DNA of 64,000 nt, taken from NCBI RefSeq assembly GCF_016862175.1, contig NZ_BOML01000003.1, positions 1 to 64,000 of the forward strand, given 5' to 3'. Below are positions 1 through 64,000 of this stretch, piece after piece. Every line of letters starts with the position of its first letter. Position 1 is the stretch's first letter. The notes under the pieces are model-generated. The model did not search any database. It had not been told where the DNA came from and was given only the letters and a program-made list of their open reading frames with translations. A program made the translations under genes and the position numbers. The stretch is from Paractinoplanes durhamensis (GTDB lineage Bacteria; Actinomycetota; Actinomycetes; Mycobacteriales; Micromonosporaceae).

Positions 1-81
1 CCGGCGGGTCCGGCGGGTCCGGCGGGTCCGGCGGGTCCGGCGGGTCCGGCGGGTCCGGCGGGTCCGGCGGGTCCGGCGGGT
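1..81. repeat. 9-bp tandem repeat at window edge (CCGGCGGGT x9)
   Basis: Nine perfect copies of the 9-bp unit CCGGCGGGT run from the first base. One plus-strand frame reads Pro-Ala-Gly repeats followed by Arg and a stop at 85-87, so this could be the 3' end of a collagen-like gene lying outside the window. Another frame reads Gly-Gly-Ser without a stop. Because the array is cut by the window edge, neither reading can be preferred. Confidence 0.8.
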
Positions 82-188
82 CGCTGAGGGCCGGGCGAGG
101 CGGGGCTGGAGGCGCTTTGGGGTGTGGGGCATCAGCTTTACCGACAACTTCACCGCCGCCGAGGCCGGCGTGCGATTGGGGAACACCG

Positions 189-440
189 ATGACAACGATG
201 GTTGACCGCACTGAGCACCTGCACGGACGCCCCGATTGGGACTGTCGGACCTGTCAGCAACCTTGGCCGTGCGCCAACGCCAAGGCCAACCTGCTGGTGG
301 AGTTCCGCAAGTTTCCCTCGGTGTTGACCATCTATCTGTCTGCCCAAATGTATGACGCCATGGGCGACCTGACTTCGCACGGCGAACCGATGCCGACCGA
401 TCTCTACGATCGCTTCCTCACTTGGGCTCGGCACGCTTAG
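189..440 (+). CDS. Small conserved actinobacterial protein with a CxxC-WPCA motif
   Basis: An 83-residue protein. The ATG at 189 is preferred because recalled homologues begin MTTxVDRTEHL; an in-frame extension to 117 has no family look. The N-terminal part carries the motif DWDCRTCQQPWPCA (residues about 16-29) with three cysteines, then a helical stretch with LLVEFRKFPSVLTIYLSAQMYDA. Similar small proteins are widespread in Streptomyces and Micromonosporaceae and are sometimes labelled flavin reductase, but at this length it cannot be a full flavin reductase. The cysteines could bind metal; I infer this only from spacing. Function unknown. It lies next to a possible 38-residue ORF and upstream of a GntR regulator. 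Confidence 0.6.
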   Translation: MTTMVDRTEHLHGRPDWDCRTCQQPWPCANAKANLLVEFRKFPSVLTIYLSAQMYDAMGDLTSHGEPMPTDLYDRFLTWARHA

Positions 441-538
441 CTGCGATCGACGACGCCTTCGGCTGGCCGGCCCCACCGTCCATGTGGGACCGGTTACGCG
501 CTGTCGTCGGCGAGCACAGTGGACACGTGGTGATCTGA
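422..538 (+). CDS. Possible 38-residue ORF overlapping the preceding gene
   Basis: Starting from a TTG at 422, a frame different from the preceding gene reads a protein-like 38-residue sequence ending EHSGHVVI before the TGA at 536-538. It has an amphipathic, non-random composition (AIDDAFGWPAPPSMWDRL in the middle), unlike the arginine-rich shadow frames around it. It overlaps the previous stop by 19 bp. It could be a tiny coupled gene, or the displaced C-terminus of a longer ancestral protein after a frameshift. No ribosome-binding site is evident. Confidence 0.3.
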   Translation: MGSARLAAIDDAFGWPAPPSMWDRLRAVVGEHSGHVVI

Positions 539-726
539 GTGGGCTTCTGGTCTCCGCGCTCGGGAAGCTTTCGCCCTTCGAGGCGGTCACCGCAGGTCTC
601 CCAATCTGCGGTGGAACGGGCGACGGTCGGACCGCGCACCAGGCGCTTTGGCGACCCTACGAGCGATCGATGACCGCCGCCCGCCCTGCCGCCCGATCTA
701 GTCTGGGCCTTCTCGGTGCGGCAGTT

Positions 727-735
727 GTATCATAC
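727..735. promoter_or_regulatory. Candidate GntR operator GTATCATAC
   Basis: The 9-bp near-perfect palindrome GTATCATAC (GTAT-N-ATAC) lies about 60 bp before the GntR-family start, and a TACGTA palindrome follows at about 749-754. GntR/YtrA-type regulators commonly bind GT-N-AC dyads near their own promoters, so autoregulation is a reasonable inference. Confidence 0.35.
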
Positions 736-793
736 CTACAGGGCTTCATACGTACAACACGATGGAGCATCGTGGCCACGTAAAGTGAGTGAC

Positions 794-1198
794 ATGATCG
801 ATCCTTCGGCGGACCGCGCGGTGTTCCGCCAATTGGCTGACCTGCTCCGCAATCAGATCGAGTCGGGCGAGCTCGGGCCCGGGGAGCCGCTGCCCAGCGA
901 GCTGCGTCTGGCGCAGGAATACGGCATCAGCCGCACCACCGTGCGACAGGCCATCGGCCAGCTGCGCACCGAGGGCCTGGTCACGGTCGACCGGCCACGA
1001 GGGACATTCGTCCGCATCCCGGAGCCGACCGAGCTGGTGACGCTGGCGCGTGGGGATCGGGCCGGCGCCCGCATGCCCACCGACGCCGAGCGCCGGAAAT
1101 ATCGGCTGGGCGAGGGCGTGCCCGTGCTGGTCGTGACGGCCACCGACGGCACCGAGACCGTCCACCCCGCCGACCGCGTGCAGCTCACCCGCCCCTGA
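794..1198 (+). CDS. Short GntR-family transcriptional regulator
   Basis: A 134-residue protein with an N-terminal GntR winged helix-turn-helix (residues about 10-75). It shows the family sequence LPSELRLAQEYGISRTTVRQ followed by the wing LRTEGLVTVDRPRGTFVR. The C-terminal part is only about 55 residues, too short for a complete FadR or UTRA effector domain, so it resembles the short actinobacterial GntR proteins. The ATG at 794 fits the conserved MIDPSADRAVFRQLADLL start; a GTG at 785 is possible. A palindrome at 727-735 may be its own operator. No obvious target operon adjoins it, because the next genes are convergent or separately promoted. Confidence 0.8.
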   Translation: MIDPSADRAVFRQLADLLRNQIESGELGPGEPLPSELRLAQEYGISRTTVRQAIGQLRTEGLVTVDRPRGTFVRIPEPTELVTLARGDRAGARMPTDAERRKYRLGEGVPVLVVTATDGTETVHPADRVQLTRP

Positions 1199-1348
1199 CC
1201 GCGGGCGGTGCGAGGAGCACCGACGGGCCGAACGCTGAGTGGTCATGCCATCGACCCTAGGGCGGGGGTACGACAGAATCGGCCGCCCGCAGCGGCCACG
1301 CTCCGCCCGGAAAAACCACGCCGAAAGCCGGGCGTGGAAGTAAAACCC

Positions 1349-1455
1349 GGCAGCCGAACCGGCAGCCGAACCGGCAGCCGAACCGGCAGCCGAACCGGCA
1401 GCCGAACCGGGCAGCCGAACCGGCAGCCGAACCGGGCAGCTGAAACGGGCAGCCG
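1349..1455. repeat. 12-bp tandem repeat GGCAGCCGAACC
   Basis: About nine head-to-tail copies of GGCAGCCGAACC (two units carry an extra G, and the last ones are degenerate) fill the space immediately downstream of the lipoprotein gene on the minus strand. They end 2 bp before its stop codon. The array is outside any credible coding frame. It may be a slippage-prone minisatellite. Confidence 0.85.
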
Positions 1456-1456
1456 T

Positions 1457-1945
1457 TCAGAAGAAGCTGTAGCGGGCGATCGCCATCGTGAAGCCTCGGC
1501 CCGACTTCTCGTCCTTGCAGGTCAAGCCGCTGCTTCCACTGCTGCAGAGCACATCGCCGGAGCGCAGCGCACTCCCGTACTCCAAGGTCTCGGTTGCGGA
1601 GCCCAGCAACGTGTCGCCGGTGCAGGTGAAACCGACTTTGCCCTCGGCGATGTAGATGCCGTTTCCCCAGTCGAACTCGCAGTCGGCGGGCTTCGTGGGC
1701 AGGTTCCACTTCTTCTGGCCGATGTCGCAGCGGACCTGCGAGGGAGTCAGCGAACAGAAGATGTTCTTCGACGGCGTCCGGAACATCGCCTCGTCGACCT
1801 CGGTGACAACGGCGGCGGAGGTGGGCGGGCCGCCGAAGCCGGCGTGGGCGGACGGTGTCGGTGACGGGTCTCCGCCGCCGACAAGACCGCAACCGGACAG
1901 GACGGCGCACAGGGCCGGCGCGGCGAGCACTCTGATCGATGCCAT
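1457..1945 (-). CDS. Secreted lipoprotein, DUF6636-like
   Basis: A 162-residue protein starting at the ATG at 1945, where a short signal peptide ends in the lipobox LSGC (Cys about residue 19). A Pro/Thr/Ser-rich linker follows. The mature domain contains FRTPSKNIFCSLTPSQVRCDI, then several more cysteines (C-E-F-D-W-G, FTCTGDT, DVLCSSG, LTCKD). The N-terminal phrase with PSxNIxC and the cysteine spacing resembles DUF6636 proteins of actinobacteria, small disulfide-stabilised extracellular domains of unknown role. It is divergent from xerC. An upstream in-frame extension is Arg/Pro-rich and rejected. Function unknown; location at the outer face of the membrane is well supported. Confidence 0.75.
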   Translation of the reverse strand: MASIRVLAAPALCAVLSGCGLVGGGDPSPTPSAHAGFGGPPTSAAVVTEVDEAMFRTPSKNIFCSLTPSQVRCDIGQKKWNLPTKPADCEFDWGNGIYIAEGKVGFTCTGDTLLGSATETLEYGSALRSGDVLCSSGSSGLTCKDEKSGRGFTMAIARYSFF

Positions 1946-2034
1946 GGTGAGCCGCAGTTTAGAAGCGCCCGGCAAGGCGAGATGAAAGAGGCAGGACGGG
2001 CGGCGCGGGGGCTTGACGGGACGGGTCGTGAACG

Positions 2035-2985
2035 ATGACCTTCGAAGTGATGGATACCCGCAGGATGCACGAAGAGCTGCCGGCCGGTCTGCGTGACGCC
2101 GTGGACGAGTTCGGGCGGCATCTGGCGCGCGTGGAGAACAGGTCGGAGCACACCGTCCGGGCGTACGTCGGGGATGTGGTCTCGCTCCTGCACCACGCCG
2201 CCGCAAGCGGCTGCACCCAGCCGAGGGATCTCGACATCGCCCTGCTGCGCGGCTGGCTGGCCGCGCGGATGCGGCAGGGTGCCGCCCGGACGTCGCAGGC
2301 CCGCCGGGCCGCCGCGGCCCGCACCTTCACGGCCTGGGCGCACCGCACCGAGCTCGCGCCGAGCGATCCGGGCACCCAGCTGGCCAGCCCGCGCGCGCAC
2401 CGTGGGCTGCCGACGGTGCTGCGCGCCGATCAGGCGGCGAGCCTGGTCGAGCAGGAGAACGATCAACGGCAGGACCCGGAGGGCGTACGCGATCGGGCCG
2501 TCCTGGAACTTCTCTACGCGACCGGCGTACGCGTCAGTGAGCTCTGCGGTCTCGACCGTGCCGACGTGGACGACGCACGCCGGGTGGTCCGGGTCTTCGG
2601 CAAGGGCGCCAAGGAGCGGGCCGTCCCTTATGGGCTGCCGGCCCAACGGGCGCTGGACGACTGGCTGCGACACGGCCGCCCAGACCTGGCGAAGGCGAGC
2701 GAGCACAGCGGGGAAGCGCTCTTCCTGGGCATCAAGGGCGGTCGGCTGCAGCCGACCGTGGTCCGGCGGATCGTGCTGGCCGCCGCCCGCAACGCGGGAC
2801 TGCCGCACACCAGCCCGCACGACCTGCGCCACTCGGCCGCCACCCACCTGCTGGACGGCGGCGCCGATCTGCGCGCGGTGCAGGACCTGCTGGGGCACGC
2901 CTCGCTGTCGAGCACCCAGATCTACACCCACGTCTCCACCGAGCGGCTCCGGGCCGCCTTCAAACAGGCCCACCCCCGCGCGTGA
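2035..2985 (+). CDS. xerC: Tyrosine recombinase XerC
   Basis: A 316-residue site-specific recombinase that resolves chromosome dimers at dif, together with XerD and FtsK. The N-terminal SAM-like core-binding domain (about residues 20-110) contains RSEHTVRAYVGDV. The catalytic domain has the full set of residues: Arg166 (TGVRVSEL), Lys190 (GKGAKER), His262 and Arg265 (HDLRHSAATHLL), His288 (LLGHASLSSTQ) and the nucleophile Tyr297 (IYTHV). The length is typical of XerC. ATGs at 2050 and 2065 are alternative starts. In other actinobacteria xerC lies in this same neighbourhood near the M23 gene and dprA; here the M23 gene is convergent on the other side of an aminotransferase-like gene. Confidence 0.93.
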   Translation: MTFEVMDTRRMHEELPAGLRDAVDEFGRHLARVENRSEHTVRAYVGDVVSLLHHAAASGCTQPRDLDIALLRGWLAARMRQGAARTSQARRAAAARTFTAWAHRTELAPSDPGTQLASPRAHRGLPTVLRADQAASLVEQENDQRQDPEGVRDRAVLELLYATGVRVSELCGLDRADVDDARRVVRVFGKGAKERAVPYGLPAQRALDDWLRHGRPDLAKASEHSGEALFLGIKGGRLQPTVVRRIVLAAARNAGLPHTSPHDLRHSAATHLLDGGADLRAVQDLLGHASLSSTQIYTHVSTERLRAAFKQAHPRA

Positions 2986-4190
2986 CCCCGTACGATCGAA
3001 GGGTGAGCGCCGGAGATCCGCCCGCCCCCCTGCCGGGTGCCCGGCTCCTCTTCTCGCTGGACCCGGCCGTGTCCTATCTCAACCACGGCTCGTTCGGCGC
3101 CGTGCCGGTCGGGGTGCAGCGCGCCCAGCAGCGGCTGCGCGACGAGATCGAGGCAAATCCGCACAAGTTCTACACCCAGGGCATGCTCGACCGGGTCATC
3201 CACACCCGACGGCACATCGCCTCCTTCCTCGGTGCCGACCCGGACGGCAGTGCCCTGGTGCCGAACACGACGGCCGCGGTTTCCACGGTCCTGCAGTCGG
3301 TGCGGCTGGAGTCGGCCGACGAGGTGCTGCTCACCGATCATGGTTACGGCGCGGTCGCGCTGGCGGCGCGGCGTCAGTGCCGGCGGGCGGGGGCGACCGC
3401 GCGGACCGTCGCGCTGCCGCTGTCGGCGTCGGCCGGCGAGGTGGTCGGGCGGGTGCGGGCGGCCTTGCGGCCGGGCAAGACCAAGCTGTTGATCATCGAT
3501 CAGATCGCGTCGGCCACGGCGGCGATCTTTCCGGTCCGCGAGATCGCCGCGGCCGCCCGCGAGCATGAGATCCCGGTGCTGGTCGACGCCGCGCACGTGC
3601 CGGGCATGCTGCCGGTCGACGTGTCCGACGTCGGCGCCGATTTCTGGGTGGGCAACCTGCACAAGTGGGCGTTCGCGCCGCGCGGCACGGCCCTGCTCGC
3701 GGTCGCGCCGGCCTGGCGCCGCAAGATCGAGCCGCTGATCGTGTCGTGGGAGCAGGAGCAGGGCTTTCCGATGTCGGTGGAGTACCACGGCACGGTCGAC
3801 TACACGCCCTGGCTGGCCGCCCCGGCCGGACTGTTCACGCTGCGCACGCTCGGCTGGGAGGCGGTGCGGGCGCACAACGCGGCGCTGGTCGCCTACGGTC
3901 AGCGGGTGGTCGGCGCCGCCCTCGGGGTGGCGCCGGACGAGCTGCCGCAGCCGGCCGACCCGGAGGTCGCGATGCGGGTGATCCCGCTGCCGTCCGGCCT
4001 GGCGTCGACCGCGCCGGAGGCGATCGCCCTGCGCCTGCACATCTCCGACAAGCTGGCCACCGAGACCGCGGTGAACGCCTGGGGCGGCCGCGGCCTGCTC
4101 CGGCTGAGCGCCCAGGTCTACAACCGCCCGGACGAGTACGACCGCCTGGCCGAGCGCCTCCCGCCGCTGCTGGCCGGCTATCAACGCTGA
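2982..4190 (+). CDS. Class V-fold PLP-dependent aminotransferase / isopenicillin N epimerase-like
   Basis: A 402-residue fold-type I PLP enzyme. The N-terminal YLNHGSFGAVP, the DAAHVPGM segment (Asp for the pyridine nitrogen) and GNLHKWAFAPRGTALL, with Lys228 forming the Schiff base, are typical of the CefD/isopenicillin-N-epimerase-like branch of class V aminotransferases. The substrate cannot be read from sequence, and many such proteins are cysteine desulfurase-like or act on small amino acids. The GTG at 2982 overlaps the xerC stop by 4 bp, suggesting translational coupling; a GTG at 3003 is the alternative. The C-terminus overlaps the convergent M23 gene by 10 bp. Confidence 0.85.
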   Translation: MTPYDRRVSAGDPPAPLPGARLLFSLDPAVSYLNHGSFGAVPVGVQRAQQRLRDEIEANPHKFYTQGMLDRVIHTRRHIASFLGADPDGSALVPNTTAAVSTVLQSVRLESADEVLLTDHGYGAVALAARRQCRRAGATARTVALPLSASAGEVVGRVRAALRPGKTKLLIIDQIASATAAIFPVREIAAAAREHEIPVLVDAAHVPGMLPVDVSDVGADFWVGNLHKWAFAPRGTALLAVAPAWRRKIEPLIVSWEQEQGFPMSVEYHGTVDYTPWLAAPAGLFTLRTLGWEAVRAHNAALVAYGQRVVGAALGVAPDELPQPADPEVAMRVIPLPSGLASTAPEAIALRLHISDKLATETAVNAWGGRGLLRLSAQVYNRPDEYDRLAERLPPLLAGYQR

Positions 4191-4690
4191 ACCGAACGCT
4201 GAGCACCGTCGAGGGGCAGCAGGCGGACCCGGCCGAGGCCCAGCAGCGCCAGCGGATCCAGATAGACCCGGCCGCGCAGCAGACCCCAGTGCAGGCAGGC
4301 CGTCTCGGAACAGCCGGGATGGCCGCCATCCAGCAGTCCTAGCTGATCACCAGTGGCGACCTGATCGCCGACCGCGACGCTCGCGGCCACCGGCTGGTAG
4401 GTGGTCCGCAGCCCGCCGGCGTGGGAAACGCTGACGACCCCGACCCCGGCCACCACCCCGACGAAGCTGACCCGCCCGGCACCCGCCGACCGGACGACCG
4501 CGCCCGGCGGCGCACCGAGATCAACACCGCGGTGCCCGGGCAGCCACCGCTGGGGTGGCAGGTCGAACCGCCGGGTGACCTGGGCCGGCGTGACCGGCCA
4601 CGCGAACGGCGCCGGCAACGCAGCAGCGGGAGCTTCGAGAAACGTGGGCAGAAGACCCAGGACAGCAACGAAAAGAAGGGTGAAGGGCAT
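4181..4690 (-). CDS. M23-family (LytM-like) secreted protein with altered HxH motif
   Basis: A 169-residue secreted protein: a hydrophobic signal peptide (residues 1-27), then a LytM/M23 domain that occupies the rest. The first zinc motif HxxxD is present in PGHRGVDLG. The second motif, normally HxH, reads CLHWG: the zinc-ligand histidine is kept but the preceding catalytic histidine is Cys. I recall the same ACLHWGL form in Streptomyces proteins at this locus, so it looks like a lineage feature. It may bind or slowly cleave peptidoglycan peptides. The ATG at 4690 is preferred to a GTG at 4699. It lies downstream of DUF2469. Confidence 0.8.
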   Translation of the reverse strand: MPFTLLFVAVLGLLPTFLEAPAAALPAPFAWPVTPAQVTRRFDLPPQRWLPGHRGVDLGAPPGAVVRSAGAGRVSFVGVVAGVGVVSVSHAGGLRTTYQPVAASVAVGDQVATGDQLGLLDGGHPGCSETACLHWGLLRGRVYLDPLALLGLGRVRLLPLDGAQRSVQR

Positions 4691-4750
4691 GGCCAACACC
4701 CTGGCGGAACGTCAGGAACCTTGCCGCCGGCCCGGTGGACGGCGGCTCAT

Positions 4751-4759
4751 TGTGGATAA
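4751..4759 (-). other. Isolated DnaA-box 9-mer TTATCCACA
   Basis: The minus strand reads TTATCCACA, a perfect match to the classic DnaA box, in the short gap between the M23 and DUF2469 genes. Two further box-like 9-mers (CTATCCACA at 5266-5274 and CCGTCCACA at 5278-5286) lie in the rnhB tail. A binding role is unproven. Confidence 0.3.
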
Positions 4760-4776
4760 CTCCCCCGAACGGGGTT
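4758..4776 (-). terminator. Weak hairpin downstream of DUF2469
   Basis: A CCCCG-AA-CGGGG stem flanked by AAC and GTT lies directly after the DUF2469 stop in the direction of transcription. It is short and only weakly followed by T residues, so termination is tentative. Confidence 0.3.
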
Positions 4777-4782
4777 GATCTG

Positions 4783-5106
4783 CTAGCTGCCGAAGCCCGG
4801 CTCGTCCGGTAACGAGATGTCCGGCTTCTCCAGCTCCTCCACGTTCACGTCCTTGAACGTCATCACCCGAACGTTCTTGACGAACCGGGCCGGACGGTAC
4901 ATGTCCCACACCCAGGCGTCGTGCATCTCGACCTCGAAATACACCTCGCCGTCCGAGTTACGCACGTGCAGGTCGACCTGGTTGGCCAGGTAGAACCGGC
5001 GCTCCGTCTCCACCACGTAGGAAAACTGGCGGACGATGTCGCGGTACTCCCGGTAGAGCTGCAGCTCCATCTCGGTCTCGTACTTCTCGAGATCCTCTGC
5101 GCTCAT
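4783..5106 (-). CDS. DUF2469 family protein
   Basis: A 107-residue acidic protein that matches the very conserved actinobacterial DUF2469 family from the first residues (MSAEDLEKYETEMELQLYRE) through FSYVVETERRFYLANQVDL to VRVMTFKDVNVEELEKP. Function is unknown; the family is almost always next to rnhB, as here, where the start overlaps the rnhB stop by 4 bp (ATGA). In Mycobacterium and Streptomyces this gene is followed by yraN, yifB and dprA, but here the M23 gene follows directly. Confidence 0.9.
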   Translation of the reverse strand: MSAEDLEKYETEMELQLYREYRDIVRQFSYVVETERRFYLANQVDLHVRNSDGEVYFEVEMHDAWVWDMYRPARFVKNVRVMTFKDVNVEELEKPDISLPDEPGFGS

Positions 5107-5999
5107 CGATTCTCGCCCTCCATGGCCTCATCTTCCCCCACCATCGGCGACGGCTGAGGCTGGTCGCCCGACGCCACGCCGACGGTACCCTCAGCAGCGT
5201 CGTTCAGCACCGGTAGCTCGGCTGTTGATGCATCAAACAGCAGCGGCTGAGCCCCGTCAAAAGCGCTATCCACAGCGCCGTCCACAACCCCGTCGAAAAG
5301 AGTCGCGGCCGGCAGCACCGCGGGACGCCGGGCCCGGGGCGGCCGGTTGCCCCGGCCGGACGCGGCGGCCACGTTCACGTACGAGAAGCGGTGCTCGGCA
5401 CACGGACCGTGCCGCAGCAGGGCGGCGCTGTGCTCGTCGGTGATGTATCCCTTATGCACGGCGAAGCCGTACCCCGGGAATCGGTCTTCCATCTCCACCA
5501 TGATCCGGTCCCGGGTGACCTTGGCAAGCACGCTGGCCGCAGCCACGCAGGCGGCGACCCGATCGCCCTTCCACACGGCGAGGCCGGGCACGCCCAGGCC
5601 GTCGACCGGGAAGCCGTCGGTCAACACGTACTCCGGGGAGGTGTCCAGCGACGCGAGCGCGCGGCGCATCGCCGCGAGATTGCACACGTGCAGCCCGCGG
5701 GAATCGACCTCGGTGGCCGGGATGATCATGACGGACCAGGCGAGGGCCCGGTCGACGACCTCGGCGTAGACGCGTTCGCGGGCGGCCGGGGTCAGCAGCT
5801 TGGAGTCGGCCAGGCCGGGAACCTCGCCGCGGCGGCCCTCGGGCAGGATGGCCGCGGCCGCCACCAGCGGGCCCGCACAGGCGCCACGGCCGGCCTCGTC
5901 GGCTCCGGCCACGTTACGGAAGCCACGGCGCTGCAGCGCCCGCTCGAGGGCGTAGAGACCGCCTTCGCGGCGGACGACGGTGCGCGGGGGTGCCAGCAT
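5103..5999 (-). CDS. rnhB: Ribonuclease HII with an unusual C-terminal tail
   Basis: A 298-residue enzyme that removes ribonucleotides and RNA primers from DNA. The catalytic domain (about 20-225) has the acidic motifs GADEAGRGACAGPLV and LTDGFPVDG, and the KGYITDEH segment. Bacterial RNase HII is usually about 200-260 residues. Here a tail of about 65 residues rich in Asp, Ala, Val and Gly (VVDGAVDSAFDGAQPLLFD) extends beyond the fold. The ATG at 5999 overlaps the NUDIX stop in ATGA, and the stop overlaps DUF2469, so the three genes are probably translated as one unit. Confidence 0.92.
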   Translation of the reverse strand: MLAPPRTVVRREGGLYALERALQRRGFRNVAGADEAGRGACAGPLVAAAAILPEGRRGEVPGLADSKLLTPAARERVYAEVVDRALAWSVMIIPATEVDSRGLHVCNLAAMRRALASLDTSPEYVLTDGFPVDGLGVPGLAVWKGDRVAACVAAASVLAKVTRDRIMVEMEDRFPGYGFAVHKGYITDEHSAALLRHGPCAEHRFSYVNVAAASGRGNRPPRARRPAVLPAATLFDGVVDGAVDSAFDGAQPLLFDASTAELPVLNDAAEGTVGVASGDQPQPSPMVGEDEAMEGENR

Positions 6000-6457
6000 C
6001 AGCGGCCCGCCTCCGTCACTCGGCGGAGCAGGGTCGCCAGCGAGCCCGGGAAGATCTGCTCGTGGCTGGCCTCGATCTCGAGAGCCGACCACCACCGGTG
6101 CTCGGTGATGGTCTGCTGCTCGTTGGCGTCCATGCCGGCCGTGTCGACCTGCCACTCGCTCACCCGGAGCAGGAAGAAGTCCTGATCCTGCCGGTACTCC
6201 TGCCGGCGGAAGCTGAACTCGGTCACCTCGTGCCACACCGGCTCGCCCAGCTGGGCCGGCTCGACCCGCAGGCCGGTCTCCTCGGCGAGCTCGCGGGCGG
6301 CGCCCTCGGCGGGCGTCTCCCCGGCGTCGAGCCCGCCGCCGGGGGTGAACCACCAGCGCTCGCCGGGGCGGGCCGGATCGCCGCCGTACAGCAGCAGCGT
6401 GCGGCCCGCGGCATCGACGAGCAGCACGCGTGCGGCGCGGCGGTCGAGTACGGTCAC
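5999..6457 (-). CDS. NUDIX hydrolase
   Basis: A 152-residue NUDIX-fold pyrophosphohydrolase. The NUDIX box is complete: GGGLDAGETPAEGAARELAEE followed by TGL, preceded by WWFTPGGG. A substrate cannot be assigned; ADP-ribose, NADH and oxidised nucleotides are all possible for this class. The GTG start at 6457 gives the expected MTVLDRRAARVLLVDAAGRTLL N-terminus. It is the first gene of the compact NUDIX-rnhB-DUF2469 unit downstream of the two signal peptidases. Confidence 0.87.
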   Translation of the reverse strand: MTVLDRRAARVLLVDAAGRTLLLYGGDPARPGERWWFTPGGGLDAGETPAEGAARELAEETGLRVEPAQLGEPVWHEVTEFSFRRQEYRQDQDFFLLRVSEWQVDTAGMDANEQQTITEHRWWSALEIEASHEQIFPGSLATLLRRVTEAGR

Positions 6458-6502
6458 GCGACCAAGCCTATTGCGCCCGGGATGGATCTTTCGAGCGGGT
6501 GT

Positions 6503-7150
6503 TTACTTCGCGGCCGCAGCGGCCGGAATGCCGTCGAAGCCCTTCGGCACGGAAAGCCAGGTGGCCCGCTTGACCGGCCAGAACACCGTGAAGGCGCGGC
6601 CGACCACGGAATCCTCGGGGATGGTCGCCTCGGTGACGTCGTTGGTCTCCTCGTAGTGCTCGAGGGAGTCGCCGGAGGCGGAGCGGTGGTCACCCATCAC
6701 CCAGAGGCGATCGGCCGGCACGGTGATGTCGAACTTGCGGTCGGCGGCCGGGTCCTGGTTGCCGTCGGAGTCCTTGTAGATGTACGGCTCGTCCAGGGAC
6801 TTGCCGTTGATCGTCAGGCGCTCCTGGGAATCGCAGCAGACGATGCGGTCCCCGGGCGTACCGATGATCCGCTTGATGAAGTCTTCCCCTTCGGCGCCGG
6901 ACTGCCAGTCGGCGGGCGCCTTGAAGACGATGATCTCCCCGCGACGCGGATCGCGGAAGTCGTAGACGAGCTTGTTGACCAGCACCCGGTCCAGCACGTT
7001 GAGCGTGTGCTCCATCGACGGGCTCGGGATGTAGAAGGTCTGCAGGACGAACGCGCGCACCAGGACGGCGACGAGGATCGCCACACCCAGCAGGATGGGA
7101 AGCTCGCGCCAGAACGAACCACGGCGCTTTTCGGTCTGCTCGTCAATCAC
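6503..7150 (-). CDS. lepB: Signal peptidase I (first of tandem pair, single-anchor form)
   Basis: A 215-residue membrane-bound serine-lysine protease that cleaves Sec and Tat signal peptides. There is one N-terminal transmembrane helix (ELPILLGVAILVAVLVRAFVL, about 16-36), then the catalytic Ser in IPSPSMEHTL, the box VLDRVLVNKLVYDF, the catalytic Lys in FIKRIIGTPGD and the signature GDHRSASGDS. It ends in an alanine-rich tail without a second anchor. Its start overlaps the stop of the upstream paralogue by 4 bp. Tandem lepB genes at this place are known in Streptomyces (four sip genes). Confidence 0.93.
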   Translation of the reverse strand: MIDEQTEKRRGSFWRELPILLGVAILVAVLVRAFVLQTFYIPSPSMEHTLNVLDRVLVNKLVYDFRDPRRGEIIVFKAPADWQSGAEGEDFIKRIIGTPGDRIVCCDSQERLTINGKSLDEPYIYKDSDGNQDPAADRKFDITVPADRLWVMGDHRSASGDSLEHYEETNDVTEATIPEDSVVGRAFTVFWPVKRATWLSVPKGFDGIPAAAAAK

Positions 7151-8040
7151 GAACGGAGCCTACGACGCCGTGTCGCAAACGGCAGTCCGGAACGCGCGGA
7201 TAGCCCGGCACTTAACAGAAAGGGGACGATGAGCGCGTCGGTGGCCGGAGTCTCCCGCCGAACCGGCACCTGACCCTCGGCCGCAGCGGTCGGATGATCG
7301 ACGGCATACGTCTTCCAGATGTCCGGCACCGAGAGGCTGGTGAACCGGCTGCTCGGCCAGACGATGACGAATGCCCGGCCGATGATGTTCTTGATCGGCA
7401 CCGGCCCCTGGCAGCGGGCGTCCTGCGAGACCGCGCGATGGTCGCCCATGACGAACATCTCACCCGCTGGGATGGTGACCTCGGCGAACTTCCGGCTGGT
7501 GCACTGGGTCGGGTTCGGCGGCTGGTTGATGTCGCTGTTGTAGCCGTCGGCGATGTACGCCTCGTCGATGCCCACGCCGTTGACGGTGATCCGGCCCTGG
7601 GCGTCGCAGCAGGCGATCTTGTCACCCGGCAGCCCGATCACTCGTTTGATGAAGTCACGTTCCCCCGGACGGCTGACGCCGACGAGGTCGCCGATGGTGC
7701 GGCCGAGCTTGGCGGCGAAGCTGTTGCTGACCGGCTCGGACACCTCGGGCGCCCAGTTGTCGGTGCCGCGGAAGACCACGATCTCGCCGCGCACCGGGTC
7801 CCGCATGTCATAAATGACCTTGTTGACCAGCACACGGTCCTTGACCAGCAGAGTCTTCTCCATCGACCCACTGGGGATGTAGAACGCCTGCACCAGGAAC
7901 GTGCGAATGAGCACGGCCAGACAGAACGCCACCACCAGTAGGAGCGGTAGCTCCTGCCAGAGCGGCATTTCCTTGCGCCGTGTCATCGCCCGCCGTCGCG
8001 CTGACGGTCGATAGCCCTGCATCGGTTCCACGCTTCGCAT
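7147..8040 (-). CDS. lepB: Signal peptidase I (second of tandem pair, with C-terminal hydrophobic tail)
   Basis: A 297-residue paralogue of the neighbouring peptidase. A basic N-terminus (RRRAMTRRKEM) precedes one transmembrane helix, then the catalytic Ser in IPSGSMEKTLLVKDRVLVNK, the Lys in DFIKRVIGLPGDK and GDHRAVSQDAR. Between Ser and Lys there is a longer insert (about 85-125), and near the C-terminus a second hydrophobic stretch (ALIVPFLLSAGL). This suggests a two-anchor topology that differs from its partner. Probably co-transcribed with it; an inverted repeat separates the pair from rplS. Confidence 0.92.
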   Translation of the reverse strand: MRSVEPMQGYRPSARRRAMTRRKEMPLWQELPLLLVVAFCLAVLIRTFLVQAFYIPSGSMEKTLLVKDRVLVNKVIYDMRDPVRGEIVVFRGTDNWAPEVSEPVSNSFAAKLGRTIGDLVGVSRPGERDFIKRVIGLPGDKIACCDAQGRITVNGVGIDEAYIADGYNSDINQPPNPTQCTSRKFAEVTIPAGEMFVMGDHRAVSQDARCQGPVPIKNIIGRAFVIVWPSSRFTSLSVPDIWKTYAVDHPTAAAEGQVPVRRETPATDALIVPFLLSAGLSARSGLPFATRRRRLRS

Positions 8041-8078
8041 CTCCCGCCGCCGACCGGCCGAACCGCCCCGGATACAGC

Positions 8079-8122
8079 ACTACCGCCCGAGTATCCCCTC
8101 GCGGAGACTTACGGGCGGTAGT
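8079..8122 (-). terminator. 11-bp inverted repeat between rplS and lepB
   Basis: ACTACCGCCCG (8079-8089) and its exact reverse complement (8112-8122) flank a 22-nt loop downstream of rplS and upstream of the lepB pair. There is no clear T-tract, so it may terminate or attenuate rplS read-through, or be a regulator site. Confidence 0.45.
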
Positions 8123-8195
8123 ACTGGAAGGGTTCACACTGATCCCATCCGCCACTGGCGCAAGCGTAGTTCGCCAATGAGCGAATCGATGAGTA

Positions 8196-8552
8196 TCAGA
8201 CGGTCTGCTTCTCGCGAAGCTCCTTGATCTTGGCCTTCTTGCCACGGAGCTCGCGCAGGTAGTAGAGCTTGGCGCGGCGCACGTCACCACGGGTAACGAC
8301 CTCAATACGGTCGATCGCCGGGCTGTTGATCGGGTAGGTCCGCTCGACACCGACGCCGAAGCTGATCTTCCGAACCTTGAAGGTCTCCCGGAGGCCGGCC
8401 CCCTGGCGGGCGATAACCACGCCCTGGAAGACCTGGACGCGGGAACGGTTACCCTCGACGACTCGGGCGTGCACCTTGACGGTGTCGCCGGCCCGGAAGT
8501 CGGGAAGGTCGGTGCGCTGCGACTGGGCGTCGAGAGCGTCCAGCGTGTTCAT
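8196..8552 (-). CDS. rplS: 50S ribosomal protein L19
   Basis: A 118-residue ribosomal protein located at the 30S-50S interface. Highly conserved segments are visible: [53 protein letters not shown] and [18 protein letters not shown]. Length is as expected. It is the last gene of the rpsP-KH-rimM-trmD-rplS series, 121 bp after trmD. Confidence 0.97.
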
Positions 8553-8673
8553 CGCTGCATCCTCGTCGTACTAGGCGCATCGGAACTCGATGCGCGGATG
8601 GGTAATGCTGATCCCCCATTGACTCGGAGGATCCTCGCCTTCCCGCACGGCGTGAAGGAAAACGGCAACCGCC

Positions 8674-9432
8674 CTACTCTGCCACACCCGGCGGCGTGAT
8701 CTGAAATCCACCGTCGTCGAGGGCTTTCCTGTCCGCTTTGTCCAGGGAAGAAGGCGGGTAGGAGGCCATCATGTCCGGCCGCCGGGCCGCGGTTCGCAGC
8801 AGCGACTGATCCCGCCGCCATCGAGCGATCCGCCCATGATCCCCGGAGCGGAGGATGTCCGGGACCTCGCGATCGCGCCACGCGGCGGGCTTGGTGTAGA
8901 CCGGTGCCTCCAGCAGGCCGGCCGCGTGCGACTCCTCGGTGAGCGAGTCCGCATTGCCGAGCACCCCGGGCAGCAGCCGCGTCACGGCCTCCATGATCAC
9001 GATGACCGCGACCTCGCCGCCGAACAGCACGTAGTCGCCGAGCGACACCTCACGCACCGGCATCCGCGACGCCGCATCGTCGATGACCCGCTGGTCGATC
9101 CCCTCGTAGCGCCCGCAGGCGAAGATCAGGTGATCGAGTGCGGCGAGCTCGTGCGCGTCGGCCTGGGTGAACGGCTTACCCACCGGCGACGGCACGACCA
9201 GCGTGCCGGCCCCGACGGCGTCGAGCGCCTGCCCCCACGGCTCCGGCCGCATGACCATGCCGGGCCCGCCACCGTAGGGCGTGTCGTCCACCGTCCGGTG
9301 CACGTCGGAGGTCCAGGTGCGCAGATCGTGCACTTCGAGATCGAGAATGCCGGTGCCGCGAGCCTTGCCGATCAGCGACAGCTCGAGCGGCCCGAAATAA
9401 TCAGGAAAAATGGTGATTACGTCGACGCGCAT
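8674..9432 (-). CDS. trmD: tRNA (guanine-N1)-methyltransferase TrmD
   Basis: A 252-residue SPOUT methyltransferase making m1G37 in tRNAs, which prevents frameshifting. The ATG at 9432 gives the canonical [20 protein letters not shown]. The [11 protein letters not shown] loop, the [11 protein letters not shown] segment and the trefoil-knot SAM site ([20 protein letters not shown], then RLLPGVLGN) are intact. It starts 2 bp after the rimM stop. Confidence 0.96.
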
Positions 9433-9434
9433 GC

Positions 9435-9998
9435 TCAGAGGTCCAGCAGACCCTCGGGCAGGTCGACGACGATCCTGCCGCCGGCCACGTCCACGGTCGG
9501 CACCATCTGGCTGACGAACGGAATCAACGCCGTCCCGCCGCCCGACCGGTCGAGAACGATGAGATCCGACGCGGGCGCGTGATCGATCCGGGCCACCGCG
9601 CCGAGATCTTCGCCGGCGACCGAGACCACCCGCAGCCCGACCAACTCGTGGTCGTTGAACTCGTCCGGGTCCGCCGGCGACGACACCATCGAGCTGTCGA
9701 CCTGCAACAGCACGCCGCGCAGCGCCTCGGCGACGTTCCGGTCGTGCACGCCCTCGAACTGGACGATCGCACGCCCCTGATGCCACCGCACGGACTCGGC
9801 CGCGAGCGATGGCGGAACCTGATAGGCGATCCCGGGAGCCGTCGCCGGCCCGCTGCTCACCCGGCGGTCCCGGGGGACCTCCGTGGTGAACACCGAACCG
9901 GCGACGAAACGCTCTTCGGGCTCGTCCGTGCGCACCGCCACCGAGACTTCGCCCCGGACACCGTGCGGCTTACCGATCTGGCCGACTACGAGCAGCAT
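9435..9998 (-). CDS. rimM: 16S rRNA processing protein RimM
   Basis: A 187-residue ribosome maturation factor that helps assemble the 30S head around S19. The N-terminal barrel starts [19 protein letters not shown], and the C-terminal PRC-barrel includes [19 protein letters not shown] and ends with [16 protein letters not shown] loop of about 15 residues ([14 protein letters not shown]) lengthens the first barrel. It is packed between the KH gene (3-bp gap) and trmD (2-bp gap). Confidence 0.95.
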
Positions 9999-10001
9999 CG
10001 G

Positions 10002-10259
10002 TCAGTAGGCGTCGACGATGTCGACGCGGATGCCGCGCCCACCGATCGACCCGATGACCTGCCGCAGGGCCTTGGCCGTACGCCCGCCGCGCCCGATGAC
10101 CGTTCCCAGGTCCTCGGGGTGCACGCGCACCTCGAGCCGCTTGCCGCGGCGCGAGTCGACCAGCCGGACCCGGACGTCGTCCGGGTTTTCGACAATGCCC
10201 TTGACGAGGTGCTCCAGCGCAGGCCGGAGCGCCCCGTCAGTTCGCGCCGGCGCCGGCAA
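10002..10259 (-). CDS. KH-domain RNA-binding protein (KhpA-like) with a non-standard start
   Basis: A small RNA-binding protein whose KH domain is clear: [21 protein letters not shown], then the [17 protein letters not shown] GxxG loop. KhpA-type proteins work with KhpB in RNA handling and cell-length control. The expected start just before LRPALEH has no ATG, GTG or TTG: those codons are GCG and CTC. The nearest usable in-frame starts are a TTG at 10259 (GAGG about 8 nt upstream) or a GTG at 10292, both inside the rpsP 3' end. I chose 10259, giving 85 residues and a 23-bp overlap with rpsP. Confidence 0.85.
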
Positions 10260-10773
10260 CGGTCGTTCCCTCAGTCTGGGCAGCGCCGGCACCGGCGGGG
10301 TCCTCTGCGGTCTCCGCGGCGGCCTTCGGCTCGTCGGCCTTCGGCTCCTCAGCCTTCGGCTCGGCGGCCTTCTCAGCCTTCGGCTCGGCCTTGGCCGACT
10401 TCTTCGGCGTGGCCGGCTTGGTGTCGGCAACACCGGCGGCGGCCTTCGACTCGGCCTCGTAAACCTCGGTGCGGGACTTCTTGGGCTCGGCCATCAGCAG
10501 CGGCGGCGGAGCCGGCAGGCCCTTGAACTGCTGCCAGTCGCCCGTCTTCTCCAGGATGCGCTGCACGGCCTCGCTCGGCTGCGCGCCGACGGAGAGCCAA
10601 TACTGAACGCGCTCCGACTTCACCTGGATGATCGACGGGTGTTCCTTCGGCTGGTAGATGCCGACGTACTCGATGGCGCGGCCGTCGCGCTTGGTGCGCG
10701 AGTCGGCGACGACGATGCGGTACTGCGGGTTGCGGATCTTGCCCATCCGCAGGAGCCGGATCTTTACGGCCAC
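10237..10773 (-). CDS. rpsP: 30S ribosomal protein S16 with a long charged tail
   Basis: A 178-residue protein. Residues 1-80 are a normal S16 ([56 protein letters not shown]). The remaining nearly 100 residues are a low-complexity Ala/Lys/Glu/Pro extension with [13 protein letters not shown]-type repeats and a glycine-rich end. Typical bacterial S16 is about 80-95 residues; actinobacterial forms are often longer, but this tail is large. It is the first gene of the rpsP-KH-rimM-trmD series, and its tail codons contain the start of the KH gene. Confidence 0.95.
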
Positions 10774-11083
10774 GGTTCTCTTCGCTCCTGAATGACTGCG
10801 TGCGTGAGGTTGAGCCGACGGCGCCCACGTGGGGATGCGGGACCGATGCCTCAGGGACTGGCAACGCGCTCAGAGTTAGAGGGCGCCTCACGCGTGCCGA
10901 ATACCAGCCGCCCATTCTGCCAGACCGCCGTTGCTCACGGCCAACCGGGCGGAAGATCCGGACAAAACGAAACTTCAAGATGTCGCACCTGGGTGGTGGG
11001 TGCGGACCGTCGCTCCCGCCGAGGACAGGCCGGGGCCCAGCAGAGCTGGCCCTGGCCTTTCATTCTGCGTGCGTGGGAAACCC
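10774..11083. other. Intergenic region upstream of rpsP
   Basis: About 310 bp separate the DUF402 stop from rpsP. I see no credible gene on either strand. It should hold the promoter and leader of the rpsP operon. No clear -10/-35 pair or T-tract terminator stands out. Confidence 0.5.
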
Positions 11084-11737
11084 CTACGACCGCGCCGCCA
11101 GCGGCCGGTCCCAGCCCGCGGGCAGATCGGCCGGGGTCGGCCAGGACGGGTCCGGCTGGAAATCCGTCCACGTCCCGTCGAACGGGAACTCGGCCGCCTC
11201 GATCAGCTTGATCACCTGCCGGCCCTCGGCCCAGACCGCGGCCTCGTCCGGCACCCAGTAGTCATCGGGGAGGGCAAGCCGCTCGGCGAACTCGTCCTCG
11301 TCCTTCCAGGCCCAGGTCAGGTCGGGGGTGGCGACGATGTCGAGGTCCTGGTCGATCACGTCGATGCCGGCCACGTCGCCGTCGTCCCAGCGGACCGCGG
11401 ACTCCTCGAGGTTGACGTAGTAGTTCTTGAAGTCGCCCTCGTCGGTGCGGAAGAACCAGACCGAATGGTCCGCGCCGACCGGGAAGAACCGCAGCACCCC
11501 GGGCCCCTGCCAGGTGGCCGGGCGCAACTCGTACTGCTGCGTGGCCCACTCGGCGAACGGCATGTCGCGGGGGCCGCGGCCGTCGGTGGACCGCTCGACC
11601 GCGATGGTCGAACCCCGGGCCAGCCAGACGAGCAGGCCTCGCTCGTCGTCGGAGATCACCCGGGACGGATGCACGAAGGCGATCCGTCCCCGGTGGGTGT
11701 CCCGATGCAGAATCAGTCGGCCAGGGGCGAACGTCAC
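11084..11737 (-). CDS. DUF402 domain protein
   Basis: A 217-residue protein resembling DUF402/FomD-like proteins. The N-terminal part has LILHRDTHRGRIAFVHPSRVI; the core has the acidic WFFRTDEGDFKNYYVNLEE followed by IDVIDQDLDIVATPDLTWAWKDEDEF, the aspartate-rich signature of the fold. Family members are metal-dependent phosphoesterases or nucleotide hydrolases, and the Asp/Glu cluster fits that. The substrate is unknown. The GTG at 11737 begins MTFAPGRL. It follows proS by 16 bp and is probably co-transcribed with it. Confidence 0.8.
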   Translation of the reverse strand: MTFAPGRLILHRDTHRGRIAFVHPSRVISDDERGLLVWLARGSTIAVERSTDGRGPRDMPFAEWATQQYELRPATWQGPGVLRFFPVGADHSVWFFRTDEGDFKNYYVNLEESAVRWDDGDVAGIDVIDQDLDIVATPDLTWAWKDEDEFAERLALPDDYWVPDEAAVWAEGRQVIKLIEAAEFPFDGTWTDFQPDPSWPTPADLPAGWDRPLAARS

Positions 11738-11753
11738 GTCGGTAAAGTCTGCC

Positions 11754-13160
11754 TCAGTAGGAGCGGGCCAGGTAGGCGATCAAGTTCGGTTCGTCGTCGG
11801 AGTCGGGCATCGCGCCGTCCTCGCGGGTCAGGCAGCGGACCGTGACGGCCTTGCCGTTCGCTTCCTTCTCGCCGCCGTCGCCGACCGCCGCCCACGGCAC
11901 CCGGGCCCACCCGGTCTGCGCGACCTCGATGGCCTCGCCCAGCGTCTTCACGTCGACCGTGCGCTCGGCGCGGAACGCCAGCGCGTCGTCGTAGAGCCGC
12001 TGCTGGTCGGCCTTCAGCGCGCTGGTCACGGCGCCCACGATGTCACCCAGCGGGGTCGGCGTCTTGCTGCCGTCGATCCGGCGGGCGATCGTCACGTTGC
12101 CGACCGCCAGGTCACGGGGGCCGACCTCGATGCGGATCGGGATGCCCTGCAACTCGGCGTCGACCGCCCGGCGGCCGAACGGGATGTCGGCGCGGTCGTC
12201 CAGCTTCACCCGTACACCGGCCGCCTTCAGCTCGTCCCGCAGCTTCGCTGCGGCCTCCACCACGCCCTCGCCGGCCTTCACCACCATGACCTGCACCTGG
12301 ATCGGCGCCAGCCGCGGCGGCAGCCGCAGGCCGTTGTCGTCGCCGTGCACCATGATCAGGCCGCCCATCATCCGGGTCGACGTGCCCCAGGAGGTGGTCC
12401 AGGCGTGCTCGACGGTGCCGGACGCCGACGAGTAGGTGATGTCGAACGCCTTCGCGAAGTTCTGCCCGAGCTCGTGCGACGTGCCCATCTGCAGTGCCTT
12501 GGCGTCGCCCATCATGGCCTCGACGGTCATCGTGTTGGTGGCGCCGGCGAAGCGCTCGCCCTTGGTCTTGCGGCCCGGGATGACCGGCACGGCCAGGATC
12601 TCCTCCATGAACGCCTGGTAGACGTTCTTGTGGATGTCCCGGGCGTGCTCGCGGGCGTCGGCCTCGGTGGCGTGCGCGGTGTGCCCCTCCTGCCAGAGGA
12701 ACTCGGTGGTGCGCAGGAACGTGCGCGGGCGCAGCTCCCAGCGCACGACGTTGGCCCACTGGTTGAGCAGCAGCGGCAGGTCGCGGTAGGAGTCGACCCA
12801 CTTGGCCATGAACTCGCCGATGACCGTCTCGCTGGTCGGGCGCACCACCAGCGGCTCGGCGAGCTGCTTGCCGCCGGCGTGGGTGACCACGGCCAGCTCG
12901 GGCGAGAAGCCGTCCACGTGGTCGGCCTCGCGGCGCAGGTAGCTCTCCGGGATGAACAGCGGGAAGTAGGCGTTCTGCACGCCGGCTTCCTTGATCCGGG
13001 CGTCCATGTCGGCCTGCATGTGCTCCCAGATCGCATAGCCGACCGGGCGGATCACCATCGTGCCGCGCACCGGGCCGTTGTCGGCCAGCTGAGCCTTGGC
13101 GATGAGGTCCTGGTACCAGCGGGGGAAGTCTTCCGCACGAGGTGTGAGCACGCGAGCCAT
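11754..13160 (-). CDS. proS: Prolyl-tRNA synthetase, archaeal/eukaryotic-type (ProS type 3)
   Basis: A 468-residue class II aminoacyl-tRNA synthetase charging tRNA-Pro. The class II motifs are visible: motif 1 around RGTMVIRPVGYAIWEHMQ, motif 2 in LRTTEFLWQEGHTAHATEADA, and motif 3 in GLIMVHGDDNGLRLPPRLAP. The RPTSETVIGEFMAKW segment binds ATP and proline. There is no editing INS domain between motifs 2 and 3. It ends in ARSY with the terminal Tyr typical of the archaeal/eukaryotic-like type, which also occurs in some actinobacteria. An anticodon-binding domain (about 285-385) and a C-terminal zinc-type domain follow. Confidence 0.94.
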   Translation of the reverse strand: MARVLTPRAEDFPRWYQDLIAKAQLADNGPVRGTMVIRPVGYAIWEHMQADMDARIKEAGVQNAYFPLFIPESYLRREADHVDGFSPELAVVTHAGGKQLAEPLVVRPTSETVIGEFMAKWVDSYRDLPLLLNQWANVVRWELRPRTFLRTTEFLWQEGHTAHATEADAREHARDIHKNVYQAFMEEILAVPVIPGRKTKGERFAGATNTMTVEAMMGDAKALQMGTSHELGQNFAKAFDITYSSASGTVEHAWTTSWGTSTRMMGGLIMVHGDDNGLRLPPRLAPIQVQVMVVKAGEGVVEAAAKLRDELKAAGVRVKLDDRADIPFGRRAVDAELQGIPIRIEVGPRDLAVGNVTIARRIDGSKTPTPLGDIVGAVTSALKADQQRLYDDALAFRAERTVDVKTLGEAIEVAQTGWARVPWAAVGDGGEKEANGKAVTVRCLTREDGAMPDSDDEPNLIAYLARSY

Positions 13161-13239
13161 GAGGGTGCATCCTAGTCGCGCCCTTCCTGCAACCCGTTCG
13201 GTGGGCAGGCCGTGTCCATTGGCGAAGGGGCGGTGACGG

Positions 13240-13731
13240 ATGGACTTCGACTCGTTCTACCGGGACACCTCCCGGCGCCTGCTGCGATACGCGTACGGGC
13301 TGACCGGGGATCCGGGCGAGGCGCAGGACCTCGTGCAGGAGGCGTACGCGCGGGCGTGGCAGCGATGGCGGCGGCTGGTCGACTACGACGAGCCGGAGGC
13401 CTGGCTGCGCCTGGTCGTGAACCGGCTGGCCACCGATCATTGGCGGCGTCTCGGGGTGCGCCGGTCCCGTCCGGCGGACCGGCCGGCGCCGATCGACCCG
13501 CCGTCCGAGGACGTCGTGCTGCTGGTCACCGCCATGCGCACGCTGCCGGCCGCGCATCGCCGGGCGCTCGCGCTGCACTACCTGCTGGACCGGTCGGTGG
13601 CCGAGATCGCCGCCGAGACCGGCGCATCCACCGGAACGGTGAAGTCCTGGCTGTCCCGCGGCCGGGCGGGTCTCGCGGCCGCGCTCGGCTCCCCCGCCGG
13701 TGTCCCGGAAGGAGCGGACCGTGCCCGCTGA
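13240..13731 (+). CDS. ECF sigma factor, SigE-family
   Basis: A 163-residue extracytoplasmic-function sigma factor. Region 2 (about 5-70) has LLRYAYGLTGDPGEAQDLVQE and AYARAWQRW, with EAWLRLVVNRLATDHWRR. Region 4 (about 95-150) has LPAAHRRALALHYLLDRSV and the helix-turn-helix EIAAETGASTGTVKSWLSRG. The start is the ATG at 13240. It overlaps the downstream membrane PQQ-like gene, whose N-terminus may be its anti-sigma partner. Confidence 0.88.
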   Translation: MDFDSFYRDTSRRLLRYAYGLTGDPGEAQDLVQEAYARAWQRWRRLVDYDEPEAWLRLVVNRLATDHWRRLGVRRSRPADRPAPIDPPSEDVVLLVTAMRTLPAAHRRALALHYLLDRSVAEIAAETGASTGTVKSWLSRGRAGLAAALGSPAGVPEGADRAR

Positions 13732-15166
13732 TCTCGACGACCTGTTCGACGCGCTCGGGCGCAGCGCCGACGCGCTCCCCCTGGCCGGCGCGGCCGACGC
13801 GAAACGGCGCGGCCGGCAGCGCACCTGGACCCAGGCCGCGGTGGCCGCGGCCGCCGCGGTGGTGCTGGTCGTGGCCGGCGTCGGCTTCGCCCTGCGCGAC
13901 CCGCACCCGCGCGCGTCCCGCCCGGCGTCCACCCCGACCCCCACCGTGTTCACCACCGGTGTGCCGATCGTCGGCACGGTGTCGCTCGGCACCCGCAATA
14001 TCGCCACCGGGCTGACCGCCCAGGACGGCGAGCGCGCGTATGCGGCGTGGGTGAGCCAGGACGACAACAAGCAATGGGTGATCGCCGCCGACCTCGCCTC
14101 CGGCGCCGAGTCCTGGCCGGCCCACGAGATCGCCGACCCGGACCGGTCGATCGAGCAGATCGTGGTCGTCCCGGAGGCGGTCCTGGTCGTCACGGTGACC
14201 CACAGCGGAGCGACCCCGGAGCGCGCCCTGTACGCGTTCGACCCGGCCGGCGGCGTGCCGCTGTGGAACGGCTACGTGATGGCCGGCGACTCGGTCGTCT
14301 TCACCCACCGGATGCTGGTGCGGTCGTCCCGCTCGGACGGCGCCGTCGAGGGACTCGACTGGCGCACCGGTGAGCGCCGGTGGGTGGTCCCGATGGAGGA
14401 CGACCGGCCGGCCCGCACGATCGGCATGCGGACGGCCGCCGACGAGGAGCGGATCGACCGGGCCGGAGCGCGTCCCGACCTCACCGACGGCCGGGTCGTC
14501 GTGATCACGGTGGCCGGGAAGGTGCGGGTACTCGACGCCGCCACCGGCACCGCGGGCGCGGCCGCGTCGGTGCCGGTCGGCTCGGGCGACACCATGGTCG
14601 CCTACGAGGGCCGGCTGTTCAGCCACGACGAGGCCGACGACAACGGCGGGCCGCACCACATCCGGGCCACCGATCTGACCGGGGTCGGCGGGTCGGCGAT
14701 CCTCGGCACCGTGCCGGACCGCTTCCTCAGCATGGCGGGCTGCGGCCCGGACCGGGTCTGCGTGGTCACCGCCCGCAAGCCGCGGTACTCCTCGACGGTG
14801 CTGACCGCGTTCGACGCGGCCAAGCGCAAGCTGCTCTGGGAGGCCCCCGACGAGTTCGGCGGCTCCGAGATCTCGTCGGCCCGCGGCCGGGTCTGGCTGG
14901 ACGCGGCGGACGGCCCGGCCGCCCTGTACGACACCGACGGCACCCAGATCCTCACGGCCACGCTGTCGGCGGGCTGGCTGGACGCCGGCACGCTGCTCAT
15001 CTACGCGCCGGACGGCACCGGCCGATGGTCCCGATGGTCGATCGCCAACCGCAAGATCACGCCGTTGGGGGCGCCGCCCGGCAAAATGCTCGGCTTCTGC
15101 GCCTCGACGAGCTCGAGGCTGGCCTGCCCCGGCGAGGACGGCCTGCGGATCTGGGCGGTCGGCTAG
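13721..15166 (+). CDS. Membrane-anchored PQQ-like repeat protein, possible anti-sigma partner
   Basis: A 481-residue protein. A short cytoplasmic N-terminus (about 1-40, DLDDLFDALGRSADALPLA) and one transmembrane helix (about 43-63, VAAAAAVVLVVAGVGFAL) are followed by a long extracellular domain. Recurrent beta-strand units such as LYAFDPAGGVPLWNGY, VRVLDAATG and LTAFDAAKRKLLWEA are typical of PQQ-like propellers. The GTG at 13721 follows AAGGAG at a good distance and overlaps the sigma gene by 11 bp. By position it is a likely anti-sigma factor, but the N-terminus shows no zinc HxxxCxxC motif, so this remains inference. Confidence 0.75.
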   Translation: MPADLDDLFDALGRSADALPLAGAADAKRRGRQRTWTQAAVAAAAAVVLVVAGVGFALRDPHPRASRPASTPTPTVFTTGVPIVGTVSLGTRNIATGLTAQDGERAYAAWVSQDDNKQWVIAADLASGAESWPAHEIADPDRSIEQIVVVPEAVLVVTVTHSGATPERALYAFDPAGGVPLWNGYVMAGDSVVFTHRMLVRSSRSDGAVEGLDWRTGERRWVVPMEDDRPARTIGMRTAADEERIDRAGARPDLTDGRVVVITVAGKVRVLDAATGTAGAAASVPVGSGDTMVAYEGRLFSHDEADDNGGPHHIRATDLTGVGGSAILGTVPDRFLSMAGCGPDRVCVVTARKPRYSSTVLTAFDAAKRKLLWEAPDEFGGSEISSARGRVWLDAADGPAALYDTDGTQILTATLSAGWLDAGTLLIYAPDGTGRWSRWSIANRKITPLGAPPGKMLGFCASTSSRLACPGEDGLRIWAVG

Positions 15167-15187
15167 CCCATCCGAAGATCGGGCCGG

Positions 15188-16264
15188 CTACTTGATCACT
15201 CGGCCGCGTAGGACGATCCGCTGCGGGGCCCGCACCACGCGGAGATCGACTCGGGGGTCGGCCTCGTAGACCACCAGGTCCGCGAGGCCGCCCTCGACCA
15301 GCCCCGGAAAGCCCAGCCATTCGCGCGCTTTCCAGGAGGCGGACGCGATGATGTCGGCGGCCGGGATCCCGGCCTCCTCCATGATCAGCATCTCCTCGGC
15401 GGCCAGCCCGTGCCGGATCCCGCCACCGGCGTCGGTCCCGATGTAGATCGGCACCCCGGCGTCGTGAGCGGCCCGAACCACACTCGGGAACCGATCCCGC
15501 AGCGCGATCATGTGATCGGCGTACCCGGCGAATTTCTCCCGGGCTTGATCGGCGATGGTCCCGAAGGTCCGAATGTTGATCATCGTCGGCACGAGCGCGG
15601 TCCCCCGCCGGGCCATCTCGTCGATGAGGTCGAGCGACAGCCCCGTCCCGTGCTCGACGGAGTCCACCCCCGCCTTGACCATGATCTCCACGCCCTCTTC
15701 GGAGAAGGTGTGCACGGCAGCCCGGGCCCCGGCGGCATGCGCGGCCTCGACGGCGGCGGTCATGGTCGCGGCATCCCAGGAGGGCGCGAGGTCACCGACC
15801 GCCCGGTCGATCCAGTCCCCCACGAGCTTGACCCACCCGGTCCCGGCCTTGGCCTGCGCGGTGACGGTGGCCGCAACGTCCTCGGCCGCGACCTCGATCC
15901 CGATGTCCCGCAGATAGCGCCGCGGCGGCGCCACATGCCGCCCGGCCCGGACGAGCCGCGGAATCCCGGCTTCGTCATCGAGCTCGGGATAGGGAAAGGG
16001 CGACCCGGCATCCCGAAGCGCCAGCACCCCGGCGTCCCGATCGGTGACCGCAAGCTCCCGAGCTTGATCAACGCTGGTGATCGCCTTGGCGCCATAGGCG
16101 ATCCCAAGATGGCAGTGCGCATCGACAAGCCCCGGAACGACGAACCCACCGTCACTGATCGTCTCAGCCTCAGCAACAGACTCGAACGTGACCCGATCCC
16201 CCACAAGCCAGAGATCCCGAACGTCACCCTCAGGCAGAACCGCCCCACGCACATGCAACGCCAT
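15188..16264 (-). CDS. Amidohydrolase-family metal-dependent hydrolase
   Basis: A 358-residue protein with the amidohydrolase (imidazolonepropionase/prolidase-like) layout: small N- and C-terminal beta strands around a TIM barrel. The metal-binding VDAHCHLG motif follows strand 1, His ligands appear in AVHTFSEEGVE and DSVEHGTGLS, and the catalytic Asp in IYIGTDAGGG. The substrate is unknown; the family covers cyclic amides, dipeptides and ureides. It is convergent with the sigma/PQQ pair, with a 21-bp gap. Confidence 0.87.
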   Translation of the reverse strand: MALHVRGAVLPEGDVRDLWLVGDRVTFESVAEAETISDGGFVVPGLVDAHCHLGIAYGAKAITSVDQARELAVTDRDAGVLALRDAGSPFPYPELDDEAGIPRLVRAGRHVAPPRRYLRDIGIEVAAEDVAATVTAQAKAGTGWVKLVGDWIDRAVGDLAPSWDAATMTAAVEAAHAAGARAAVHTFSEEGVEIMVKAGVDSVEHGTGLSLDLIDEMARRGTALVPTMINIRTFGTIADQAREKFAGYADHMIALRDRFPSVVRAAHDAGVPIYIGTDAGGGIRHGLAAEEMLIMEEAGIPAADIIASASWKAREWLGFPGLVEGGLADLVVYEADPRVDLRVVRAPQRIVLRGRVIK

Positions 16265-16289
16265 GAGTACTTCCTACCCGATCAAAGCG

Positions 16290-16880
16290 TCAGCCTCTGG
16301 GCCGGATCCGTTCCCAACGTTTCCTCCACCTGGTTGTCAATGCCGGAAGATCGATGGTCACCGGATACGGCTCCGTCGTCGTGAACACATCGTGGGTCGA
16401 CTCGACCACGTCGAAGCGCCCCTTCCCATCCGGGCGCAGGACCATCAGCGTGAATCCAGCCGGCTCCGAACGATCCAGGAGCCAATAGTGGGGCACGCCT
16501 GCGCGGCCATAGACCGTCTCTTTGACGAACAGGTCCCGGACGTTCCAATCAGGCGGGACCACCTCGAACACGAGCACCGCGTCTGCGATAGGAACCGGGC
16601 TGCGATCACTGTGGTCCGTCTTGAGAACCACCACATCGGGACATGGCCGACTCCGGGCATCGACCTCGAGCGAGATCCGATGCACGGCAAGAAGGTCCGG
16701 CGGGCACTCCGCATCGAGCGCCTTACACACGTCCACCAGGGGAAACTGATAGACGGCCGGGCGGTCGAGAAGCGCCAGCCAGCCGTCGATCAGCTCATAG
16801 CGGGGGTATTCAGGGAGCTCTTTCCAACGGTCCACAGTCCAGCCGCCGGTCAGCAGAAGATCCGCCTGAGTAGCAGTCAT
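16290..16880 (-). CDS. Uma2 family (DUF820) PD-(D/E)xK-fold protein, copy 1
   Basis: A 196-residue Uma2 protein. It keeps the family pattern ELPEYPRYELIDGWL near the N-terminus, CPDVVVLK, VLVFEVVPPDW and AGVPHYWLLDR, with the spaced acidic residues of a restriction-endonuclease-like core. Uma2 proteins are abundant in cyanobacteria and actinobacteria; their function is unsettled, and a nuclease role is mainly predicted. It lies 22 bp beyond its paralogue, probably in one transcript. Confidence 0.82.
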   Translation of the reverse strand: MTATQADLLLTGGWTVDRWKELPEYPRYELIDGWLALLDRPAVYQFPLVDVCKALDAECPPDLLAVHRISLEVDARSRPCPDVVVLKTDHSDRSPVPIADAVLVFEVVPPDWNVRDLFVKETVYGRAGVPHYWLLDRSEPAGFTLMVLRPDGKGRFDVVESTHDVFTTTEPYPVTIDLPALTTRWRKRWERIRPRG

Positions 16881-16902
16881 GAGTCCACTGTACTCACGAC
16901 TA

Positions 16903-17487
16903 CTAGTCTCCGGAACACCTGTCGCGAAGGCGCGTCAGCGCAGGCAGATCGATGGTCACCGGATAGGGGACGTCGGTCGCGAACAGCTTGCTGGCGGTCG
17001 CGACCACGTCATAAGCGCCGCCCTCGCCCGGTCGAAACTCGGTGAGCACGACACCGTCGGCATCTCCGGGATTCAGGACCCAGTAGCTCTTCACACCCGC
17101 GGCGGCGTAGGTCTCGACCTTCGCCTTCATGTCACGGGCATGCGAGGTCGGCGAGACGATCTCGATCGCGAGCAACGCGCTCTTGATCGGGACGGGGCTC
17201 TTGGTCAGGTCGCGCTCAGGGATGACCACGACATCGGGCCGCAGCTCACTGCGGCGGTCGACGCTCAAGGACATGTCAGGCACCGGCGCATACCCAGGTG
17301 GGCAGCCGGGACGCAGCGCCAAGACGAGCTCGACGCCCAGGATCTGGTGGATTCCGGGCGGGGACGGCAAGACAAGCCTTCCGTCGATCAACTCGTAACG
17401 AAGATCCTTCGGAAGGCTCGCCAGGTCGTCGACGGTCCAGTCCTGCTTTTCATCCAGCAGGCTCGGCAGCTGTAGGGCCGCGGTCAT
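16903..17487 (-). CDS. Uma2 family (DUF820) PD-(D/E)xK-fold protein, copy 2
   Basis: A 194-residue paralogue of the adjacent gene. Its core reads LPKDLRYELIDGRLVLPSP, LRPDVVVIPE, LLAIEIVSPTSHARDMKAK and AAAGVKSYWVLNP. It retains the Lys after the E-I-V-S-P strand more canonically than copy 1. The ATG at 17487 follows GAGGAGGTCCCG, a strong ribosome-binding site; an in-frame upstream start at 17511 is less likely. The pair seems a local tandem duplication, now divergent. Confidence 0.83.
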   Translation of the reverse strand: MTAALQLPSLLDEKQDWTVDDLASLPKDLRYELIDGRLVLPSPPGIHQILGVELVLALRPGCPPGYAPVPDMSLSVDRRSELRPDVVVIPERDLTKSPVPIKSALLAIEIVSPTSHARDMKAKVETYAAAGVKSYWVLNPGDADGVVLTEFRPGEGGAYDVVATASKLFATDVPYPVTIDLPALTRLRDRCSGD

Positions 17488-17548
17488 CGGGACCTCCTCG
17501 GGGGATGTCACGAGACTACATTACCTACGACTAGGTTCGCCACCCCGC

Positions 17549-19108
17549 TCATTTCTTGTCGTCGTCGTCCTTGGGGGGCTTCATCAGCTTGTTGAAGTCG
17601 AGGTTGGGGAGCTTGAAGCCGCCGGCTCCGCCGCCGCCGCCCAGGGTGTTCGGGTCGAGGCCCGGCGGGAGCTGGGGCATGCCGGCCGGAAAACCGGGGG
17701 GCAGGGCGCCGCCGCCGGCGCGGGGGCGGGTGTTGCCGCCCTTCGTGCCCTTGCGCTTGTTCTTCGGGCTCTTCGTGGCCTTTCGGCGCGCGCCGGGCAG
17801 GCCCATCATGCCGGTCATCTGCTTCATCATCTTCTGCGCGTCGGCGAAGCGGTTGAGCAGCTGGTTGACGTCCATCACGGTCACGCCGGAGCCGTTCGCG
17901 ATGCGGGCGCGGCGGGAGCCGTTGAGGATCTTCGGGTTGGTGCGCTCGCCCGGGGTCATCGAGCGGATGATCGCGGTGACCCGGTCGAAGTGCGAGTCGT
18001 CGAGGTCGTCGAGCTGGGCCTTCATCTGGCCCATGCCGGGCATCATGCCGAGGATGTTGGCGATCGGGCCCATCTTGCGGACCGCGATCAGCTGGTCGAG
18101 GAAGTCCTCCAGGGTGAACTGCTCGCCACCGAGCAGCTTGGAGGTCATCTTCTCTTTCTGGTCCTCGTCGAAGGCCTGCTCGGCCTGCTCGATGAGGGTC
18201 AGAACGTCGCCCATGCCGAGGATCCGGCTGGCCATCCGGTCGGGGTGGAAGAGGTCGAAATCTTCCAGCTTCTCGCCGGTGGACGCGAACAGGATCGGCT
18301 GGCCGGTGACGTGCCGGACGGAGAGGGCGGCACCACCGCGGGCGTCGCCGTCGAGCTTGGAGAGGACCACGCCGGTGATGCCGACGCCGTCGCGGAACGC
18401 CTCGGCGGTCTGCACCGCGTCCTGGCCGACCATCGCGTCGATGACGAAGATGACCTCGTCGGGGCCGACCGCGTCGCGGATGTCGCGGGCCTGCTGCATC
18501 ATCTCGGCGTCGATGCCGAGGCGGCCGGCGGTGTCGACGATGACGATGTCCTTCGCCGTCCGCTTGGCGTGCTCGATCGAGTCCTTCGCGACCTGGACCG
18601 GGTCGCCGACGCCGTTGCCGGGCTGCGGGGCGTAGACGTCCACCCCGGCCCGGCCGGCCAGAACCTGCAGCTGGTTGACCGCGTTGGGGCGCTGGAGGTC
18701 GGCGGCGACCAGCAGCGGCTGGTGACCCTGGCCCTTGAGCCAGCGGGACAGCTTGCCGGCCAGCGTGGTCTTACCGGAACCCTGGAGGCCGGCCAGCATG
18801 ATCACGGTGGGCGGCGTCTTGGCGAACTGCAGACGCCGGCCCTCGCCGCCGAGGACGTTGATGAGCTCCTCGTGGACGATCTTGATGATCTGCTGGGCGG
18901 GGTTGAGCGCCTGGGAGACCTCGGCGCCGCGGGCCCGCTCCTTCAGGTTGAAGACGAAGGCCTTGACCACGGGCAGCGCGACATCCGCCTCCAGCAGCGC
19001 GAGGCGGATCTCGCGCGCGGTGGCGTCGATGTCGGCATCGGTGAGCCGGCCCTTGCTCCGCAGCTTGTCGAAGATTCCGGACAGGCGGCCACTGAGAGTG
19101 TCAAACAC
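17549..19108 (-). CDS. ffh: Signal recognition particle protein Ffh
   Basis: A 519-residue SRP GTPase that binds signal sequences and docks with FtsY. The NG domain contains GLQGSGKTTLAGKL (P-loop, about 105-118), DTAGRLGID and SKLDGDARGGAAL. The methionine-rich M domain (about 300-440) includes GMMPGMGQMKAQ and MMKQMTGMMG. A Gly/Pro-rich C-terminal tail of about 80 residues (GGGALPPGFPAGMPQLPPG) is added. GTG start at 19108. In S. coelicolor ffh directly follows glnD; here a 23-kb glycan cluster lies between them. Confidence 0.97.
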   Translation of the reverse strand: MFDTLSGRLSGIFDKLRSKGRLTDADIDATAREIRLALLEADVALPVVKAFVFNLKERARGAEVSQALNPAQQIIKIVHEELINVLGGEGRRLQFAKTPPTVIMLAGLQGSGKTTLAGKLSRWLKGQGHQPLLVAADLQRPNAVNQLQVLAGRAGVDVYAPQPGNGVGDPVQVAKDSIEHAKRTAKDIVIVDTAGRLGIDAEMMQQARDIRDAVGPDEVIFVIDAMVGQDAVQTAEAFRDGVGITGVVLSKLDGDARGGAALSVRHVTGQPILFASTGEKLEDFDLFHPDRMASRILGMGDVLTLIEQAEQAFDEDQKEKMTSKLLGGEQFTLEDFLDQLIAVRKMGPIANILGMMPGMGQMKAQLDDLDDSHFDRVTAIIRSMTPGERTNPKILNGSRRARIANGSGVTVMDVNQLLNRFADAQKMMKQMTGMMGLPGARRKATKSPKNKRKGTKGGNTRPRAGGGALPPGFPAGMPQLPPGLDPNTLGGGGGAGGFKLPNLDFNKLMKPPKDDDDKK

Positions 19109-19192
19109 GGCAAGGCATTCCTTTGGTCAACTCTGTCCGTTGGTCAGAAGAGGTGAGGCGATGACCGCAAGCCTAGCCGCCCGCGTTCCGCC

Positions 19193-19420
19193 TTACCGGT
19201 TGCGCATCCGGTACGTCTTCTGAGCCGCCTCGATGCGCTGCTGGGTGCGCGTGCCGGGCGCAAGCGACTTCTTCGCCTTGCCGTAGAGGTAGACGCCGCC
19301 CACCACGGCCAGCGCGACCAGGATCAGGTAGAACAGCGGCCCGATGATGGCGTGCACCACCCAGCCGACCACGACCACCGCTCCGACCAGAGCGAGCAGA
19401 AACGCGATTGCCTTGCCCAT
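19193..19420 (-). CDS. Small two-segment membrane protein
   Basis: A 75-residue protein: two hydrophobic segments (about 4-25 and 27-46: FLLALVGAVVVVGWVVHAII and FYLILVALAVVGGVYLYG), then a basic cytoplasmic tail (KAKKSLAPGTRTQQRIEAAQ). The ATG at 19420 is preceded by GGGGGAGGACCCG, a good ribosome-binding site. Similar short membrane proteins occur next to ffh in actinobacteria; no function is known. Confidence 0.7.
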   Translation of the reverse strand: MGKAIAFLLALVGAVVVVGWVVHAIIGPLFYLILVALAVVGGVYLYGKAKKSLAPGTRTQQRIEAAQKTYRMRNR

Positions 19421-19759
19421 CGGGTCCTCCCCCGGGTGAAGCGACGACCTTTCGTCGAAGCGTCGGCCTCCACGATGCCTCAATGAAGCAAGTGTGCCCA
19501 TCGGCCGTATCCCTGAGCGCACCCGTAAGGGTCGGTCCCACCCGTTTTGCCACGCCACAGTAGTCAAATCACGTATACCGGCGATATCAGGCGTCACACG
19601 GCGCAATCCACAACCGTGCATCCATGGCGAAACGGGACAAGTGTCCGCACCGATATCGACCGCAACCTGGAGTCCGGGGCCGCCGTTGAGGGTCAGTGAC
19701 CGCGACGGCCGGATCCACCGGCGGTCGCATCGACGGACTCCCGGCGGAAGGACGACGGC
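19421..19759. other. Divergent intergenic region between the small membrane protein and the Stealth gene
   Basis: About 340 bp with no credible gene. It must carry the promoters for the leftward membrane-protein/ffh direction and the rightward Stealth gene. AT-richer words such as GTATAC and GATATC near 19575-19590 are promoter-like but not assignable. The short inverted word CGACCTTTCGTCG is also present. Confidence 0.45.
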
Positions 19760-21559
19760 GTGCCTATACGACGGATCCTGCGACACACGCCCTGGCCGGT
19801 CCGGCGCCGGGTGCTGGCCGGCGTGCAGCACAAGCTGCTGCAGTACGTGCCGGCCGAGCGCCGCCTGGCCGCCGCCCGGCGGGTGGTTCCGCTGGCCGGT
19901 GCGCCCGCGCGACGGCGGGTGGCGGCGCGAGTCACCGAACGGGCCACCCCGGCGGGCGTACGGCGGGAGAACCTCGACCGCGTGGTGACCGCGCTCGAGA
20001 CGGCGGGTATCGACTGGTTCCGGGTCCCGGTCCATTCGGTGACCGGGTCGGCGGTGGCCGTACCGGAAAAGGACCGGAACCGGGTGATCAGCCTGCTCGA
20101 GACGCTGAGCGCGAGTGCCGCCGGGATGTTGGAGGTCGTCGGGCCGAAGGGCCGGTACGGGCGGCGTGGGCGCCGGACGGCGACCGTGCTGAGGCTGAGC
20201 CGCCCGGTGACCGACCCGGGCGGAAGCCTGGTGTTCGGGCCGGAGTACGGCTGCGAGATCGAGTTCTGGCGCGAGGTGAACGGCAACCTGGTCGGGCCGC
20301 GCAGCAATCCGGTCGCCGACGTGGTGCCGGCCGACGAGCCGGTGGCCGAGGCCAGCGAGCACGTGTACGGCTCGTTCAGCGCGCCGAGCGACCCGGCCTC
20401 CTACCGCACCCGCGAGATCTTCACGATGGTCAGCCCGGACCGGGTCGCGTTCCCGATCGACGTGGTCTACACGTGGGTGGACGGCGGCGACCCGGAGTGG
20501 CGGGAGAACAAGGCCCGGGCGATCGGCGAGAACGACTGGGTCGCCGAGGTGAGCGGGCTGGCCTGCAACGACTCGCGGTACGCGTCCCGCGACGAACTGC
20601 GCTACTCGCTGCGCGCGCTGCACGCGTTCGCGCCGTGGGTCCGGCACATCTTCCTGGTCACCGCCGACCAGGTGCCGGCCTGGCTGGACACCACCCGGCC
20701 GGATCTGACCGTGGTGAGCCACCGGGAGATCTTCGGCGACACCGGCCGGCTGCCGACCTTCAACTCGCAGGCCATCGAGTCCCGGCTGCACCGCATCCCG
20801 GGGCTGGCCGAGCACTTCCTCTACCTGAACGACGACGTCTTCCTGGCCCGGCCGGTGCCGCCGGAGATGTTCTTCACCCCGGGCGGGCTGACCCGGTTCT
20901 TCCCGTCCACGGCGCTTGTCGACTCGGCGCCGCGGCGGGACGACGACCCGCCGGCCAACTCGGCCGGGAAGAACAACCGGCGGCTGATCCAGCAGGCGTT
21001 CGGCCGGGTGCTGACCCGGAAGATGAAGCACACCCCGCACCCGTCGCGGCGCAGTGTGCTGGCCGAGATCGAGCTGCGCTTCGCCGAGCAGGTGACGGCG
21101 ACCGCCGCGCACCCGTTCCGGCACCCGGAGGACGTCTCGCTGCTGTCGTCGCTGCAGCAGTACTACAGCTACCTGACCGGGCGGGCCGCCCCCGGCGAGA
21201 TCAAGTACATGTACACCGACCTGGCCGACGCGGGGACACCGATGCGGCTGGCCCGGGTGCTGCACGACCGGCACCTGGACGCGTTCTGCCTGAACGACAC
21301 GGACTCGACCGCCGAGTCGGCGGCCGAGCAGGCCGCCCTGCTGGGTGAGTTCCTGCCGGCCTATCTGCCGTTCCCGTCGCCGTACGAGCTGGCCACCCCG
21401 CGCGCGGCCACGGCCCGGCTGGAGTTGCCGCGTACGCCGGTGGTCGCCCGCCAGACCTCGCGCGCGGCCCAAGCCCCCGAGATGGTCCAGCCGCACCCGG
21501 ACATCGCCCTGCCGGCCCAGCCCACGCCGCCGTCCGCGTCGGATTCCTCCGTCGCCTGA
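19760..21559 (+). CDS. Stealth-family sugar-phosphate transferase
   Basis: A 599-residue protein of the Stealth family (hexose- or N-acetylhexosamine-1-phosphate transferases related to the GlcNAc-1-phosphotransferase core). The four conserved regions are visible. CR1 is IDVVYTWVDGGDPEW (about 233-247). CR2 has SRDELRYSLRALHAFAPWVR then IFLVTADQVPAWL and LYLNDDVFLARPV. CR3 lies around HTPHPSRRSVLAEIE, and CR4 near KYMYTDLAD and FCLNDT. Such enzymes add sugar-1-phosphate groups to capsule or wall polymers, making phosphodiester linkages. A 170-residue N-terminal region precedes CR1. The GTG at 19760 is the start. It opens the glycan cluster with the downstream sugar dehydrogenase. Confidence 0.9.
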   Translation: MPIRRILRHTPWPVRRRVLAGVQHKLLQYVPAERRLAAARRVVPLAGAPARRRVAARVTERATPAGVRRENLDRVVTALETAGIDWFRVPVHSVTGSAVAVPEKDRNRVISLLETLSASAAGMLEVVGPKGRYGRRGRRTATVLRLSRPVTDPGGSLVFGPEYGCEIEFWREVNGNLVGPRSNPVADVVPADEPVAEASEHVYGSFSAPSDPASYRTREIFTMVSPDRVAFPIDVVYTWVDGGDPEWRENKARAIGENDWVAEVSGLACNDSRYASRDELRYSLRALHAFAPWVRHIFLVTADQVPAWLDTTRPDLTVVSHREIFGDTGRLPTFNSQAIESRLHRIPGLAEHFLYLNDDVFLARPVPPEMFFTPGGLTRFFPSTALVDSAPRRDDDPPANSAGKNNRRLIQQAFGRVLTRKMKHTPHPSRRSVLAEIELRFAEQVTATAAHPFRHPEDVSLLSSLQQYYSYLTGRAAPGEIKYMYTDLADAGTPMRLARVLHDRHLDAFCLNDTDSTAESAAEQAALLGEFLPAYLPFPSPYELATPRAATARLELPRTPVVARQTSRAAQAPEMVQPHPDIALPAQPTPPSASDSSVA

Positions 21560-21614
21560 GACCACAACCGCAAAACCCGCTGGCTGACGCCGGCCCCAGA
21601 TAGGGGGAAATTTC

Positions 21615-22877
21615 GTGACTTACGATGTTGTTGTGCTCGGGCTCGGGTACGTCGGGCTTCCGCTCGCCCAGCAAGCTACCCGCGCCGGCATGACCGTGCT
21701 CGGCTTCGACGTCAAGCAAAGTGTCGTCGACTCGCTCGCCGCCGGCCGGTCGCACGTCGACGATCTCAGCGACGCCGACGTGACCGAGATGCTGGCCGGC
21801 GGCTTCCGCACCACCACCGACGAGACCCTCATCGCCCGAGCGGACACCGCGGTCATCTGCGTGCCCACCCCGCTCGCCGAGGGCGACGGCCCCGACCTGC
21901 GCGCGGTCGTCGGCGCGACCGAGGCGATCGGCCGCAACCTGCGCCCGGGCATGCTGGTCGTGCTCGAGTCGACCACCTATCCGGGCACCACCGACGAGGT
22001 GGTCCGGCCGCTGCTGGAGAAGCTCTCCGGGCTGACCGCCGGCATCGACTTCCACCTGGCGTTCTCCCCGGAGCGGATCGACCCGGGCAACGAGCGGTTC
22101 GGCGCCCGCAACACCCCCAAGGTGGTCGGCGGCTACACCACCGGGTGCGCCGACCGGGTGACCGCGTTCTACGGCCGGTTCGTCGACACCGTGGTGCGCA
22201 CCAAGGGCACCCGGGAGGCGGAGACCGCGAAGCTGCTGGAGAACACCTACCGGCACGTGAACATCGCACTGGTCAACGAGATGGCCCGGTTCTGCCACGA
22301 GCTGGACATCGATCTGTGGGACGTGATCCAGGCGGCCGCGACGAAGCCGTTCGGGTTCCAGGCCTTCTACCCCGGCCCGGGCGTCGGCGGCCACTGCATC
22401 CCGATCGACCCGAACTACCTGTCGCACAACGTACGCAGCAAGCTGGGCTATCCGTTCCGCTTCGTCGAGCTGGCCCAGGAGATCAACGCGACGATGCCGG
22501 ACTACGTGGCCCGGCGGGCGCAGAACCTGCTGAACGTCGACGGGCAGGCGGTGCACGGCGCGACGATCCTGCTGCTCGGGGTCACCTACAAGGCGAACAT
22601 CGCCGACCAGCGGGAGTCGCCGGCCACGCCGCTGGCCCGCCAGCTGGCGTCGCTGGGCGCGACCGTGCTCTACCACGACCCGCACGTGCCGTCGTGGCGC
22701 GTGGGCGACGTCGAGCTGTCCCGCATCGACGATCTGGAGGGCGCCGCCGCGTCCGCCGACCTGGTGATCCTGGTGCAGCACCACCGGGAGTACGACGCGG
22801 ACCACCTGGCCGGCGTGGCGAAGCGCTTCTTCGACACCCGCGGCGTGACCACGGTCCGCGAGGCCCACCGCCTCTGA
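21615..22877 (+). CDS. Nucleotide-sugar dehydrogenase (UDP-HexNAc/UDP-Glc dehydrogenase family)
   Basis: A 420-residue NAD-dependent four-electron dehydrogenase making a UDP-uronic acid. The N-terminal Rossmann loop is VVVLGLGYVGLPLA; the UDP-ManNAc/GlcNAc subgroup pattern appears in AVICVPTPL and NTPKVVGGYTTGC; the catalytic Cys is in GPGVGGHCIPIDPNYL; the C-terminal domain has GVTYKANIADQRESPA. WecC/WbpA-like enzymes share these features, so a HexNAc-uronic acid product is likely but not certain. The GTG at 21615 follows AGGGGGAAA. It is a likely operon partner of the Stealth gene, 55 bp upstream. Confidence 0.9.
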   Translation: MTYDVVVLGLGYVGLPLAQQATRAGMTVLGFDVKQSVVDSLAAGRSHVDDLSDADVTEMLAGGFRTTTDETLIARADTAVICVPTPLAEGDGPDLRAVVGATEAIGRNLRPGMLVVLESTTYPGTTDEVVRPLLEKLSGLTAGIDFHLAFSPERIDPGNERFGARNTPKVVGGYTTGCADRVTAFYGRFVDTVVRTKGTREAETAKLLENTYRHVNIALVNEMARFCHELDIDLWDVIQAAATKPFGFQAFYPGPGVGGHCIPIDPNYLSHNVRSKLGYPFRFVELAQEINATMPDYVARRAQNLLNVDGQAVHGATILLLGVTYKANIADQRESPATPLARQLASLGATVLYHDPHVPSWRVGDVELSRIDDLEGAAASADLVILVQHHREYDADHLAGVAKRFFDTRGVTTVREAHRL

Positions 22878-22893
22878 GGTTCGATCGGCACGA

Positions 22894-22914
22894 GGGGGCC
22901 CGGTCCGGGCCCCC
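22894..22914. terminator. Bidirectional GC-rich hairpin between convergent genes
   Basis: GGGGGCCCGG (22894-22903) pairs perfectly with CCGGGCCCCC (22905-22914) around a minimal loop. It sits between the convergent sugar dehydrogenase and gtrA-like genes and can act for both directions. Confidence 0.75.
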
Positions 22915-22916
22915 TG

Positions 22917-23300
22917 TTAGGTTGTCCGGAACGTCCAGCGCGAGTTGAGGGTGTAGTTCAGGACCGGGATGGCGACCAGCGTCACCGCCTGGACCGCCAC
23001 GAACGGCGCGTGCAGCACCTCGGTGCCGAGCCAGAGCACCACCGTGTTGAGCGTGAAAGCCGCGAGGGTCACGGTGAGGAATTTGCTGCCGGCCACGGCA
23101 TGGCCGGCCTCCGACCGGAAGACCCAGGCATGTTGCAGGCCGTACGAGACCAGGATGCTCGCCACGAACCCGGCCGTCGACGCCACGACGGGCCGGACCC
23201 CCGCCGAGTTGAGCAGCAGCCCCACCCCGAAGTGGGTGGCCGCGCTGGCCCCGCCACTGAGCGCGTACCGGAACAACCGGCCGAGATCAGCGCTCGGCAT
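22917..23300 (-). CDS. GtrA-family membrane protein (polyprenol-sugar flippase candidate)
   Basis: A 127-residue GtrA-like protein with four predicted transmembrane helices. The family start LFRYALSGGASAATHFGVGLLL and the end NYTLNSRWTFR are characteristic. In phage and bacterial Gtr systems GtrA is thought to flip a polyprenol-phosphate sugar made by GtrB. It overlaps the upstream GtrB-like gene by 14 bp, so the two are translationally linked. Confidence 0.88.
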   Translation of the reverse strand: MPSADLGRLFRYALSGGASAATHFGVGLLLNSAGVRPVVASTAGFVASILVSYGLQHAWVFRSEAGHAVAGSKFLTVTLAAFTLNTVVLWLGTEVLHAPFVAVQAVTLVAIPVLNYTLNSRWTFRTT

Positions 23301-24264
23301 GCTCGACCCGCACCAGCTGCTCGGGAACGGGCGTCGTGGCCGACTGCGCCGACTTCTCCTGCACCAGGTAGCGCGGCCGGCCGCGGACCTCCTCGTGGAT
23401 CCGGGCCAGGTACTCCCCGATCACGCCCAGCCCGAGCAGGATGAACGTCCCCATCACCAGCAGCAGCAGGATGACCGTCGGGAAGCCGGCCACCGAACCG
23501 CCGCGCAGCCAGCGGACCAGCGTCTGCGCGCCGAGCAGCACCGAGAACGCGGCGAACGCGAGGCCGACCAGGGTGACCAGGTGCAGTGGCGCCGAGGTGA
23601 ACGAGGTGAGCCCGTTGACGGCCAGCCGGAACAGCGAGCGGAACGTCCAGCGGGACGCGCCACCCTCGCGGTGGTCGATGTCCACCTCGATGATGCTGCG
23701 CCGGAAGCCGATCCAGCTGCTGGTGCCGCGGAAGAACGACGAGTGCTCGGGCATCTTCAGCAGCGCGTCCAGCGCGGAGCGGCTGAGCAGCCGGTAGTCG
23801 GTCGCGTTGACCAGGTCGACCTTGGTGAGGCCGGTGAACGCCCGGTTGAACAGCTTGCCGCCGAGCCGCCCGATCAGGCCCTGGCCGGTGCGGTTGCGCT
23901 TGACCGCCTCGACCACGTGCGCGCCGTCCCGCCAGCGCTGCACCATGGCCGGGATGGCCGACGGCGGATGCTGCAGGTCGGAGTCGATGACCACGACCGC
24001 GTCGCCGGCCGCGTGCTCGAGTCCGGCCAGGACGGCCGGCTCCTTGCCGAAGTTGCGGGACAGCTGGACGCCGCGCACCCGCTCGTCGGCGAGGGCGTGC
24101 TGGACGATCCGGTCCCAGGAGTCGTCGGACGAGCCGTCGTCGACCAGGACCAGCTCGTAGCGCAGGCCGGCGTCGCCGAGCACGTCGGACAGCCGGCGCA
24201 CGAACCGGTCGACGCCCGGCCCCTCGTTGAAGATCGGTGCGACCACCGACACGAGCGCGCTCAT
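23287..24264 (-). CDS. GtrB-like polyprenol-phosphate glycosyltransferase (GT2)
   Basis: A 325-residue enzyme of the dolichol-phosphate-mannose synthase/GtrB type. The GT2 catalytic domain (1-225) shows SVVAPIFNEGPGVDRFV, VLVDDGSSDDSWD, QLSRNFGKEPAVLAGLEHA and DSDLQHPPSAIP (DxD), plus RLLSRSALDALL. Two transmembrane helices follow (about 230-290), then IGEYLARIHEEVRGRPRYLVQ, a family signature. It transfers a hexose from a nucleotide sugar to polyprenol phosphate on the cytoplasmic face. Its ATG shares ATGA with the stop of the upstream polytopic gene. Confidence 0.92.
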   Translation of the reverse strand: MSALVSVVAPIFNEGPGVDRFVRRLSDVLGDAGLRYELVLVDDGSSDDSWDRIVQHALADERVRGVQLSRNFGKEPAVLAGLEHAAGDAVVVIDSDLQHPPSAIPAMVQRWRDGAHVVEAVKRNRTGQGLIGRLGGKLFNRAFTGLTKVDLVNATDYRLLSRSALDALLKMPEHSSFFRGTSSWIGFRRSIIEVDIDHREGGASRWTFRSLFRLAVNGLTSFTSAPLHLVTLVGLAFAAFSVLLGAQTLVRWLRGGSVAGFPTVILLLLVMGTFILLGLGVIGEYLARIHEEVRGRPRYLVQEKSAQSATTPVPEQLVRVEHAER

Positions 24265-25814
24265 CGCGGTGCCGTGCTGCAGAAGCGGCGGCCGGCCAGC
24301 TGGACCGTGGCCCGGTTGAGACTCACGTCGAAGCGCCTCACTTCTCGCTGGTTGACGGTCTGACTACGGCTGTTGTGGGCGGACGTCTGCCGGAACGCGG
24401 CGCGCAGGGCGCAGCGGCGGGCGTCGCCGGCCGGCGTCGGGTCGAAGTCGGCGACCTCCTGCGCGATCCGGTCGTGCAGGAAGGGCCACTGGCCGCGGTC
24501 GGCCCGGTCCCGGAAGTCCTTGTTGGCCGCGGTGGAGACGGTGCCGGCGAGCACCAGCACGGCCAGCGCCACCATCAGGTGGCGGCGCACGAAGACGAGC
24601 AGCAGGATGCTTCCGGCCACCGTGGTGAGCCCGCTGTCCCGCCAGCCCAGGCCGAGGTGGAACCGCTGGACCTCGGCGTTGAGCGCGGCGATCGAGGCGC
24701 CCAGGATCAGGAGCACCAGGGCGACGGCGGCGAGACCGTACGTCTGACCCTGGTCCAGCGTGGGCAGGCGGCGCAGGCCGCGGACGGCCCGCCAGGCGAG
24801 CACGGCCAGCGCGACCAGGGCGAGCAGCGGGATCGCGGCGGTCACCCGCGGGAAGCCGTGCGCGGCCTGCGGCCACATCAGTGGCGGCAGCCAGGCCAGC
24901 ATCCGGCCGGGCAGGGCCGCGGGCGCCCCGACCGGCGCCAGGTCGGAGCCGCTGTAGCAGCCGCCGTCCGCGCAGCGCAGGTAGATGATCGCCCGGACCG
25001 GCAGGATCACCGGCAGGAAGCCGGCCCACAGCAGCACCAGGAACCGGGCCGACGGGCCGCGGAACGGTGAGCGCCCGAGCACGACCCGGCCACGGATCAG
25101 CACGGCCGCGGTGGCCAGCGGGACGGCGAGCAGGGCCAGTTCGTTGAACGCGGCGATGCCGGCCCCGGCCAGCACCACCAGCACGCCCGGCCGCCGGCTG
25201 CGGCAGGCCCAGGCGGCGACGGCCAGCACCAGGGCGCTGGTGGCCAGGTAGAGCGCGCCGAACAGGACGGTCGTGCTGGACCAGCCGGCCGCGACCAGGC
25301 CGGTGCCGACGGCGAACGGCAGCAGCGCCACCGGCACCGGCGGCGGCGCGCTGAACAGCCGCTCGCGCCGGGAGGTCACCGCCGCGGCGAAGACCACGGC
25401 CGCGACGGTCAGCAGGATCGCCGAGACGAACGACACCAGCCGCAGCCCGATGTTGGCGGGCAGGCCGAACAGCGCGGTGAGCGCGAAGACGACCACGTCC
25501 AGGGACCATTCGACGATCCGGCCCAGCGGCCGGAAGTTGCCCAGGTCGAGGAAGGTCGGCACGGTGCTGAACGCGTTGCGGACCAGCAGCCACGGGTTAC
25601 CGGCGTAGAGGCCGCCGTTGGCGTACACGTTGAATCGGTGGTCGGCCGACGGGGTGAGCGTGACCAGCGGCGCGAGCACGATCAGCGGCACCAGGACGCA
25701 CCGCAGCAGCAGCGCCCGCCAGGGCCGTTCGACCGCCGGTGGAGGGGGTGTGGACAGCGCCGACGGGTCGGCCTCCACCCGTGGTGGCGGGACGTTGACG
25801 ATCTCGGCGGTCAC
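24261..25814 (-). CDS. Polytopic membrane protein, GtrC-like candidate (pair member A)
   Basis: A 517-residue membrane protein with about ten hydrophobic helices. It is clearly paralogous to the gene at 32539-34161: both share APLV-TPSADHRFN-type openings, a NFRPLGR motif, CYSGSD after a Cys-containing loop, PPLMW, and the C-terminal DPTPAGxxRRCALRA. Position before gtrB/gtrA suggests the periplasmic glycosyltransferase (GtrC role) of a Gtr-like cassette; the fold would be GT-C but I cannot prove it. The GTG at 25814 gives MTAEIVNVPPP, matching the paralogue's MTAS start. Its stop overlaps gtrB. Confidence 0.72.
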   Translation of the reverse strand: MTAEIVNVPPPRVEADPSALSTPPPPAVERPWRALLLRCVLVPLIVLAPLVTLTPSADHRFNVYANGGLYAGNPWLLVRNAFSTVPTFLDLGNFRPLGRIVEWSLDVVVFALTALFGLPANIGLRLVSFVSAILLTVAAVVFAAAVTSRRERLFSAPPPVPVALLPFAVGTGLVAAGWSSTTVLFGALYLATSALVLAVAAWACRSRRPGVLVVLAGAGIAAFNELALLAVPLATAAVLIRGRVVLGRSPFRGPSARFLVLLWAGFLPVILPVRAIIYLRCADGGCYSGSDLAPVGAPAALPGRMLAWLPPLMWPQAAHGFPRVTAAIPLLALVALAVLAWRAVRGLRRLPTLDQGQTYGLAAVALVLLILGASIAALNAEVQRFHLGLGWRDSGLTTVAGSILLLVFVRRHLMVALAVLVLAGTVSTAANKDFRDRADRGQWPFLHDRIAQEVADFDPTPAGDARRCALRAAFRQTSAHNSRSQTVNQREVRRFDVSLNRATVQLAGRRFCSTAPR

Positions 25815-25889
25815 GAATGAGCAACGACCGCGAACTACCCGAAGTTGCGACAAACGCGTCCTGGCCACGGTCGTACGCGTTGGGATCAG

Positions 25890-27959
25890 GTGCGCAACGT
25901 AGCCCTGCCCGCAACTCTGGATGGCCGGCCCCGCCCGCTGCCCGGCCAGCGCGACTCGCTGCCGGTCTCGGTCCTGCCGGGGGACAGGTTCCGCCCCGAC
26001 ATCGAGGGCCTGCGGGCCGTCGCGGTGCTGCTGGTGGTGGCCGCGCACGCGGGCATCCCGGGGCTGGCCGGCGGCTATGTCGGGGTGGACGTCTTCTTCG
26101 TCATCTCCGGCTTCCTGATCACCTCGCTGCTGCTGCGCGAGGCGGAGAGCACCGGCCGGATCTCGGTGCCGCGGTTCTACGCCCGGCGGGCGATGCGGTT
26201 GTTGCCGGCCGCCGCGGTGGTGCTGGTCGCGACGCTGGTCGCGGCCCGGCTGCTGCTGCCGCTGACCCGGCTCGGCGAGTTCGCCAAGGACGCGCTGGCC
26301 GCCACCGGGTACGTCGCCAATCTGCGGTTCGCCGAGGCCGGCACCGACTACCTGCGCGCCGACCAGTCGCCGTCGCCGTTCCAGCACTTCTGGTCGCTCG
26401 CCGTCGAGGAGCAGTTCTACCTGGTCTGGCCGCTGCTGATCCTGGCCAGCGCGTACCTCTGGAAGCGTCGCCGCCCGCTCGCCGCCGTCCTCGCCGTCCT
26501 GGTCGTGGCGTCGTTCGCGCTGAGCGTGACCGAGACGGTCCGCTCGGCGCCGTGGGCCTACTTCGGGCCGCACACCCGGGCCTGGGAGCTGGGCGCGGGC
26601 GCGCTGCTGGCCCTGGCGGCCGGCCGGATCCGCAAGAGCGCGGTGCTCGGCTGGGCGGGGCTGGCCGCGATCGTCGCCGCGGCGGTGCTCTACGACGACG
26701 CAACGGCGTACCCGGGCTGGCGTGCTCTTCTCCCGGTGGCCGGCGCCGTCGCGCTGATCGCGTCGGCCGGGGCGGGCCCGGGCCGGCCGCTCGGCATCGC
26801 GCCGTTGCAGGCGGTCGGCCGTCTCTCCTACGGCTGGTACCTGTGGCACTGGCCGGTCCTGCTGATCGTCCCGGCCCATGCCGTGTGGCAGAAAGCGCTG
26901 CTCGCGGTGGGTGCGCTCGGCCTGGCCTGGGTCACCTACCACCTCGTGGAGAACCCGCTGCGACGTCGGCGGCGCCCGGTCTGGCTCAGTCTCGGCCTCG
27001 GGGCGGCGTTCTCCGGCACGGTGGCGGCGGCCGCGGTGCTGCTGGTGCTGCTGCCGCACGGGGTGGAGTCGGCCGGGCGCCGCGCCGACCTCAGCAAGAC
27101 CCTGGCCACCGCGAAGGACCCGGCGGCCGAGCTGGCCCGCACGATCGAGGCGAGCCGCGCGATGGGCCCGCTGCCGGTCAACCTCACCCCGAAGCTCAAG
27201 AAGGCGGCCCGCGACCGGCCCCGGGTGTGGGACATCGGCTGTCACGCCGACACCCCGGTCACCGTCGCGCCCACCGGCTGCGTCTTCGGCGACCCGAACG
27301 GCCGGGAGACGGTCGTGCTCTACGGCGACTCGCACGCGGCGCAGTGGTTCCCGGCGATGGAGAAGATCGCCACCGAACGGCACTGGCGGCTCGTCGACCT
27401 GACCAAGAGCTCGTGCACGGCCGCCGATCTCGCCGTCCGGCACGACACGCTGAAACGGGCGTACACCGAATGTCTGGCCTTTCATGCCTCGGCGCTCGCC
27501 CGGATCACCCGGGAGCACCCGTCGCTGGTGGTGATCGGGTCCAGCTTCAACTACGCGCCGGCCCAACCGGCCACGGATCTCGGCGGGCAGTGGCGGGCGG
27601 CCTGGGACCGCACGTTCGGCGCGCTGGAGGCGACCGGCGCCCGGGTGGCGGCGATCGCCGACACCCCGTACATGGGCGGTCCGGTTCCGGAATGTCTGGC
27701 CGATCCGGCCAACGCCGGCCACGCGGGCAACTGCACCCGCAGCCTGCGTTCGGCGCTGCGCGGTCCGGAGCAACGCGAGGTCTTCCTTGCGTACGCCGGG
27801 AGGCCGCGCACCACCGTGATCAACCCGATCACCTGGTTCTGCACCGACGTGTGCCCGGCCGTGGTCGGCAACCTGCTGGTCTACCGCGACTCCAACCACA
27901 TGACGACCACCTACTCGGCCGCCCTGGCCCCGCTGCTGGCGGCCAGGCTGCCCGGTTAG
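25890..27959 (+). CDS. OafA/YrhL-type acyltransferase with C-terminal SGNH domain
   Basis: A protein of about 689 residues. The N-terminal acyltransferase-3 domain has FRPDIEGLRAVAVLLVVAAH (catalytic His region), VDVFFVISGFLITSLL and WSLAVEEQFYLVWPLL across about ten membrane helices. The C-terminal extracytoplasmic SGNH domain (about 390-685) has the nucleophile block VVLYGDSHAAQWFPAME and the DSNHMT Asp-His pair. Such proteins O-acetylate surface glycans or peptidoglycan. It diverges from the gtrC-like gene over 75 bp. The GTG at 25890 was chosen; a TTG at 25845 would add 15 residues. Confidence 0.9.
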   Translation: MRNVALPATLDGRPRPLPGQRDSLPVSVLPGDRFRPDIEGLRAVAVLLVVAAHAGIPGLAGGYVGVDVFFVISGFLITSLLLREAESTGRISVPRFYARRAMRLLPAAAVVLVATLVAARLLLPLTRLGEFAKDALAATGYVANLRFAEAGTDYLRADQSPSPFQHFWSLAVEEQFYLVWPLLILASAYLWKRRRPLAAVLAVLVVASFALSVTETVRSAPWAYFGPHTRAWELGAGALLALAAGRIRKSAVLGWAGLAAIVAAAVLYDDATAYPGWRALLPVAGAVALIASAGAGPGRPLGIAPLQAVGRLSYGWYLWHWPVLLIVPAHAVWQKALLAVGALGLAWVTYHLVENPLRRRRRPVWLSLGLGAAFSGTVAAAAVLLVLLPHGVESAGRRADLSKTLATAKDPAAELARTIEASRAMGPLPVNLTPKLKKAARDRPRVWDIGCHADTPVTVAPTGCVFGDPNGRETVVLYGDSHAAQWFPAMEKIATERHWRLVDLTKSSCTAADLAVRHDTLKRAYTECLAFHASALARITREHPSLVVIGSSFNYAPAQPATDLGGQWRAAWDRTFGALEATGARVAAIADTPYMGGPVPECLADPANAGHAGNCTRSLRSALRGPEQREVFLAYAGRPRTTVINPITWFCTDVCPAVVGNLLVYRDSNHMTTTYSAALAPLLAARLPG

Positions 27960-28634
27960 TCAGCGGAGCAGGTCAGCCAGGGTCGGCAGCTGGGCCCGGT
28001 CCACCATGATCGTCCGAGCCGTGTCGTGGTCGCGGTACAGCCGGGTCAGCCGCTGCGACAGCAGGTCGTCCCAGGGCCGGTCCGGGCGGTGCTTCTCCCA
28101 GGTCGCCCGGTCCGGCAGGTATTCGAGCAGCACGCCCAGGTCGCGCAGCAGCGCGAAGGACGGGCAGTCGGTCACCACGATCGGCCGGTGGTCCGGGTTG
28201 ACCAGCAGCCGCTGCTGAAGGGTCAGCACGAACTCGCGGACGGCCACGGTGTCCAGCCCGATCGCCACGTAGAGGTGGGCGGGCGGACGCTGGGCGGCGA
28301 CCGGCACCTTGCGTACGCCCGCAACGCCGGCGGCATGCCGGCCGCGCAACCGGCGCAGCACCGCACGGGCGATCCGCGGTACCGTGTGCACCGGGTCCTT
28401 GACCAGCGACACCAGCCCGTACCCCAGCCGGTAGGACTCGCTGTGCTGCAGCCGCTCCAGGCGGCGGCGTTCGCGGTCGCGCTCGCGCCGCATCTCCTCC
28501 GCGTTCGCCTGTTCCTCGGCCAGCTTCACCTCGAGCGAGCGCAGCCGGCCGGCCATCGCGGCCAGCTCCCAGCGGGCCCGCTCCGGCGCCTCCAGCACGA
28601 CCCGGCGGGCCGGGATCTTCACGCGTTCCGTCAC
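27960..28634 (-). CDS. Coiled-coil protein paired with glycosyltransferase (pair member A)
   Basis: A 224-residue protein of no family I recognise. Residues about 20-60 form a charged coiled coil (LRSLEVKLAEEQANAEEMRR, then RERRRLERLQHSESYRLG). A basic helix follows, then a compact C-terminal domain of about 110 residues with LYVAIGLDTVAVREFV, PIVVTDCPSFALLRDLGVLL and EYLPDRATWEKH. It is a paralogue of the gene at 34188-34805. The GTG at 28634 overlaps the upstream glycosyltransferase stop (GTGA) behind GGAGG. I infer an accessory or scaffold subunit of the upstream enzyme. Confidence 0.6.
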   Translation of the reverse strand: MTERVKIPARRVVLEAPERARWELAAMAGRLRSLEVKLAEEQANAEEMRRERDRERRRLERLQHSESYRLGYGLVSLVKDPVHTVPRIARAVLRRLRGRHAAGVAGVRKVPVAAQRPPAHLYVAIGLDTVAVREFVLTLQQRLLVNPDHRPIVVTDCPSFALLRDLGVLLEYLPDRATWEKHRPDRPWDDLLSQRLTRLYRDHDTARTIMVDRAQLPTLADLLR

Positions 28635-30808
28635 GCCATCCTCCACGTGTTCGCGGGCAACCCGCTCAGCCATCCGGCCGCCGCGGCACCACCGTTGCCG
28701 AAGCCCAGCTCGCGGCACCGGTGGGCCAGCCCGGCCCGCACCTCCGGCCGCACTGCCTGGTCCAGCGCCTCTTCCAGCTCGGCCGAGGCCGGGTCCTCGA
28801 CGGTCAGCGCGACCCCGGTGGCCGCGGCGAACCGGGCCCGGCCGCGCTGGTCGTCGAGGCGGGTCGCGGTGTTCGGCAGGAACACCGTGGGGATCGCGAA
28901 GCCGATCTGCTCGTGGAACGAGTTGTAGCCGGCCGCGCTGATCGTGAGGTCGAACGCCCGCAGGTAGCGGCTCACCGGGTAGATCTTGACGACCTTGGCC
29001 CCGGGCACCCGCGGCATCGGCCGGGTGGCGATCGTCGACTCGGCCAGCACCAGCTGGAAACCGTGGCCGGACAGGTGCGTGCAGATCCGCGCGATCGGCG
29101 ACGCGATGTCGTTGATGTTCCCGGCGCCGAGCTGCAGCAGCACGGCCGGCCGGTCGTCCAGGTCCAGTTCCCTCTTCGCCGCCTCCCGATCGAGCAGTTC
29201 GCTCTCGTCGAGGAAGGTGATCGGGGCGACCTGGAACGCGCTCGCCCGGTCGGCGACGGTCGGGCCCTCGTCGGCGATCGCGGCGAACTCGCCCGGCTCC
29301 AGCACGTGGTCGAAGACCTTGCCCTCGGTGATCCAGTCGGCGCCGACCCCGCGCTGCCACATCGCCCTGCGCACCCAGACCCAGACGATCTCCGGGTGGT
29401 CCCGGACCGCCTCGACGATGCCGGGGTGCGGCAGGCAGTCGACCGCCACCACGGACGGCTCGTGCAGCTCGATCAGGTGGGCCAGGCGGGCCCGCAGCAC
29501 CGCGGTCCAGCGGGCCAGGCCGGCGTCGAGCACCTTCCGGGACGGGATGTACTCGGTGAGGAAGCCCTCCTGGTGGGCGACCGAGGCACCGTACGACTGG
29601 GTGGCGATCACCGCCGACATGTCGCCCGGCAGTCGCCGGCCGATGGCCATCAGCCGGGAGATGTGGCCCATGCCGGCGCCGTTGTCGCTGACCATGAGGA
29701 CCCGCCGCTGCTTGAGGCTCCCCGGCACCGCGGGTGCGGCCGGTGAGATCCGCGAGCGGATGCCGAAGTCGGCCAGCCGGGCCAGGTGCGACTGGTGGCC
29801 GTAGCGGCGCTCGGCGAACTCCCGGGCCCGGCTCACCACCGCCCGGTAGCGGGCCGGATCGGCATACAGCTCGGCGACCAGGCGCGGCACGTCGGCCGGG
29901 GTGCCGTAGAGCGCGGCGTCGGCGAACGTCGGCCGGAAGTGCTCGCCGATGATCACCGGGACGCCGCTGGCCATCGCCTCGAGGATGGTCCGGCCGAACG
30001 CCTCGACCAGGTCGGGGTCGTGGAAGTAGACGAAGAAGTCGATGGTCCGCAGGAACTCCTCGGGCTCCTCGGCCCCGAAGCGTACGACGTCCCAGTTGTC
30101 CGGTTTCTCGCCGAGCCGCTCCACCGCGATCTCGCCGCCGCCCAGCACCCGCACCCGCACGTCGCCGGTCACCGGGTAGGCCTGCCGGATCTCCGCCGGG
30201 TCGATCGGCCACTTCACCGGGTCGCCGCGGCCGTGCCGGCCGATCACCGGAACGTCGCCGACGAAGCCGTCCCGGTCCCGCCACCAGTGCGCGACGTCGA
30301 TGATCTCGTGCCAGTCGTCCGGCGCGAGCCGGGCGTCCGGGACGACCTGACGCACCTGGTCACGGACCTGGGAGCTGATCGGCGCCCACTCCACGGTGTC
30401 GCCGAAGTAGCGGTGCACCCGATCCCGGACGGCCGCGAAGTCGTAGTAGCGGAACGGGTTGCCGACGTCGCCGGGCGCCTGGTTGATCACCATGACGGTG
30501 CGCTCGGCGGTGATCCGCGGCAGCGTGGCCAGGTCCTCGGTGAAGATCCGCGGCTGGCGCACCAGCAGCAGCTTGCAGGAGACCGGCTCGTCGTCGCGGG
30601 CCAGCGTGGCCACGCCGTCGCGGAGCAGCTCACTGATCCGTGGGCTGAACGGCAGCACGCGCGGCTGGTGGGGTGACGGCACGTGCACGAGAACGGTGGA
30701 GAGCGCGGCCTCGGCCTGCGCGTGCACCTCGGCGGCGATGCTGGCCGAGGTTCCCCCCGGATATCGGAAGTCCGAAAGGATCGCCACGTCAAAGGTGGTC
30801 CCGGGCAC
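28631..30808 (-). CDS. Double GT-B glycosyltransferase (pair member A)
   Basis: A 725-residue protein with two glycosyltransferase halves. The first half (about 5-360) has FDVAILSDFRYPGG and a GT4-like C-subdomain: DFFVYFHDPDLVEAFGRTIL with the EX7E pair, then ASGVPVIIGEHF. The second half (about 375-720) resembles MurG/GT28 folds: a glycine-rich loop GAGMGHISRLMAIGRRL, LQLGAGNIND and SAAGYNSFHEQIGFAIPTVF. Only the start GTG at 30808 is preceded by a reasonable site (GAGGGAG). Probably cytoplasmic, adding two different sugars. Paralogue: 34789-36801. Overlaps its coiled-coil partner. Confidence 0.82.
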   Translation of the reverse strand: MPGTTFDVAILSDFRYPGGTSASIAAEVHAQAEAALSTVLVHVPSPHQPRVLPFSPRISELLRDGVATLARDDEPVSCKLLLVRQPRIFTEDLATLPRITAERTVMVINQAPGDVGNPFRYYDFAAVRDRVHRYFGDTVEWAPISSQVRDQVRQVVPDARLAPDDWHEIIDVAHWWRDRDGFVGDVPVIGRHGRGDPVKWPIDPAEIRQAYPVTGDVRVRVLGGGEIAVERLGEKPDNWDVVRFGAEEPEEFLRTIDFFVYFHDPDLVEAFGRTILEAMASGVPVIIGEHFRPTFADAALYGTPADVPRLVAELYADPARYRAVVSRAREFAERRYGHQSHLARLADFGIRSRISPAAPAVPGSLKQRRVLMVSDNGAGMGHISRLMAIGRRLPGDMSAVIATQSYGASVAHQEGFLTEYIPSRKVLDAGLARWTAVLRARLAHLIELHEPSVVAVDCLPHPGIVEAVRDHPEIVWVWVRRAMWQRGVGADWITEGKVFDHVLEPGEFAAIADEGPTVADRASAFQVAPITFLDESELLDREAAKRELDLDDRPAVLLQLGAGNINDIASPIARICTHLSGHGFQLVLAESTIATRPMPRVPGAKVVKIYPVSRYLRAFDLTISAAGYNSFHEQIGFAIPTVFLPNTATRLDDQRGRARFAAATGVALTVEDPASAELEEALDQAVRPEVRAGLAHRCRELGFGNGGAAAAGWLSGLPANTWRMA

Positions 30809-31030
30809 TGTGCTGATCTCCCTCGGTCGGAACGGCAAGGTCCCTTACCACCAACGAATTACCGGTACGCACCGTGACGGCAACCGAACCGTGGCAGTCA
30901 ACCGGGCCGCAACCCACGTGCCCCGGCAAGGCAACCCCCGGGCCTTCATCGGGGCTCCAGCAGCGCCGAACTATGTCGGTGAACCCGGCGGTAGCAGCCG
31001 GGCCCACACGGCGAAAGGCAGTTCGACTCG

Positions 31031-31516
31031 ATGCGTACCATCACCAAGCGTCTGGCCCTGATCGCGATGATCCCCGCCACCCTGCTCGGCATGGTCCTGC
31101 TCGCCGCCGCACCGGCCGAGGCCGCCGCGACCAGCGTGGTGAACCTCCAGAACGGCATCAACACCCTGATCAACCAGGAGCGCGCGGCGCACGGCTGCAA
31201 GGCGCTCACGGTCGACGCCCACCTGCTGACCGCGGCCCGCGCGCACAGCGCCTACATGGCCCAGACCGGCACCTTCAGCCACACCGGCCGCGGCGCCTCG
31301 ACGTTCGACTACCGCATCAAGACCGCGGGCTACTCGAAGCCGTCGGCCGAGAACATCGCGTACGGCTACCGCAGCGCCGCCGAGGTCGTGAAGGGCTGGA
31401 TGGCCAGCCCGGGTCACCGCACCAACATCCTCAACTGCGCGTCGACCCGGGTCGGCGTCGGCGCGGTCTACGCCGCCAACGGCACCCCGTACTACACCCA
31501 GGACTTCGGTTACTGA
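31031..31516 (+). CDS. Secreted CAP-domain (SCP/PR1-like) protein
   Basis: A 161-residue protein: signal peptide 1-32 (LALIAMIPATLLGMVLLAA, AEA cleavage region), then one CAP domain filling the remainder. Conserved CAP pieces are visible: LLTAARAHSAYMAQTGTFSH, AENIAYGYRSAAEVVKGWM and SPGHRTNILN, with the His/Glu/His cavity residues and one likely disulfide. Bacterial CAP proteins are secreted and of unsettled activity. It stands alone between leftward glycan genes, with a 222-bp leader that can fold into hairpins. Confidence 0.88.
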   Translation: MRTITKRLALIAMIPATLLGMVLLAAAPAEAAATSVVNLQNGINTLINQERAAHGCKALTVDAHLLTAARAHSAYMAQTGTFSHTGRGASTFDYRIKTAGYSKPSAENIAYGYRSAAEVVKGWMASPGHRTNILNCASTRVGVGAVYAANGTPYYTQDFGY

Positions 31517-31528
31517 GCCTCTTCTTTT

Positions 31529-32539
31529 TTAGTTGCTCGGCGTGAACTGACGAACCACCCGGCGGTACGACAACACGGCATGCCGTCCGAGGGCCTCACC
31601 TTCCTGGGTGAGGCCCTCGATCATTTCCACCCAGCGTCGCAGCGCCTCCGCCTCGTCCTGCCGGTGCGCGTCGTCGAAGACCACCGTGGCCGTGTCGGCC
31701 AGCCGGTCCTCGAGCACCCGCATGGCCGGGTAGCGGGCGTCCTTGCCGGTCTTCTCCGGCGGCCCGTCGATCAGCAGCAGGTCCACCTCGTTCAGGTCGG
31801 CCACCGCCTCGGTGTCGTACCAGGGGAAGGTGCGGCCGTCGAGGACGACCGGGCACAGCGGGGCGTCGCGGACCTCGGCCACCGCGGTGAGGCCGTGCGC
31901 GGCCAGCGCGATCCGGGTCTTCTCGGCGTACGCGGCGTCGTGGTCGAGCGAGATGAGCTTGCCACCCGCCTTCTCCAGGGCGTACGCGATCCAGACCGTC
32001 GACGTGCCGCTGCCCAGCTCCAGCACCAGTTTGGGCCGCCGGGTGTGGATGATGTGCAGCAGGGCGAGCAGGTCGGTGGGGTTGAGCGCGAACCCGCCCG
32101 AGGTCGGCATCGGCGCCCGCGGCGAGAAGCCCTGGAACATCTGGATCAGCGCCTCCACCTCGCCGGTCTGTGCCCGCAGCAGCCGGTCGGTGCCGTTCGC
32201 GGTCAGCTTCTGGGAGTTGGCGAGCAACTCGGTCAGCTCCCGGTGCCGGTCGCCGGCCAGGAGCAGCATCTGCTCGACCGCCCCGAGCAGCCGGCGCTGG
32301 GTCTGGTCGAGCACGGCACGCTGCTCGCGCTGCGAGCGACGGGCCTCCCGGCCGAGCGTGGCCAGCCGGTGCAGCACCAGGATCAGCCCGGCGGTGAGCG
32401 CGACCATGACCACGGCGAGGACGGCCAGCGCCACCCCGATGTGGCCGGTGAGCGCACTGCCGCCGATCGCCGCGCCGAGAAGGGCCGCGGCGGCGAGCAG
32501 GACGGCCTGACGGCGAGTGATCTTCCGAAGCCGGCTCAT
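31529..32539 (-). CDS. Membrane-anchored SAM-methyltransferase-like protein (pair member A)
   Basis: A 336-residue protein: two closely spaced N-terminal transmembrane helices (about 12-55, ALAVLAVVMVALTAGLILVL), a coiled helical stalk (60-130) and a C-terminal class I methyltransferase-like domain. Motif I is intact, LVLELGSGTSTVWIAYAL, followed by LISLDHDAAY (acidic residue of motif II) and the later LLIDGPPEKTGKDA. Class I enzymes with the DGPP loop act on small molecules or sugars. ATG at 32539 overlaps the upstream membrane-protein stop (ATGA) and follows GGAGG. Paralogue: 39363-40355. Confidence 0.77.
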   Translation of the reverse strand: MSRLRKITRRQAVLLAAAALLGAAIGGSALTGHIGVALAVLAVVMVALTAGLILVLHRLATLGREARRSQREQRAVLDQTQRRLLGAVEQMLLLAGDRHRELTELLANSQKLTANGTDRLLRAQTGEVEALIQMFQGFSPRAPMPTSGGFALNPTDLLALLHIIHTRRPKLVLELGSGTSTVWIAYALEKAGGKLISLDHDAAYAEKTRIALAAHGLTAVAEVRDAPLCPVVLDGRTFPWYDTEAVADLNEVDLLLIDGPPEKTGKDARYPAMRVLEDRLADTATVVFDDAHRQDEAEALRRWVEMIEGLTQEGEALGRHAVLSYRRVVRQFTPSN

Positions 32540-34161
32540 CAGTTTCCTCCCGAAGCGGGTTTTGTCGCGGACGTCGGGCCGTGCGGGCAGAACGGCACGC
32601 CGGCCTCCTGCTGGGCCGCGACGTCGAACGACTGGTCGAAGCGGTACTGCGAGAACGGCACGTCGGCGAAGAGCGTGAAGAACTCGGCGCGCAGCGCGCA
32701 GCGCCGGTCCTGGCCCGCCGGCGTCGGGTCGAAGTCGGCCATCGCCTGGGCGAGCCGGTCGTCGAGCCGGGCGGCCGGGGTGTCCATCACCTCGTCCCGG
32801 AACCGTTTGTTGGCGGTGGCCGAGACGGTGGCCATCGCCGCGAACAGCAGCACCAGGCCGGCGATGAGTGCCCGGCGGCCGGGCCGGATCAGGTGCCCGA
32901 GCGCGGCCAGCAGCAGCGCGCCGGCCGGCATGGTGACCGCCGAGTCGCGCCAGCCGAATCCCCAGTTGCCGGCCGCGGCCGCCCGCTGGATCTCGGAGTT
33001 CAGCGCGCCCATGGTCGCGCCGAGCAGTACGGCGACGGCCGCGACCGCCAGCAGCACCGCGCCGGCCGGCCGGTCCACGGCGGACAGCCGGCCCAGGTCG
33101 CGCAGCGCGAGCACGGCCAGGACGAGGAGCGTGACCGCGGCGACGACGAGCACCACCCCGGAGAACCAGGGCTGGTGGCTGCCGCCGGCCGTGGCGGACT
33201 GCCACATCAGCGGCGGGAACCAGCCGAGCGCCCGGCTCGGCAGGGCGGCGAACACCTCGGGGCCGGCCGACACGTCCGAGCCGCTGTAGCAGGCCTGGAT
33301 CGAGCAGTAGTGGTTGATGACCATCCGGACGGCCAGGAAGACCGGCAGGAAGCCGAGCCAGAGCAGCCCGAGCACCCGCATCGGCGCGGCGAACCAGAAC
33401 CTACGGCCGGTCAGCGCCAGCACCCACCGGCCGCGGGCGAGCACGGCCACGGTGGCCAGCGGCAGCGCGAGGTAGGCGACCTCGTTGAACGAGGCGAGGG
33501 CGGCACCGGCGACGATCAGCGGCAGGATCCACCACAGCCGGATCGGGCGTTGCGGGTGGATCCGGCACAGCATCGCCGGGACGGCCAGGACCAGGGCGGC
33601 CGAGGTGAGGTAGAGGCCGGCGAAGAGCACGACCGGGCTGGCCCGGCCGGCCGCGACCAGCCCGCCGGCCACCGCGAACGGCACCACGGCGGCCAGCGTG
33701 GACGGTGGCCGCCGGAACATCCGGCCGCGCGCCACGACGCTCTCGGCCAGCAGCATCGCCACCACGCCGAGCAGGGCCGCGGCCGCGAACGACACCAGCC
33801 GGAACCCGATGTTGGCCGGGATGCCCAGGACGTCGCCGAGCACGTACGCGAACAGGTCGAGCAGCTTCTCCAGCATCCGCCCGAGCGGCCGGAAGTTGCC
33901 CATCCGCAGGTAGCTGGGCAGCGAGTCGAGCGTGTGCGGGACGATCCGCAGCGGGTCGTCGCGGAACAGGCCGCCGTGCCAGTAGATGTTGAATCGGTGG
34001 TCGGCGGTCGGTGCCATCGCCACCAACGGCGCCAGCACGACCAGCGGCGCGACGGCCGCCCGCAGCAACGCCCGCCGCCAGAGGGCACCGACCGGCGGTC
34101 CCTCGACGACGAGGCGCATCGCGACCCTCGGGGCCTCGGCTTCCAGCACTGACGCGGTCAC
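32539..34161 (-). CDS. Polytopic membrane protein, GtrC-like candidate (pair member B)
   Basis: A 540-residue paralogue of the gene at 24261-25814, with the same block order: APTADHRFNIYWHGGL, NFRPLGRMLEK, NIGFRLVSF, a CYSGSDV block, PPLMW and the end DPTPAGQDRRCALRAEF. About ten to eleven membrane helices. Unlike copy A it has no adjacent gtrA/gtrB pair and instead is coupled to a methyltransferase-like gene. It may use the same lipid-linked donor. The GTG at 34161 was chosen by comparison with copy A; a TTG at 34170 is possible. Confidence 0.72.
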   Translation of the reverse strand: MTASVLEAEAPRVAMRLVVEGPPVGALWRRALLRAAVAPLVVLAPLVAMAPTADHRFNIYWHGGLFRDDPLRIVPHTLDSLPSYLRMGNFRPLGRMLEKLLDLFAYVLGDVLGIPANIGFRLVSFAAAALLGVVAMLLAESVVARGRMFRRPPSTLAAVVPFAVAGGLVAAGRASPVVLFAGLYLTSAALVLAVPAMLCRIHPQRPIRLWWILPLIVAGAALASFNEVAYLALPLATVAVLARGRWVLALTGRRFWFAAPMRVLGLLWLGFLPVFLAVRMVINHYCSIQACYSGSDVSAGPEVFAALPSRALGWFPPLMWQSATAGGSHQPWFSGVVLVVAAVTLLVLAVLALRDLGRLSAVDRPAGAVLLAVAAVAVLLGATMGALNSEIQRAAAAGNWGFGWRDSAVTMPAGALLLAALGHLIRPGRRALIAGLVLLFAAMATVSATANKRFRDEVMDTPAARLDDRLAQAMADFDPTPAGQDRRCALRAEFFTLFADVPFSQYRFDQSFDVAAQQEAGVPFCPHGPTSATKPASGGN

Positions 34162-34187
34162 GAAGTGCAAACGAGTCCGCGATCGTG

Positions 34188-34805
34188 TCAGTAACGCGAT
34201 GGTTCGAGCAGTTTGGCCAGGGTAGGCGGGTCGCGCGGATCCACCACCACCGCCCGGGCCGCCCGATGGTCACGGCACAGCTGGGCCACCCGACCGGCCA
34301 GCAGCCCCTCCCACTCGCCGCTCTCGTGCTGCGACCAGGTGACCGGGTCGGGCAGGTATTCCAGGATCACGCCGGGCACCTGCAGGCCGCGCAGCGCGGG
34401 CTGATCGGTGACCACCACCGGCAGATGGTCGCCGTCCACCAGGATCCGTTGCCGCAGCGCCCGGATCAGGCCGTGCGAGGCGTCCCGGTCGAGCCCGACC
34501 GCGACGTAGACCCGGGCCGGAACCGGCCCGGGCACGGTCTTGGCGCGGGCCGGGATCGCGGTGTAGCGGCGGCGCAGCAGGCGGCGGGCGGTCCGCATCG
34601 GATCGCGGGACAGTCCGACGAGGACCCGCCCGACCCGGTACGACCGGCTGCGCCGCAACTCCCCCACCAGGTCCTGGGTGCGGTCCCGCTCGCGGACCGC
34701 GGCGTCCCGCTCGGCCTCGACCGAGCGCAGCCGGCCGGTGAGCGTGGCCACCTCCCACCGGGCCAGCGACAGATCGTCACAGTTCTGCTCAGGAATTGGC
34801 GGCAC
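34188..34805 (-). CDS. Coiled-coil protein paired with glycosyltransferase (pair member B)
   Basis: A 205-residue paralogue of the gene at 27960-28634. It keeps the heptad-like N-terminus (LTGRLRSVEAERDAAVRERD), the SRSYRVGRVLVGLSRDP basic linker and the C-terminal domain VYVAVGLDRDASHGLIRALR, PVVVTDQPALRGLQVPGVIL and EYLPDPVTW. The GTG at 34805 follows GGGAGGTGAACC at ideal spacing and overlaps the upstream double glycosyltransferase by 17 bp. Unknown family; the repeated pairing with a double GT-B enzyme suggests a dedicated partner. Confidence 0.6.
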   Translation of the reverse strand: MPPIPEQNCDDLSLARWEVATLTGRLRSVEAERDAAVRERDRTQDLVGELRRSRSYRVGRVLVGLSRDPMRTARRLLRRRYTAIPARAKTVPGPVPARVYVAVGLDRDASHGLIRALRQRILVDGDHLPVVVTDQPALRGLQVPGVILEYLPDPVTWSQHESGEWEGLLAGRVAQLCRDHRAARAVVVDPRDPPTLAKLLEPSRY

Positions 34806-36801
34806 GGTTCACCTCCCGGCATTGCCCGGCGAGCCAGGTCGCCGCGTCCTCGGCGCCGTTGCCGAAGGACAGCTCGGCACAGCGCCGGATCAGCGCGTTC
34901 CGGACCGCCGGGTCGGCGAGCTTCGCCAGCTCGGTCCCGGCCGACTCGTCGTCGGTGGCGCACAGGGCCACCCCGGCCGCGGCGGCGAAGCGGGCCCGGG
35001 CCAGCTCGTCGTCGCAGGCGTCCGGGTCGGGCACGAAGACGGTCGGCACCCGGGCACCGAGCAACTCGTGGAAGTTGGTGTAGTCGGCCCGGGACACCGC
35101 CACCGTCACCTCGCCCAGGTCGGCGGCGGCCGCCTCGATCGTGCGGAAGCCGGGCAGCGCCGCCTCCACGCCCCGGCAGAGCAGCGTGTGGTCGCCCTCG
35201 CGACGGGCGAGCCGGTCGGGCAGGTCGGTGATCGGGTCCACGGTGGAGACCCCGGACCGGGCGGTCGTGGTCCAGCCCTCGTCGCCGGTCGCCGCGAACT
35301 CCCCCGGTTCGAGGATGCCGTCGAAGGCCGCGCCGCGGCCGGCCCATTCGCCGCCGGTGCCGCGCCGCCACATCGCCGGGCGCAGCCAGAGCCAGCGCGG
35401 CCGGGGGTTCTCCGCGGCCGCCTCGACGATCCCGTCGTGCGGCAGCCCGCCGACCAGCACGGCCCGCGGCCGGTAGAGCTCGACGAGATGCCCGAGCCGG
35501 GTCCGCACGAAGCCGTCCCAGCGGGCCGGCGGCGCGCCCAGCTCGGTCGCGCCGGGCAGGTATTCGGTGAGCAGGCCGGCCGCGTGCGCGTCGGCGAGGC
35601 CGGCCGAACCGGCGACCACGACCGCCTCCAGGCCGGACGGCAGCCGCCGGGCGATCGCCCGGAAGCGGGCCACGTCGTCGCCGACCAGCAGCACCCGCCG
35701 GCTCGTCCGCTCCGGGCGCAGCGGCGGGCGGAACGGCCGGCGATCGGCCTTCGGCATCACGCCGAGCGACGCGAGCCGGCCGATGTGCGAGGCGCTGCCG
35801 AACTGATCGGTGACGTACCGGCGGGCCCGCTCCACCTGGGCCTCGTAGGCGGGCCGGTCGGCGTGCAGCCGGGCGACCAGGTCGCGGACCCCGGCCGGGT
35901 CGGTGTAGAGGGCGGCGTCGCCGAAGATGGCCCGGAAGTGCGGGCCGACGATGACCGGCACCCCGCTGGCCATCGCCTCGAGGATGGTCCGGCCGAACGC
36001 TTCTTTCCAGTCCGGGTCGTGGAAGTAGACGAAGAAATCGAGACCGGCCAGGAAATCCCGGGGCGACTCGGCGCCGAACTCGACGACGTCCCAGTTGTCC
36101 GGTTGCCGGCCGAGACGGCGTACCCCGATGTCACCGCCGCCGAGGATGCGGACCTTGACCTCCGCCGAGTCCGGGTAAGCCTGCAGCAGCTCACCCGGCT
36201 CGCGGGGCCATTTCACCTCGTCCGGCCGGCCGTGCCGGCCGATGACCGGGATGTCGCCCGGCGGACGGCGGGCGACGGCCCAGTCGTCGATGTCGATGAT
36301 CTCGTGCCAGTCGGTGTCCGGGAGCGTGGTGCGCGGCGCCACCCGGTGCACGTTCTCGCGCACCTGCGAGCTGATCGGCGCCCAGACGACGTCGTCGCCG
36401 AACAGCCGGGTGATCCGCTCGCGGACCTCGTCGAAGACGTAGTAGCGCTGGTCCTGCCGCTCGTCGCCGGGCGGCTGGTTGAGCACCACGAAGGTATGCC
36501 CGGCCCGCACCGCCGGCACCACGGCCGGCTCCTCGGTGAAGATCCGCGGCTGGCGGATGAGCAGCACCCGCGCGGCCACCTCGGTGCCGTCGTCGTGGGC
36601 CAGGTCGGCGAGGCCGTCGCGCAGGCAGGCCACGATCCGGGACTGGAACGGCCGGGCGTGCCGCAGGTGCGGCGACGGGACGTGGATGAGCACCGTGGAC
36701 AGTCCCGCGGCGGCCTGGGCGCGGACCTCGGCGACGATGCTCGCCGAATTGCCACCTGGGTACCGGAGGTCCGACAGGATGGCGACGTCGTACAAGGTCA
36801 C
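34789..36801 (-). CDS. Double GT-B glycosyltransferase (pair member B, second half degenerate)
   Basis: A 670-residue paralogue of the gene at 28631-30808. The first half is well kept: YDVAILSDLRYPGGNSASI and DFFVYFHDPDWKEAFGRTIL with both Glu of EX7E. The second half is shorter: the glycine-rich loop (GxGMGH in copy A) is replaced by GDDVARFRAIARRLP, and the acceptor/donor block reads SRADYTNFHELLGARVPTVF. The N-terminal half therefore probably remains catalytic, while the C-terminal half may be altered or inactive. GTG start at 36801. It diverges from the GT2 fusion gene at 36898. Confidence 0.8.
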   Translation of the reverse strand: MTLYDVAILSDLRYPGGNSASIVAEVRAQAAAGLSTVLIHVPSPHLRHARPFQSRIVACLRDGLADLAHDDGTEVAARVLLIRQPRIFTEEPAVVPAVRAGHTFVVLNQPPGDERQDQRYYVFDEVRERITRLFGDDVVWAPISSQVRENVHRVAPRTTLPDTDWHEIIDIDDWAVARRPPGDIPVIGRHGRPDEVKWPREPGELLQAYPDSAEVKVRILGGGDIGVRRLGRQPDNWDVVEFGAESPRDFLAGLDFFVYFHDPDWKEAFGRTILEAMASGVPVIVGPHFRAIFGDAALYTDPAGVRDLVARLHADRPAYEAQVERARRYVTDQFGSASHIGRLASLGVMPKADRRPFRPPLRPERTSRRVLLVGDDVARFRAIARRLPSGLEAVVVAGSAGLADAHAAGLLTEYLPGATELGAPPARWDGFVRTRLGHLVELYRPRAVLVGGLPHDGIVEAAAENPRPRWLWLRPAMWRRGTGGEWAGRGAAFDGILEPGEFAATGDEGWTTTARSGVSTVDPITDLPDRLARREGDHTLLCRGVEAALPGFRTIEAAAADLGEVTVAVSRADYTNFHELLGARVPTVFVPDPDACDDELARARFAAAAGVALCATDDESAGTELAKLADPAVRNALIRRCAELSFGNGAEDAATWLAGQCREVNRAANS

Positions 36802-36897
36802 GGTGTCTAGAACGACAGGAACTAAGCGGGCGATACGGACAATTCACCTCGCGGCTTGGCTCGTTAAGGACTGCGAGTCAAGAAACGAGGAGACGCC

Positions 36898-39231
36898 ATG
36901 ACACCCGGACCGGATCCGCTCGCCGTCGCGGCCCTGCAGGCCCGTTCGGTGGCCGCGCGCGGGCCGCTCGCCCGCGCGGCCGGGGCGCCCTCGGCCGAAG
37001 CACTGGTCACCGGCGCACCCGCCGACCCGTGGCTGGCCGGCGAGCTGGCCCGGGTGATGGCGCTGCAGGATCTGCGCCCGGACGACCAGGCCGGCGCGCT
37101 CGCCATCCTGGCCCGGCTGCGGCGGGCCGGCACCATCGCGCCGGACCATCAAGGGCTGCACGTCCAGGTCGCGTACTCCGACGGCGACCGCTCGCTGGCC
37201 GCCACGCTGCTCGACGAGTACCCCGCCGTCGCCGAGCCGATCCGGGCCGCGGTCACGCTCGATCTGGCCAACCCGCATGCCAACGGCACCGGCGAGAAGT
37301 GGGAGGCGGGCTTCTCGGCGCTGCTGCCGCACCCGGGTGTACGGATCGGCGACGGCCCCGGCGACCCGATCGACCGCCTGGTCACCGGCGCGGCCCAGCG
37401 CACCGGCCACGCCACCCGGATCACCACCATCGTCACCACCTGGCGACCCGACCAGGGTCTGCTCACCGCGGTCCGGTCGCTGGTCGCGCAGACCTGGACC
37501 AACCACGAGATCCTGGTGATCGACGACGGCTCGCCGCCCGAGTCCGACCCGGTGCTGCGGGCGGCCGGCGCGATCGACCCCCGGGTCCGGGTGATCCGGA
37601 TGGTCACCAACGGCGGCACCTACGTGGCCCGCAACGCCGGTCTGGACGCCGCCACCGGCGACTTCGTCACGTTCCAGGACTCCGACGACTGGTCGCACCC
37701 GATGCGGCTGGAGAAGCAGGTGGCGCCACTGCTCGCCGACGAGGCGATCTTCTCGACCACCTCGACCGGCATGCGGGTCACCCCCCAGCTGGTGGTGACC
37801 CGGCCCGGCATCGAGCAGACCCGGTCGTACAACCTCTCCTCGCTGATGTTCCGCCGGCAGCTCGCGCTGGACCGGGTCGGCTACCTCGACGCCGTCCGCA
37901 AGGGCGGCGACGCCGAGTACGTCGAGCGGGCCCGCGCCGTCTTCGGCGGCCGGGCCGCCACCCTGCACCTGGCCGGCCCGCCGCTGGCCCTGATCCGGCT
38001 GAGCACCGGCTCGCTGTCCAGCGCCGACTACCGGGTCGGCTGGATGCACCCGGCCCGCCGCTCCTACCTCTCCGCGTTCCAGGCCTGGCACCTGCGGATC
38101 AAGGCGGGCACCGCCGCACCCCGCGAACCCCGGGCGTTCGTGGCCCCCCGCCGGATCCGCGGCACGACCGGCGCCCGCGCCTACGACGTGCTGCTGGCCG
38201 GCGACTGGACCACCGACGGCGGGGCCGGCACGGCCGGGATCGGGCAGCTGCGCGCGCTGGACAAGCGCGGCCTGCGCGGCGCCCTGCTGCACCTGGACGA
38301 GCTGGCCAACCTGCGCCACGGGGCACGCAACCTCGACCCGCACGTCCAGGAGCTGATCAACACGGGGGACATCACCCAGGTCGAGCTCACCGACGACGTG
38401 CGGACCCGGCTGGTGGTGGCCCGCTGCGCCCGCGTGCTGCAGCACGCGCCCGACCTGGCCAGCGGCATCCGGGCGCAGCGCGTGGTGATCGAGTCGGCCG
38501 CGGTGTCCCGGTCGGCCGCGGCCGGCGCCCGCCGGCTGTTCGGCCGCCGCCCGCTCTGGGCGCCGGCCGGCCCGGACGGCCGCCGGTTGCTCACCGCCGC
38601 GCTCGCCGAGGACCCGCTCGCCGCCGGCCCACCCGGCGACCTGCTCACCGCGGTCGACCTGCCCGGAACCGTGGACGCCGGGCACTGGCGGCTCGACCGG
38701 CGCGGACCGCGCGCGGACCGGCCGGTGGTCGGCCGCCGCTGCCGGGGCGGCCGGGCCGAGTGGCGGCGGCTGCGCGACGAGCTGCCCGACTCGAGCCGGG
38801 TGGACGTGCGGCTGCTCGACGACGACGATTCGGCCGGGCGGGCGTTCGGCCGAGTCGGCACCCCGCGGGCCTGGCTGGTCTACGGCCGCGAGGAGGTCAG
38901 CCTGCGCAGCTTCCTCTACCAGGTCGACTTCTACCTGCACCTGCCCCGGCCGGAGGCGCCGGCCGACCCGGACCCGGATCTGCTCGCCGCGCTCGCGGCC
39001 GGCTGCGTGCTGCTGCTCCCCTACCGGTACGCGGCCACCTTCGGCGACGCGGCCGTCTACTGCGAGCCGGCCGAGGTGCCGGAGACGGTCCGGGCACTGC
39101 ACGAGAACCAGCAGGCGCTGCGCGTTCAGGCGGCCCGGGGCCCGGAATTCGTCCGCCGGCACCACGGGCACGAGCTGTACGCCGAACGCGCCGCTCTGTT
39201 GGCAACCCAAGGGCAACCGACGCGCTCGTAA
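36898..39231 (+). CDS. GT2 glycosyltransferase fused to a GT-B-like module (pair member A)
   Basis: A 777-residue protein: N-terminal helical region (1-165); a GT2 domain (about 170-400) with ILVIDDGSPPESDPVL, NGGTYVARNAGLDAATGDF and the DxD-type FQDSDDWSHPMRL; and a C-terminal region (about 425-775) homologous to the first half of the double GT-B enzymes (YDVLLAGDWTTDGGA, then FLYQVDFYLHLPRPEAP and FGDAAVYCEPAEVPETV). The EX7E pair expected in that module is missing (PADPDPDLLAALAAG), so only the GT2 half looks active. The ATG at 36898 follows GAGGAG. Paralogue: 40352-42829. Confidence 0.82.
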   Translation: MTPGPDPLAVAALQARSVAARGPLARAAGAPSAEALVTGAPADPWLAGELARVMALQDLRPDDQAGALAILARLRRAGTIAPDHQGLHVQVAYSDGDRSLAATLLDEYPAVAEPIRAAVTLDLANPHANGTGEKWEAGFSALLPHPGVRIGDGPGDPIDRLVTGAAQRTGHATRITTIVTTWRPDQGLLTAVRSLVAQTWTNHEILVIDDGSPPESDPVLRAAGAIDPRVRVIRMVTNGGTYVARNAGLDAATGDFVTFQDSDDWSHPMRLEKQVAPLLADEAIFSTTSTGMRVTPQLVVTRPGIEQTRSYNLSSLMFRRQLALDRVGYLDAVRKGGDAEYVERARAVFGGRAATLHLAGPPLALIRLSTGSLSSADYRVGWMHPARRSYLSAFQAWHLRIKAGTAAPREPRAFVAPRRIRGTTGARAYDVLLAGDWTTDGGAGTAGIGQLRALDKRGLRGALLHLDELANLRHGARNLDPHVQELINTGDITQVELTDDVRTRLVVARCARVLQHAPDLASGIRAQRVVIESAAVSRSAAAGARRLFGRRPLWAPAGPDGRRLLTAALAEDPLAAGPPGDLLTAVDLPGTVDAGHWRLDRRGPRADRPVVGRRCRGGRAEWRRLRDELPDSSRVDVRLLDDDDSAGRAFGRVGTPRAWLVYGREEVSLRSFLYQVDFYLHLPRPEAPADPDPDLLAALAAGCVLLLPYRYAATFGDAAVYCEPAEVPETVRALHENQQALRVQAARGPEFVRRHHGHELYAERAALLATQGQPTRS

Positions 39232-39276
39232 AGCGGGCGGCCCGGCAACCGATTCTTCGGGGCGTAAGACACAGAC

Positions 39277-39360
39277 AGCCGGTCCCCCGACCGGCTAGCC
39301 GCGGGAGATTCCCCTGCCTCCCGCGGCCCGCGACCCCGCCGTCCCCCGCGGCGGGGTCGC
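39277..39360. terminator. Three consecutive perfect hairpins between convergent genes
   Basis: Hairpin 1 (39277-39296) has 8-bp arms AGCCGGTC/GACCGGCT and a CCCC loop. Hairpin 2 (39298-39327) has 10-bp arms GCCGCGGGAG/CTCCCGCGGC. Hairpin 3 (39330-39360) has 12-bp arms GCGACCCCGCCG/CGGCGGGGTCGC. They fill nearly the whole gap between the convergent GT2 fusion and methyltransferase-like genes and should block read-through both ways. Confidence 0.8.
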
Positions 39361-39362
39361 GC

Positions 39363-40355
39363 TTACTTCTTGGTGGCCGCGGCCGTCGGCTGCGGCTGCG
39401 CCAGCGTGGTCCAGCGGCCCGCGAAGCGGCGCTGCTCGGTCAGCCCGAAGCCGCCCTGCCGCGGCGCGACCCGCCCGGGCACCTCGTCGACCACCACCGC
39501 CCCCGAATCGGCGAGCCGGCGGCCCAGCACGTGCAGGGCGGGCGCCACCGCCTCGGCGCCGGGTGCCGCGGTGCCGTCCACCACGAGCAGGTCGATATCG
39601 GTGAGGCCGTCCAGCGCGTCGACGTCGTACCAGTCGACTGTCCGCCCCTCCACGGTCAGCTCGGCCGGTCCGGCGTGCCGCACCTCGACCTCGGCCAGGC
39701 CGTGCTCGCGCAGCATCTGCCGGGTCACCTCGGCCCGCTTGCGGTCATGGTCGACCGCGACCAGCCGGCCGCCGGTGGCCTCCAGCGCGTAGCCGAGCCA
39801 GATCGTCGCCGGCCCGCCGCCGAGCGCCACGGTCAGGCCGGGCTGCCGGGCCGCCGCGATGGTGATCAGGCCGAGCAGGTCGGTCGGGTTGAGCGCGCCG
39901 CCGGCCGGCATCGGCGCCCGCGGTTTGACCTGCTGGAACAGCTGGAACAGCGCCTCGATCTCCTGGTTCTGCTCGCGCAGCAGGAGCTCGGCACCGCGGC
40001 CGGTGAGCCGTTCGGTGCGGGCCAGCGCCTCGGTCAGTTCCTGGTGGCGGTCGCCGGCCGCGAGCCGTTCCTTCTCCACCGAGGCGATCACCCGGCGCTG
40101 CAGCTGCTCGACGACGACCCGCAGGTCCCGGACGGCGTCCTGGGTGGTCCGGGTGGCCCCGCCGATCCGCCGGGACAGGTGGATCACCCCGGCCGTCACC
40201 GCCACCAGCAGCAGGGCGAGCAGGCTGGTGGCGAGCGCGGCCCGCCCCGCGGCGGACGCGACGACCACCCCGGCACCGACCGCTGCCATGATCCCGAGAC
40301 CGGCGATCTGGCGCGCGGAGAGCGCCTTGGCCAGCTTCTTGAGCTTCGCTTTCAC
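39363..40355 (-). CDS. Membrane-anchored methyltransferase-like protein (pair member B, degenerate SAM motif)
   Basis: A 330-residue paralogue of the gene at 31529-32539 with the same plan: two N-terminal membrane helices (about 15-58), a helical stalk containing ERLAAGDRHQELTEAL, and a Rossmann-like domain starting at ALNPTDLLGLI. Motif I, LELGSGTS in copy A, is TVALGGGPATIWLGYAL here, and the DGPP loop reads VVDGTAAPGAEA. These losses suggest weak or no SAM use. It keeps VAVDHDRKRAEV. The GTG at 40355 overlaps the GT2 fusion stop by 4 bp (GTGA). Confidence 0.7.
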   Translation of the reverse strand: MKAKLKKLAKALSARQIAGLGIMAAVGAGVVVASAAGRAALATSLLALLLVAVTAGVIHLSRRIGGATRTTQDAVRDLRVVVEQLQRRVIASVEKERLAAGDRHQELTEALARTERLTGRGAELLLREQNQEIEALFQLFQQVKPRAPMPAGGALNPTDLLGLITIAAARQPGLTVALGGGPATIWLGYALEATGGRLVAVDHDRKRAEVTRQMLREHGLAEVEVRHAGPAELTVEGRTVDWYDVDALDGLTDIDLLVVDGTAAPGAEAVAPALHVLGRRLADSGAVVVDEVPGRVAPRQGGFGLTEQRRFAGRWTTLAQPQPTAAATKK

Positions 40356-42829
40356 ATCATCGGTAACGCCCTCGTCGCAGCCGCCGTTACGGGGAGCAAC
40401 TCCATGATCCGTTCGACGAAAAGGGCCGGGTCGTGGGCCCGGGCCACCACCTCGCGAGCTCGCCGGCTCTGCTCGGCGTACAACGCCCGATCGGCCCGGT
40501 AGCGGTCGATCAGCGGCCCCACCTCGGACCGGCCGCAGTAGACGGCCGCGTCGCCGTAGAGGCCCGCGTAGCGCTCCGGCATCACCACCACGCAGCCCAT
40601 CGCCGCTGCCTCGAGGGCCGGCCGGGAGTACCACTCGGCGCTCTCCGGTGAGGGAAAGTGCAGGTAGAAGTCGAGCTGATGGAGGAAGGGCCGGGGGTCG
40701 AGGTCGGCCGCGGAGTAACCGAGCCAGGCCCGCGGCAACGGGATGTCCGGCTCGGTGCGGGGCCGGTCGGGCAGCCGGATCCGCACATCCGCCTCCGGAA
40801 GCCGGCGACAGGCCGCGAGGGTGGCGGCGATGTCCGGCGGCCAACTGGCGGCATCGCAGAGGTCGGTGCCGGCGACCGCCGGGCCCGGTGCGGCGCCGGA
40901 CCGTTCGGAAACCCAGCCGGGCGCGGCGAGCGCGGTGGGGAAGTCGCGGTCGGCGAGGGTCACACCTTCTTGCGTACGCAAGGAAAGCCGCACCCCGGCA
41001 TCCTGCGGAACCCAGACGGGGTCTGTCCCGAAGAGCCGCCGTGCCGTCGCGGTGCAGGTCGCCGGCGCATAGCGATGATCGGTGCCGTCGCTGCGGACCG
41101 GCGCCCGGTCGGCCACCACGACCACCCGCCGCCCGGTGATCCGGCAGCCGGACGGCGCGAACTGCAGCACCGCCGCCTGCCGCACCAGCACCAGCGCGGC
41201 GTCGACCAGCTCGCCGGGCGCGACCCGGTCGACCTCCCCCTGATTGATCAGGTCCTGCACCGGCGCGCTGAGCGGCTGCCGCTTGAGATACACCCCGCGG
41301 GGCGACTCGAGGTGCAGCAGCGCCACCCGCATCCCGGCCGCCCGCAGCGCACCGATCTCGTCCAGCGCGGTCCGCTGCGCACTCTCCAGGAACCGCCAGT
41401 CGGCCACCATCAGCACGTCGTACTCGGCGACCTGCTCCGGATCGGCGCCGAGCAGATGCCCGGGCGCCGCGAACGGCCGGTCCGAGCCGTCGGCCGGCCG
41501 GGCCGCCGCCGCCACCCCGGCCAGGATCTGCTGGTGATAGCGCAGGTAGGCGGAGCTGTACGCGGTCCGCGCCGGATGCATCCAGTGCGGCTTGATCTCC
41601 GAGCGGGACAGCGACCCGGCCGACAGCCGGATCAGCGCGAGCGGCAGCGAGTCGAGGTGCCGCACCCGGCGCACCCCGAACGCGGCCTGGATCCGCCCGA
41701 TGTACTCGCTGTCGGCGGCCTTGCGCACCCGGTCGAAGTAGCCGACCCGGGACAGCACCGCGTTGCGCCGGATCAGCAGCGACGACGGGTTGAACCGGCC
41801 GCTGCGCACCCCCGGCCGGTTGAGCAGCAGATGGTCGGTGACGGCCAGCCCGTCCGAGGTGGTGGCGACCAGCCGCCGGTCCTCGAGCATCGGCGTGACC
41901 TGCAGCTCCAGCCGGCGCGGGTGGGACCAGTCGTCGGAGTCCTGGAACGCGGCGAACTCGCCGCCGGCCGCGTCCAGCCCGGCGTTGCGGGCCGCGTAGG
42001 TGCCGGCGTTGACGGCCAGCTTCACCAGCCGGATCCGGTCGCCGAGCGCGGTCGCCGCCCGCAGCACCTCGTCGTACTCCGGCGGGGACGCGTCGTCGAC
42101 GATGATGATCTCGACGTTGGCCCAGCTCTGGGCGAGGATCGACCGCACCGCGGTGAGCAGCCCGCGATCGGGACGGAACGCGGTCACCACCACCGAGACC
42201 CGGTGCGGGGTCTCGACCCGCTCGGCGGCCGGCGTGGCCAGCCGGTCGAACGGCACGCCGGCACCGTCGCCGACCACCGGGGCGGGCGCGGGCAGCAGGG
42301 CCTGAAAGTCACGCAGCCACGGCTCGACCGGCCGCTGCGCGACGAACGGGTTGAGCAGGTCGACCCGCAGCGCGCCGCGGGTCACCGGGTTCATCCGCCG
42401 ATAGCCGGACAGCAGTCGTTTCGCCTGTTCCGGGCCCTGATGGGCGAGCGCCATCTGGGTGTGCAGCGCCTGGTTGGCCGGGGACACCGCGGCCGCCCCG
42501 TAGGCCCGGCGGATCAGCTCGTACAGCGCGAGCGCGTCCTCCCGGTCGCCGGGCAGCAGCTCCTGCAGCGCGATGATCTGGGCCACCGCCGACACCAGGC
42601 CGACATCGGCGGTCCGCCGGCGGCGGCGCAGCCAGCGGCGATCGCCGCGCCGGGCCGCCGCGAGCAGATCGTCGAGGTTTCCTGAATCGCCGAGCGCGGC
42701 CCGCGCCATCAGCACCCGGGAGTCAGGCGTCCGGTTGCGGGAGGCGGTGGCGGTCAGCGCCAGCCGCAGCCGCGGACCGATCGCGCGAATGTGATCATCG
42801 AGCAGACCGGATGGATGTGGCTCCCGCAT
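40352..42829 (-). CDS. GT2 glycosyltransferase fused to a GT-B-like module (pair member B)
   Basis: An 825-residue paralogue of the gene at 36898-39231. The N-terminal helical part is followed by a GT2 domain with SVVVTAFRPDRGLLTAVRSI, IIVDDASPPEYDEVL, NAGTYAARNAGLDAAGGEF and FQDSDDWSHPRRL. The C-terminal GT-B-like module retains an EX7E-like pair in EWYSRPALEAAAMGCVVVM and the GLYGDAAVYCGRSEV segment, so both halves may be active. The ATG at 42829 gives MREPHPSGLLDDHIRAIG. Coupled by a 4-bp overlap to the methyltransferase-like gene downstream; glnD lies 44 bp upstream on the same strand. Confidence 0.82.
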   Translation of the reverse strand: MREPHPSGLLDDHIRAIGPRLRLALTATASRNRTPDSRVLMARAALGDSGNLDDLLAAARRGDRRWLRRRRRTADVGLVSAVAQIIALQELLPGDREDALALYELIRRAYGAAAVSPANQALHTQMALAHQGPEQAKRLLSGYRRMNPVTRGALRVDLLNPFVAQRPVEPWLRDFQALLPAPAPVVGDGAGVPFDRLATPAAERVETPHRVSVVVTAFRPDRGLLTAVRSILAQSWANVEIIIVDDASPPEYDEVLRAATALGDRIRLVKLAVNAGTYAARNAGLDAAGGEFAAFQDSDDWSHPRRLELQVTPMLEDRRLVATTSDGLAVTDHLLLNRPGVRSGRFNPSSLLIRRNAVLSRVGYFDRVRKAADSEYIGRIQAAFGVRRVRHLDSLPLALIRLSAGSLSRSEIKPHWMHPARTAYSSAYLRYHQQILAGVAAAARPADGSDRPFAAPGHLLGADPEQVAEYDVLMVADWRFLESAQRTALDEIGALRAAGMRVALLHLESPRGVYLKRQPLSAPVQDLINQGEVDRVAPGELVDAALVLVRQAAVLQFAPSGCRITGRRVVVVADRAPVRSDGTDHRYAPATCTATARRLFGTDPVWVPQDAGVRLSLRTQEGVTLADRDFPTALAAPGWVSERSGAAPGPAVAGTDLCDAASWPPDIAATLAACRRLPEADVRIRLPDRPRTEPDIPLPRAWLGYSAADLDPRPFLHQLDFYLHFPSPESAEWYSRPALEAAAMGCVVVMPERYAGLYGDAAVYCGRSEVGPLIDRYRADRALYAEQSRRAREVVARAHDPALFVERIMELLPVTAAATRALPMM

Positions 42830-42873
42830 GCCACGACCAACGCGCCCGGGACGAGCAGGTGACGCGGTCGATT

Positions 42874-45147
42874 TCAGACCGCGCCGAGCACCGCCGCCTG
42901 CACCCGGTCCCGCTCGGCCTGCTCGGTCCACGAACCGACCAGGTAGAACGCGTCCACCACGTCGCCGCCGAGGGTGGAGATGCGGGCCGCGCGGACCACC
43001 GCACCGGCCTCGTCCAGCGCCGTCGCCACCCGATAGAGCAACCCGGCCGAGTCGGCCGCGCGCAGCTCCAGCACGGCCGCGTCGGTGGCCGCGTCCCGCT
43101 GCCACACCACCCGGGGCTGGGCGGTGCCGCCGCGGGCGCTCATCGCCCGGGCCCGCACCCGCTGGGTCACCGACACGTCCCCGGCCGCGACCCGGCGCAG
43201 GTCGGCGGCGAGCGCCACCGGGTCGTACGGCGAGCCGTAGCGCGGCTGGGTGAAGAACTCGACGATGGCCCGGCCGTCGACGGTGGACGCGTTCGCGCCG
43301 ACCACGTCGAGCCGGTGCATGGCCAGGCAGGCGGCGACCGCCCCGAGCAGGCCACGCCGGTCGGCGGCGGCCACCGCGACCCGGTCGCCGTCCAGGTGCA
43401 CGGCCGGCAGGTCGCCCTCGAGTAGCTCCGGGTCGGGGGCCGGCGGTTCAGGCAGCTCGCCGGTGTCCAGCGCGGTGTGCACCCGGCGGACCAGCTCGGC
43501 CATCAACCGGCCCTTCCAATCCGACCAGGCGGCCGGGCCGGTGGCGTGCGAGTCGGCCAGGGCCAGCGCGTGCAGCAGGTCGAGGGTGGCGGTGTCGCCG
43601 ACCTTCTCGGCCACGGTGGAAATGGTCACCGGGTCGCTCAGGTCGCGGCGGGTGGCCACGTCCGGCAGCAGCAGGTGCAGCCGGACCAGCTTCTCGATGG
43701 TGGCCACGTCGGCCGACGGCAGGCCGATCCGGGTAGCGATGTCGGCGGCGATCGGCGCGCCCACGGTGCTGTGGTCGCCGGGCAGGCCCTTGCCGACGTC
43801 GTGCAGGAACGCGCCGATCAGCAGCAGGTCGGGGCGGTCCACCTCACGGGCGTACGCGGTGGCCTCGTAGGCGGCCTGCACCAGGTGCCGGTCGAGAGTG
43901 AAGCGGTGTACCGGGTGGTGCTGCGGCAGGCTGCGCATCCGGGCCCACTCGGGCAGCCAGGCGTCGATCAGCCCGTACCGGTCGCAGGTTTCCCAGGCGG
44001 GCAGCAGGCCCGGGCCGGAGCCGAGCAGCGAGACCAGAGCGGCGCGGGCGGCGGGCGGCCACGGGGTCGGCAGCGGCGGGCAGAAGGCCGCGAGCCACTC
44101 GCTGGTGGCGCGGGCGATCGGCAGCCGCACGGTGGCGGCAGCGGCGGCCACCCGCAGCGACAGGCTCGGGTCCGGGATCGGGCCGATGGCAGTACGCGCG
44201 AGCACCAGCTCGCCGTCCTGCTCGACCACGTCCCGGGCGACCGGCCGGCGGGTGGGAGTTCCGGGGGTGTGGCCACGGCGGCGCCCGGCGCGGAGCCGGT
44301 CGGCGGCCCGCCAGGCGTCGTCGACCGCGTGCGCGATGGTCCGGGCGTCCCCGGCGACCCGGCGGAGCAGCGTGTCGCCGTCGTCGAGGTCGAGCAGTTC
44401 GGCGACCGCGCCGCGCTCCTGGGCGACCAGCCGGTCCACCCGGCGGCCGACGGCCAGGTGCAGGGCGTCGCGGGTATCGAGCAGGCGCAGCCCGGCGGCG
44501 CGGACCGCGGGGCGCATGGTGTCGGCCACCCCGGCCCGGCCGATGCCGCGCAGGATGGTCACGTCGCGCAGCCCGCCGGCCGCCTCCTTGAGGTCGCCCT
44601 CGAGCAGGAAGGCCAGCTCGCCGTGGCTCGCCCAGCGGGTGGTGGTGATCTCCTTGAGCTGCGGCATGAGCCGGACGGCGGTGCGCCGCCACTGATCGCC
44701 GGCGGCCGCGATGAGCTCACCGGAGAGGGCCGCGTCGCCGGCCACGTGCCGGGCGTCGAGCAGGCCGAGGGCGACCTTGACGTCGTCGTGCGCGACCGAC
44801 AGCGCCTCCGGCAAGGTGCGCACGGAGTGGTCGAGGCCGAGCCGGGCGTCCCAGATCGGGTACCAGAGTGCGGAGGCGATCCGGTCGATCCCGGCCGTGC
44901 CGTTGTGCAGCAGCACCAGGTCGAGGTCGCTGTAGGGAGCGCAGTCACGCCGGCCGAGCCCGCCGACTGCCAGCAGGCTGACGCCGGGCAGGTGCCCGGG
45001 GAAGATAGCGGTCAGCCAAGCATCGAGCGCCGCAGCCCGATCGATCCGGGCCGCGGCGCCGATGTGCAGCTTGAGCTTCTCGTTGTCGAGCGAGCCGCCG
45101 ACCGGCACCACGGGCGGGGCCGGCGGCTCACTGGACATGTTGTTCAT
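42874..45147 (-). CDS. glnD: [Protein-PII] uridylyltransferase GlnD
   Basis: A 757-residue nitrogen sensor that modifies and demodifies the PII protein GlnK. In actinobacteria the modification is adenylylation rather than uridylylation in several species. The nucleotidyltransferase domain has GGLGRRDCAPYSDLDLVLLH, the HD domain has LIGAFLHDVGKGLPGDHSTV, and two ACT domains fill the C-terminus (VAVAAADRRGLLGAVAA, VLELRAADSAGLLYRVATAL). ATG 45147 (MNNMSSEPP) or 45138. It is the third gene of amtB-glnK-glnD, 13 bp after glnK. Confidence 0.95.
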   Translation of the reverse strand: MNNMSSEPPAPPVVPVGGSLDNEKLKLHIGAAARIDRAAALDAWLTAIFPGHLPGVSLLAVGGLGRRDCAPYSDLDLVLLHNGTAGIDRIASALWYPIWDARLGLDHSVRTLPEALSVAHDDVKVALGLLDARHVAGDAALSGELIAAAGDQWRRTAVRLMPQLKEITTTRWASHGELAFLLEGDLKEAAGGLRDVTILRGIGRAGVADTMRPAVRAAGLRLLDTRDALHLAVGRRVDRLVAQERGAVAELLDLDDGDTLLRRVAGDARTIAHAVDDAWRAADRLRAGRRRGHTPGTPTRRPVARDVVEQDGELVLARTAIGPIPDPSLSLRVAAAAATVRLPIARATSEWLAAFCPPLPTPWPPAARAALVSLLGSGPGLLPAWETCDRYGLIDAWLPEWARMRSLPQHHPVHRFTLDRHLVQAAYEATAYAREVDRPDLLLIGAFLHDVGKGLPGDHSTVGAPIAADIATRIGLPSADVATIEKLVRLHLLLPDVATRRDLSDPVTISTVAEKVGDTATLDLLHALALADSHATGPAAWSDWKGRLMAELVRRVHTALDTGELPEPPAPDPELLEGDLPAVHLDGDRVAVAAADRRGLLGAVAACLAMHRLDVVGANASTVDGRAIVEFFTQPRYGSPYDPVALAADLRRVAAGDVSVTQRVRARAMSARGGTAQPRVVWQRDAATDAAVLELRAADSAGLLYRVATALDEAGAVVRAARISTLGGDVVDAFYLVGSWTEQAERDRVQAAVLGAV

Positions 45148-45160
45148 TCAGGGCGTCAGA

Positions 45161-46899
<1,739 letters not shown>

Positions 46900-46994
46900 G
46901 CTGCCTCCTCCCGAAATTTTGAGGTGTCCTCACACACGACCCACGCGGCGGCGTCGCCAGTCGGCCGGTTCGGCGCAAAGGTTTCCGGTCAGCT

Positions 46995-47033
46995 GTTTCA
47001 CGCACGGTCTACGCGCGATTTCCGGCGCGTGAC
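46995..47033 (-). promoter_or_regulatory. Candidate GlnR box upstream of amtB
   Basis: On the minus strand the region reads GTCAC-N6-GAAAT-N6-TAGAC-N7-GAAAC. This closely follows the actinobacterial GlnR pattern gTnAC-n6-GaAAC repeated twice. It lies about 95-135 bp before the amtB start, where GlnR activates amtB-glnK-glnD in Streptomyces during nitrogen limitation. One half-site is imperfect and one spacer is a base long. Confidence 0.6.
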
Positions 47034-47149
47034 GGGTTGTTTCGTACGTGTGAAGAAACTCTCACAGCCTCACCGGCGAAACACCCTGAACTGGGACAAT
47101 AGCCTCGGAATTTCGACAACCGTCTAACCGAAAGATTGTCAACAGCCGA

Positions 47150-47947
47150 TCAACGGAGGGCGTATTCCAGGGTATGACGCTCGTAATCGAGCAGCCGCAA
47201 ATCGCGCATCGGACGCCGCAGATGCCCCTTGTGCACAATGCGCACGAAGGCCGGATCACCGGCCGCGGCCATCCGCCGGATGCCCTCGACGTGGTCCACG
47301 ATCCGCTTCCGGATCGTCCGCACCAGGCGGTGCCGGTCGCGCGGGATCAACCCGTACGCGTCCGCGAAGAGCCGCAGCCGCCGCGGCCGGTTGGGCCGCT
47401 TCCAGCCCAGCGTGTACGAGTCCCGGTCGCTGAACAGCGGCACCCAGGTCCACGCCGCATAGGCCACGTCGTAGATGCGCGCCCCCGGCGAGGCCAGGTC
47501 GAAGTCGATCAGGGCAAGCGTGCCGTCCGGCCGCCAGACCACGTTGTGCGGCGCGGCGTCGTGGTGGCAGATCACCTCGGTGTCCGGCGGCGGCGGCCCG
47601 AACGACCGCCACACCGCGCCCGGCGGCGGCACGAAGCCATATTGCGCGTCGTGGAACATCCGCAGCATCGTCGCGACCGTGACCAGCGCTTCCTCGGTCA
47701 CCCAGTGCGGCGCCAACGGGTATTCACCGCACTCGCCGTCGAGGTAGGAGAGGACCTCCCGGCCCTTCTCGTCTATCCCCAGGGCATGCGGCGACCCGGT
47801 GAAACCGACCCGCTCAAGGTGGTTGAGCAGGCCGTGCACGGCCGGCGTCCACGGACCGGTGTTACGCCGGACGGTGTCGCCGACGCGCGAGACCGTGCTG
47901 ACGTTGCCGCCGTGGAGCGGAATCTCCCGCACCGGCTCCTGCGTCAC
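47150..47947 (-). CDS. Aminoglycoside phosphotransferase/choline kinase-like protein (APH family)
   Basis: A 265-residue kinase-like protein. Brenner motif VICHHDAAPHNVVWRPDG supplies the catalytic Asp, followed by LALIDFDLASPGARIYDVAY with the metal-binding Asp. An N-lobe with the SYLDGE hinge precedes. Small-molecule kinase of unknown substrate; similarity to resistance enzymes is at fold level only. The GTG at 47947 sits at good distance from GGGGAGG; a TTG at 47950 is possible. It lies between ftsY (33 bp upstream) and the amtB promoter. Confidence 0.83.
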   Translation of the reverse strand: MTQEPVREIPLHGGNVSTVSRVGDTVRRNTGPWTPAVHGLLNHLERVGFTGSPHALGIDEKGREVLSYLDGECGEYPLAPHWVTEEALVTVATMLRMFHDAQYGFVPPPGAVWRSFGPPPPDTEVICHHDAAPHNVVWRPDGTLALIDFDLASPGARIYDVAYAAWTWVPLFSDRDSYTLGWKRPNRPRRLRLFADAYGLIPRDRHRLVRTIRKRIVDHVEGIRRMAAAGDPAFVRIVHKGHLRRPMRDLRLLDYERHTLEYALR

Positions 47948-47983
47948 CAACGGCCTCCCCGTATCTGTCCTGAAGCTTCGAGA

Positions 47984-49183
47984 CTAACCGTCGGAACCAA
48001 GCAACGCCTCGACGAACGCGGCCGGCTCGAACGGGGCCAGGTCGTCCGGACCCTCGCCGAGACCCACCAGCTTGACGGGAATACCCAGCTTGCGCTGCAC
48101 GGCGATGACGATGCCGCCCTTCGCGGTGCCGTCGAGTTTGGTCAGCACGACACCCGTCACATCCACCACTTCCGTGAACACGCGGGCCTGCTCGAGCCCG
48201 TTCTGTCCGGTCGTGGCGTCCAGAATCAGCAGCGTCTCGTCGACCGGCCCGTGCTTCTCCACGACCCGCTTGACCTTGCCCAGCTCGTCCATGAGACCGA
48301 CCTTGTTCTGCAGCCGGCCGGCCGTGTCGATCAGGACCGTGTCGATACCGGTGTCGATGCCCCGCTTGACCGCGTCGAACGCCACGCTGGCCGGGTCACC
48401 GCCCTCCGGCCCGCGCACGGTCTCGGCACCGACCCGCTCACCCCAGGTGGCCAGCTGCTCGGCGGCCGCGGCCCGGAAGGTGTCGGCCGCGCCGAACAGC
48501 ACGGTCCGCCCGTCGGCGATCAGCACCCGGCCGATCTTCCCGCAGGTGGTGGTCTTGCCGGCGCCGTTGACCCCGACCACCAGCAGCACCGCCGGGCGGC
48601 CGTCGTGCGGGGCGGTCTTCAGCGAGCGGTCCATCTCGGGCTCCAGCGCCGCGGTCAGCTCCTCGGCCAGCTGGGCGCGCACCTCGGCGACCGTGCGGGT
48701 GCCGAGCACCCGGACCCGCTCCCGCAGCCGCTCGACGAGCGCCTGGGTGGCCTCCACGCCGACATCCGCACTGATCAGGCTGTCCTCGATCTCCTCCCAG
48801 GCGTCCTCGTCCAGGTGATCACGGGACAGGACGCTGAGCAGGCCGCGGCCGAGCACGCTCTGCGAACGGGCCAGCCGGGCACGCAGCCGAACCAGTCGGC
48901 CGGCGGTCGGCTCCGGCGCCTCCAGCTGCGGCTTCGCCTCCTCGACCACCGCCGCCGGCGGCTCCTCGATCAGCGGCGGCAGCCCTTCGTCGGCCTCGGC
49001 CGGAACCACCAGCGACGGTGGTTCCTCCTCGGCCGGGCGCTCGAGGGTGGCGGTCCCCGTGCCTCCCTGCGACCCACCCTGAGACGGCGGCAGCTCACGG
49101 CGGCGCATCCGCGGCACCATGAGGCCGACACCACCGGCCACCAGGACGACGAGCAGGATGACTGCGGCGACCACGTATTCCAT
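47984..49183 (-). CDS. ftsY: Signal recognition particle receptor FtsY
   Basis: A 399-residue SRP receptor GTPase. An N-terminal transmembrane helix (MEYVVAAVILLVVLVAGGVG) anchors it, which is typical of actinobacterial FtsY. An acidic Pro/Glu-rich linker (30-90) precedes the NG domain with VVGVNGAGKTTTCGKIGRVL, VLIDTAGRLQNK and LTKLDGTAKGG. The ATG at 49183 is chosen. It works with Ffh encoded at 17549-19108. Confidence 0.96.
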   Translation of the reverse strand: MEYVVAAVILLVVLVAGGVGLMVPRMRRRELPPSQGGSQGGTGTATLERPAEEEPPSLVVPAEADEGLPPLIEEPPAAVVEEAKPQLEAPEPTAGRLVRLRARLARSQSVLGRGLLSVLSRDHLDEDAWEEIEDSLISADVGVEATQALVERLRERVRVLGTRTVAEVRAQLAEELTAALEPEMDRSLKTAPHDGRPAVLLVVGVNGAGKTTTCGKIGRVLIADGRTVLFGAADTFRAAAAEQLATWGERVGAETVRGPEGGDPASVAFDAVKRGIDTGIDTVLIDTAGRLQNKVGLMDELGKVKRVVEKHGPVDETLLILDATTGQNGLEQARVFTEVVDVTGVVLTKLDGTAKGGIVIAVQRKLGIPVKLVGLGEGPDDLAPFEPAAFVEALLGSDG

Positions 49184-49327
49184 GGCTGAAATCCTGACAG
49201 ATGAGCCGTCGGCGCGTGGCGTCGGCCGGACGAGTGGCGACTTCGCCACCTCTGACGGAGGATGGGACGCCCCCGGAAGCTCTGCGTGGAAGGCTCTCCC
49301 CATGCGCCCCAACCGGATGGCGGCTCA

Positions 49328-51031
49328 GTGACCGCTCATCTGCTCATCGGTCCCGTCCTGCGTCGCGTGGTCGGCGACCGCGCCACCATCTGGGTGGAAA
49401 CCACCGAGCCGGCCACCGTGCGGGTCGAGGCGGACGGCGGCGGCGCCGGCTCCGCGTCCACCTTTGCGGCGTACGGGCATCATTACGCGCTCGTGGTCGT
49501 CGAGGGCCTCACCCTCGGCGCGGACAGCACCTACCAGGTGCACCTGGACGACCGCCAGGTCTGGCCGGCGCCCGATTCGACGTACCCCCCGTCGTTGATC
49601 CGCACCCGCCCGGCGCCGGACGCCGAAATTCCGGAGGCCGAGGCCCCGGTCCGCCTGATCTTCGGCTCGTGCCGCGAGGCGACGCCGCACTCCAGCTCCC
49701 GCCACCTGCCGCCGGACGCGCTGGACGCCTACGCCCGCCGCCTGATGACCGACCCGAAGAACCCCGACCTGCGCCCCGACCTGATCGTCCTGCTCGGCGA
49801 CCAGGTCTACGCGGACAACACCTCGGCCAAGGTCAAGCGCTTCCTGCGGCGCCGCCGGGCGGCCGGTCACCAGGGCCCCCAGGACCAGGTGGTGACGTTC
49901 GACGAGTACACGAAGCTGTACCTGGAGTCGTGGCGCGACCCGGAGATCCGCTGGCTGCTCTCCACCGTCCCCAGCGTGATGATCTTCGACGACCACGAGC
50001 TGATCGACGACTGGAACACCTCCGAGTCCTGGCGCCGCGACATGGCCGCCGAGTCGTGGTGGATCGAGCGGATCACCGGCGGCCTCGCCTCCTACTGGGT
50101 CTACCAGCACCTGGGCAACCTCAGCCCCGACGAGCTGGCCGCCGACCCGCTGTTCGAGAAGGTGGCCGCGGCCGGCGACGCCACCGTCCTGCTGCACGAC
50201 TTCGGCCGCTCGGTGGACAGCGCGCTGGACGGCGAAACCACCCGCTACCAGTGGTCCTACTCCCTCGATCTGGGCCGCACCCGGCTGGTGATGCTCGACA
50301 ACCGCTGCAACCGCGTCCTCACCCCCGGCGCCCGCGAGATGCTGCCGGCCCGCGAATGGGCGTGGTTCGTCGACCAGGCCCACGGCGACTACGACCACCT
50401 GGTGGTCGGTTCCTCCCTGCCCTGGCTGATGCCGCCGGCGATCCACCACCTGGAGGCGTGGAACGAACGCACCGCCGACTCCGCCAACCCGCGGGTGGCG
50501 GCCTACGCGGAGAAGATCCGCCGGGCCTTCGACCTGGAGCACTGGGCGGCTTTCAGCCGATCCTTCGCTGCGCTGGGCGAGCTCTTCCGCCGGCTGGGTG
50601 AGGGCGGTGACGGCGCCCCACCCCACCGGGTGGGAGCAGGCGGAGCGTACGCCGCCCCCGCGACGATCTCGGTGCTCTCCGGCGACGTCCACCACTCGTA
50701 CGTGGCCCGGGCCGACCTCGGCGAGAGCATGCGGACCCCGGTCATGCAGCTGACCTGCTCGCCGGTGCACAACCAGGTCCCCGCGTTCATGCGCCCGCTG
50801 ATGCGCTTCAGCTGGTCACGGGCCGCCGCCCGGGGCGTGCGCGGCCTGGCCCGCTCGGCCGGCGTCCGCCGCCCCGCCTGGACCTGGAAGCGCGAGGCCG
50901 GCCCGTACTTCGGCAACGCGGTCAGCACCCTGCACCTGACCGGCCGGGACGCCACCGTCACCGTCGAGGGCACCGACAAGGACGGCAACCTGTTCAACGT
51001 GGCCGAGGTCGGCTACGGCCCATCGAAATAG
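49328..51031 (+). CDS. PhoD-like alkaline phosphatase/phosphodiesterase
   Basis: A 567-residue metallophosphatase of the PhoD type. An N-terminal fibronectin-like domain (TAHLLIGPVLRRVVGDRATI) precedes the catalytic core with VRLIFGSCREATPHS, DLIVLLGDQVYADN, VMIFDDHELIDDW (Asp-Asp-His-Glu), VVGSSLPWLMP and ISVLSGDVHHSYVAR. There is no visible signal peptide or twin-arginine motif, so it may be cytoplasmic, unlike classic PhoD. The GTG at 49328 is preferred over an upstream extension to 49262. Substrate unassigned. Confidence 0.88.
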   Translation: MTAHLLIGPVLRRVVGDRATIWVETTEPATVRVEADGGGAGSASTFAAYGHHYALVVVEGLTLGADSTYQVHLDDRQVWPAPDSTYPPSLIRTRPAPDAEIPEAEAPVRLIFGSCREATPHSSSRHLPPDALDAYARRLMTDPKNPDLRPDLIVLLGDQVYADNTSAKVKRFLRRRRAAGHQGPQDQVVTFDEYTKLYLESWRDPEIRWLLSTVPSVMIFDDHELIDDWNTSESWRRDMAAESWWIERITGGLASYWVYQHLGNLSPDELAADPLFEKVAAAGDATVLLHDFGRSVDSALDGETTRYQWSYSLDLGRTRLVMLDNRCNRVLTPGAREMLPAREWAWFVDQAHGDYDHLVVGSSLPWLMPPAIHHLEAWNERTADSANPRVAAYAEKIRRAFDLEHWAAFSRSFAALGELFRRLGEGGDGAPPHRVGAGGAYAAPATISVLSGDVHHSYVARADLGESMRTPVMQLTCSPVHNQVPAFMRPLMRFSWSRAAARGVRGLARSAGVRRPAWTWKREAGPYFGNAVSTLHLTGRDATVTVEGTDKDGNLFNVAEVGYGPSK

Positions 51032-51080
51032 GCTGCGCCGTTAGAAACAGGGCTGCGCCGCTAGAAACAGGGCTGCGCCG
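51031..51080. repeat. 20-bp direct repeat, 2.5 copies
   Basis: GGCTGCGCCGTTAGAAACAG is followed by GGCTGCGCCGCTAGAAACAG and then GGCTGCGCCG, directly after the PhoD-like stop codon. The unit has a 20-bp period. A different 20-bp array ends the DinB/HNH segment at 53301-53360. Confidence 0.8.
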
Positions 51081-51109
51081 ATCGCCGGGCGGGCGGCAGG
51101 ATGACCCGA

Positions 51110-51631
51110 ATGACGACCTGGACCGCCCCCGAGGCGAAGCGCGAGAGCGAACCGTTCACCGGCCCCGAACGGGCGATGCTGCAGGGCTGGCTCGACTGGC
51201 AGCGCCAGACCCTGCTGTCCAAGTGCGCCGGCCTGACCGCCGAGCAGCTGAGGACGGCGAGCGTCGAGCCCTCCAATCTCACCCTGCTCGGCCTGGTCCG
51301 CCACATGACCGAGGTGGAGCGCAGCTGGTTCGTGGTGCGCGCGGCCGGCCACCCCAACCCCGGCGCGCACTACAGCTCCGAGGCCAACCGCGACGGCGAC
51401 TTCGACGACGTGGCCGACGCCGACCCGGAGGCCAACCTGGCCGCCTTCCACGCCGAGCTCACCGCCGCCGACGAGGCCGTGGCCGACCTGTCGCTCGACC
51501 ACGAGTTCACCCTCCGCGAAAACACGCTGAGCCTCCGCTGGGTCTACCTCCACATGATCGAGGAGTACGCCCGCCACAACGGCCACGCCGACCTCCTGCG
51601 CGAACGCATCGACGGCGTCACCGGCGACTGA
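51110..51631 (+). CDS. DinB-family (DUF664) protein
   Basis: A 173-residue four-helix-bundle DinB/DUF664 protein. Metal-ligand histidines appear in LLGLVRHMTEVERSWF and in LHMIEEYARHNGHADLLRE, the characteristic HxxxH-type C-terminal pattern. Many actinobacterial members are mycothiol-dependent or metal-binding transferases; the exact reaction is unknown. The ATG at 51110 is preferred since GGCAGG lies 9 nt before it; the ATG at 51101 would be too close. Confidence 0.87.
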   Translation: MTTWTAPEAKRESEPFTGPERAMLQGWLDWQRQTLLSKCAGLTAEQLRTASVEPSNLTLLGLVRHMTEVERSWFVVRAAGHPNPGAHYSSEANRDGDFDDVADADPEANLAAFHAELTAADEAVADLSLDHEFTLRENTLSLRWVYLHMIEEYARHNGHADLLRERIDGVTGD

Positions 51632-51673
51632 CCCGGCTCGCTCGGCCCCCTGAACTGGGCGTACGGAAAAATG

Positions 51674-51689
51674 TCGTACGCATGTTCTA
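51674..51689 (+). promoter_or_regulatory. SOS-box-like LexA site upstream of the DUF222-HNH gene
   Basis: TCGTAC-GCAT-GTTCTA matches the actinobacterial LexA consensus TCGAAC-N4-GTTCGA at ten of twelve half-site positions. It sits 10-26 bp before the start codon, where a repressor would block transcription. Confidence 0.5.
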
Positions 51690-51699
51690 ATCTGTGGCC

Positions 51700-53241
51700 A
51701 TGTTGGACCGACTGACCCGGAGCCGCACCGCACTCGCCGAGTGCGCGGATGCTTCGGTGTGGGCGCTGTCCGACGCCGACCTGCTCGCCTCCCTGGAGCA
51801 GGCGTGGATCGGCGTGCAGCAGCTGACCGGGGTCGCCGCACGCCTGATCCGCCAGGCCGAGGTGCGCGGCCTGCCGCGGGCCGAGGCGGCCTCCAGCACC
51901 GTGGTGTGGTTACGCCAGCGGCTGCACACGAGCCCGGCGGAGGCGCAGCGGCTCGTGCGGCTCGCCGAGGTCCTCGACGCGTCGCCCGCGCTGGATGCCG
52001 CCGTGGCCGCCGGCACCGTCTCGGCCGAACAGGCACGGGTGATCGGCTCCGCCATCGCCGATCTGCCCGACGAGGCCGGGATCGACCTCACCGCGCAGGC
52101 GGAGACGGCACTGATCGGCTACGCATCGGAGTTCGACCCGATCACGCTGAGCCGGCTCGGCACCCGCATCCTCGCGCACGTCGACCCGGAGGCAGCCGAC
52201 CGCCACGACGAAGCCCTGCTGAAGCGCCAGGAGGAGCGAGCCCGCCGCGGCCGCGGATTCACCATGAGCCCGTTCGGCGACGGCCGGGTCCGGCTGTCCG
52301 GCTGGCTCGACAGCAGCGGCGCCGCGACCGTGACCGCGGCCCTGGAGCCGCTGTGCCGCCCGTCCCAGGACGCCGCCACCGACACCGACCTGGCCCGGAC
52401 CCCGACACAGCGACGCGCGGATGCCCTGGTCGACGTGTGCGCCCGAGTCCTGCGAAACGACGGACAGCCAACCGGCGGCGGCGAATCAACCCACATGGTC
52501 GTCACCGTCCCGATCACCACGCTGCAGACCACCCCCGGCGCCCCCACCGAAAGCCACCCACAGCAAGACCACCCGCAGCCCGACCGCCCGCAGCCCGACC
52601 GCCCGCAATCTGACCGCCCACCGGTTGCCCCCGGCCCTCGCACCGGTCACCGACCGCCCAGCCGCGGCCCTGGAGCAGATCGCAGCCACTCGGCGCCCAC
52701 CCGCAGCACACCCACCCGCAACACACCCACCCGCAACACACCCGCCCGAGCAGCCGCCGCAGGCACCGCGCCCGCCGACAGCCGCCCGGCCGATCGCAAG
52801 CGCAGCCGGGACAGCGGCTCCGGGATGCTGGACAACGGGACGCCGATCAGCCCCGCCGAGGCGCGCCTGCTGGCCTGCGATGCCCGGATCATCCCCGCCG
52901 TCCTCGGCACCGCTGGCCAGGTTCTCGACGTGGGCCGTGCCCGTCGCCTGTTCACCGGGCCGATCCGGCGCGCACTGATCCTCCGCGACCGAGGATGCTG
53001 TTTCCCCGGCTGTGATCGACCACCGAGTTGGTCAGAAGCTCACCACATCATCCCGTGGGCCGACGGTGGCGCGACCGCGTTGTCCAACGCGTGCCTGCTC
53101 TGCCGCCACCATCACCGCGCCATCCACAACACAGATTGGCAGGTCCGCCTCAACCCCGACGGCCACCCCGAATTCCTCCCGCCGCCAACGCTGGACCCAC
53201 AGCGCCGCCCCCGCCGCAACGCATACCACCTACGGAGGTAG
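51700..53241 (+). CDS. DUF222/HNH endonuclease-like protein (13E12 type)
   Basis: A 513-residue protein of the DUF222-HNH family, called 13E12 repeat proteins in mycobacteria. The N-terminal DUF222 domain (1-255) includes WLRQRLHTSPAEAQRLVRLA and ARRGRGFTMSPFGDGRV. A low-complexity Pro/Thr/Asp/Gln-rich linker (about 270-370) has QPDRPQPDRPQ and TPTRNTPTRNTP repeats. The C-terminal HNH nuclease domain has RDRGCCFPGCDRPPSWSEAH, HHIIPWADGGAT and LCRHHHRAIHN. ATG at 51700 preferred to GTG at 51694. A candidate LexA site precedes it. Confidence 0.88.
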   Translation: MLDRLTRSRTALAECADASVWALSDADLLASLEQAWIGVQQLTGVAARLIRQAEVRGLPRAEAASSTVVWLRQRLHTSPAEAQRLVRLAEVLDASPALDAAVAAGTVSAEQARVIGSAIADLPDEAGIDLTAQAETALIGYASEFDPITLSRLGTRILAHVDPEAADRHDEALLKRQEERARRGRGFTMSPFGDGRVRLSGWLDSSGAATVTAALEPLCRPSQDAATDTDLARTPTQRRADALVDVCARVLRNDGQPTGGGESTHMVVTVPITTLQTTPGAPTESHPQQDHPQPDRPQPDRPQSDRPPVAPGPRTGHRPPSRGPGADRSHSAPTRSTPTRNTPTRNTPARAAAAGTAPADSRPADRKRSRDSGSGMLDNGTPISPAEARLLACDARIIPAVLGTAGQVLDVGRARRLFTGPIRRALILRDRGCCFPGCDRPPSWSEAHHIIPWADGGATALSNACLLCRHHHRAIHNTDWQVRLNPDGHPEFLPPPTLDPQRRPRRNAYHLRR

Positions 53242-53300
53242 GCCGGCGCAGAACGCACAGCGAGGTCACGTCGGCTCAGAACCGGTCTCGCCAGCCCGGG

Positions 53301-53360
53301 AGCGGCAGATCGAGAACGGTCATGGCAGGACGAGCACGGTCACGGCAGGACGAGCACGGT
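53301..53360. repeat. 20-bp tandem repeat, three units
   Basis: Exact 20-bp periodicity: two nearly identical units CA(T/C)GGCAGGACGAGCACGGT (53321-53340 and 53341-53360) preceded by a diverged unit at 53301-53320. It lies between the DUF222-HNH stop and the convergent HAD gene stop. Confidence 0.75.
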
Positions 53361-53977
53361 CAGCTCAGATCTAGCGCCTTACGCAGGTAGGCGACATGCT
53401 CCGGCCCGCTCCACCGGTATGCCGGCAGGCTCGCGGCCCGGGCGCCGCGCACCGCGCGGTCGTCGTCGTCCACGAAGAGGACGTGCTTGGGCGCGAAGCC
53501 GATCAGCTCGCAGGCCCGCTGGTAGAACTCCGGGGCCGGCTTGTGGACCTTCTGCTCCCAGGAGCTGATCACCACATCGACCTCGCCGGCCAGGCCCAGC
53601 GCCTCCAGATCGGGGCGCAGCCGGTCGGTGGCGTTGGTGGCCAGGCCGACCTTGCGGCCGCCGGCCCGCACCTCGCGGATGAAGGCGAGCGCGTCCGGGT
53701 CGGGCTCGCCGCGGTAGGACTGCCACCGCGCCACCGCCTCGGCCGCGCGCTCAGGCTCGATCGGCAGCCGCTCGGCGACCAGGCGCATCCACTCCGCGTC
53801 GGTGATCTCGCCGACCACCGCGGGCCGGTAGATGTCCCAGGACATCGACGTCTCGAGCAGAGCGGCCGGCTTCAGGCCGTACTCGACCTCCACCGCGATC
53901 ATCGGGGCCGGATCCCAGCGGCGCAGAACGCCGTCCAGGTCGATGAGCAGGGCCTGGGCGCGTTCGCGCGGCGACAT
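53360..53977 (-). CDS. HAD-family hydrolase
   Basis: A 205-residue HAD-like hydrolase. Motif I is LLIDLDGVLRRWD with the nucleophile and acid Asp, motif II is GLATNATDRLRPD, motif III uses the Lys in EQKVHKPAPEFYQRA, and motif IV is HVLFVDDDDRAVRGARAA. The insert cap is small and helical (about 20-85). Substrates are probably phosphorylated metabolites. The ATG at 53977 is chosen; it starts 5 bp after the smc stop and is likely cotranscribed with smc. Confidence 0.88.
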   Translation of the reverse strand: MSPRERAQALLIDLDGVLRRWDPAPMIAVEVEYGLKPAALLETSMSWDIYRPAVVGEITDAEWMRLVAERLPIEPERAAEAVARWQSYRGEPDPDALAFIREVRAGGRKVGLATNATDRLRPDLEALGLAGEVDVVISSWEQKVHKPAPEFYQRACELIGFAPKHVLFVDDDDRAVRGARAASLPAYRWSGPEHVAYLRKALDLS

Positions 53978-53982
53978 GCTGG

Positions 53983-56900
53983 CTAGTCCTCTTCTTCCTT
54001 CTTGAGCCGTTGGCTGATCACCTGGGTCACACCGGCGCGCATGGTCACGCCGTACAGCGCGTCCGCGACCTCCATCGTGCGCTTCTGGTGCGTGATGATC
54101 AGCAGCTGGCTCTTTTCCCGCAACTGCTCGAAGAGCGTAATCAGGCGGCCGAGGTTGACGTCGTCGAGGGCGGCCTCGACCTCGTCCATGATGTAGAAGG
54201 GCGAGGGCCGGGCCCGGAAGATGGCGCACAGCATCGCCACCGCGGTGAGCGAGCGCTCACCACCGGAGAGCAGCGACAGCCGCTTGATCTTCTTACCCGG
54301 CGGCCGGGCCTCGACCTCGACACCGGTGGACAGCATGTCCTCGGGGTCGGTGAGCACGAGCCGGCCCTCACCACCCGGGAACAGCACCTGGAAGACGGTC
54401 TGGAACTCGCGCGCGGTGTCCTCGAACGCCGACGCGAACACCTCCAGGATGCGATCGTCGACGTCCTTGACCACGGTGAGCAGGTCCTTGCGGGTGGCCT
54501 TGAGGTCTTCCAACTGGTCGGAGAGGAACTTGAAGCGTTCCTCGAGCGCCGCGAACTCCTCCAGCGCCAGCGGGTTGACCTTGCCGAGCAGCTGCAGGTC
54601 GCGCTCGGCCTTGTTGGCCCGCTTCTCCTGGGTGGGCCGGTGGAACGGCGCCGGCTCAGGAACCGGCTTGTCGTCCTTCTCGGCCTGGGCGGTCTCGGCG
54701 GCGCTCGGCGGCACGAGCTGCTCCGGCCCGTATTCGGTGATCAGCGTGTCCACGTCGAGCGAGAAGTCCTCGGCCGCCTTGGCCTCGAGCTGCTCGATGC
54801 GCATCCGCTGTTCGGCGCGGGCCATCTCGTCGCGGTGCACCTCGCTGGTGAGCCGTTCCAGCTCGGCGAGCAGCCGCTTGGCGGTGGCGCGCACTTCCTG
54901 CAGCTCGGCCTCGCGCGCGGTGCGCGCCTGGGCCAGCTGGTCGCGGGAGTCGACAGCCGCGGCGAGGGACAGCTCGACCCGGAGGAGGGCGGTGGCCGCG
55001 CCTAGTGCGACCGCCTTGGCGATCTCGGCGCCGCGGGCCCGGGCGGCCCGCCGGGCCGCGGCCCGTTCCCGGGCCTGCCGTTCGGCGTTGGCCTGGCGCA
55101 TCAGGGAGTCGGCCCGGCCGGCGATGGAGGAGACGCGCTCCTCGGCGGTACGCACGGCGAGGCGTACCTCCATCTCGTTCTGCCGGGCCTGGGGTACGAG
55201 GGCGGCGAGCGTGTCCCGCTCCTCGGTGGACGGTTCCTCGTCGATCGGGGTGGACTCGGCCAGATTGAGCCGTTCTTCCAGCTCGGCGAGGCGCATCAGG
55301 TCGTCCTCCCGGGCCGCCTCGGCCTTCTGCCGGGCCGCGCCGAGTCGCTCGCTCTCGGCCTTGGCCGACCGGGCGGCGGCGCCGAGCTCGGCGAGCCGGC
55401 GGGCGGCGGCGTTGCGCTCGCCCTCGGCCGCACGCTTGGCGGCGGCAGCCACGTTCACGGCTTCCTTGCGCTCGGCGACGTCGGCGCGGGCGTCGATCAG
55501 TTGCCCCTTGAGCTCGCTGATCGCTTCCTCGGCCGCGGTCCGCTTGGCCTTGGCCTCGTCGACCGCGGCCTGCACCTCGATGTAGCTGGTGGCCTTGCCG
55601 GATCCGCCGGCCGCGGCGAACGCGCCGAGCACGTCGCCGTCGGGGGTGACGGCCCGTAGTTCGGGGTTGTCGGCGACGGTGCGGGCCGCGACGGCGAGGT
55701 CGGGAACGAGGACGACGTCGCGCAGTGCCCGGTTGATAGCCGGCCGGACCTGCTCGGGGCAGTCGACCACCTCCGGCGCCCAGACGCCGCCTTCCGGCAG
55801 CTGCGGGCGCAGCGACTCGAGCGAGCCGCGCATGCCGGGCCCGGCGGGCGAGGCGACGACCAGCGCGGCGCGTCCGGCATCAGCGATCTTGAGGGTACGC
55901 ATCGCCTCGATCGCCTCGTCCACGCCGGAGAGTGCGACCGCGTCCGCGAACGTGCCCAGCGCGGCGGCGATGGCCGCCTCGTGACCGGACCGGACGGTGA
56001 GCATCGAGGCGAGGCTGCCGAGCAGGCCGGGCACCTGGTCGCGCTTGGCCAGCAGGGCCCCGGCGCCGTCCTTGCGCTGCAGGCCGAGAGCAAGAGCTTC
56101 CTCGCGCGCCTTCCAGCTGGCCGCGTCCTTCTCGGCGGCCCGTTCGGCGTCGGAGAGCTCGCGCACGACGGCCGCGGCACGATCGTGACCCGCCTGAACC
56201 TCGGCGTGCCGCTCGTCCAGCTCGACGTTGTCCCGATCGGCCTCGGTGGACTCCGCGGCGACCGCGTCGACGTCGGACTGGGCGGCCTCGGCGCGGGTGA
56301 GGGCGTCGGTGTGCGCGGCGGCGAGCCGCTCGATCTCCTCGGCCGCGCTTCCGGTGCGCGCCTTGGCCGCGTTCACGTTGCCGGTCAGCTTGGCCAGGCC
56401 TTCGCGGCGATCGGCGATGGCCTTCGCGGCGGTGCGCAGTGCGCCCTCGGCCGCGGCCAGTTGCCGTTCCAGTTCCTGCCGGTTCTCGACCGCCTCGGCC
56501 AGCCGCATCTGGTCGTCGGTGAGCGCCTCGCGCAGCTCTTCTTCCTGCTCGCGCACCCGCTCGGCCTCGGCGACCAGCTGGTCGGGGTCGCGGCCGGGCC
56601 GCTCCTCGTCCGGGGTGGCGGCGAGGTGGCGCAGCCGCTCGGTGGCGAGCTGCTCGGTGGAGCGGAAGCGTTCCTGGAGGGCGGCCAGTTTGTACCAGGT
56701 GTCCTGGGCGGCCTGCAGCAGTGGCGCGTCCTCGGCGTGTGCGCGTTCGAGGTCGGCGAGCCAGCGCTGAACCTCACGGTTCTCTTCCTCGACCTGCTGC
56801 CGCCGGTCCCGCATCGCCGATTCGTCGGCGATCTCCTTGTCCAGCGTGCCGCGCAGCGTGTGCAGGTCGTCGGCGAGCAGCCGGAGCCGGGCGTCGCGCA

Positions 56901-57564
56901 GGTCGGCCTGGATGCCGGCGGCGCGGCGCGCCACCTCGGCCTGCTTGCCGAGCGGCTTGAGCTGACGGCGGAGCTCGGCGGTGAGGTCGGTCAACCGGTT
57001 GAGGTTGACCTGCATCGCGTCGAGCTTGCGGATCGCCTTTTCCTTGCGCTTGCGATGCTTGAGTACGCCGGCGGCCTCCTCGATGAAGGAGCGGCGGTCC
57101 TCGGGTTTGGCGTGCAGCATCGCGTCGAGCCGGCCCTGGCCGACGATGATGTGCATCTCACGGCCGATGCCGGAGTCGCTGAGCAGCTCCTGGATGTCGA
57201 GCAGCCGGCAGGCGTTGCCGTTGATCTCGTACTCGCTGGCGCCGTCGCGGAACATGCGCCGGGTGATCGAGACCTCGGTGTACTCGATCGGCAGCGCACC
57301 GTCGTTGTTGTCGATCGTCAGCGTCACCTCGGCGCGGCCCAGCGGCGCCCGGCCGGAGGTGCCGGCGAAGATGACGTCCTCCATCTTGCCGCCGCGCAGT
57401 GCCTTGGCGCCCTGCTCGCCGAGGACCCAGGCGATGGCGTCGACGACGTTGGACTTGCCGGAGCCGTTGGGGCCCACCACACAGGTGATGCCCGGCTCCA
57501 GGCGCAGCGTCGTGGCGGAGGCGAAGGACTTGAAGCCCTTGACCGTCAGGCTCTTGAGGTGCAC
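53983..57564 (-). CDS. smc: Chromosome segregation ATPase SMC
   Basis: A 1193-residue condensin subunit. The head has MHLKSLTVKGFKSFASATTL and the Walker A GPNGSGKSNVVDAIAWVLGE. Long coiled coils flank the hinge (about 500-660, with VPGLLGSLASML and GGSGKATSYIEVQAAVD). The C-terminal head has the ABC signature LSGGERSLTAVAMLCAIF and the Walker B FYIMDEVEAALDD. Length is typical. It works with ScpA and ScpB, not encoded here, to compact the nucleoid. GTG start at 57564. Confidence 0.97.
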   Translation of the reverse strand: MHLKSLTVKGFKSFASATTLRLEPGITCVVGPNGSGKSNVVDAIAWVLGEQGAKALRGGKMEDVIFAGTSGRAPLGRAEVTLTIDNNDGALPIEYTEVSITRRMFRDGASEYEINGNACRLLDIQELLSDSGIGREMHIIVGQGRLDAMLHAKPEDRRSFIEEAAGVLKHRKRKEKAIRKLDAMQVNLNRLTDLTAELRRQLKPLGKQAEVARRAAGIQADLRDARLRLLADDLHTLRGTLDKEIADESAMRDRRQQVEEENREVQRWLADLERAHAEDAPLLQAAQDTWYKLAALQERFRSTEQLATERLRHLAATPDEERPGRDPDQLVAEAERVREQEEELREALTDDQMRLAEAVENRQELERQLAAAEGALRTAAKAIADRREGLAKLTGNVNAAKARTGSAAEEIERLAAAHTDALTRAEAAQSDVDAVAAESTEADRDNVELDERHAEVQAGHDRAAAVVRELSDAERAAEKDAASWKAREEALALGLQRKDGAGALLAKRDQVPGLLGSLASMLTVRSGHEAAIAAALGTFADAVALSGVDEAIEAMRTLKIADAGRAALVVASPAGPGMRGSLESLRPQLPEGGVWAPEVVDCPEQVRPAINRALRDVVLVPDLAVAARTVADNPELRAVTPDGDVLGAFAAAGGSGKATSYIEVQAAVDEAKAKRTAAEEAISELKGQLIDARADVAERKEAVNVAAAAKRAAEGERNAAARRLAELGAAARSAKAESERLGAARQKAEAAREDDLMRLAELEERLNLAESTPIDEEPSTEERDTLAALVPQARQNEMEVRLAVRTAEERVSSIAGRADSLMRQANAERQARERAAARRAARARGAEIAKAVALGAATALLRVELSLAAAVDSRDQLAQARTAREAELQEVRATAKRLLAELERLTSEVHRDEMARAEQRMRIEQLEAKAAEDFSLDVDTLITEYGPEQLVPPSAAETAQAEKDDKPVPEPAPFHRPTQEKRANKAERDLQLLGKVNPLALEEFAALEERFKFLSDQLEDLKATRKDLLTVVKDVDDRILEVFASAFEDTAREFQTVFQVLFPGGEGRLVLTDPEDMLSTGVEVEARPPGKKIKRLSLLSGGERSLTAVAMLCAIFRARPSPFYIMDEVEAALDDVNLGRLITLFEQLREKSQLLIITHQKRTMEVADALYGVTMRAGVTQVISQRLKKEEED

Positions 57565-57848
57565 GGATCTCCGAGGGTCGCCAAGGTTGTCAACAGGAGG
57601 ATGCTTGGCAAGCAGGGTACCCGCACCGAGCTCCAGCGGCCTGTCACGCCGCGCTCAGTACGGACATAGGCCCCCAAAGCAGACAAAAAGATGCGCGCCG
57701 CCACAGGGTGGAGGCGCGCTGTCAGGAGTGCATCAAGCCGGCACTGGGGGGATCGACCGCCGATTTCCGGCGGCCGGGACAACTGCAGCCAGAAACAACC
57801 GCGGTTGGAAACAACTCAGGCCCGATCAGAGATCGGGCCATGAACAAC
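57565..57848. other. Intergenic region upstream of smc with several hairpins
   Basis: No gene is visible. Besides the terminator at 57819-57839 there are a CAACCGCGGTTG palindrome (57796-57807), a CCGCCG/CGGCGG hairpin (57757-57773) and a GCGCGCC/GGCGCGC pair (57693-57719). The smc promoter should be in this stretch. Confidence 0.5.
57819..57839 (-). terminator. Hairpin terminator after the small coiled-coil gene
   Basis: GGCCCGATC and GATCGGGCC form a perfect 9-bp stem around a 3-nt loop just downstream (minus strand) of the coiled-coil gene stop; the transcript then reads TGAGTTGTTT, moderately T-rich. Confidence 0.65.
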
Positions 57849-58043
57849 TCAGGTCAGCGCCGGCTCGGTCAGCCGCAGGATGTCGTCTGCTTCGGCGGCA
57901 GCGGCCGCCAGTCGGTCATTTTCCGCCCGGAGACGGGTGACCTCGAACTCCAGGGCCTGCACCCTGGAACGCAGTCGGGTGACCTCGTCGAGCAGGCGCC
58001 GATCGGGCGCCGCGCCTACGTGGCCGAAGAGGGCCTTCGCCAT
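57849..58043 (-). CDS. Small coiled-coil protein upstream of smc
   Basis: A 64-residue protein, MAKALFGHVGAAPDRRLLDE at the N-terminus and a coiled coil (LRSRVQALEFEVTRLRAEND) thereafter. Start ATG at 58043 is preceded by AAGGAG at good spacing. Similar proteins starting MxxxLFGHVG occur in many actinobacteria; function is unknown, and the coiled coil suggests oligomerisation or a structural role. A strong hairpin separates it from smc. Confidence 0.72.
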   Translation of the reverse strand: MAKALFGHVGAAPDRRLLDEVTRLRSRVQALEFEVTRLRAENDRLAAAAAEADDILRLTEPALT

Positions 58044-58762
58044 GGTGACTCCTTGAGAAGCATTGCTTCTTCTTGGGTGGTGTTGAGAACCACGCGCTTG
58101 TAGCGCGCGCCCAGTTTGCGCCACACTTCTATGCACACGGGCACGCGTGAGCACAGACTCATGCACCCAAAGAACGTGCTTCTTAGGTGCAGATGTCCCA
58201 TGCCTGAAGTGGAACCGGGCATGAGTGGGCGCGACTGGCGACACCTCCATAGTCCGCCCATACCCACGCTCCGTCAAGCGGTGCGACCGCGGACCCGGCC
58301 CTGAGGTCAGTGAATCATGCCACGCTGCCGTTCTTTACCTGGGCTTATGTTTTCCTTTGCCGGTTTGTCCACGGCTTGCGTGGGTGCTTACGGTCTGCGG
58401 CGGCCGCACCCACCCACCGTGCGCGCGATGATCAAGCAACCGCGCAATGATCAAGCAACACGATCAAGCAAGATGATCAAGCAGCGCGATCACGCGTCGC
58501 GCGGAGTGATCCGCGGAACGATCAGCGAAGCGATCTCGGGTGGCGATCGACGTCGGCTCGGCACCGGGTGCCGGTGGCGGGGCATCCGGTGCCGGCGACG
58601 GCGTGAGGACGCCGCAGGGACGCCGCACCTATATCGCGAACCCTCCCAGGATTTCGCGACATTTCGGACAAGTCGGGCGGCAAATCGGATAAAAGTCGCG
58701 TAATTGTGTCGCCTACCCGACAGGCTCTCGTAACTTTCCCGGGCTGTCTCGTTGCCTCCTTC
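58044..58762. other. Long intergenic region between the coiled-coil gene and the Pel-like operon
   Basis: About 720 bp with no credible gene. It includes a region with unusual GATC periodicity (58430-58548) and AT-richer sequence (GGATAAAAGTCGCGTAATTG near 58690) that could contain the promoter for the downstream operon. Confidence 0.55.
58430..58548. repeat. Phased GATC array with GATCAAGCA repeats
   Basis: Nine GATC tetramers start at 58430, 58449, 58462, 58475, 58488, 58508, 58520, 58532 and 58545, giving intervals of 19, 13, 13, 13, 20, 12, 12 and 13 bp. The first four are within GATCAAGCA copies. At this base composition only about one GATC per few hundred bp is expected. Confidence 0.8.
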
Positions 58763-60283
58763 GTGAAAACGACCCCGTCGCACGAGCGCGTGTGCTTGCT
58801 CACCGGCGGCGGGTACCCGTTCCGACGGGACGCGCTGAGCGGGTGGTGCCGCACCCTGGTGGAGGGCCTGCGCCGATTCCGCTTCGACCTGCTGACCGTG
58901 ACGGACCGGGAACCGCCGGTCCTGCCCGCGTACCCGCTGCCCTTCAACGTCACCTCGGCCGACGCTCTGCAGATCGGCCGGGCCCAGATCGGCCGGGCCC
59001 TGGGCCGGGAGCGCCGCCGCGGCAACTCCAACGAGACTGGTCGCGGCGCCGCCCACCTGCTCTGCCGGGGGCTCGTCGAGCAGAGCCGGTTCGCCATCGG
59101 GCTGCGCGGTCTCGCCGAGCTGGCCACCGAACGACCCGACCCGCTGACCAACGTTCCGCTGGCCGACCTGCTGGCGGACGCCTGGCGCGACGGCAGCCCG
59201 TCCGACGACGAGCCGCCACTGCCCCGGCTGAGCACCCGCGACGCCCGCACCGCGGCCACCCTGCTCAAACACGCACTCGGCGCGCTGGCCGTGCCGTTGC
59301 CGAAGTCCGACCTGGTGCACTGCATCGGCGGGACGACCCCGCTGCTCACCGCGCTGGCCGGGCGCTGGCAGTCGGGCATCCCGCTGCTGCTCACCGAGGC
59401 GCGGGCCCCGGTCGCCCGGCAGCGGCCGGCCGAGGAGCGGCTGTCGCCGGCGGTGCGCGCGGTGCTGCGCCGGTTCCGGGCCGCGGTCGCCCGCACCGGG
59501 TACGCCGAGGCCGGCCTGATCGCCCCGCTCAGCGCCTACCACCACGGGTGGGCGCTGCGGCACGGCGCCGCCGCGGCCCGGCTGGTGCAGGTGCCGGCCG
59601 GGGTGGACCCGTCGGAATATCCGGTCACCGCCGAACCGGGCGCCGGCCACCCGGCCGTGGTCTGGGCCGGCAGCGGTGGGCCGGACAGCGGGCTGACCCA
59701 GCTGCTGGCGGCGTTCGAGCAGGTCGCGGCGGCCCAGCCGGGGACGGTGCTGCACCTGGTCGGGGTCACCCCGGCGCACGAGGACCACTGCGCCGAGCAG
59801 ATCGAGCGGACCGGGCTGGGCCGGGCCGTACGCCTGCATCCGCTCCCGGCCGACCCGCGTGACCGCTACACCGTCGGGCACGTGGTCGCGCACGTTCCCG
59901 GGCCGGCCGATCCGCCGTACCGGCTGATCGAGGCGATGATGTCCGGCCGGGCCGTGGTCGGGGTCGACGTCGGGCCGGCCGCCGAGACGCTGGGCGACGC
60001 GGGCGTGCTGGTCCAGCCGGACGACCCGGCCGAACTGGCGATCGCGATCGTCGACCTGCTGCGGGCGCCGACCCGCCGCCGGCAGCTCGGTGACGCGGCC
60101 CGGCGGCGGGCGCTCACCCACTTCACCACCGACCGGGTGGTCCGGGTCTACGGCGCTCTCTATGCCGACCTGACCGGGCCGCCGCCGGCCCCCGCGTCCG
60201 CCTTCGAGCTGGCGCTCACCATCCCCGCACCGCGGACCTCACCGCCCGCGACGTTGCGCTGGCTGATCCGGGAGGACCGATGA
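58763..60283 (+). CDS. PelF-like GT4 glycosyltransferase
   Basis: A 506-residue GT-B enzyme similar to PelF, the Pel exopolysaccharide glycosyltransferase. The N-terminus has RVCLLTGGGYPFRRDALSGW, the PelF (DUF3492) pattern. The C-terminal half has QVPAGVDPSEYPV, HPAVVWAGSGGPDSGLTQLL and the donor-binding EX7E-like region PYRLIEAMMSGRAVVGVDVG, then AAETLGDAGVLV. The GTG at 58763 begins VKTTPSHERV and is chosen although no clear ribosome-binding site is seen. It overlaps the next gene by 4 bp (ATGA). Confidence 0.8.
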   Translation: MKTTPSHERVCLLTGGGYPFRRDALSGWCRTLVEGLRRFRFDLLTVTDREPPVLPAYPLPFNVTSADALQIGRAQIGRALGRERRRGNSNETGRGAAHLLCRGLVEQSRFAIGLRGLAELATERPDPLTNVPLADLLADAWRDGSPSDDEPPLPRLSTRDARTAATLLKHALGALAVPLPKSDLVHCIGGTTPLLTALAGRWQSGIPLLLTEARAPVARQRPAEERLSPAVRAVLRRFRAAVARTGYAEAGLIAPLSAYHHGWALRHGAAAARLVQVPAGVDPSEYPVTAEPGAGHPAVVWAGSGGPDSGLTQLLAAFEQVAAAQPGTVLHLVGVTPAHEDHCAEQIERTGLGRAVRLHPLPADPRDRYTVGHVVAHVPGPADPPYRLIEAMMSGRAVVGVDVGPAAETLGDAGVLVQPDDPAELAIAIVDLLRAPTRRRQLGDAARRRALTHFTTDRVVRVYGALYADLTGPPPAPASAFELALTIPAPRTSPPATLRWLIREDR

Positions 60284-61581
60284 CGATCACACCCCAGCGA
60301 GGGGCGTCCCCGACGCGTACGCCCCGAGGCCGTAACCGGCGCCGTGCGGTCGGCCGGCCGCCCCTCGGCGTACACCCGAAGCATGCGGCGGACCCGGCGC
60401 TCGCGCCGGCGCCGCTCCCGACCACCCTGCCCGCGCTCCCCCGGACCCATCGGCGGCCCGGCGCCCTTCGCGCCTACCTGAACGCTGCGCTGCTGCGCTG
60501 TGTCCTCTACCTCGCGCCGATCAGCGTCGGAGTGGCCGGGGGTGCGTCGCTGCGGCAGGTCGCATGGCCGGTTCCGCTGGTCACCCTGCTGCTCGGCTGG
60601 ACCGCCGCGCAGGCCCTGACCTGCGCGGGTGCGGCGATGGCGCGGCGGGCCGGACCGGCGGCCGCGTGCCGTCTGGTCGGCGCCGGTTTCGCGGCCGTGA
60701 CCGGGCTGTGGTGTGCGCTGGTCTGGATCGCGCCGGATCACCTGCTCGGACCGCATCGCGGCATGGCCCTCGTGGTCGGGCTGGGCGGGCTCGCCACCCT
60801 GGCCACGGTGACCGCGGCGCTGGTCACCCGGGCCGAGGCGGCGGTGGTGCGGTGGAGTCTGCCGTGCTGGGTGCTGGCCGCCGCGACGCTCGTCGAGATC
60901 GCCGGCAAGCCGGTGCCGTGGCTGCCGGTGGGCACCCTGCTGCCGGCCGCGATCGTGCTGGTGCTGGTGCGGTCGTTCCGGCCGGCCATGCTGCCCGGTA
61001 CGCCGCGGCGGCGGTTCGCGCTGAGCCGGACCGAGTTGCGCCAGGCCGGCGGCTACCTGGTGATCGGGCTGTCCCAGGCGATCTGCGTGGTGGTGCTCTG
61101 GCGGGGCGGACCGTCCGGTTCGACCGTGCCGTTCTGGCTGCCGCTGCTGCTGGCCGTGCCGATCCTCGAGGCGCTCATCGCCTGGAACATCGGCGAGGCC
61201 GGGACGAAGCCGCGCGGGGTCACCCTGGGCACGCTGGCCGGACTGCTGCCGCCGCTGACCCTCGGCTGCGCGCTGGCGGTGGCCGGGTTCACCGGGACTC
61301 AGCTCCCCGGGGCCATCGAGGCGGCGGGCGTGCTTCCACTGGCCGGCGGCACCCTGCTCGGCGGCGTCTTCGCCATCACGTTCCTGCTCGCCGCCCGGGG
61401 CCGCACCGGGATCGCCGCCACCATCGCGGCCGCCCCGCCCCTGGTCGTCATCGTTCTGAAGCTTCTGCCCGTACCGGCCGCCGGCGCCCTGCCGAACGCC
61501 GTCGGCGCGCTCGCCGTCACCCACGCGGCCGGCCTGCTCGTCGTCGCCCTCACCGCCGCCGACCACCGGAGAGACTCGTGA
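60280..61581 (+). CDS. Polytopic membrane protein, candidate PelG-like exporter
   Basis: A 433-residue protein with an Arg/Pro-rich cytoplasmic N-terminus (1-65) followed by about twelve hydrophobic segments (AALLRCVLYLAPISVGVAGG, WLPLLLAVPILEALIAWNIG and others). In Pel loci PelF is followed by the 12-helix MOP-type protein PelG; order, size and coupling fit that role, but I see no diagnostic PelG motif. Both ends overlap neighbours by 4 bp, so the triad is translated together. Confidence 0.6.
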   Translation: MTITPQRGASPTRTPRGRNRRRAVGRPPLGVHPKHAADPALAPAPLPTTLPALPRTHRRPGALRAYLNAALLRCVLYLAPISVGVAGGASLRQVAWPVPLVTLLLGWTAAQALTCAGAAMARRAGPAAACRLVGAGFAAVTGLWCALVWIAPDHLLGPHRGMALVVGLGGLATLATVTAALVTRAEAAVVRWSLPCWVLAAATLVEIAGKPVPWLPVGTLLPAAIVLVLVRSFRPAMLPGTPRRRFALSRTELRQAGGYLVIGLSQAICVVVLWRGGPSGSTVPFWLPLLLAVPILEALIAWNIGEAGTKPRGVTLGTLAGLLPPLTLGCALAVAGFTGTQLPGAIEAAGVLPLAGGTLLGGVFAITFLLAARGRTGIAATIAAAPPLVVIVLKLLPVPAAGALPNAVGALAVTHAAGLLVVALTAADHRRDS

Positions 61582-62150
61582 AGACACTGTTCCCGCCGTA
61601 CGCCCACCCGTCACCCGAGCTGGCCCTGGACGCCGAGACCTGGATCATCCGGGACCTGCCCGGCGAACGCCGCAGCCTGCACCAGTCGCTCGGCCGGATC
61701 GACCTCGACTGGGGCAGCCGCTCGCTCGCCGACGTGCTGGCCGATGTGGACGCCTGGCGCGAGGACGGTGTCGAGGGGCTGTTCCTCGATCGGGCGCCGG
61801 CCGGGTCGGGCGGGGTCGGGCCGGTGGCGCTGACCGTCCGGCTGGCCGCGCGGCGCGGGCTGCACCGGGTCGTGCTCAACCCGGGAGTGCCCACCCACCC
61901 GCTCTACCGCGACCTGGGCACCCGGATCTGCTCCTTCGAGGGGCCCTGGTCGGCCTATCAGAGCTGGGACGGCGACGGGGTGCGGCCGGGTGACGGGCAC
62001 ATCGTGCACGGGGTGCCGCCGGCGCTGCTCACCGCGGCCCGCCGGCTGATGGGACGGCGGGGCGCGGGTTTCGGGCTGGCCACCGACGCCAGCCCGTACC
62101 TCAATGCGTACGCGGGGGGCGTGGGCGGGGCTGGCAGCGGGGACAACTGA
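61578..62150 (+). CDS. Spherulation-specific family 4-like protein (GH135/PelA-type glycosidase candidate)
   Basis: A 190-residue protein resembling the spherulin-4 family, which includes Sph3 and related galactosaminogalactan- or Pel-cleaving hydrolases. Features: [20 protein letters not shown], then LFLDRAP (candidate catalytic Asp), [30 protein letters not shown] and [16 protein letters not shown]. It is shorter than many members and lacks a signal peptide. The GTG at 61578 overlaps the membrane gene by 4 bp; its end overlaps the convergent mutM by 50 bp. Confidence 0.75.
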
Positions 62151-62958
62151 ACGACGAGCGGTTCATGAACTGCTCGCGCCGGATCGGGGTGCCGCAGCGG
62201 TGGCACGGTTCGCCCTCCCGGCCGTAGGCGTTGAGCGACCGGTCGAAGTAGCCGCTCTCCCCGTTCACGTTGACGTACAGCTCGTCGAAGCTGGTCCCGC
62301 CGGCCTTGATCGCCTCGCCCAGCACGTCCCGCACGTCGGCGAGCAGCCGGCGCGCGGCCGGCCGGGTCAACTGGTCGGTGGGGCGGGCGCCGTGCAACTG
62401 CGCCCGCCACAGTGCCTCGTCGGCGTAGATGTTGCCGACCCCGCTGATCAGCGTCTGGTCGAGCAGTGCCCGCTTGACCTCGGTGTGCTTGCCGCGCAGC
62501 CGGGCCACGAACACCTCGTCGTCGAAGAGCGGGTCCATCGGGTCGCGGGCGATGTGCGCGATCTCGCCGGGCAGTTCCGCACCGTCCTCGGAGACCGCCA
62601 GGCCGCCGAACGTGCGCTGGTCGACGAAGCGCAGCTGCGGCCCGCCGTCGGTGAACGTGAACCGGATCCGCAGGTGTTTCTCGTCCTCGGCCTCGGCCGG
62701 CTGCATCAGCAGCTGGCCGCTCATGCCGAGGTGGCCGACGATCGCGTCACCGGAGTCGAGCGGCAGCCACAGGTATTTGCCGCGCCGGGACACCCCGACG
62801 ATCGTGCGGCCGGTCAGCATCGCGATGAAGTGCGCGTCGCCGGGCAGGTGCCGCCGGATCGCGCGCGGGTGATGCACCTCGACGGTCGCGATGGTCCGGC
62901 CGGCCACCCATGTGGCCAGGCCCTGCCGAACGGTCTCGACCTCTGGCAACTCGGGCAA
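62101..62958 (-). CDS. mutM: Formamidopyrimidine-DNA glycosylase MutM (Fpg)
   Basis: A 285-residue repair enzyme that removes 8-oxoguanine and FapyG. The start TTG at 62958 is fixed by chemistry: after Met removal the catalytic Pro and Glu must lead, as in [14 protein letters not shown]. Lys in [15 protein letters not shown], the H2TH motif ([17 protein letters not shown]) and the C-terminal zinc finger [12 protein letters not shown]...CPRCQ complete the signature. GGAGGG lies upstream. Its last 50 bp overlap the convergent spherulin-like gene. Confidence 0.96.
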
Positions 62959-63000
62959 CTCGGGCCCTCCTTAAGCGAAAAGCAAGGGAGAAAAGCCTGG

Positions 63001-64000
63001 CTACAACGTGTACGGCCAGATCGTGATCAGGTAGGCGCCGTACCAGAGACCGAACGCCGCCCACGCCGTGATCGCCAGCACCGCCACCCGGGGGCGGGCG
63101 CGGGCGGCGGCGACGGCCGCCGGCAGCAGCGTCAACAGTACGGGCAGCAGCAGTCGCGGCTTCGAGTGGTAGAAACCGGCCTGCCCATAGACGAGCACCA
63201 TCGCCACGACCCCATAAACGGCCAGTGGTGGCCACGGTCTCCCGGCCAGGGCCACGCCGGCCGCGGCCAGGGCGGCCAGCAGGATCAGCGCCACGCTCAT
63301 CGGGATCCAGCCGTCGCCGCGGCTCAGCGTGTCGCTCAGGAAGAGCCAGGTGCTCCGCCCGTAGTCGAACGAGGTGCCCCAGCCGGCGGTCTGGATGCGG
63401 AACCAGGCACTCCAGTCGCCGACCCGCCAGCCCACCCAGGCCAGGAACAGCGGCACGCCGGCCATCGCGACCGCGGCGGCCAGCAGCGGCGGCCAGGGCT
63501 TGCGCGGGTTCCGGCGGACCGCCATCAGCGCGGCGACGGCGAGGGCGAGCGCGGCGGCGGCACCGGTCGGGCGGGTCAGGGCGGCGCCGAGCCCGAGCAG
63601 GCCGGCCGCCCACCACACCTGCCGGTGCGCGGCGACGAGCATCCCGGCGACAAGGGCAAGAAAGAGCGCTTCCGAGTACGCCATGGACAGCACCACCGAC
63701 ACCGGCGCGCTGCAGCAGATCGCGACGAGCGCCCAGCCGGTGCGCTTGCCGTACAGCGTGGTGCCGAGCAGGTGCAACGCCACCGCCGCGGCGATCGACG
63801 CCGTCCAGCTCACCAGCAGCGCCGCGCTCTGCGCGGAGAGACCGATCGCGGCGAAGCCGCGGATGAGCATCGGGTACAACGGGAAGAACGCCAGCTCATT
63901 GCCCTGCAACACATGCTGGGTGTCATAGGTGTACGAGTGGGGGTAGCCGTCCACCGCCACCCGCAGGAACCAGCCCGCGTCCCACACCAGCAGCCGCCCG
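63001..64000 (-). CDS. Polytopic mannosyltransferase-like protein (PIG-V/GT-C type), 5' end outside the window
   Basis: At least 332 residues are visible and the frame stays open to the window edge, so the N-terminus is missing. The pattern RLLVWDAGWFLRVAVDGYPH resembles the RWDxxWYLxIA motif of PIG-V-like GT-C mannosyltransferases, with the catalytic Asp in WDAGW. About nine transmembrane helices follow, with the lumen-like loop FPLYPMLIRGFAAIGLS. It probably uses a polyprenol-phosphate sugar outside the membrane. A GTG at 63987 is not credible as the true start. Confidence 0.78.
   Translation of the reverse strand, partial: GRLLVWDAGWFLRVAVDGYPHSYTYDTQHVLQGNELAFFPLYPMLIRGFAAIGLSAQSAALLVSWTASIAAAVALHLLGTTLYGKRTGWALVAICCSAPVSVVLSMAYSEALFLALVAGMLVAAHRQVWWAAGLLGLGAALTRPTGAAAALALAVAALMAVRRNPRKPWPPLLAAAVAMAGVPLFLAWVGWRVGDWSAWFRIQTAGWGTSFDYGRSTWLFLSDTLSRGDGWIPMSVALILLAALAAAGVALAGRPWPPLAVYGVVAMVLVYGQAGFYHSKPRLLLPVLLTLLPAAVAAARARPRVAVLAITAWAAFGLWYGAYLITIWPYTL

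Follow-up and report, generated by a model that had tools for sequence, protein, structure and literature searches.

A putative gsf-type glycan locus with two gene sets, one apparently partly non-catalytic, in Paractinoplanes durhamensis

Gene content of the locus

The window, a stretch of 64,000 nucleotides (positions 1 to 64,000 of contig NZ_BOML01000003.1 of Paractinoplanes durhamensis), contains a glycan locus at 19811-42829, and its 16 proteins were scanned with Pfam (Table 1). The genes MT, dGTB, cc and poly run twice through the locus in identical order and on the same strand, and two GT2 + GT-B fusions form a fifth pair. All ten paired genes were found where an earlier note on this DNA had placed them, on the minus strand with the exception of fusion 1. 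That note had also proposed a dedicated surface-glycan pathway with a multi-gene set present twice, and this was supported, with Stealth, NDP-sugar dehydrogenase, GtrA/GtrB and acyltransferase genes present in the locus. Stealth family proteins act as sugar-1-phosphate transferases. The dehydrogenase was read from the GTG at 21615; the gene-caller start at 21690 would truncate its N-terminus. The best NCBIfam matches of GtrB were to models of PgfS and of an undecaprenyl-phosphate transferase, neither of which reached its cut-off. In dGTB1, PF13692 was above cut-off in the first module and PF04101 just under cut-off in the second. No Pfam match to a Wzx flippase or a Wzy polymerase was found among the 16 proteins; the polytopic pair is itself blank in Pfam, and a divergent polymerase could escape.

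Table 1. Features of the locus, with positions in the window
Feature	Position	Strand	Evidence
Stealth family protein, CR1-CR4	19811..21559	+	PF17101, PF11380, PF17102, PF17103 all above cut-off
NDP-sugar dehydrogenase (ugdh), UDP-ManNAc/GlcNAc dehydrogenase-like	21615..22877	+	TIGR03026 E 9e-127, residues 4-395; PF03721/PF00984/PF03720
GtrA-type flippase	22917..23300	-	PF04138 E 4e-20, above cut-off
GtrB-type polyprenyl-phosphate glycosyltransferase, GT2, 2 TM (predicted)	23287..24264	-	PF00535 E 4e-26; 2 hydrophobic segments
poly1, polytopic GT-C-type transferase (predicted), set 1	24261..25814	-	47% to poly2; D40-equivalent invariant
AT3-SGNH O-acyltransferase	25890..27959	+	PF01757 E 5e-34, PF19040 E 5e-33
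cc1, coiled coil + GT-B N-terminal half-domain, set 1	27960..28634	-	AlphaFold model; hhalign match to the second dGTB module
dGTB1, double GT-B enzyme, both modules intact, set 1	28631..30808	-	Pfam; listed conserved-site residues kept
CAP/SCP-domain secreted protein inside locus	31031..31516	+	PF00188 E 4e-26
MT1, 2-TM class I methyltransferase, motif I intact, set 1	31529..32539	-	PF13578 E 1e-12; E174 present; 2 hydrophobic segments
poly2, polytopic GT-C-type transferase (predicted), set 2	32539..34119	-	AlphaFold, Foldseek
cc2, set 2	34188..34805	-	45% to cc1
dGTB2, first GT-B module intact, second without glycine loop and ~36 residues, set 2	34789..36801	-	
GT2 + GT-B fusion 1	36898..39231	+	PF00535 E 1.5e-26; GT2 aspartates kept; GT-B EX7E glutamates absent
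MT2, motif I acidic residue lost, set 2	39363..40355	-	PF13578 E 6e-9, still above cut-off
GT2 + GT-B fusion 2, EX7E kept (E732, E740)	40352..42829	-	PF00535 E 1e-23

Orthology to the gsf cluster

Between ffh and glnD, genome G034 (8,773,466 bases), which we take to be Actinoplanes missouriensis 431, carries stealth, ugdh, gtrA, gtrB, poly, cc, dGTB, fusion, AT3, MT and a second fusion. These are the 11 genes, in the same order, that are given for the gsf cluster of A. missouriensis (AMIS_70380-AMIS_70480) in the available text of Tezuka and Ohnishi, June 2026 (PMC13390465). The window holds every gsf component: Stealth, the NDP-sugar dehydrogenase, GtrA, GT2/GtrB, the 11-TM protein, the unknown protein, the GT28-C protein, a GT2-like protein, AT3, the 2-TM methyltransferase and a further GT2-like protein. 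The locus can therefore be identified, from its gene content, as a gsf-type cluster orthologous to that of A. missouriensis. MT, dGTB, cc and poly are present once each in A. missouriensis gsf and twice each in the window, which makes the locus an apparent two-set variant of gsf and not a plain member.

According to the same available text, deletion of gsf led to small sporangia and immature spores, a phenotype seen in A. missouriensis only and with a mutant that was not complemented (PMC13390465). The authors proposed that the external transferase is GtrB (AMIS_70410) rather than the polytopic protein, and in the text available the polytopic and coiled-coil proteins are given no function (PMC13390465). 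The string 'duplicat' is absent from the main text of the paper (PMC13390465). In our literature search the four AMIS tags queried were found in one paper only. No system closer than gsf appeared among the matches listed for Stealth and pseudo-glycosyltransferases, nor was a duplicated cluster or dead members reported among the literature matches listed, in which subscription journals were thinly covered. The earlier note knew of no described system with this content; the single-set cluster had been published as gsf.

The five pairs and their relationships

BLASTP between members gave 47% identity over 518 residues for the polytopic pair (E 5e-107 to 1e-106), 45% over 204 for the coiled-coil pair (E 5e-39 to 2e-38), 49% over 716 for the double GT-B pair (E 0), 40% over 761-762 for the fusions (E 6e-148 to 2e-149) and 47% over 240-259 for the methyltransferase-like pair (E 5e-67 to 2e-72). 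At 40-49% identity, far above chance, the five pairs are genuine as judged by alignment. The claim that each family occurs exactly twice held inside the locus and failed genome-wide, where a third, orphan polytopic copy lies on another contig (G000:C87:46440-47948). In three relatives (L005, L006 and L022), a third polytopic copy lies inside the locus.

The five families had also been called unrelated, and this could not be upheld. The C-terminal GT-B of the fusions resembled the N-terminal GT-B of dGTB (about 27%, E 2e-20 to 2e-24, BLASTP). The C-terminus of the coiled-coil proteins, aligned in 57 of 59 rows after two over-long rows were dropped (A7), matched the N-half of the second dGTB module (hhalign probability 92.5, E 4.8e-7 for a single comparison); single-sequence BLAST gave only E 0.05 to 0.8. 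Because of this hhalign match, we read the coiled-coil proteins as ending in a predicted half-domain whose homologue is the second GT-B module of dGTB. The coiled-coil profile did not match the first GT-B module, and the two dGTB modules did not match each other at the profile level. The AlphaFold model of cc1 (pLDDT 86.7, pTM 0.52) showed a helix at 16-63 and an alpha/beta fold at 119-223. Foldseek was indecisive for cc: no match had E <0.001, and the high-probability rows included glycosyltransferases but formyltetrahydrofolate deformylases as well. Against the PDB, the dGTB search (A1) returned two weak GT4 matches, and the first module alone gave weak matches of E 7e-4 or worse. The second module matched YjiC-type enzymes (E 8e-9) and MurG (E 1e-6).

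The polytopic pair is predicted to consist of GT-C transferases. Both proteins have 10 hydrophobic segments, within the 7-13 TM helices of the GT-C criterion. An aspartate shortly after TM1, D40, was invariant in all 43 aligned rows (A6; 41 of 45 locus rows and the two window copies), and in GT-C enzymes an Asp after TM1 is the proposed catalytic residue in the text available (PMC11127046). The AlphaFold model of poly2 (pLDDT 93.8, pTM 0.93) placed TM1 at 10-32, followed by short helices at 41-72, where the GT-C criterion expects an extracytoplasmic domain. Foldseek matched this model to ArnT (E 6e-4), AftB (E 3e-3) and ALG12 (E 2.5e-2) with probability 0.99-1.00 and low TM-scores of 0.27-0.41. 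Only the rows of these three reached a probability of at least 0.99 among the 50 matches listed, in which one match had E <0.001 and membrane pyrophosphatases (probability 0.18-0.38) outranked ALG12 by E-value. The sequence search against the PDB found nothing, and Pfam found MAP17 in 5 of the 43 members plus single stray matches. The previous label 'GtrC-like' finds some backing in this model, whose three high-probability PDB matches are all GT-C enzymes.

Loss of catalytic hallmarks and selective constraint

New in this work is that, judged by conserved motifs, catalytic hallmarks are gone from one member in three of the five pairs, namely the second module of dGTB2, motif I of MT2 and the EX7E motif of fusion 1. 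In dGTB2, the glycine-loop residues G377, G379 and G381 were deleted in 20 of 20 set-2 rows, as were residues 546-581 in 18 of them; the remaining two lacked 547-581 and 546-579. By GT28-like criteria, the module thus lacks both its glycine loop and a complete nucleotide-binding half. Its first module kept E269 and E277 in all eight full double-set genomes. The motif I acidic residue of MT, E174, was present in 35/35 reference rows and absent in 20/20 set-2 rows. Catalysis at the MT2 site is probably lost; MT2 may also be altered rather than dead, as G176 and G178 were kept in 20 of 20 rows, each of which had D or E at 199, and the protein still passed the Pfam cut-off. Both EX7E glutamates were absent from fusion 1 in 41 of 41 rows, with the GT2 aspartates retained.

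Purifying selection acts on the dead module of dGTB2. Its omega was 0.14-0.37 over eight species pairs, and two shifted sense frames of the whole gene, used as a control, gave 1.48-3.40; the antisense control was not clean, with one register also low (0.26-0.57). In three of the four full double-set pairs the live module was under tighter constraint than the dead one (0.14, 0.26 and 0.21 against 0.27, 0.28 and 0.37). For the coiled-coil pair L001/L002, a 5' extension gave omega 1.03.

The degenerate members might be decaying pseudogenes on their way out, and the eroded double-set loci seem to point in this direction. There, first-module deletions of at least 8 residues affected 10 of 12 dGTB2 rows (about 165 residues in four), most of the first module was gone from 9 of 11 dGTB1 rows, dGTB2 first-module omega was raised to 0.41-0.50, and AT3 and poly1 were missing. 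However, open frames of about 280-820 residues persisted in all eroded loci, and the dead-module omega (0.14-0.28) was lower than the first-module value in all four eroded-set pairs, which makes decay unlikely.

Phylogeny and origin of the two sets

Trees were built from stop-to-stop frames, some with 5' extensions, after removal of poorly filled columns; those of dGTB, poly, the fusions and the flanking genes were quick trees. Five rows (L080, L088, L094, L096 and L097) duplicate genomes represented by other rows and were left out of the set-family trees. The fusion trees and patristic distances omitted L088 and L097 and retained L080, L094 and L096; these three were dropped from the fusion AU tests and motif counts.

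The earlier proposal of a set duplicated and then rearranged did not hold up. AU tests rejected the two copies as sisters inside the double-set lineage for dGTB (p 4.7e-6), MT (7e-39), poly (7e-10) and, weakly, cc (0.039), ruling out an in-lineage tandem duplication in all four families, and rearrangement is not needed because the sets are co-linear. The trees instead resolve the sets as long-separated versions belonging to two separate lineages. Together with the published gsf cluster, this largely corresponds to the two outcomes that the note had set in advance against itself, independent acquisition of the pairs or an earlier description of a cluster with matching genes. Single-set genomes carry both GT2 fusions, so the fusions are an older pair. 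A single genus holds loci with no set, one set, two sets and two eroded sets.

We see about an even chance that the forebear of the double-set clade laterally gained a Jidongwangia-like block (fusion 2-MT2-fusion 1-dGTB2-cc2-poly2) next to an Actinoplanes-type set that it already carried. The block is contiguous, and copy 2 clustered with Jidongwangia in three of the four families; cc was the exception, which speaks against transfer. The two fusions, both single-copy in each locus, tied the double-set clade to Jidongwangia/G057 (SH-aLRT 99 and 100), whereas rpoB placed it with Actinoplanes (98/94). An rpoB-like grouping was rejected on both fusions (AU p 0.00026 and 0.014), and the patristic distance ratio P-Jid/P-A was 0.58 and 0.63 for the fusions against 1.06-1.10 for ugdh, gtrB and glnD. 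Yet stealth, outside the block, was skewed too (0.66) and AT3 was not (1.17), and the species reference, rpoB, is one gene. Moreover, the branching within each copy's subtree is compatible with the species tree, which would equally be expected after an ancient duplication followed by differential loss. Such a duplication, preceding the diversification of the genus, seems plausible at somewhat less than even odds. Copy 2 would have been lost in Actinoplanes and Mangrovihabitans, copy 1 in Jidongwangia and G057, and both in the zero-set clade. The dGTB tree, in which copy 1 grouped with single-set Actinoplanes and Mangrovihabitans (88, with no firm order among them) and copy 2 with Jidongwangia (99), agrees with rpoB provided that the duplication predates the genus. 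About five losses are required, though, as are duplicated fusion genes, which none of the annotated loci retains.

Proposed working of the locus

Taken together, we assign a rough probability of 0.7 to the reading that the locus is a double-set gsf variant, a GtrA-dependent pathway making and decorating an extracellular sporangium or spore-surface glycan, in which set 2 is a long-separated, partly non-catalytic version. Assembly of the glycan would take place in the cytoplasm, where the GT2 fusions, dGTB1 and Stealth would use NDP-sugars, one of them oxidised by the dehydrogenase, and MT1 would methylate it at the membrane. GtrB would make a polyprenyl-phosphate sugar for GtrA to flip, and poly1 and poly2, with their predicted GT-C fold, would attach the flipped sugar outside the cell. 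The product may be O-acylated there by the AT3-SGNH protein. Substrates and linkages, like the partner role of set 2, are what we infer. Set 2 would be no plain back-up: the second module of dGTB2 and probably the MT2 site are catalytically lost, while the poly2 aspartate and the first dGTB2 module are kept. It could supply a second external sugar addition and, for the set-1 enzymes, non-catalytic partners in acceptor binding or scaffolding.

Each set might instead build its own glycan in parallel, the motif losses shifting specificity only, with GtrA/GtrB, Stealth and the dehydrogenase common to both. Each of the co-linear sets has its own MT, dGTB, cc and poly, the glutamates of the first dGTB2 module and the aspartate of both poly copies are retained, and in Lactococcus lactis one GtrA flippase serves several GT-A/GT-C pairs in the text available (PMC8035078). 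Activity is hard to reconcile with a second dGTB2 module that has lost its glycine loop and some of its nucleotide-binding half, and a 1-base overlap between the poly2 and MT1 genes gives the sets the look of a single operon; separate pathways are improbable. The double-set gsf reading can be extended, tentatively, to an enzyme/pseudoenzyme assembly line for a spore-sac glycan, which we regard as possible rather than probable. In three of the five pairs a catalytic member would stand beside a dead one. Selection would maintain the dead members, and with them the coiled-coil proteins with their solitary acceptor-side half-domains, in a structural role alongside the live enzymes, and both copies in the sister clade would keep shedding catalytic parts with their frames retained.

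An orphan-looking locus is now tied to a pathway with a deletion phenotype, and candidates can be named for two unassigned gsf proteins, a GT-C transferase and a glycosyltransferase half-domain on a coiled coil. The series of no, one, two and two eroded sets offers natural material on why dead glycosyltransferase modules persist.

Comparison with known systems

In Alg13/Alg14, PssD/PssE and GtfA/GtfB, a stand-alone GT28-type N-half or a dead glycosyltransferase aids an active partner; here, in contrast, the active enzyme also has its own N-half. dGTB shares two glycosyltransferase modules in one chain with KpsC, but both KpsC modules transfer Kdo in the text available (PMC10148158), whereas those of dGTB differ in type, being GT4-like and GT28/GT1-like. 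With the three-component external glycosylation systems, as described in the text available (PMC8035078, PMC11127046), the locus shares an adjacent GtrA flippase (by PF04138), a candidate GT-A synthase of GtrB type (by PF00535 and two hydrophobic segments) and a predicted GT-C. It differs in having two predicted GT-C genes per locus (three in three relatives) and in a cluster that also encodes a cytoplasmic, Stealth-containing part for building the glycan. The closest likeness is to gsf, with which the locus shares eleven gene families, their order and the ffh-glnD interval; the window adds a second MT-dGTB-cc-poly set and the embedded CAP gene, and has AT3 at another place.

Gene content and pairings

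The pairings of the earlier note held up. Our own gene calls placed the ten genes where it had put them, and BLASTP between members together with alignments made all five pairs certain (40-49% identity). Apart from the fusions, paired genes are numbered 1 or 2 by set. Among the pairs, Pfam matches revealed Stealth CR1-4, an NDP-sugar dehydrogenase, GtrA, a GtrB-like GT2, an AT3-SGNH acyltransferase and a CAP-domain secreted protein. For the dehydrogenase, 21615 is the most probable start, because the NCBIfam TIGR03026 match begins at residue 4 of that frame. The CAP gene (31031-31516, opposite strand) was kept in many related loci. The source genome has six GtrA matches in total, two of them neighbours outside the locus (G000:C6:235004-235926).

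The five families had been called unrelated, but two links join them. By BLASTP, the GT-B at the C-terminus of the GT2 fusions matched the first of the two modules in the double GT-B proteins (dGTB; E down to 2e-24). By hhalign, the coiled-coil family profile matched the second GT-B, which is GT28-like, in its N-half (probability 92.5, E 4.8e-7, single comparison), and profile comparison with the first GT-B gave no match; this link was not visible by single-sequence BLAST alone. In the predicted model of coiled-coil protein 1 (pLDDT 86.7, pTM 0.52), residues 16-63 form a helix and residues 119-223 an alpha/beta fold. No Foldseek match to this model reached an E below 0.001, and the high-probability rows mixed glycosyltransferases with formyltetrahydrofolate deformylases. 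By its profile, the coiled-coil protein is a GT-B half-domain protein, which adds a point to the published cluster. dGTB relatives were also carried by Jiangella, Cellulomonas, Nesterenkonia and alphaproteobacteria (L028-L047). Several Jiangellaceae loci among these had a coiled-coil-like frame as well, so the dGTB-coiled-coil unit may predate this cluster.

In the polytopic alignment, D40, directly after TM1, was present in 43/43 rows. The predicted model of polytopic protein 2 was confident (pLDDT 93.8, pTM 0.93). Among the 50 Foldseek rows listed, only ArnT, AftB and ALG12, all GT-C, reached a probability of at least 0.99, with low TM-scores (0.27-0.41) and with low-probability pyrophosphatases falling between them by E-value. 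A catalytic Asp after TM1 and an extracytoplasmic domain there mark GT-C enzymes, according to the available text of PMC11127046. On the basis of the conserved D40, the model, the Foldseek matches and these marks, we propose that the polytopic protein, rather than GtrB, would be the external transferase of gsf-type clusters.

Distribution and locus forms

A pattern-based dGTB search of GTDB genomes returned at least 73 loci, the nearest among the matches listed being from Paractinoplanes and Actinoplanes. Both ffh and glnD flanked the locus in 18 further cases with both flanks covered (11 and six loci from two rounds of annotation, and genome G034), none of them double-set; double-set loci were longer than the stretches examined, which took in no more than one of ffh and glnD. 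In G034 (8,773,466 bases), presumably A. missouriensis 431, the gene order of the published gsf cluster lay between ffh and glnD.

Locus forms, assigned by annotation with profiles of 13 families
Form	Loci	Content
Zero	L089-L093	fusion 2, methyltransferase, CAP (4/5), acyltransferase, dehydrogenase, Stealth
Without polytopic protein	L007, L087, L095	zero form plus fusion 1, dGTB, coiled-coil
Single-set		with polytopic protein, GtrB, usually GtrA
Single-set, inverted	L013	single set, inner block inverted
Double-set	L001-L006, L022, window	
Eroded double	L024-L027, L042, L078, L079, L081-L083, L085; L084 (ends at contig end)	without polytopic 1 and acyltransferase

L019, on a short contig, was left unclassed. 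By hand count over 67 genomes of the genus, dGTB was absent beyond the fusion match in 16 (five sequence-checked, L089-L093), matched once in 30 (in G057 by the second module only), present as two near full-length frames in eight and shortened in 13. Polytopic proteins occurred in 46/250 genomes of the family, all in the window's genus (1/44 genera). G006, G009 and G011 had a polytopic copy and no dGTB match beyond fusion level. L005, L006 and L022 carried a third polytopic copy within the locus, adjoining GtrB/GtrA, which formed its own clade in the polytopic tree. The source genome has an orphan third member (G000:C87:46440-47948; L130:9396-10988), whose flanking frames were by eye unlike any locus gene.

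Catalytic state of the paired proteins

We scored sites that we take to be the glycine loop, motif I and EX7E. The second module of dGTB2 has lost the glycine loop, with G377, G379 and G381, together with 34-36 residues around 546-581 (20/20 set-2 rows), and has P (19 rows) or A (one row) in place of R481. The single dGTB copy of Jidongwangia lacked the same parts. The first module of dGTB2 kept E269 and E277 in 8/8 full double-set rows. Fusion 1 lacked both EX7E glutamates (41/41 rows); fusion 2 had the first in 31/35 and the second in 30/35. In methyltransferase 2 (MT2), E174 of motif I was gone in 20/20 rows, and also in Jidongwangia and G057. Because it still passed the Pfam cut-off and retained both G176 and G178 as well as an acidic residue at 199, MT2 is likely, rather than shown, to be catalytically dead. 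Three of the five pairs thus appear to comprise one live and one dead member, for MT2 probably. We infer a partner role, in which set 2 would serve, as well as the pathway substrates.

The dead dGTB2 module is under constraint, with dN/dS of 0.14-0.37 (8 pairs). In the whole-gene dGTB2 control, shifted sense frames gave 1.48-3.40; the control is imperfect because one antisense register gave 0.26-0.57. Compared with the live module, the dead one was less constrained in 3/4 full double-set pairs and more constrained in 4/4 eroded pairs. Whole-gene values were 0.20-0.44 for degenerate and 0.13-0.26 for intact dGTB copies, and 0.24-0.40 and 0.18-0.51, respectively, for the methyltransferases.

In the eroded loci, dGTB1 lacked most of its first module in 9/11 rows and G379 in 11/11. 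In L026, L027, L042, L078, L079, L081-L083 and L085, MT1 had E174 in 10/10 rows and D258 in 1/10; MT2 had D258 in 12/12 and had lost E174. Complementary decay of the two is possible.

Origin of the two sets

From the glnD side, the minus strand carries fusion 2, MT2, dGTB2, coiled-coil 2, polytopic 2, MT1, dGTB1, coiled-coil 1, polytopic 1, GtrB and GtrA; fusion 1, CAP and the acyltransferase are interspersed on the other strand. The two sets are therefore co-linear, and the reshuffling proposed earlier is unnecessary. The fusions are an older pair, since single-set genomes have both.

Nor is the joint duplication suggested earlier supported as an event within the double-set lineage. In trees of the coiled-coil, methyltransferase, dGTB and polytopic families, AU tests rejected copies 1 and 2 as one clade (p = 0.039, 7e-39, 4.7e-6 and 7e-10, respectively). 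Copy 1 was one clade in all four and joined single-set Actinoplanes with support of 99/97 (coiled-coil), 88 (dGTB) and 81/67 (methyltransferase), its polytopic placement being unsettled. Copy 2 was one clade in the coiled-coil, dGTB and methyltransferase trees; in the polytopic tree it formed one clade with Jidongwangia and G057 (96), after single copies of the eroded loci were relabelled copy 2 by position. Copy 2 joined Jidongwangia in the dGTB, methyltransferase and polytopic trees and stood apart from it in the coiled-coil tree, where joint grouping was unrejected (AU p 0.33).

In the rpoB tree, the double-set clade fell with Actinoplanes (98/94), and Jidongwangia branched elsewhere. We slightly favour lateral stacking of a contiguous block beside a resident set, at a probability of roughly 0.5. 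Contrary to rpoB, the fusion trees joined Jidongwangia and G057 to the double-set clade, in line with such stacking. The Stealth tree was similarly skewed, though Stealth lies outside the block, and this counts against it. An old duplication followed by several losses is a somewhat less probable account.

Comparison with the published gsf cluster

The earlier note knew of no described system with this content. However, in the available text of PMC13390465 (June 2026) the single-set form of A. missouriensis, with eleven genes, is given the name gsf, and the window locus is a variant of this recently described cluster. According to that text, gsf transcription is switched on at day 3 on HAT agar, in early sporangium formation. 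In an uncomplemented deletion mutant, sporangia were smaller, spores were misshapen, fewer of them were released and spore chains occurred, and the authors assume that gsf modifies a sporangium-matrix polysaccharide; they predicted no functional domain in AMIS_70420 and AMIS_70430 (PMC13390465). Relative to the available text of that paper, the GT-C assignment, the proposed half-domain nature of the coiled-coil proteins, the two separate set lineages and the putative live/dead make-up of three pairs are new.
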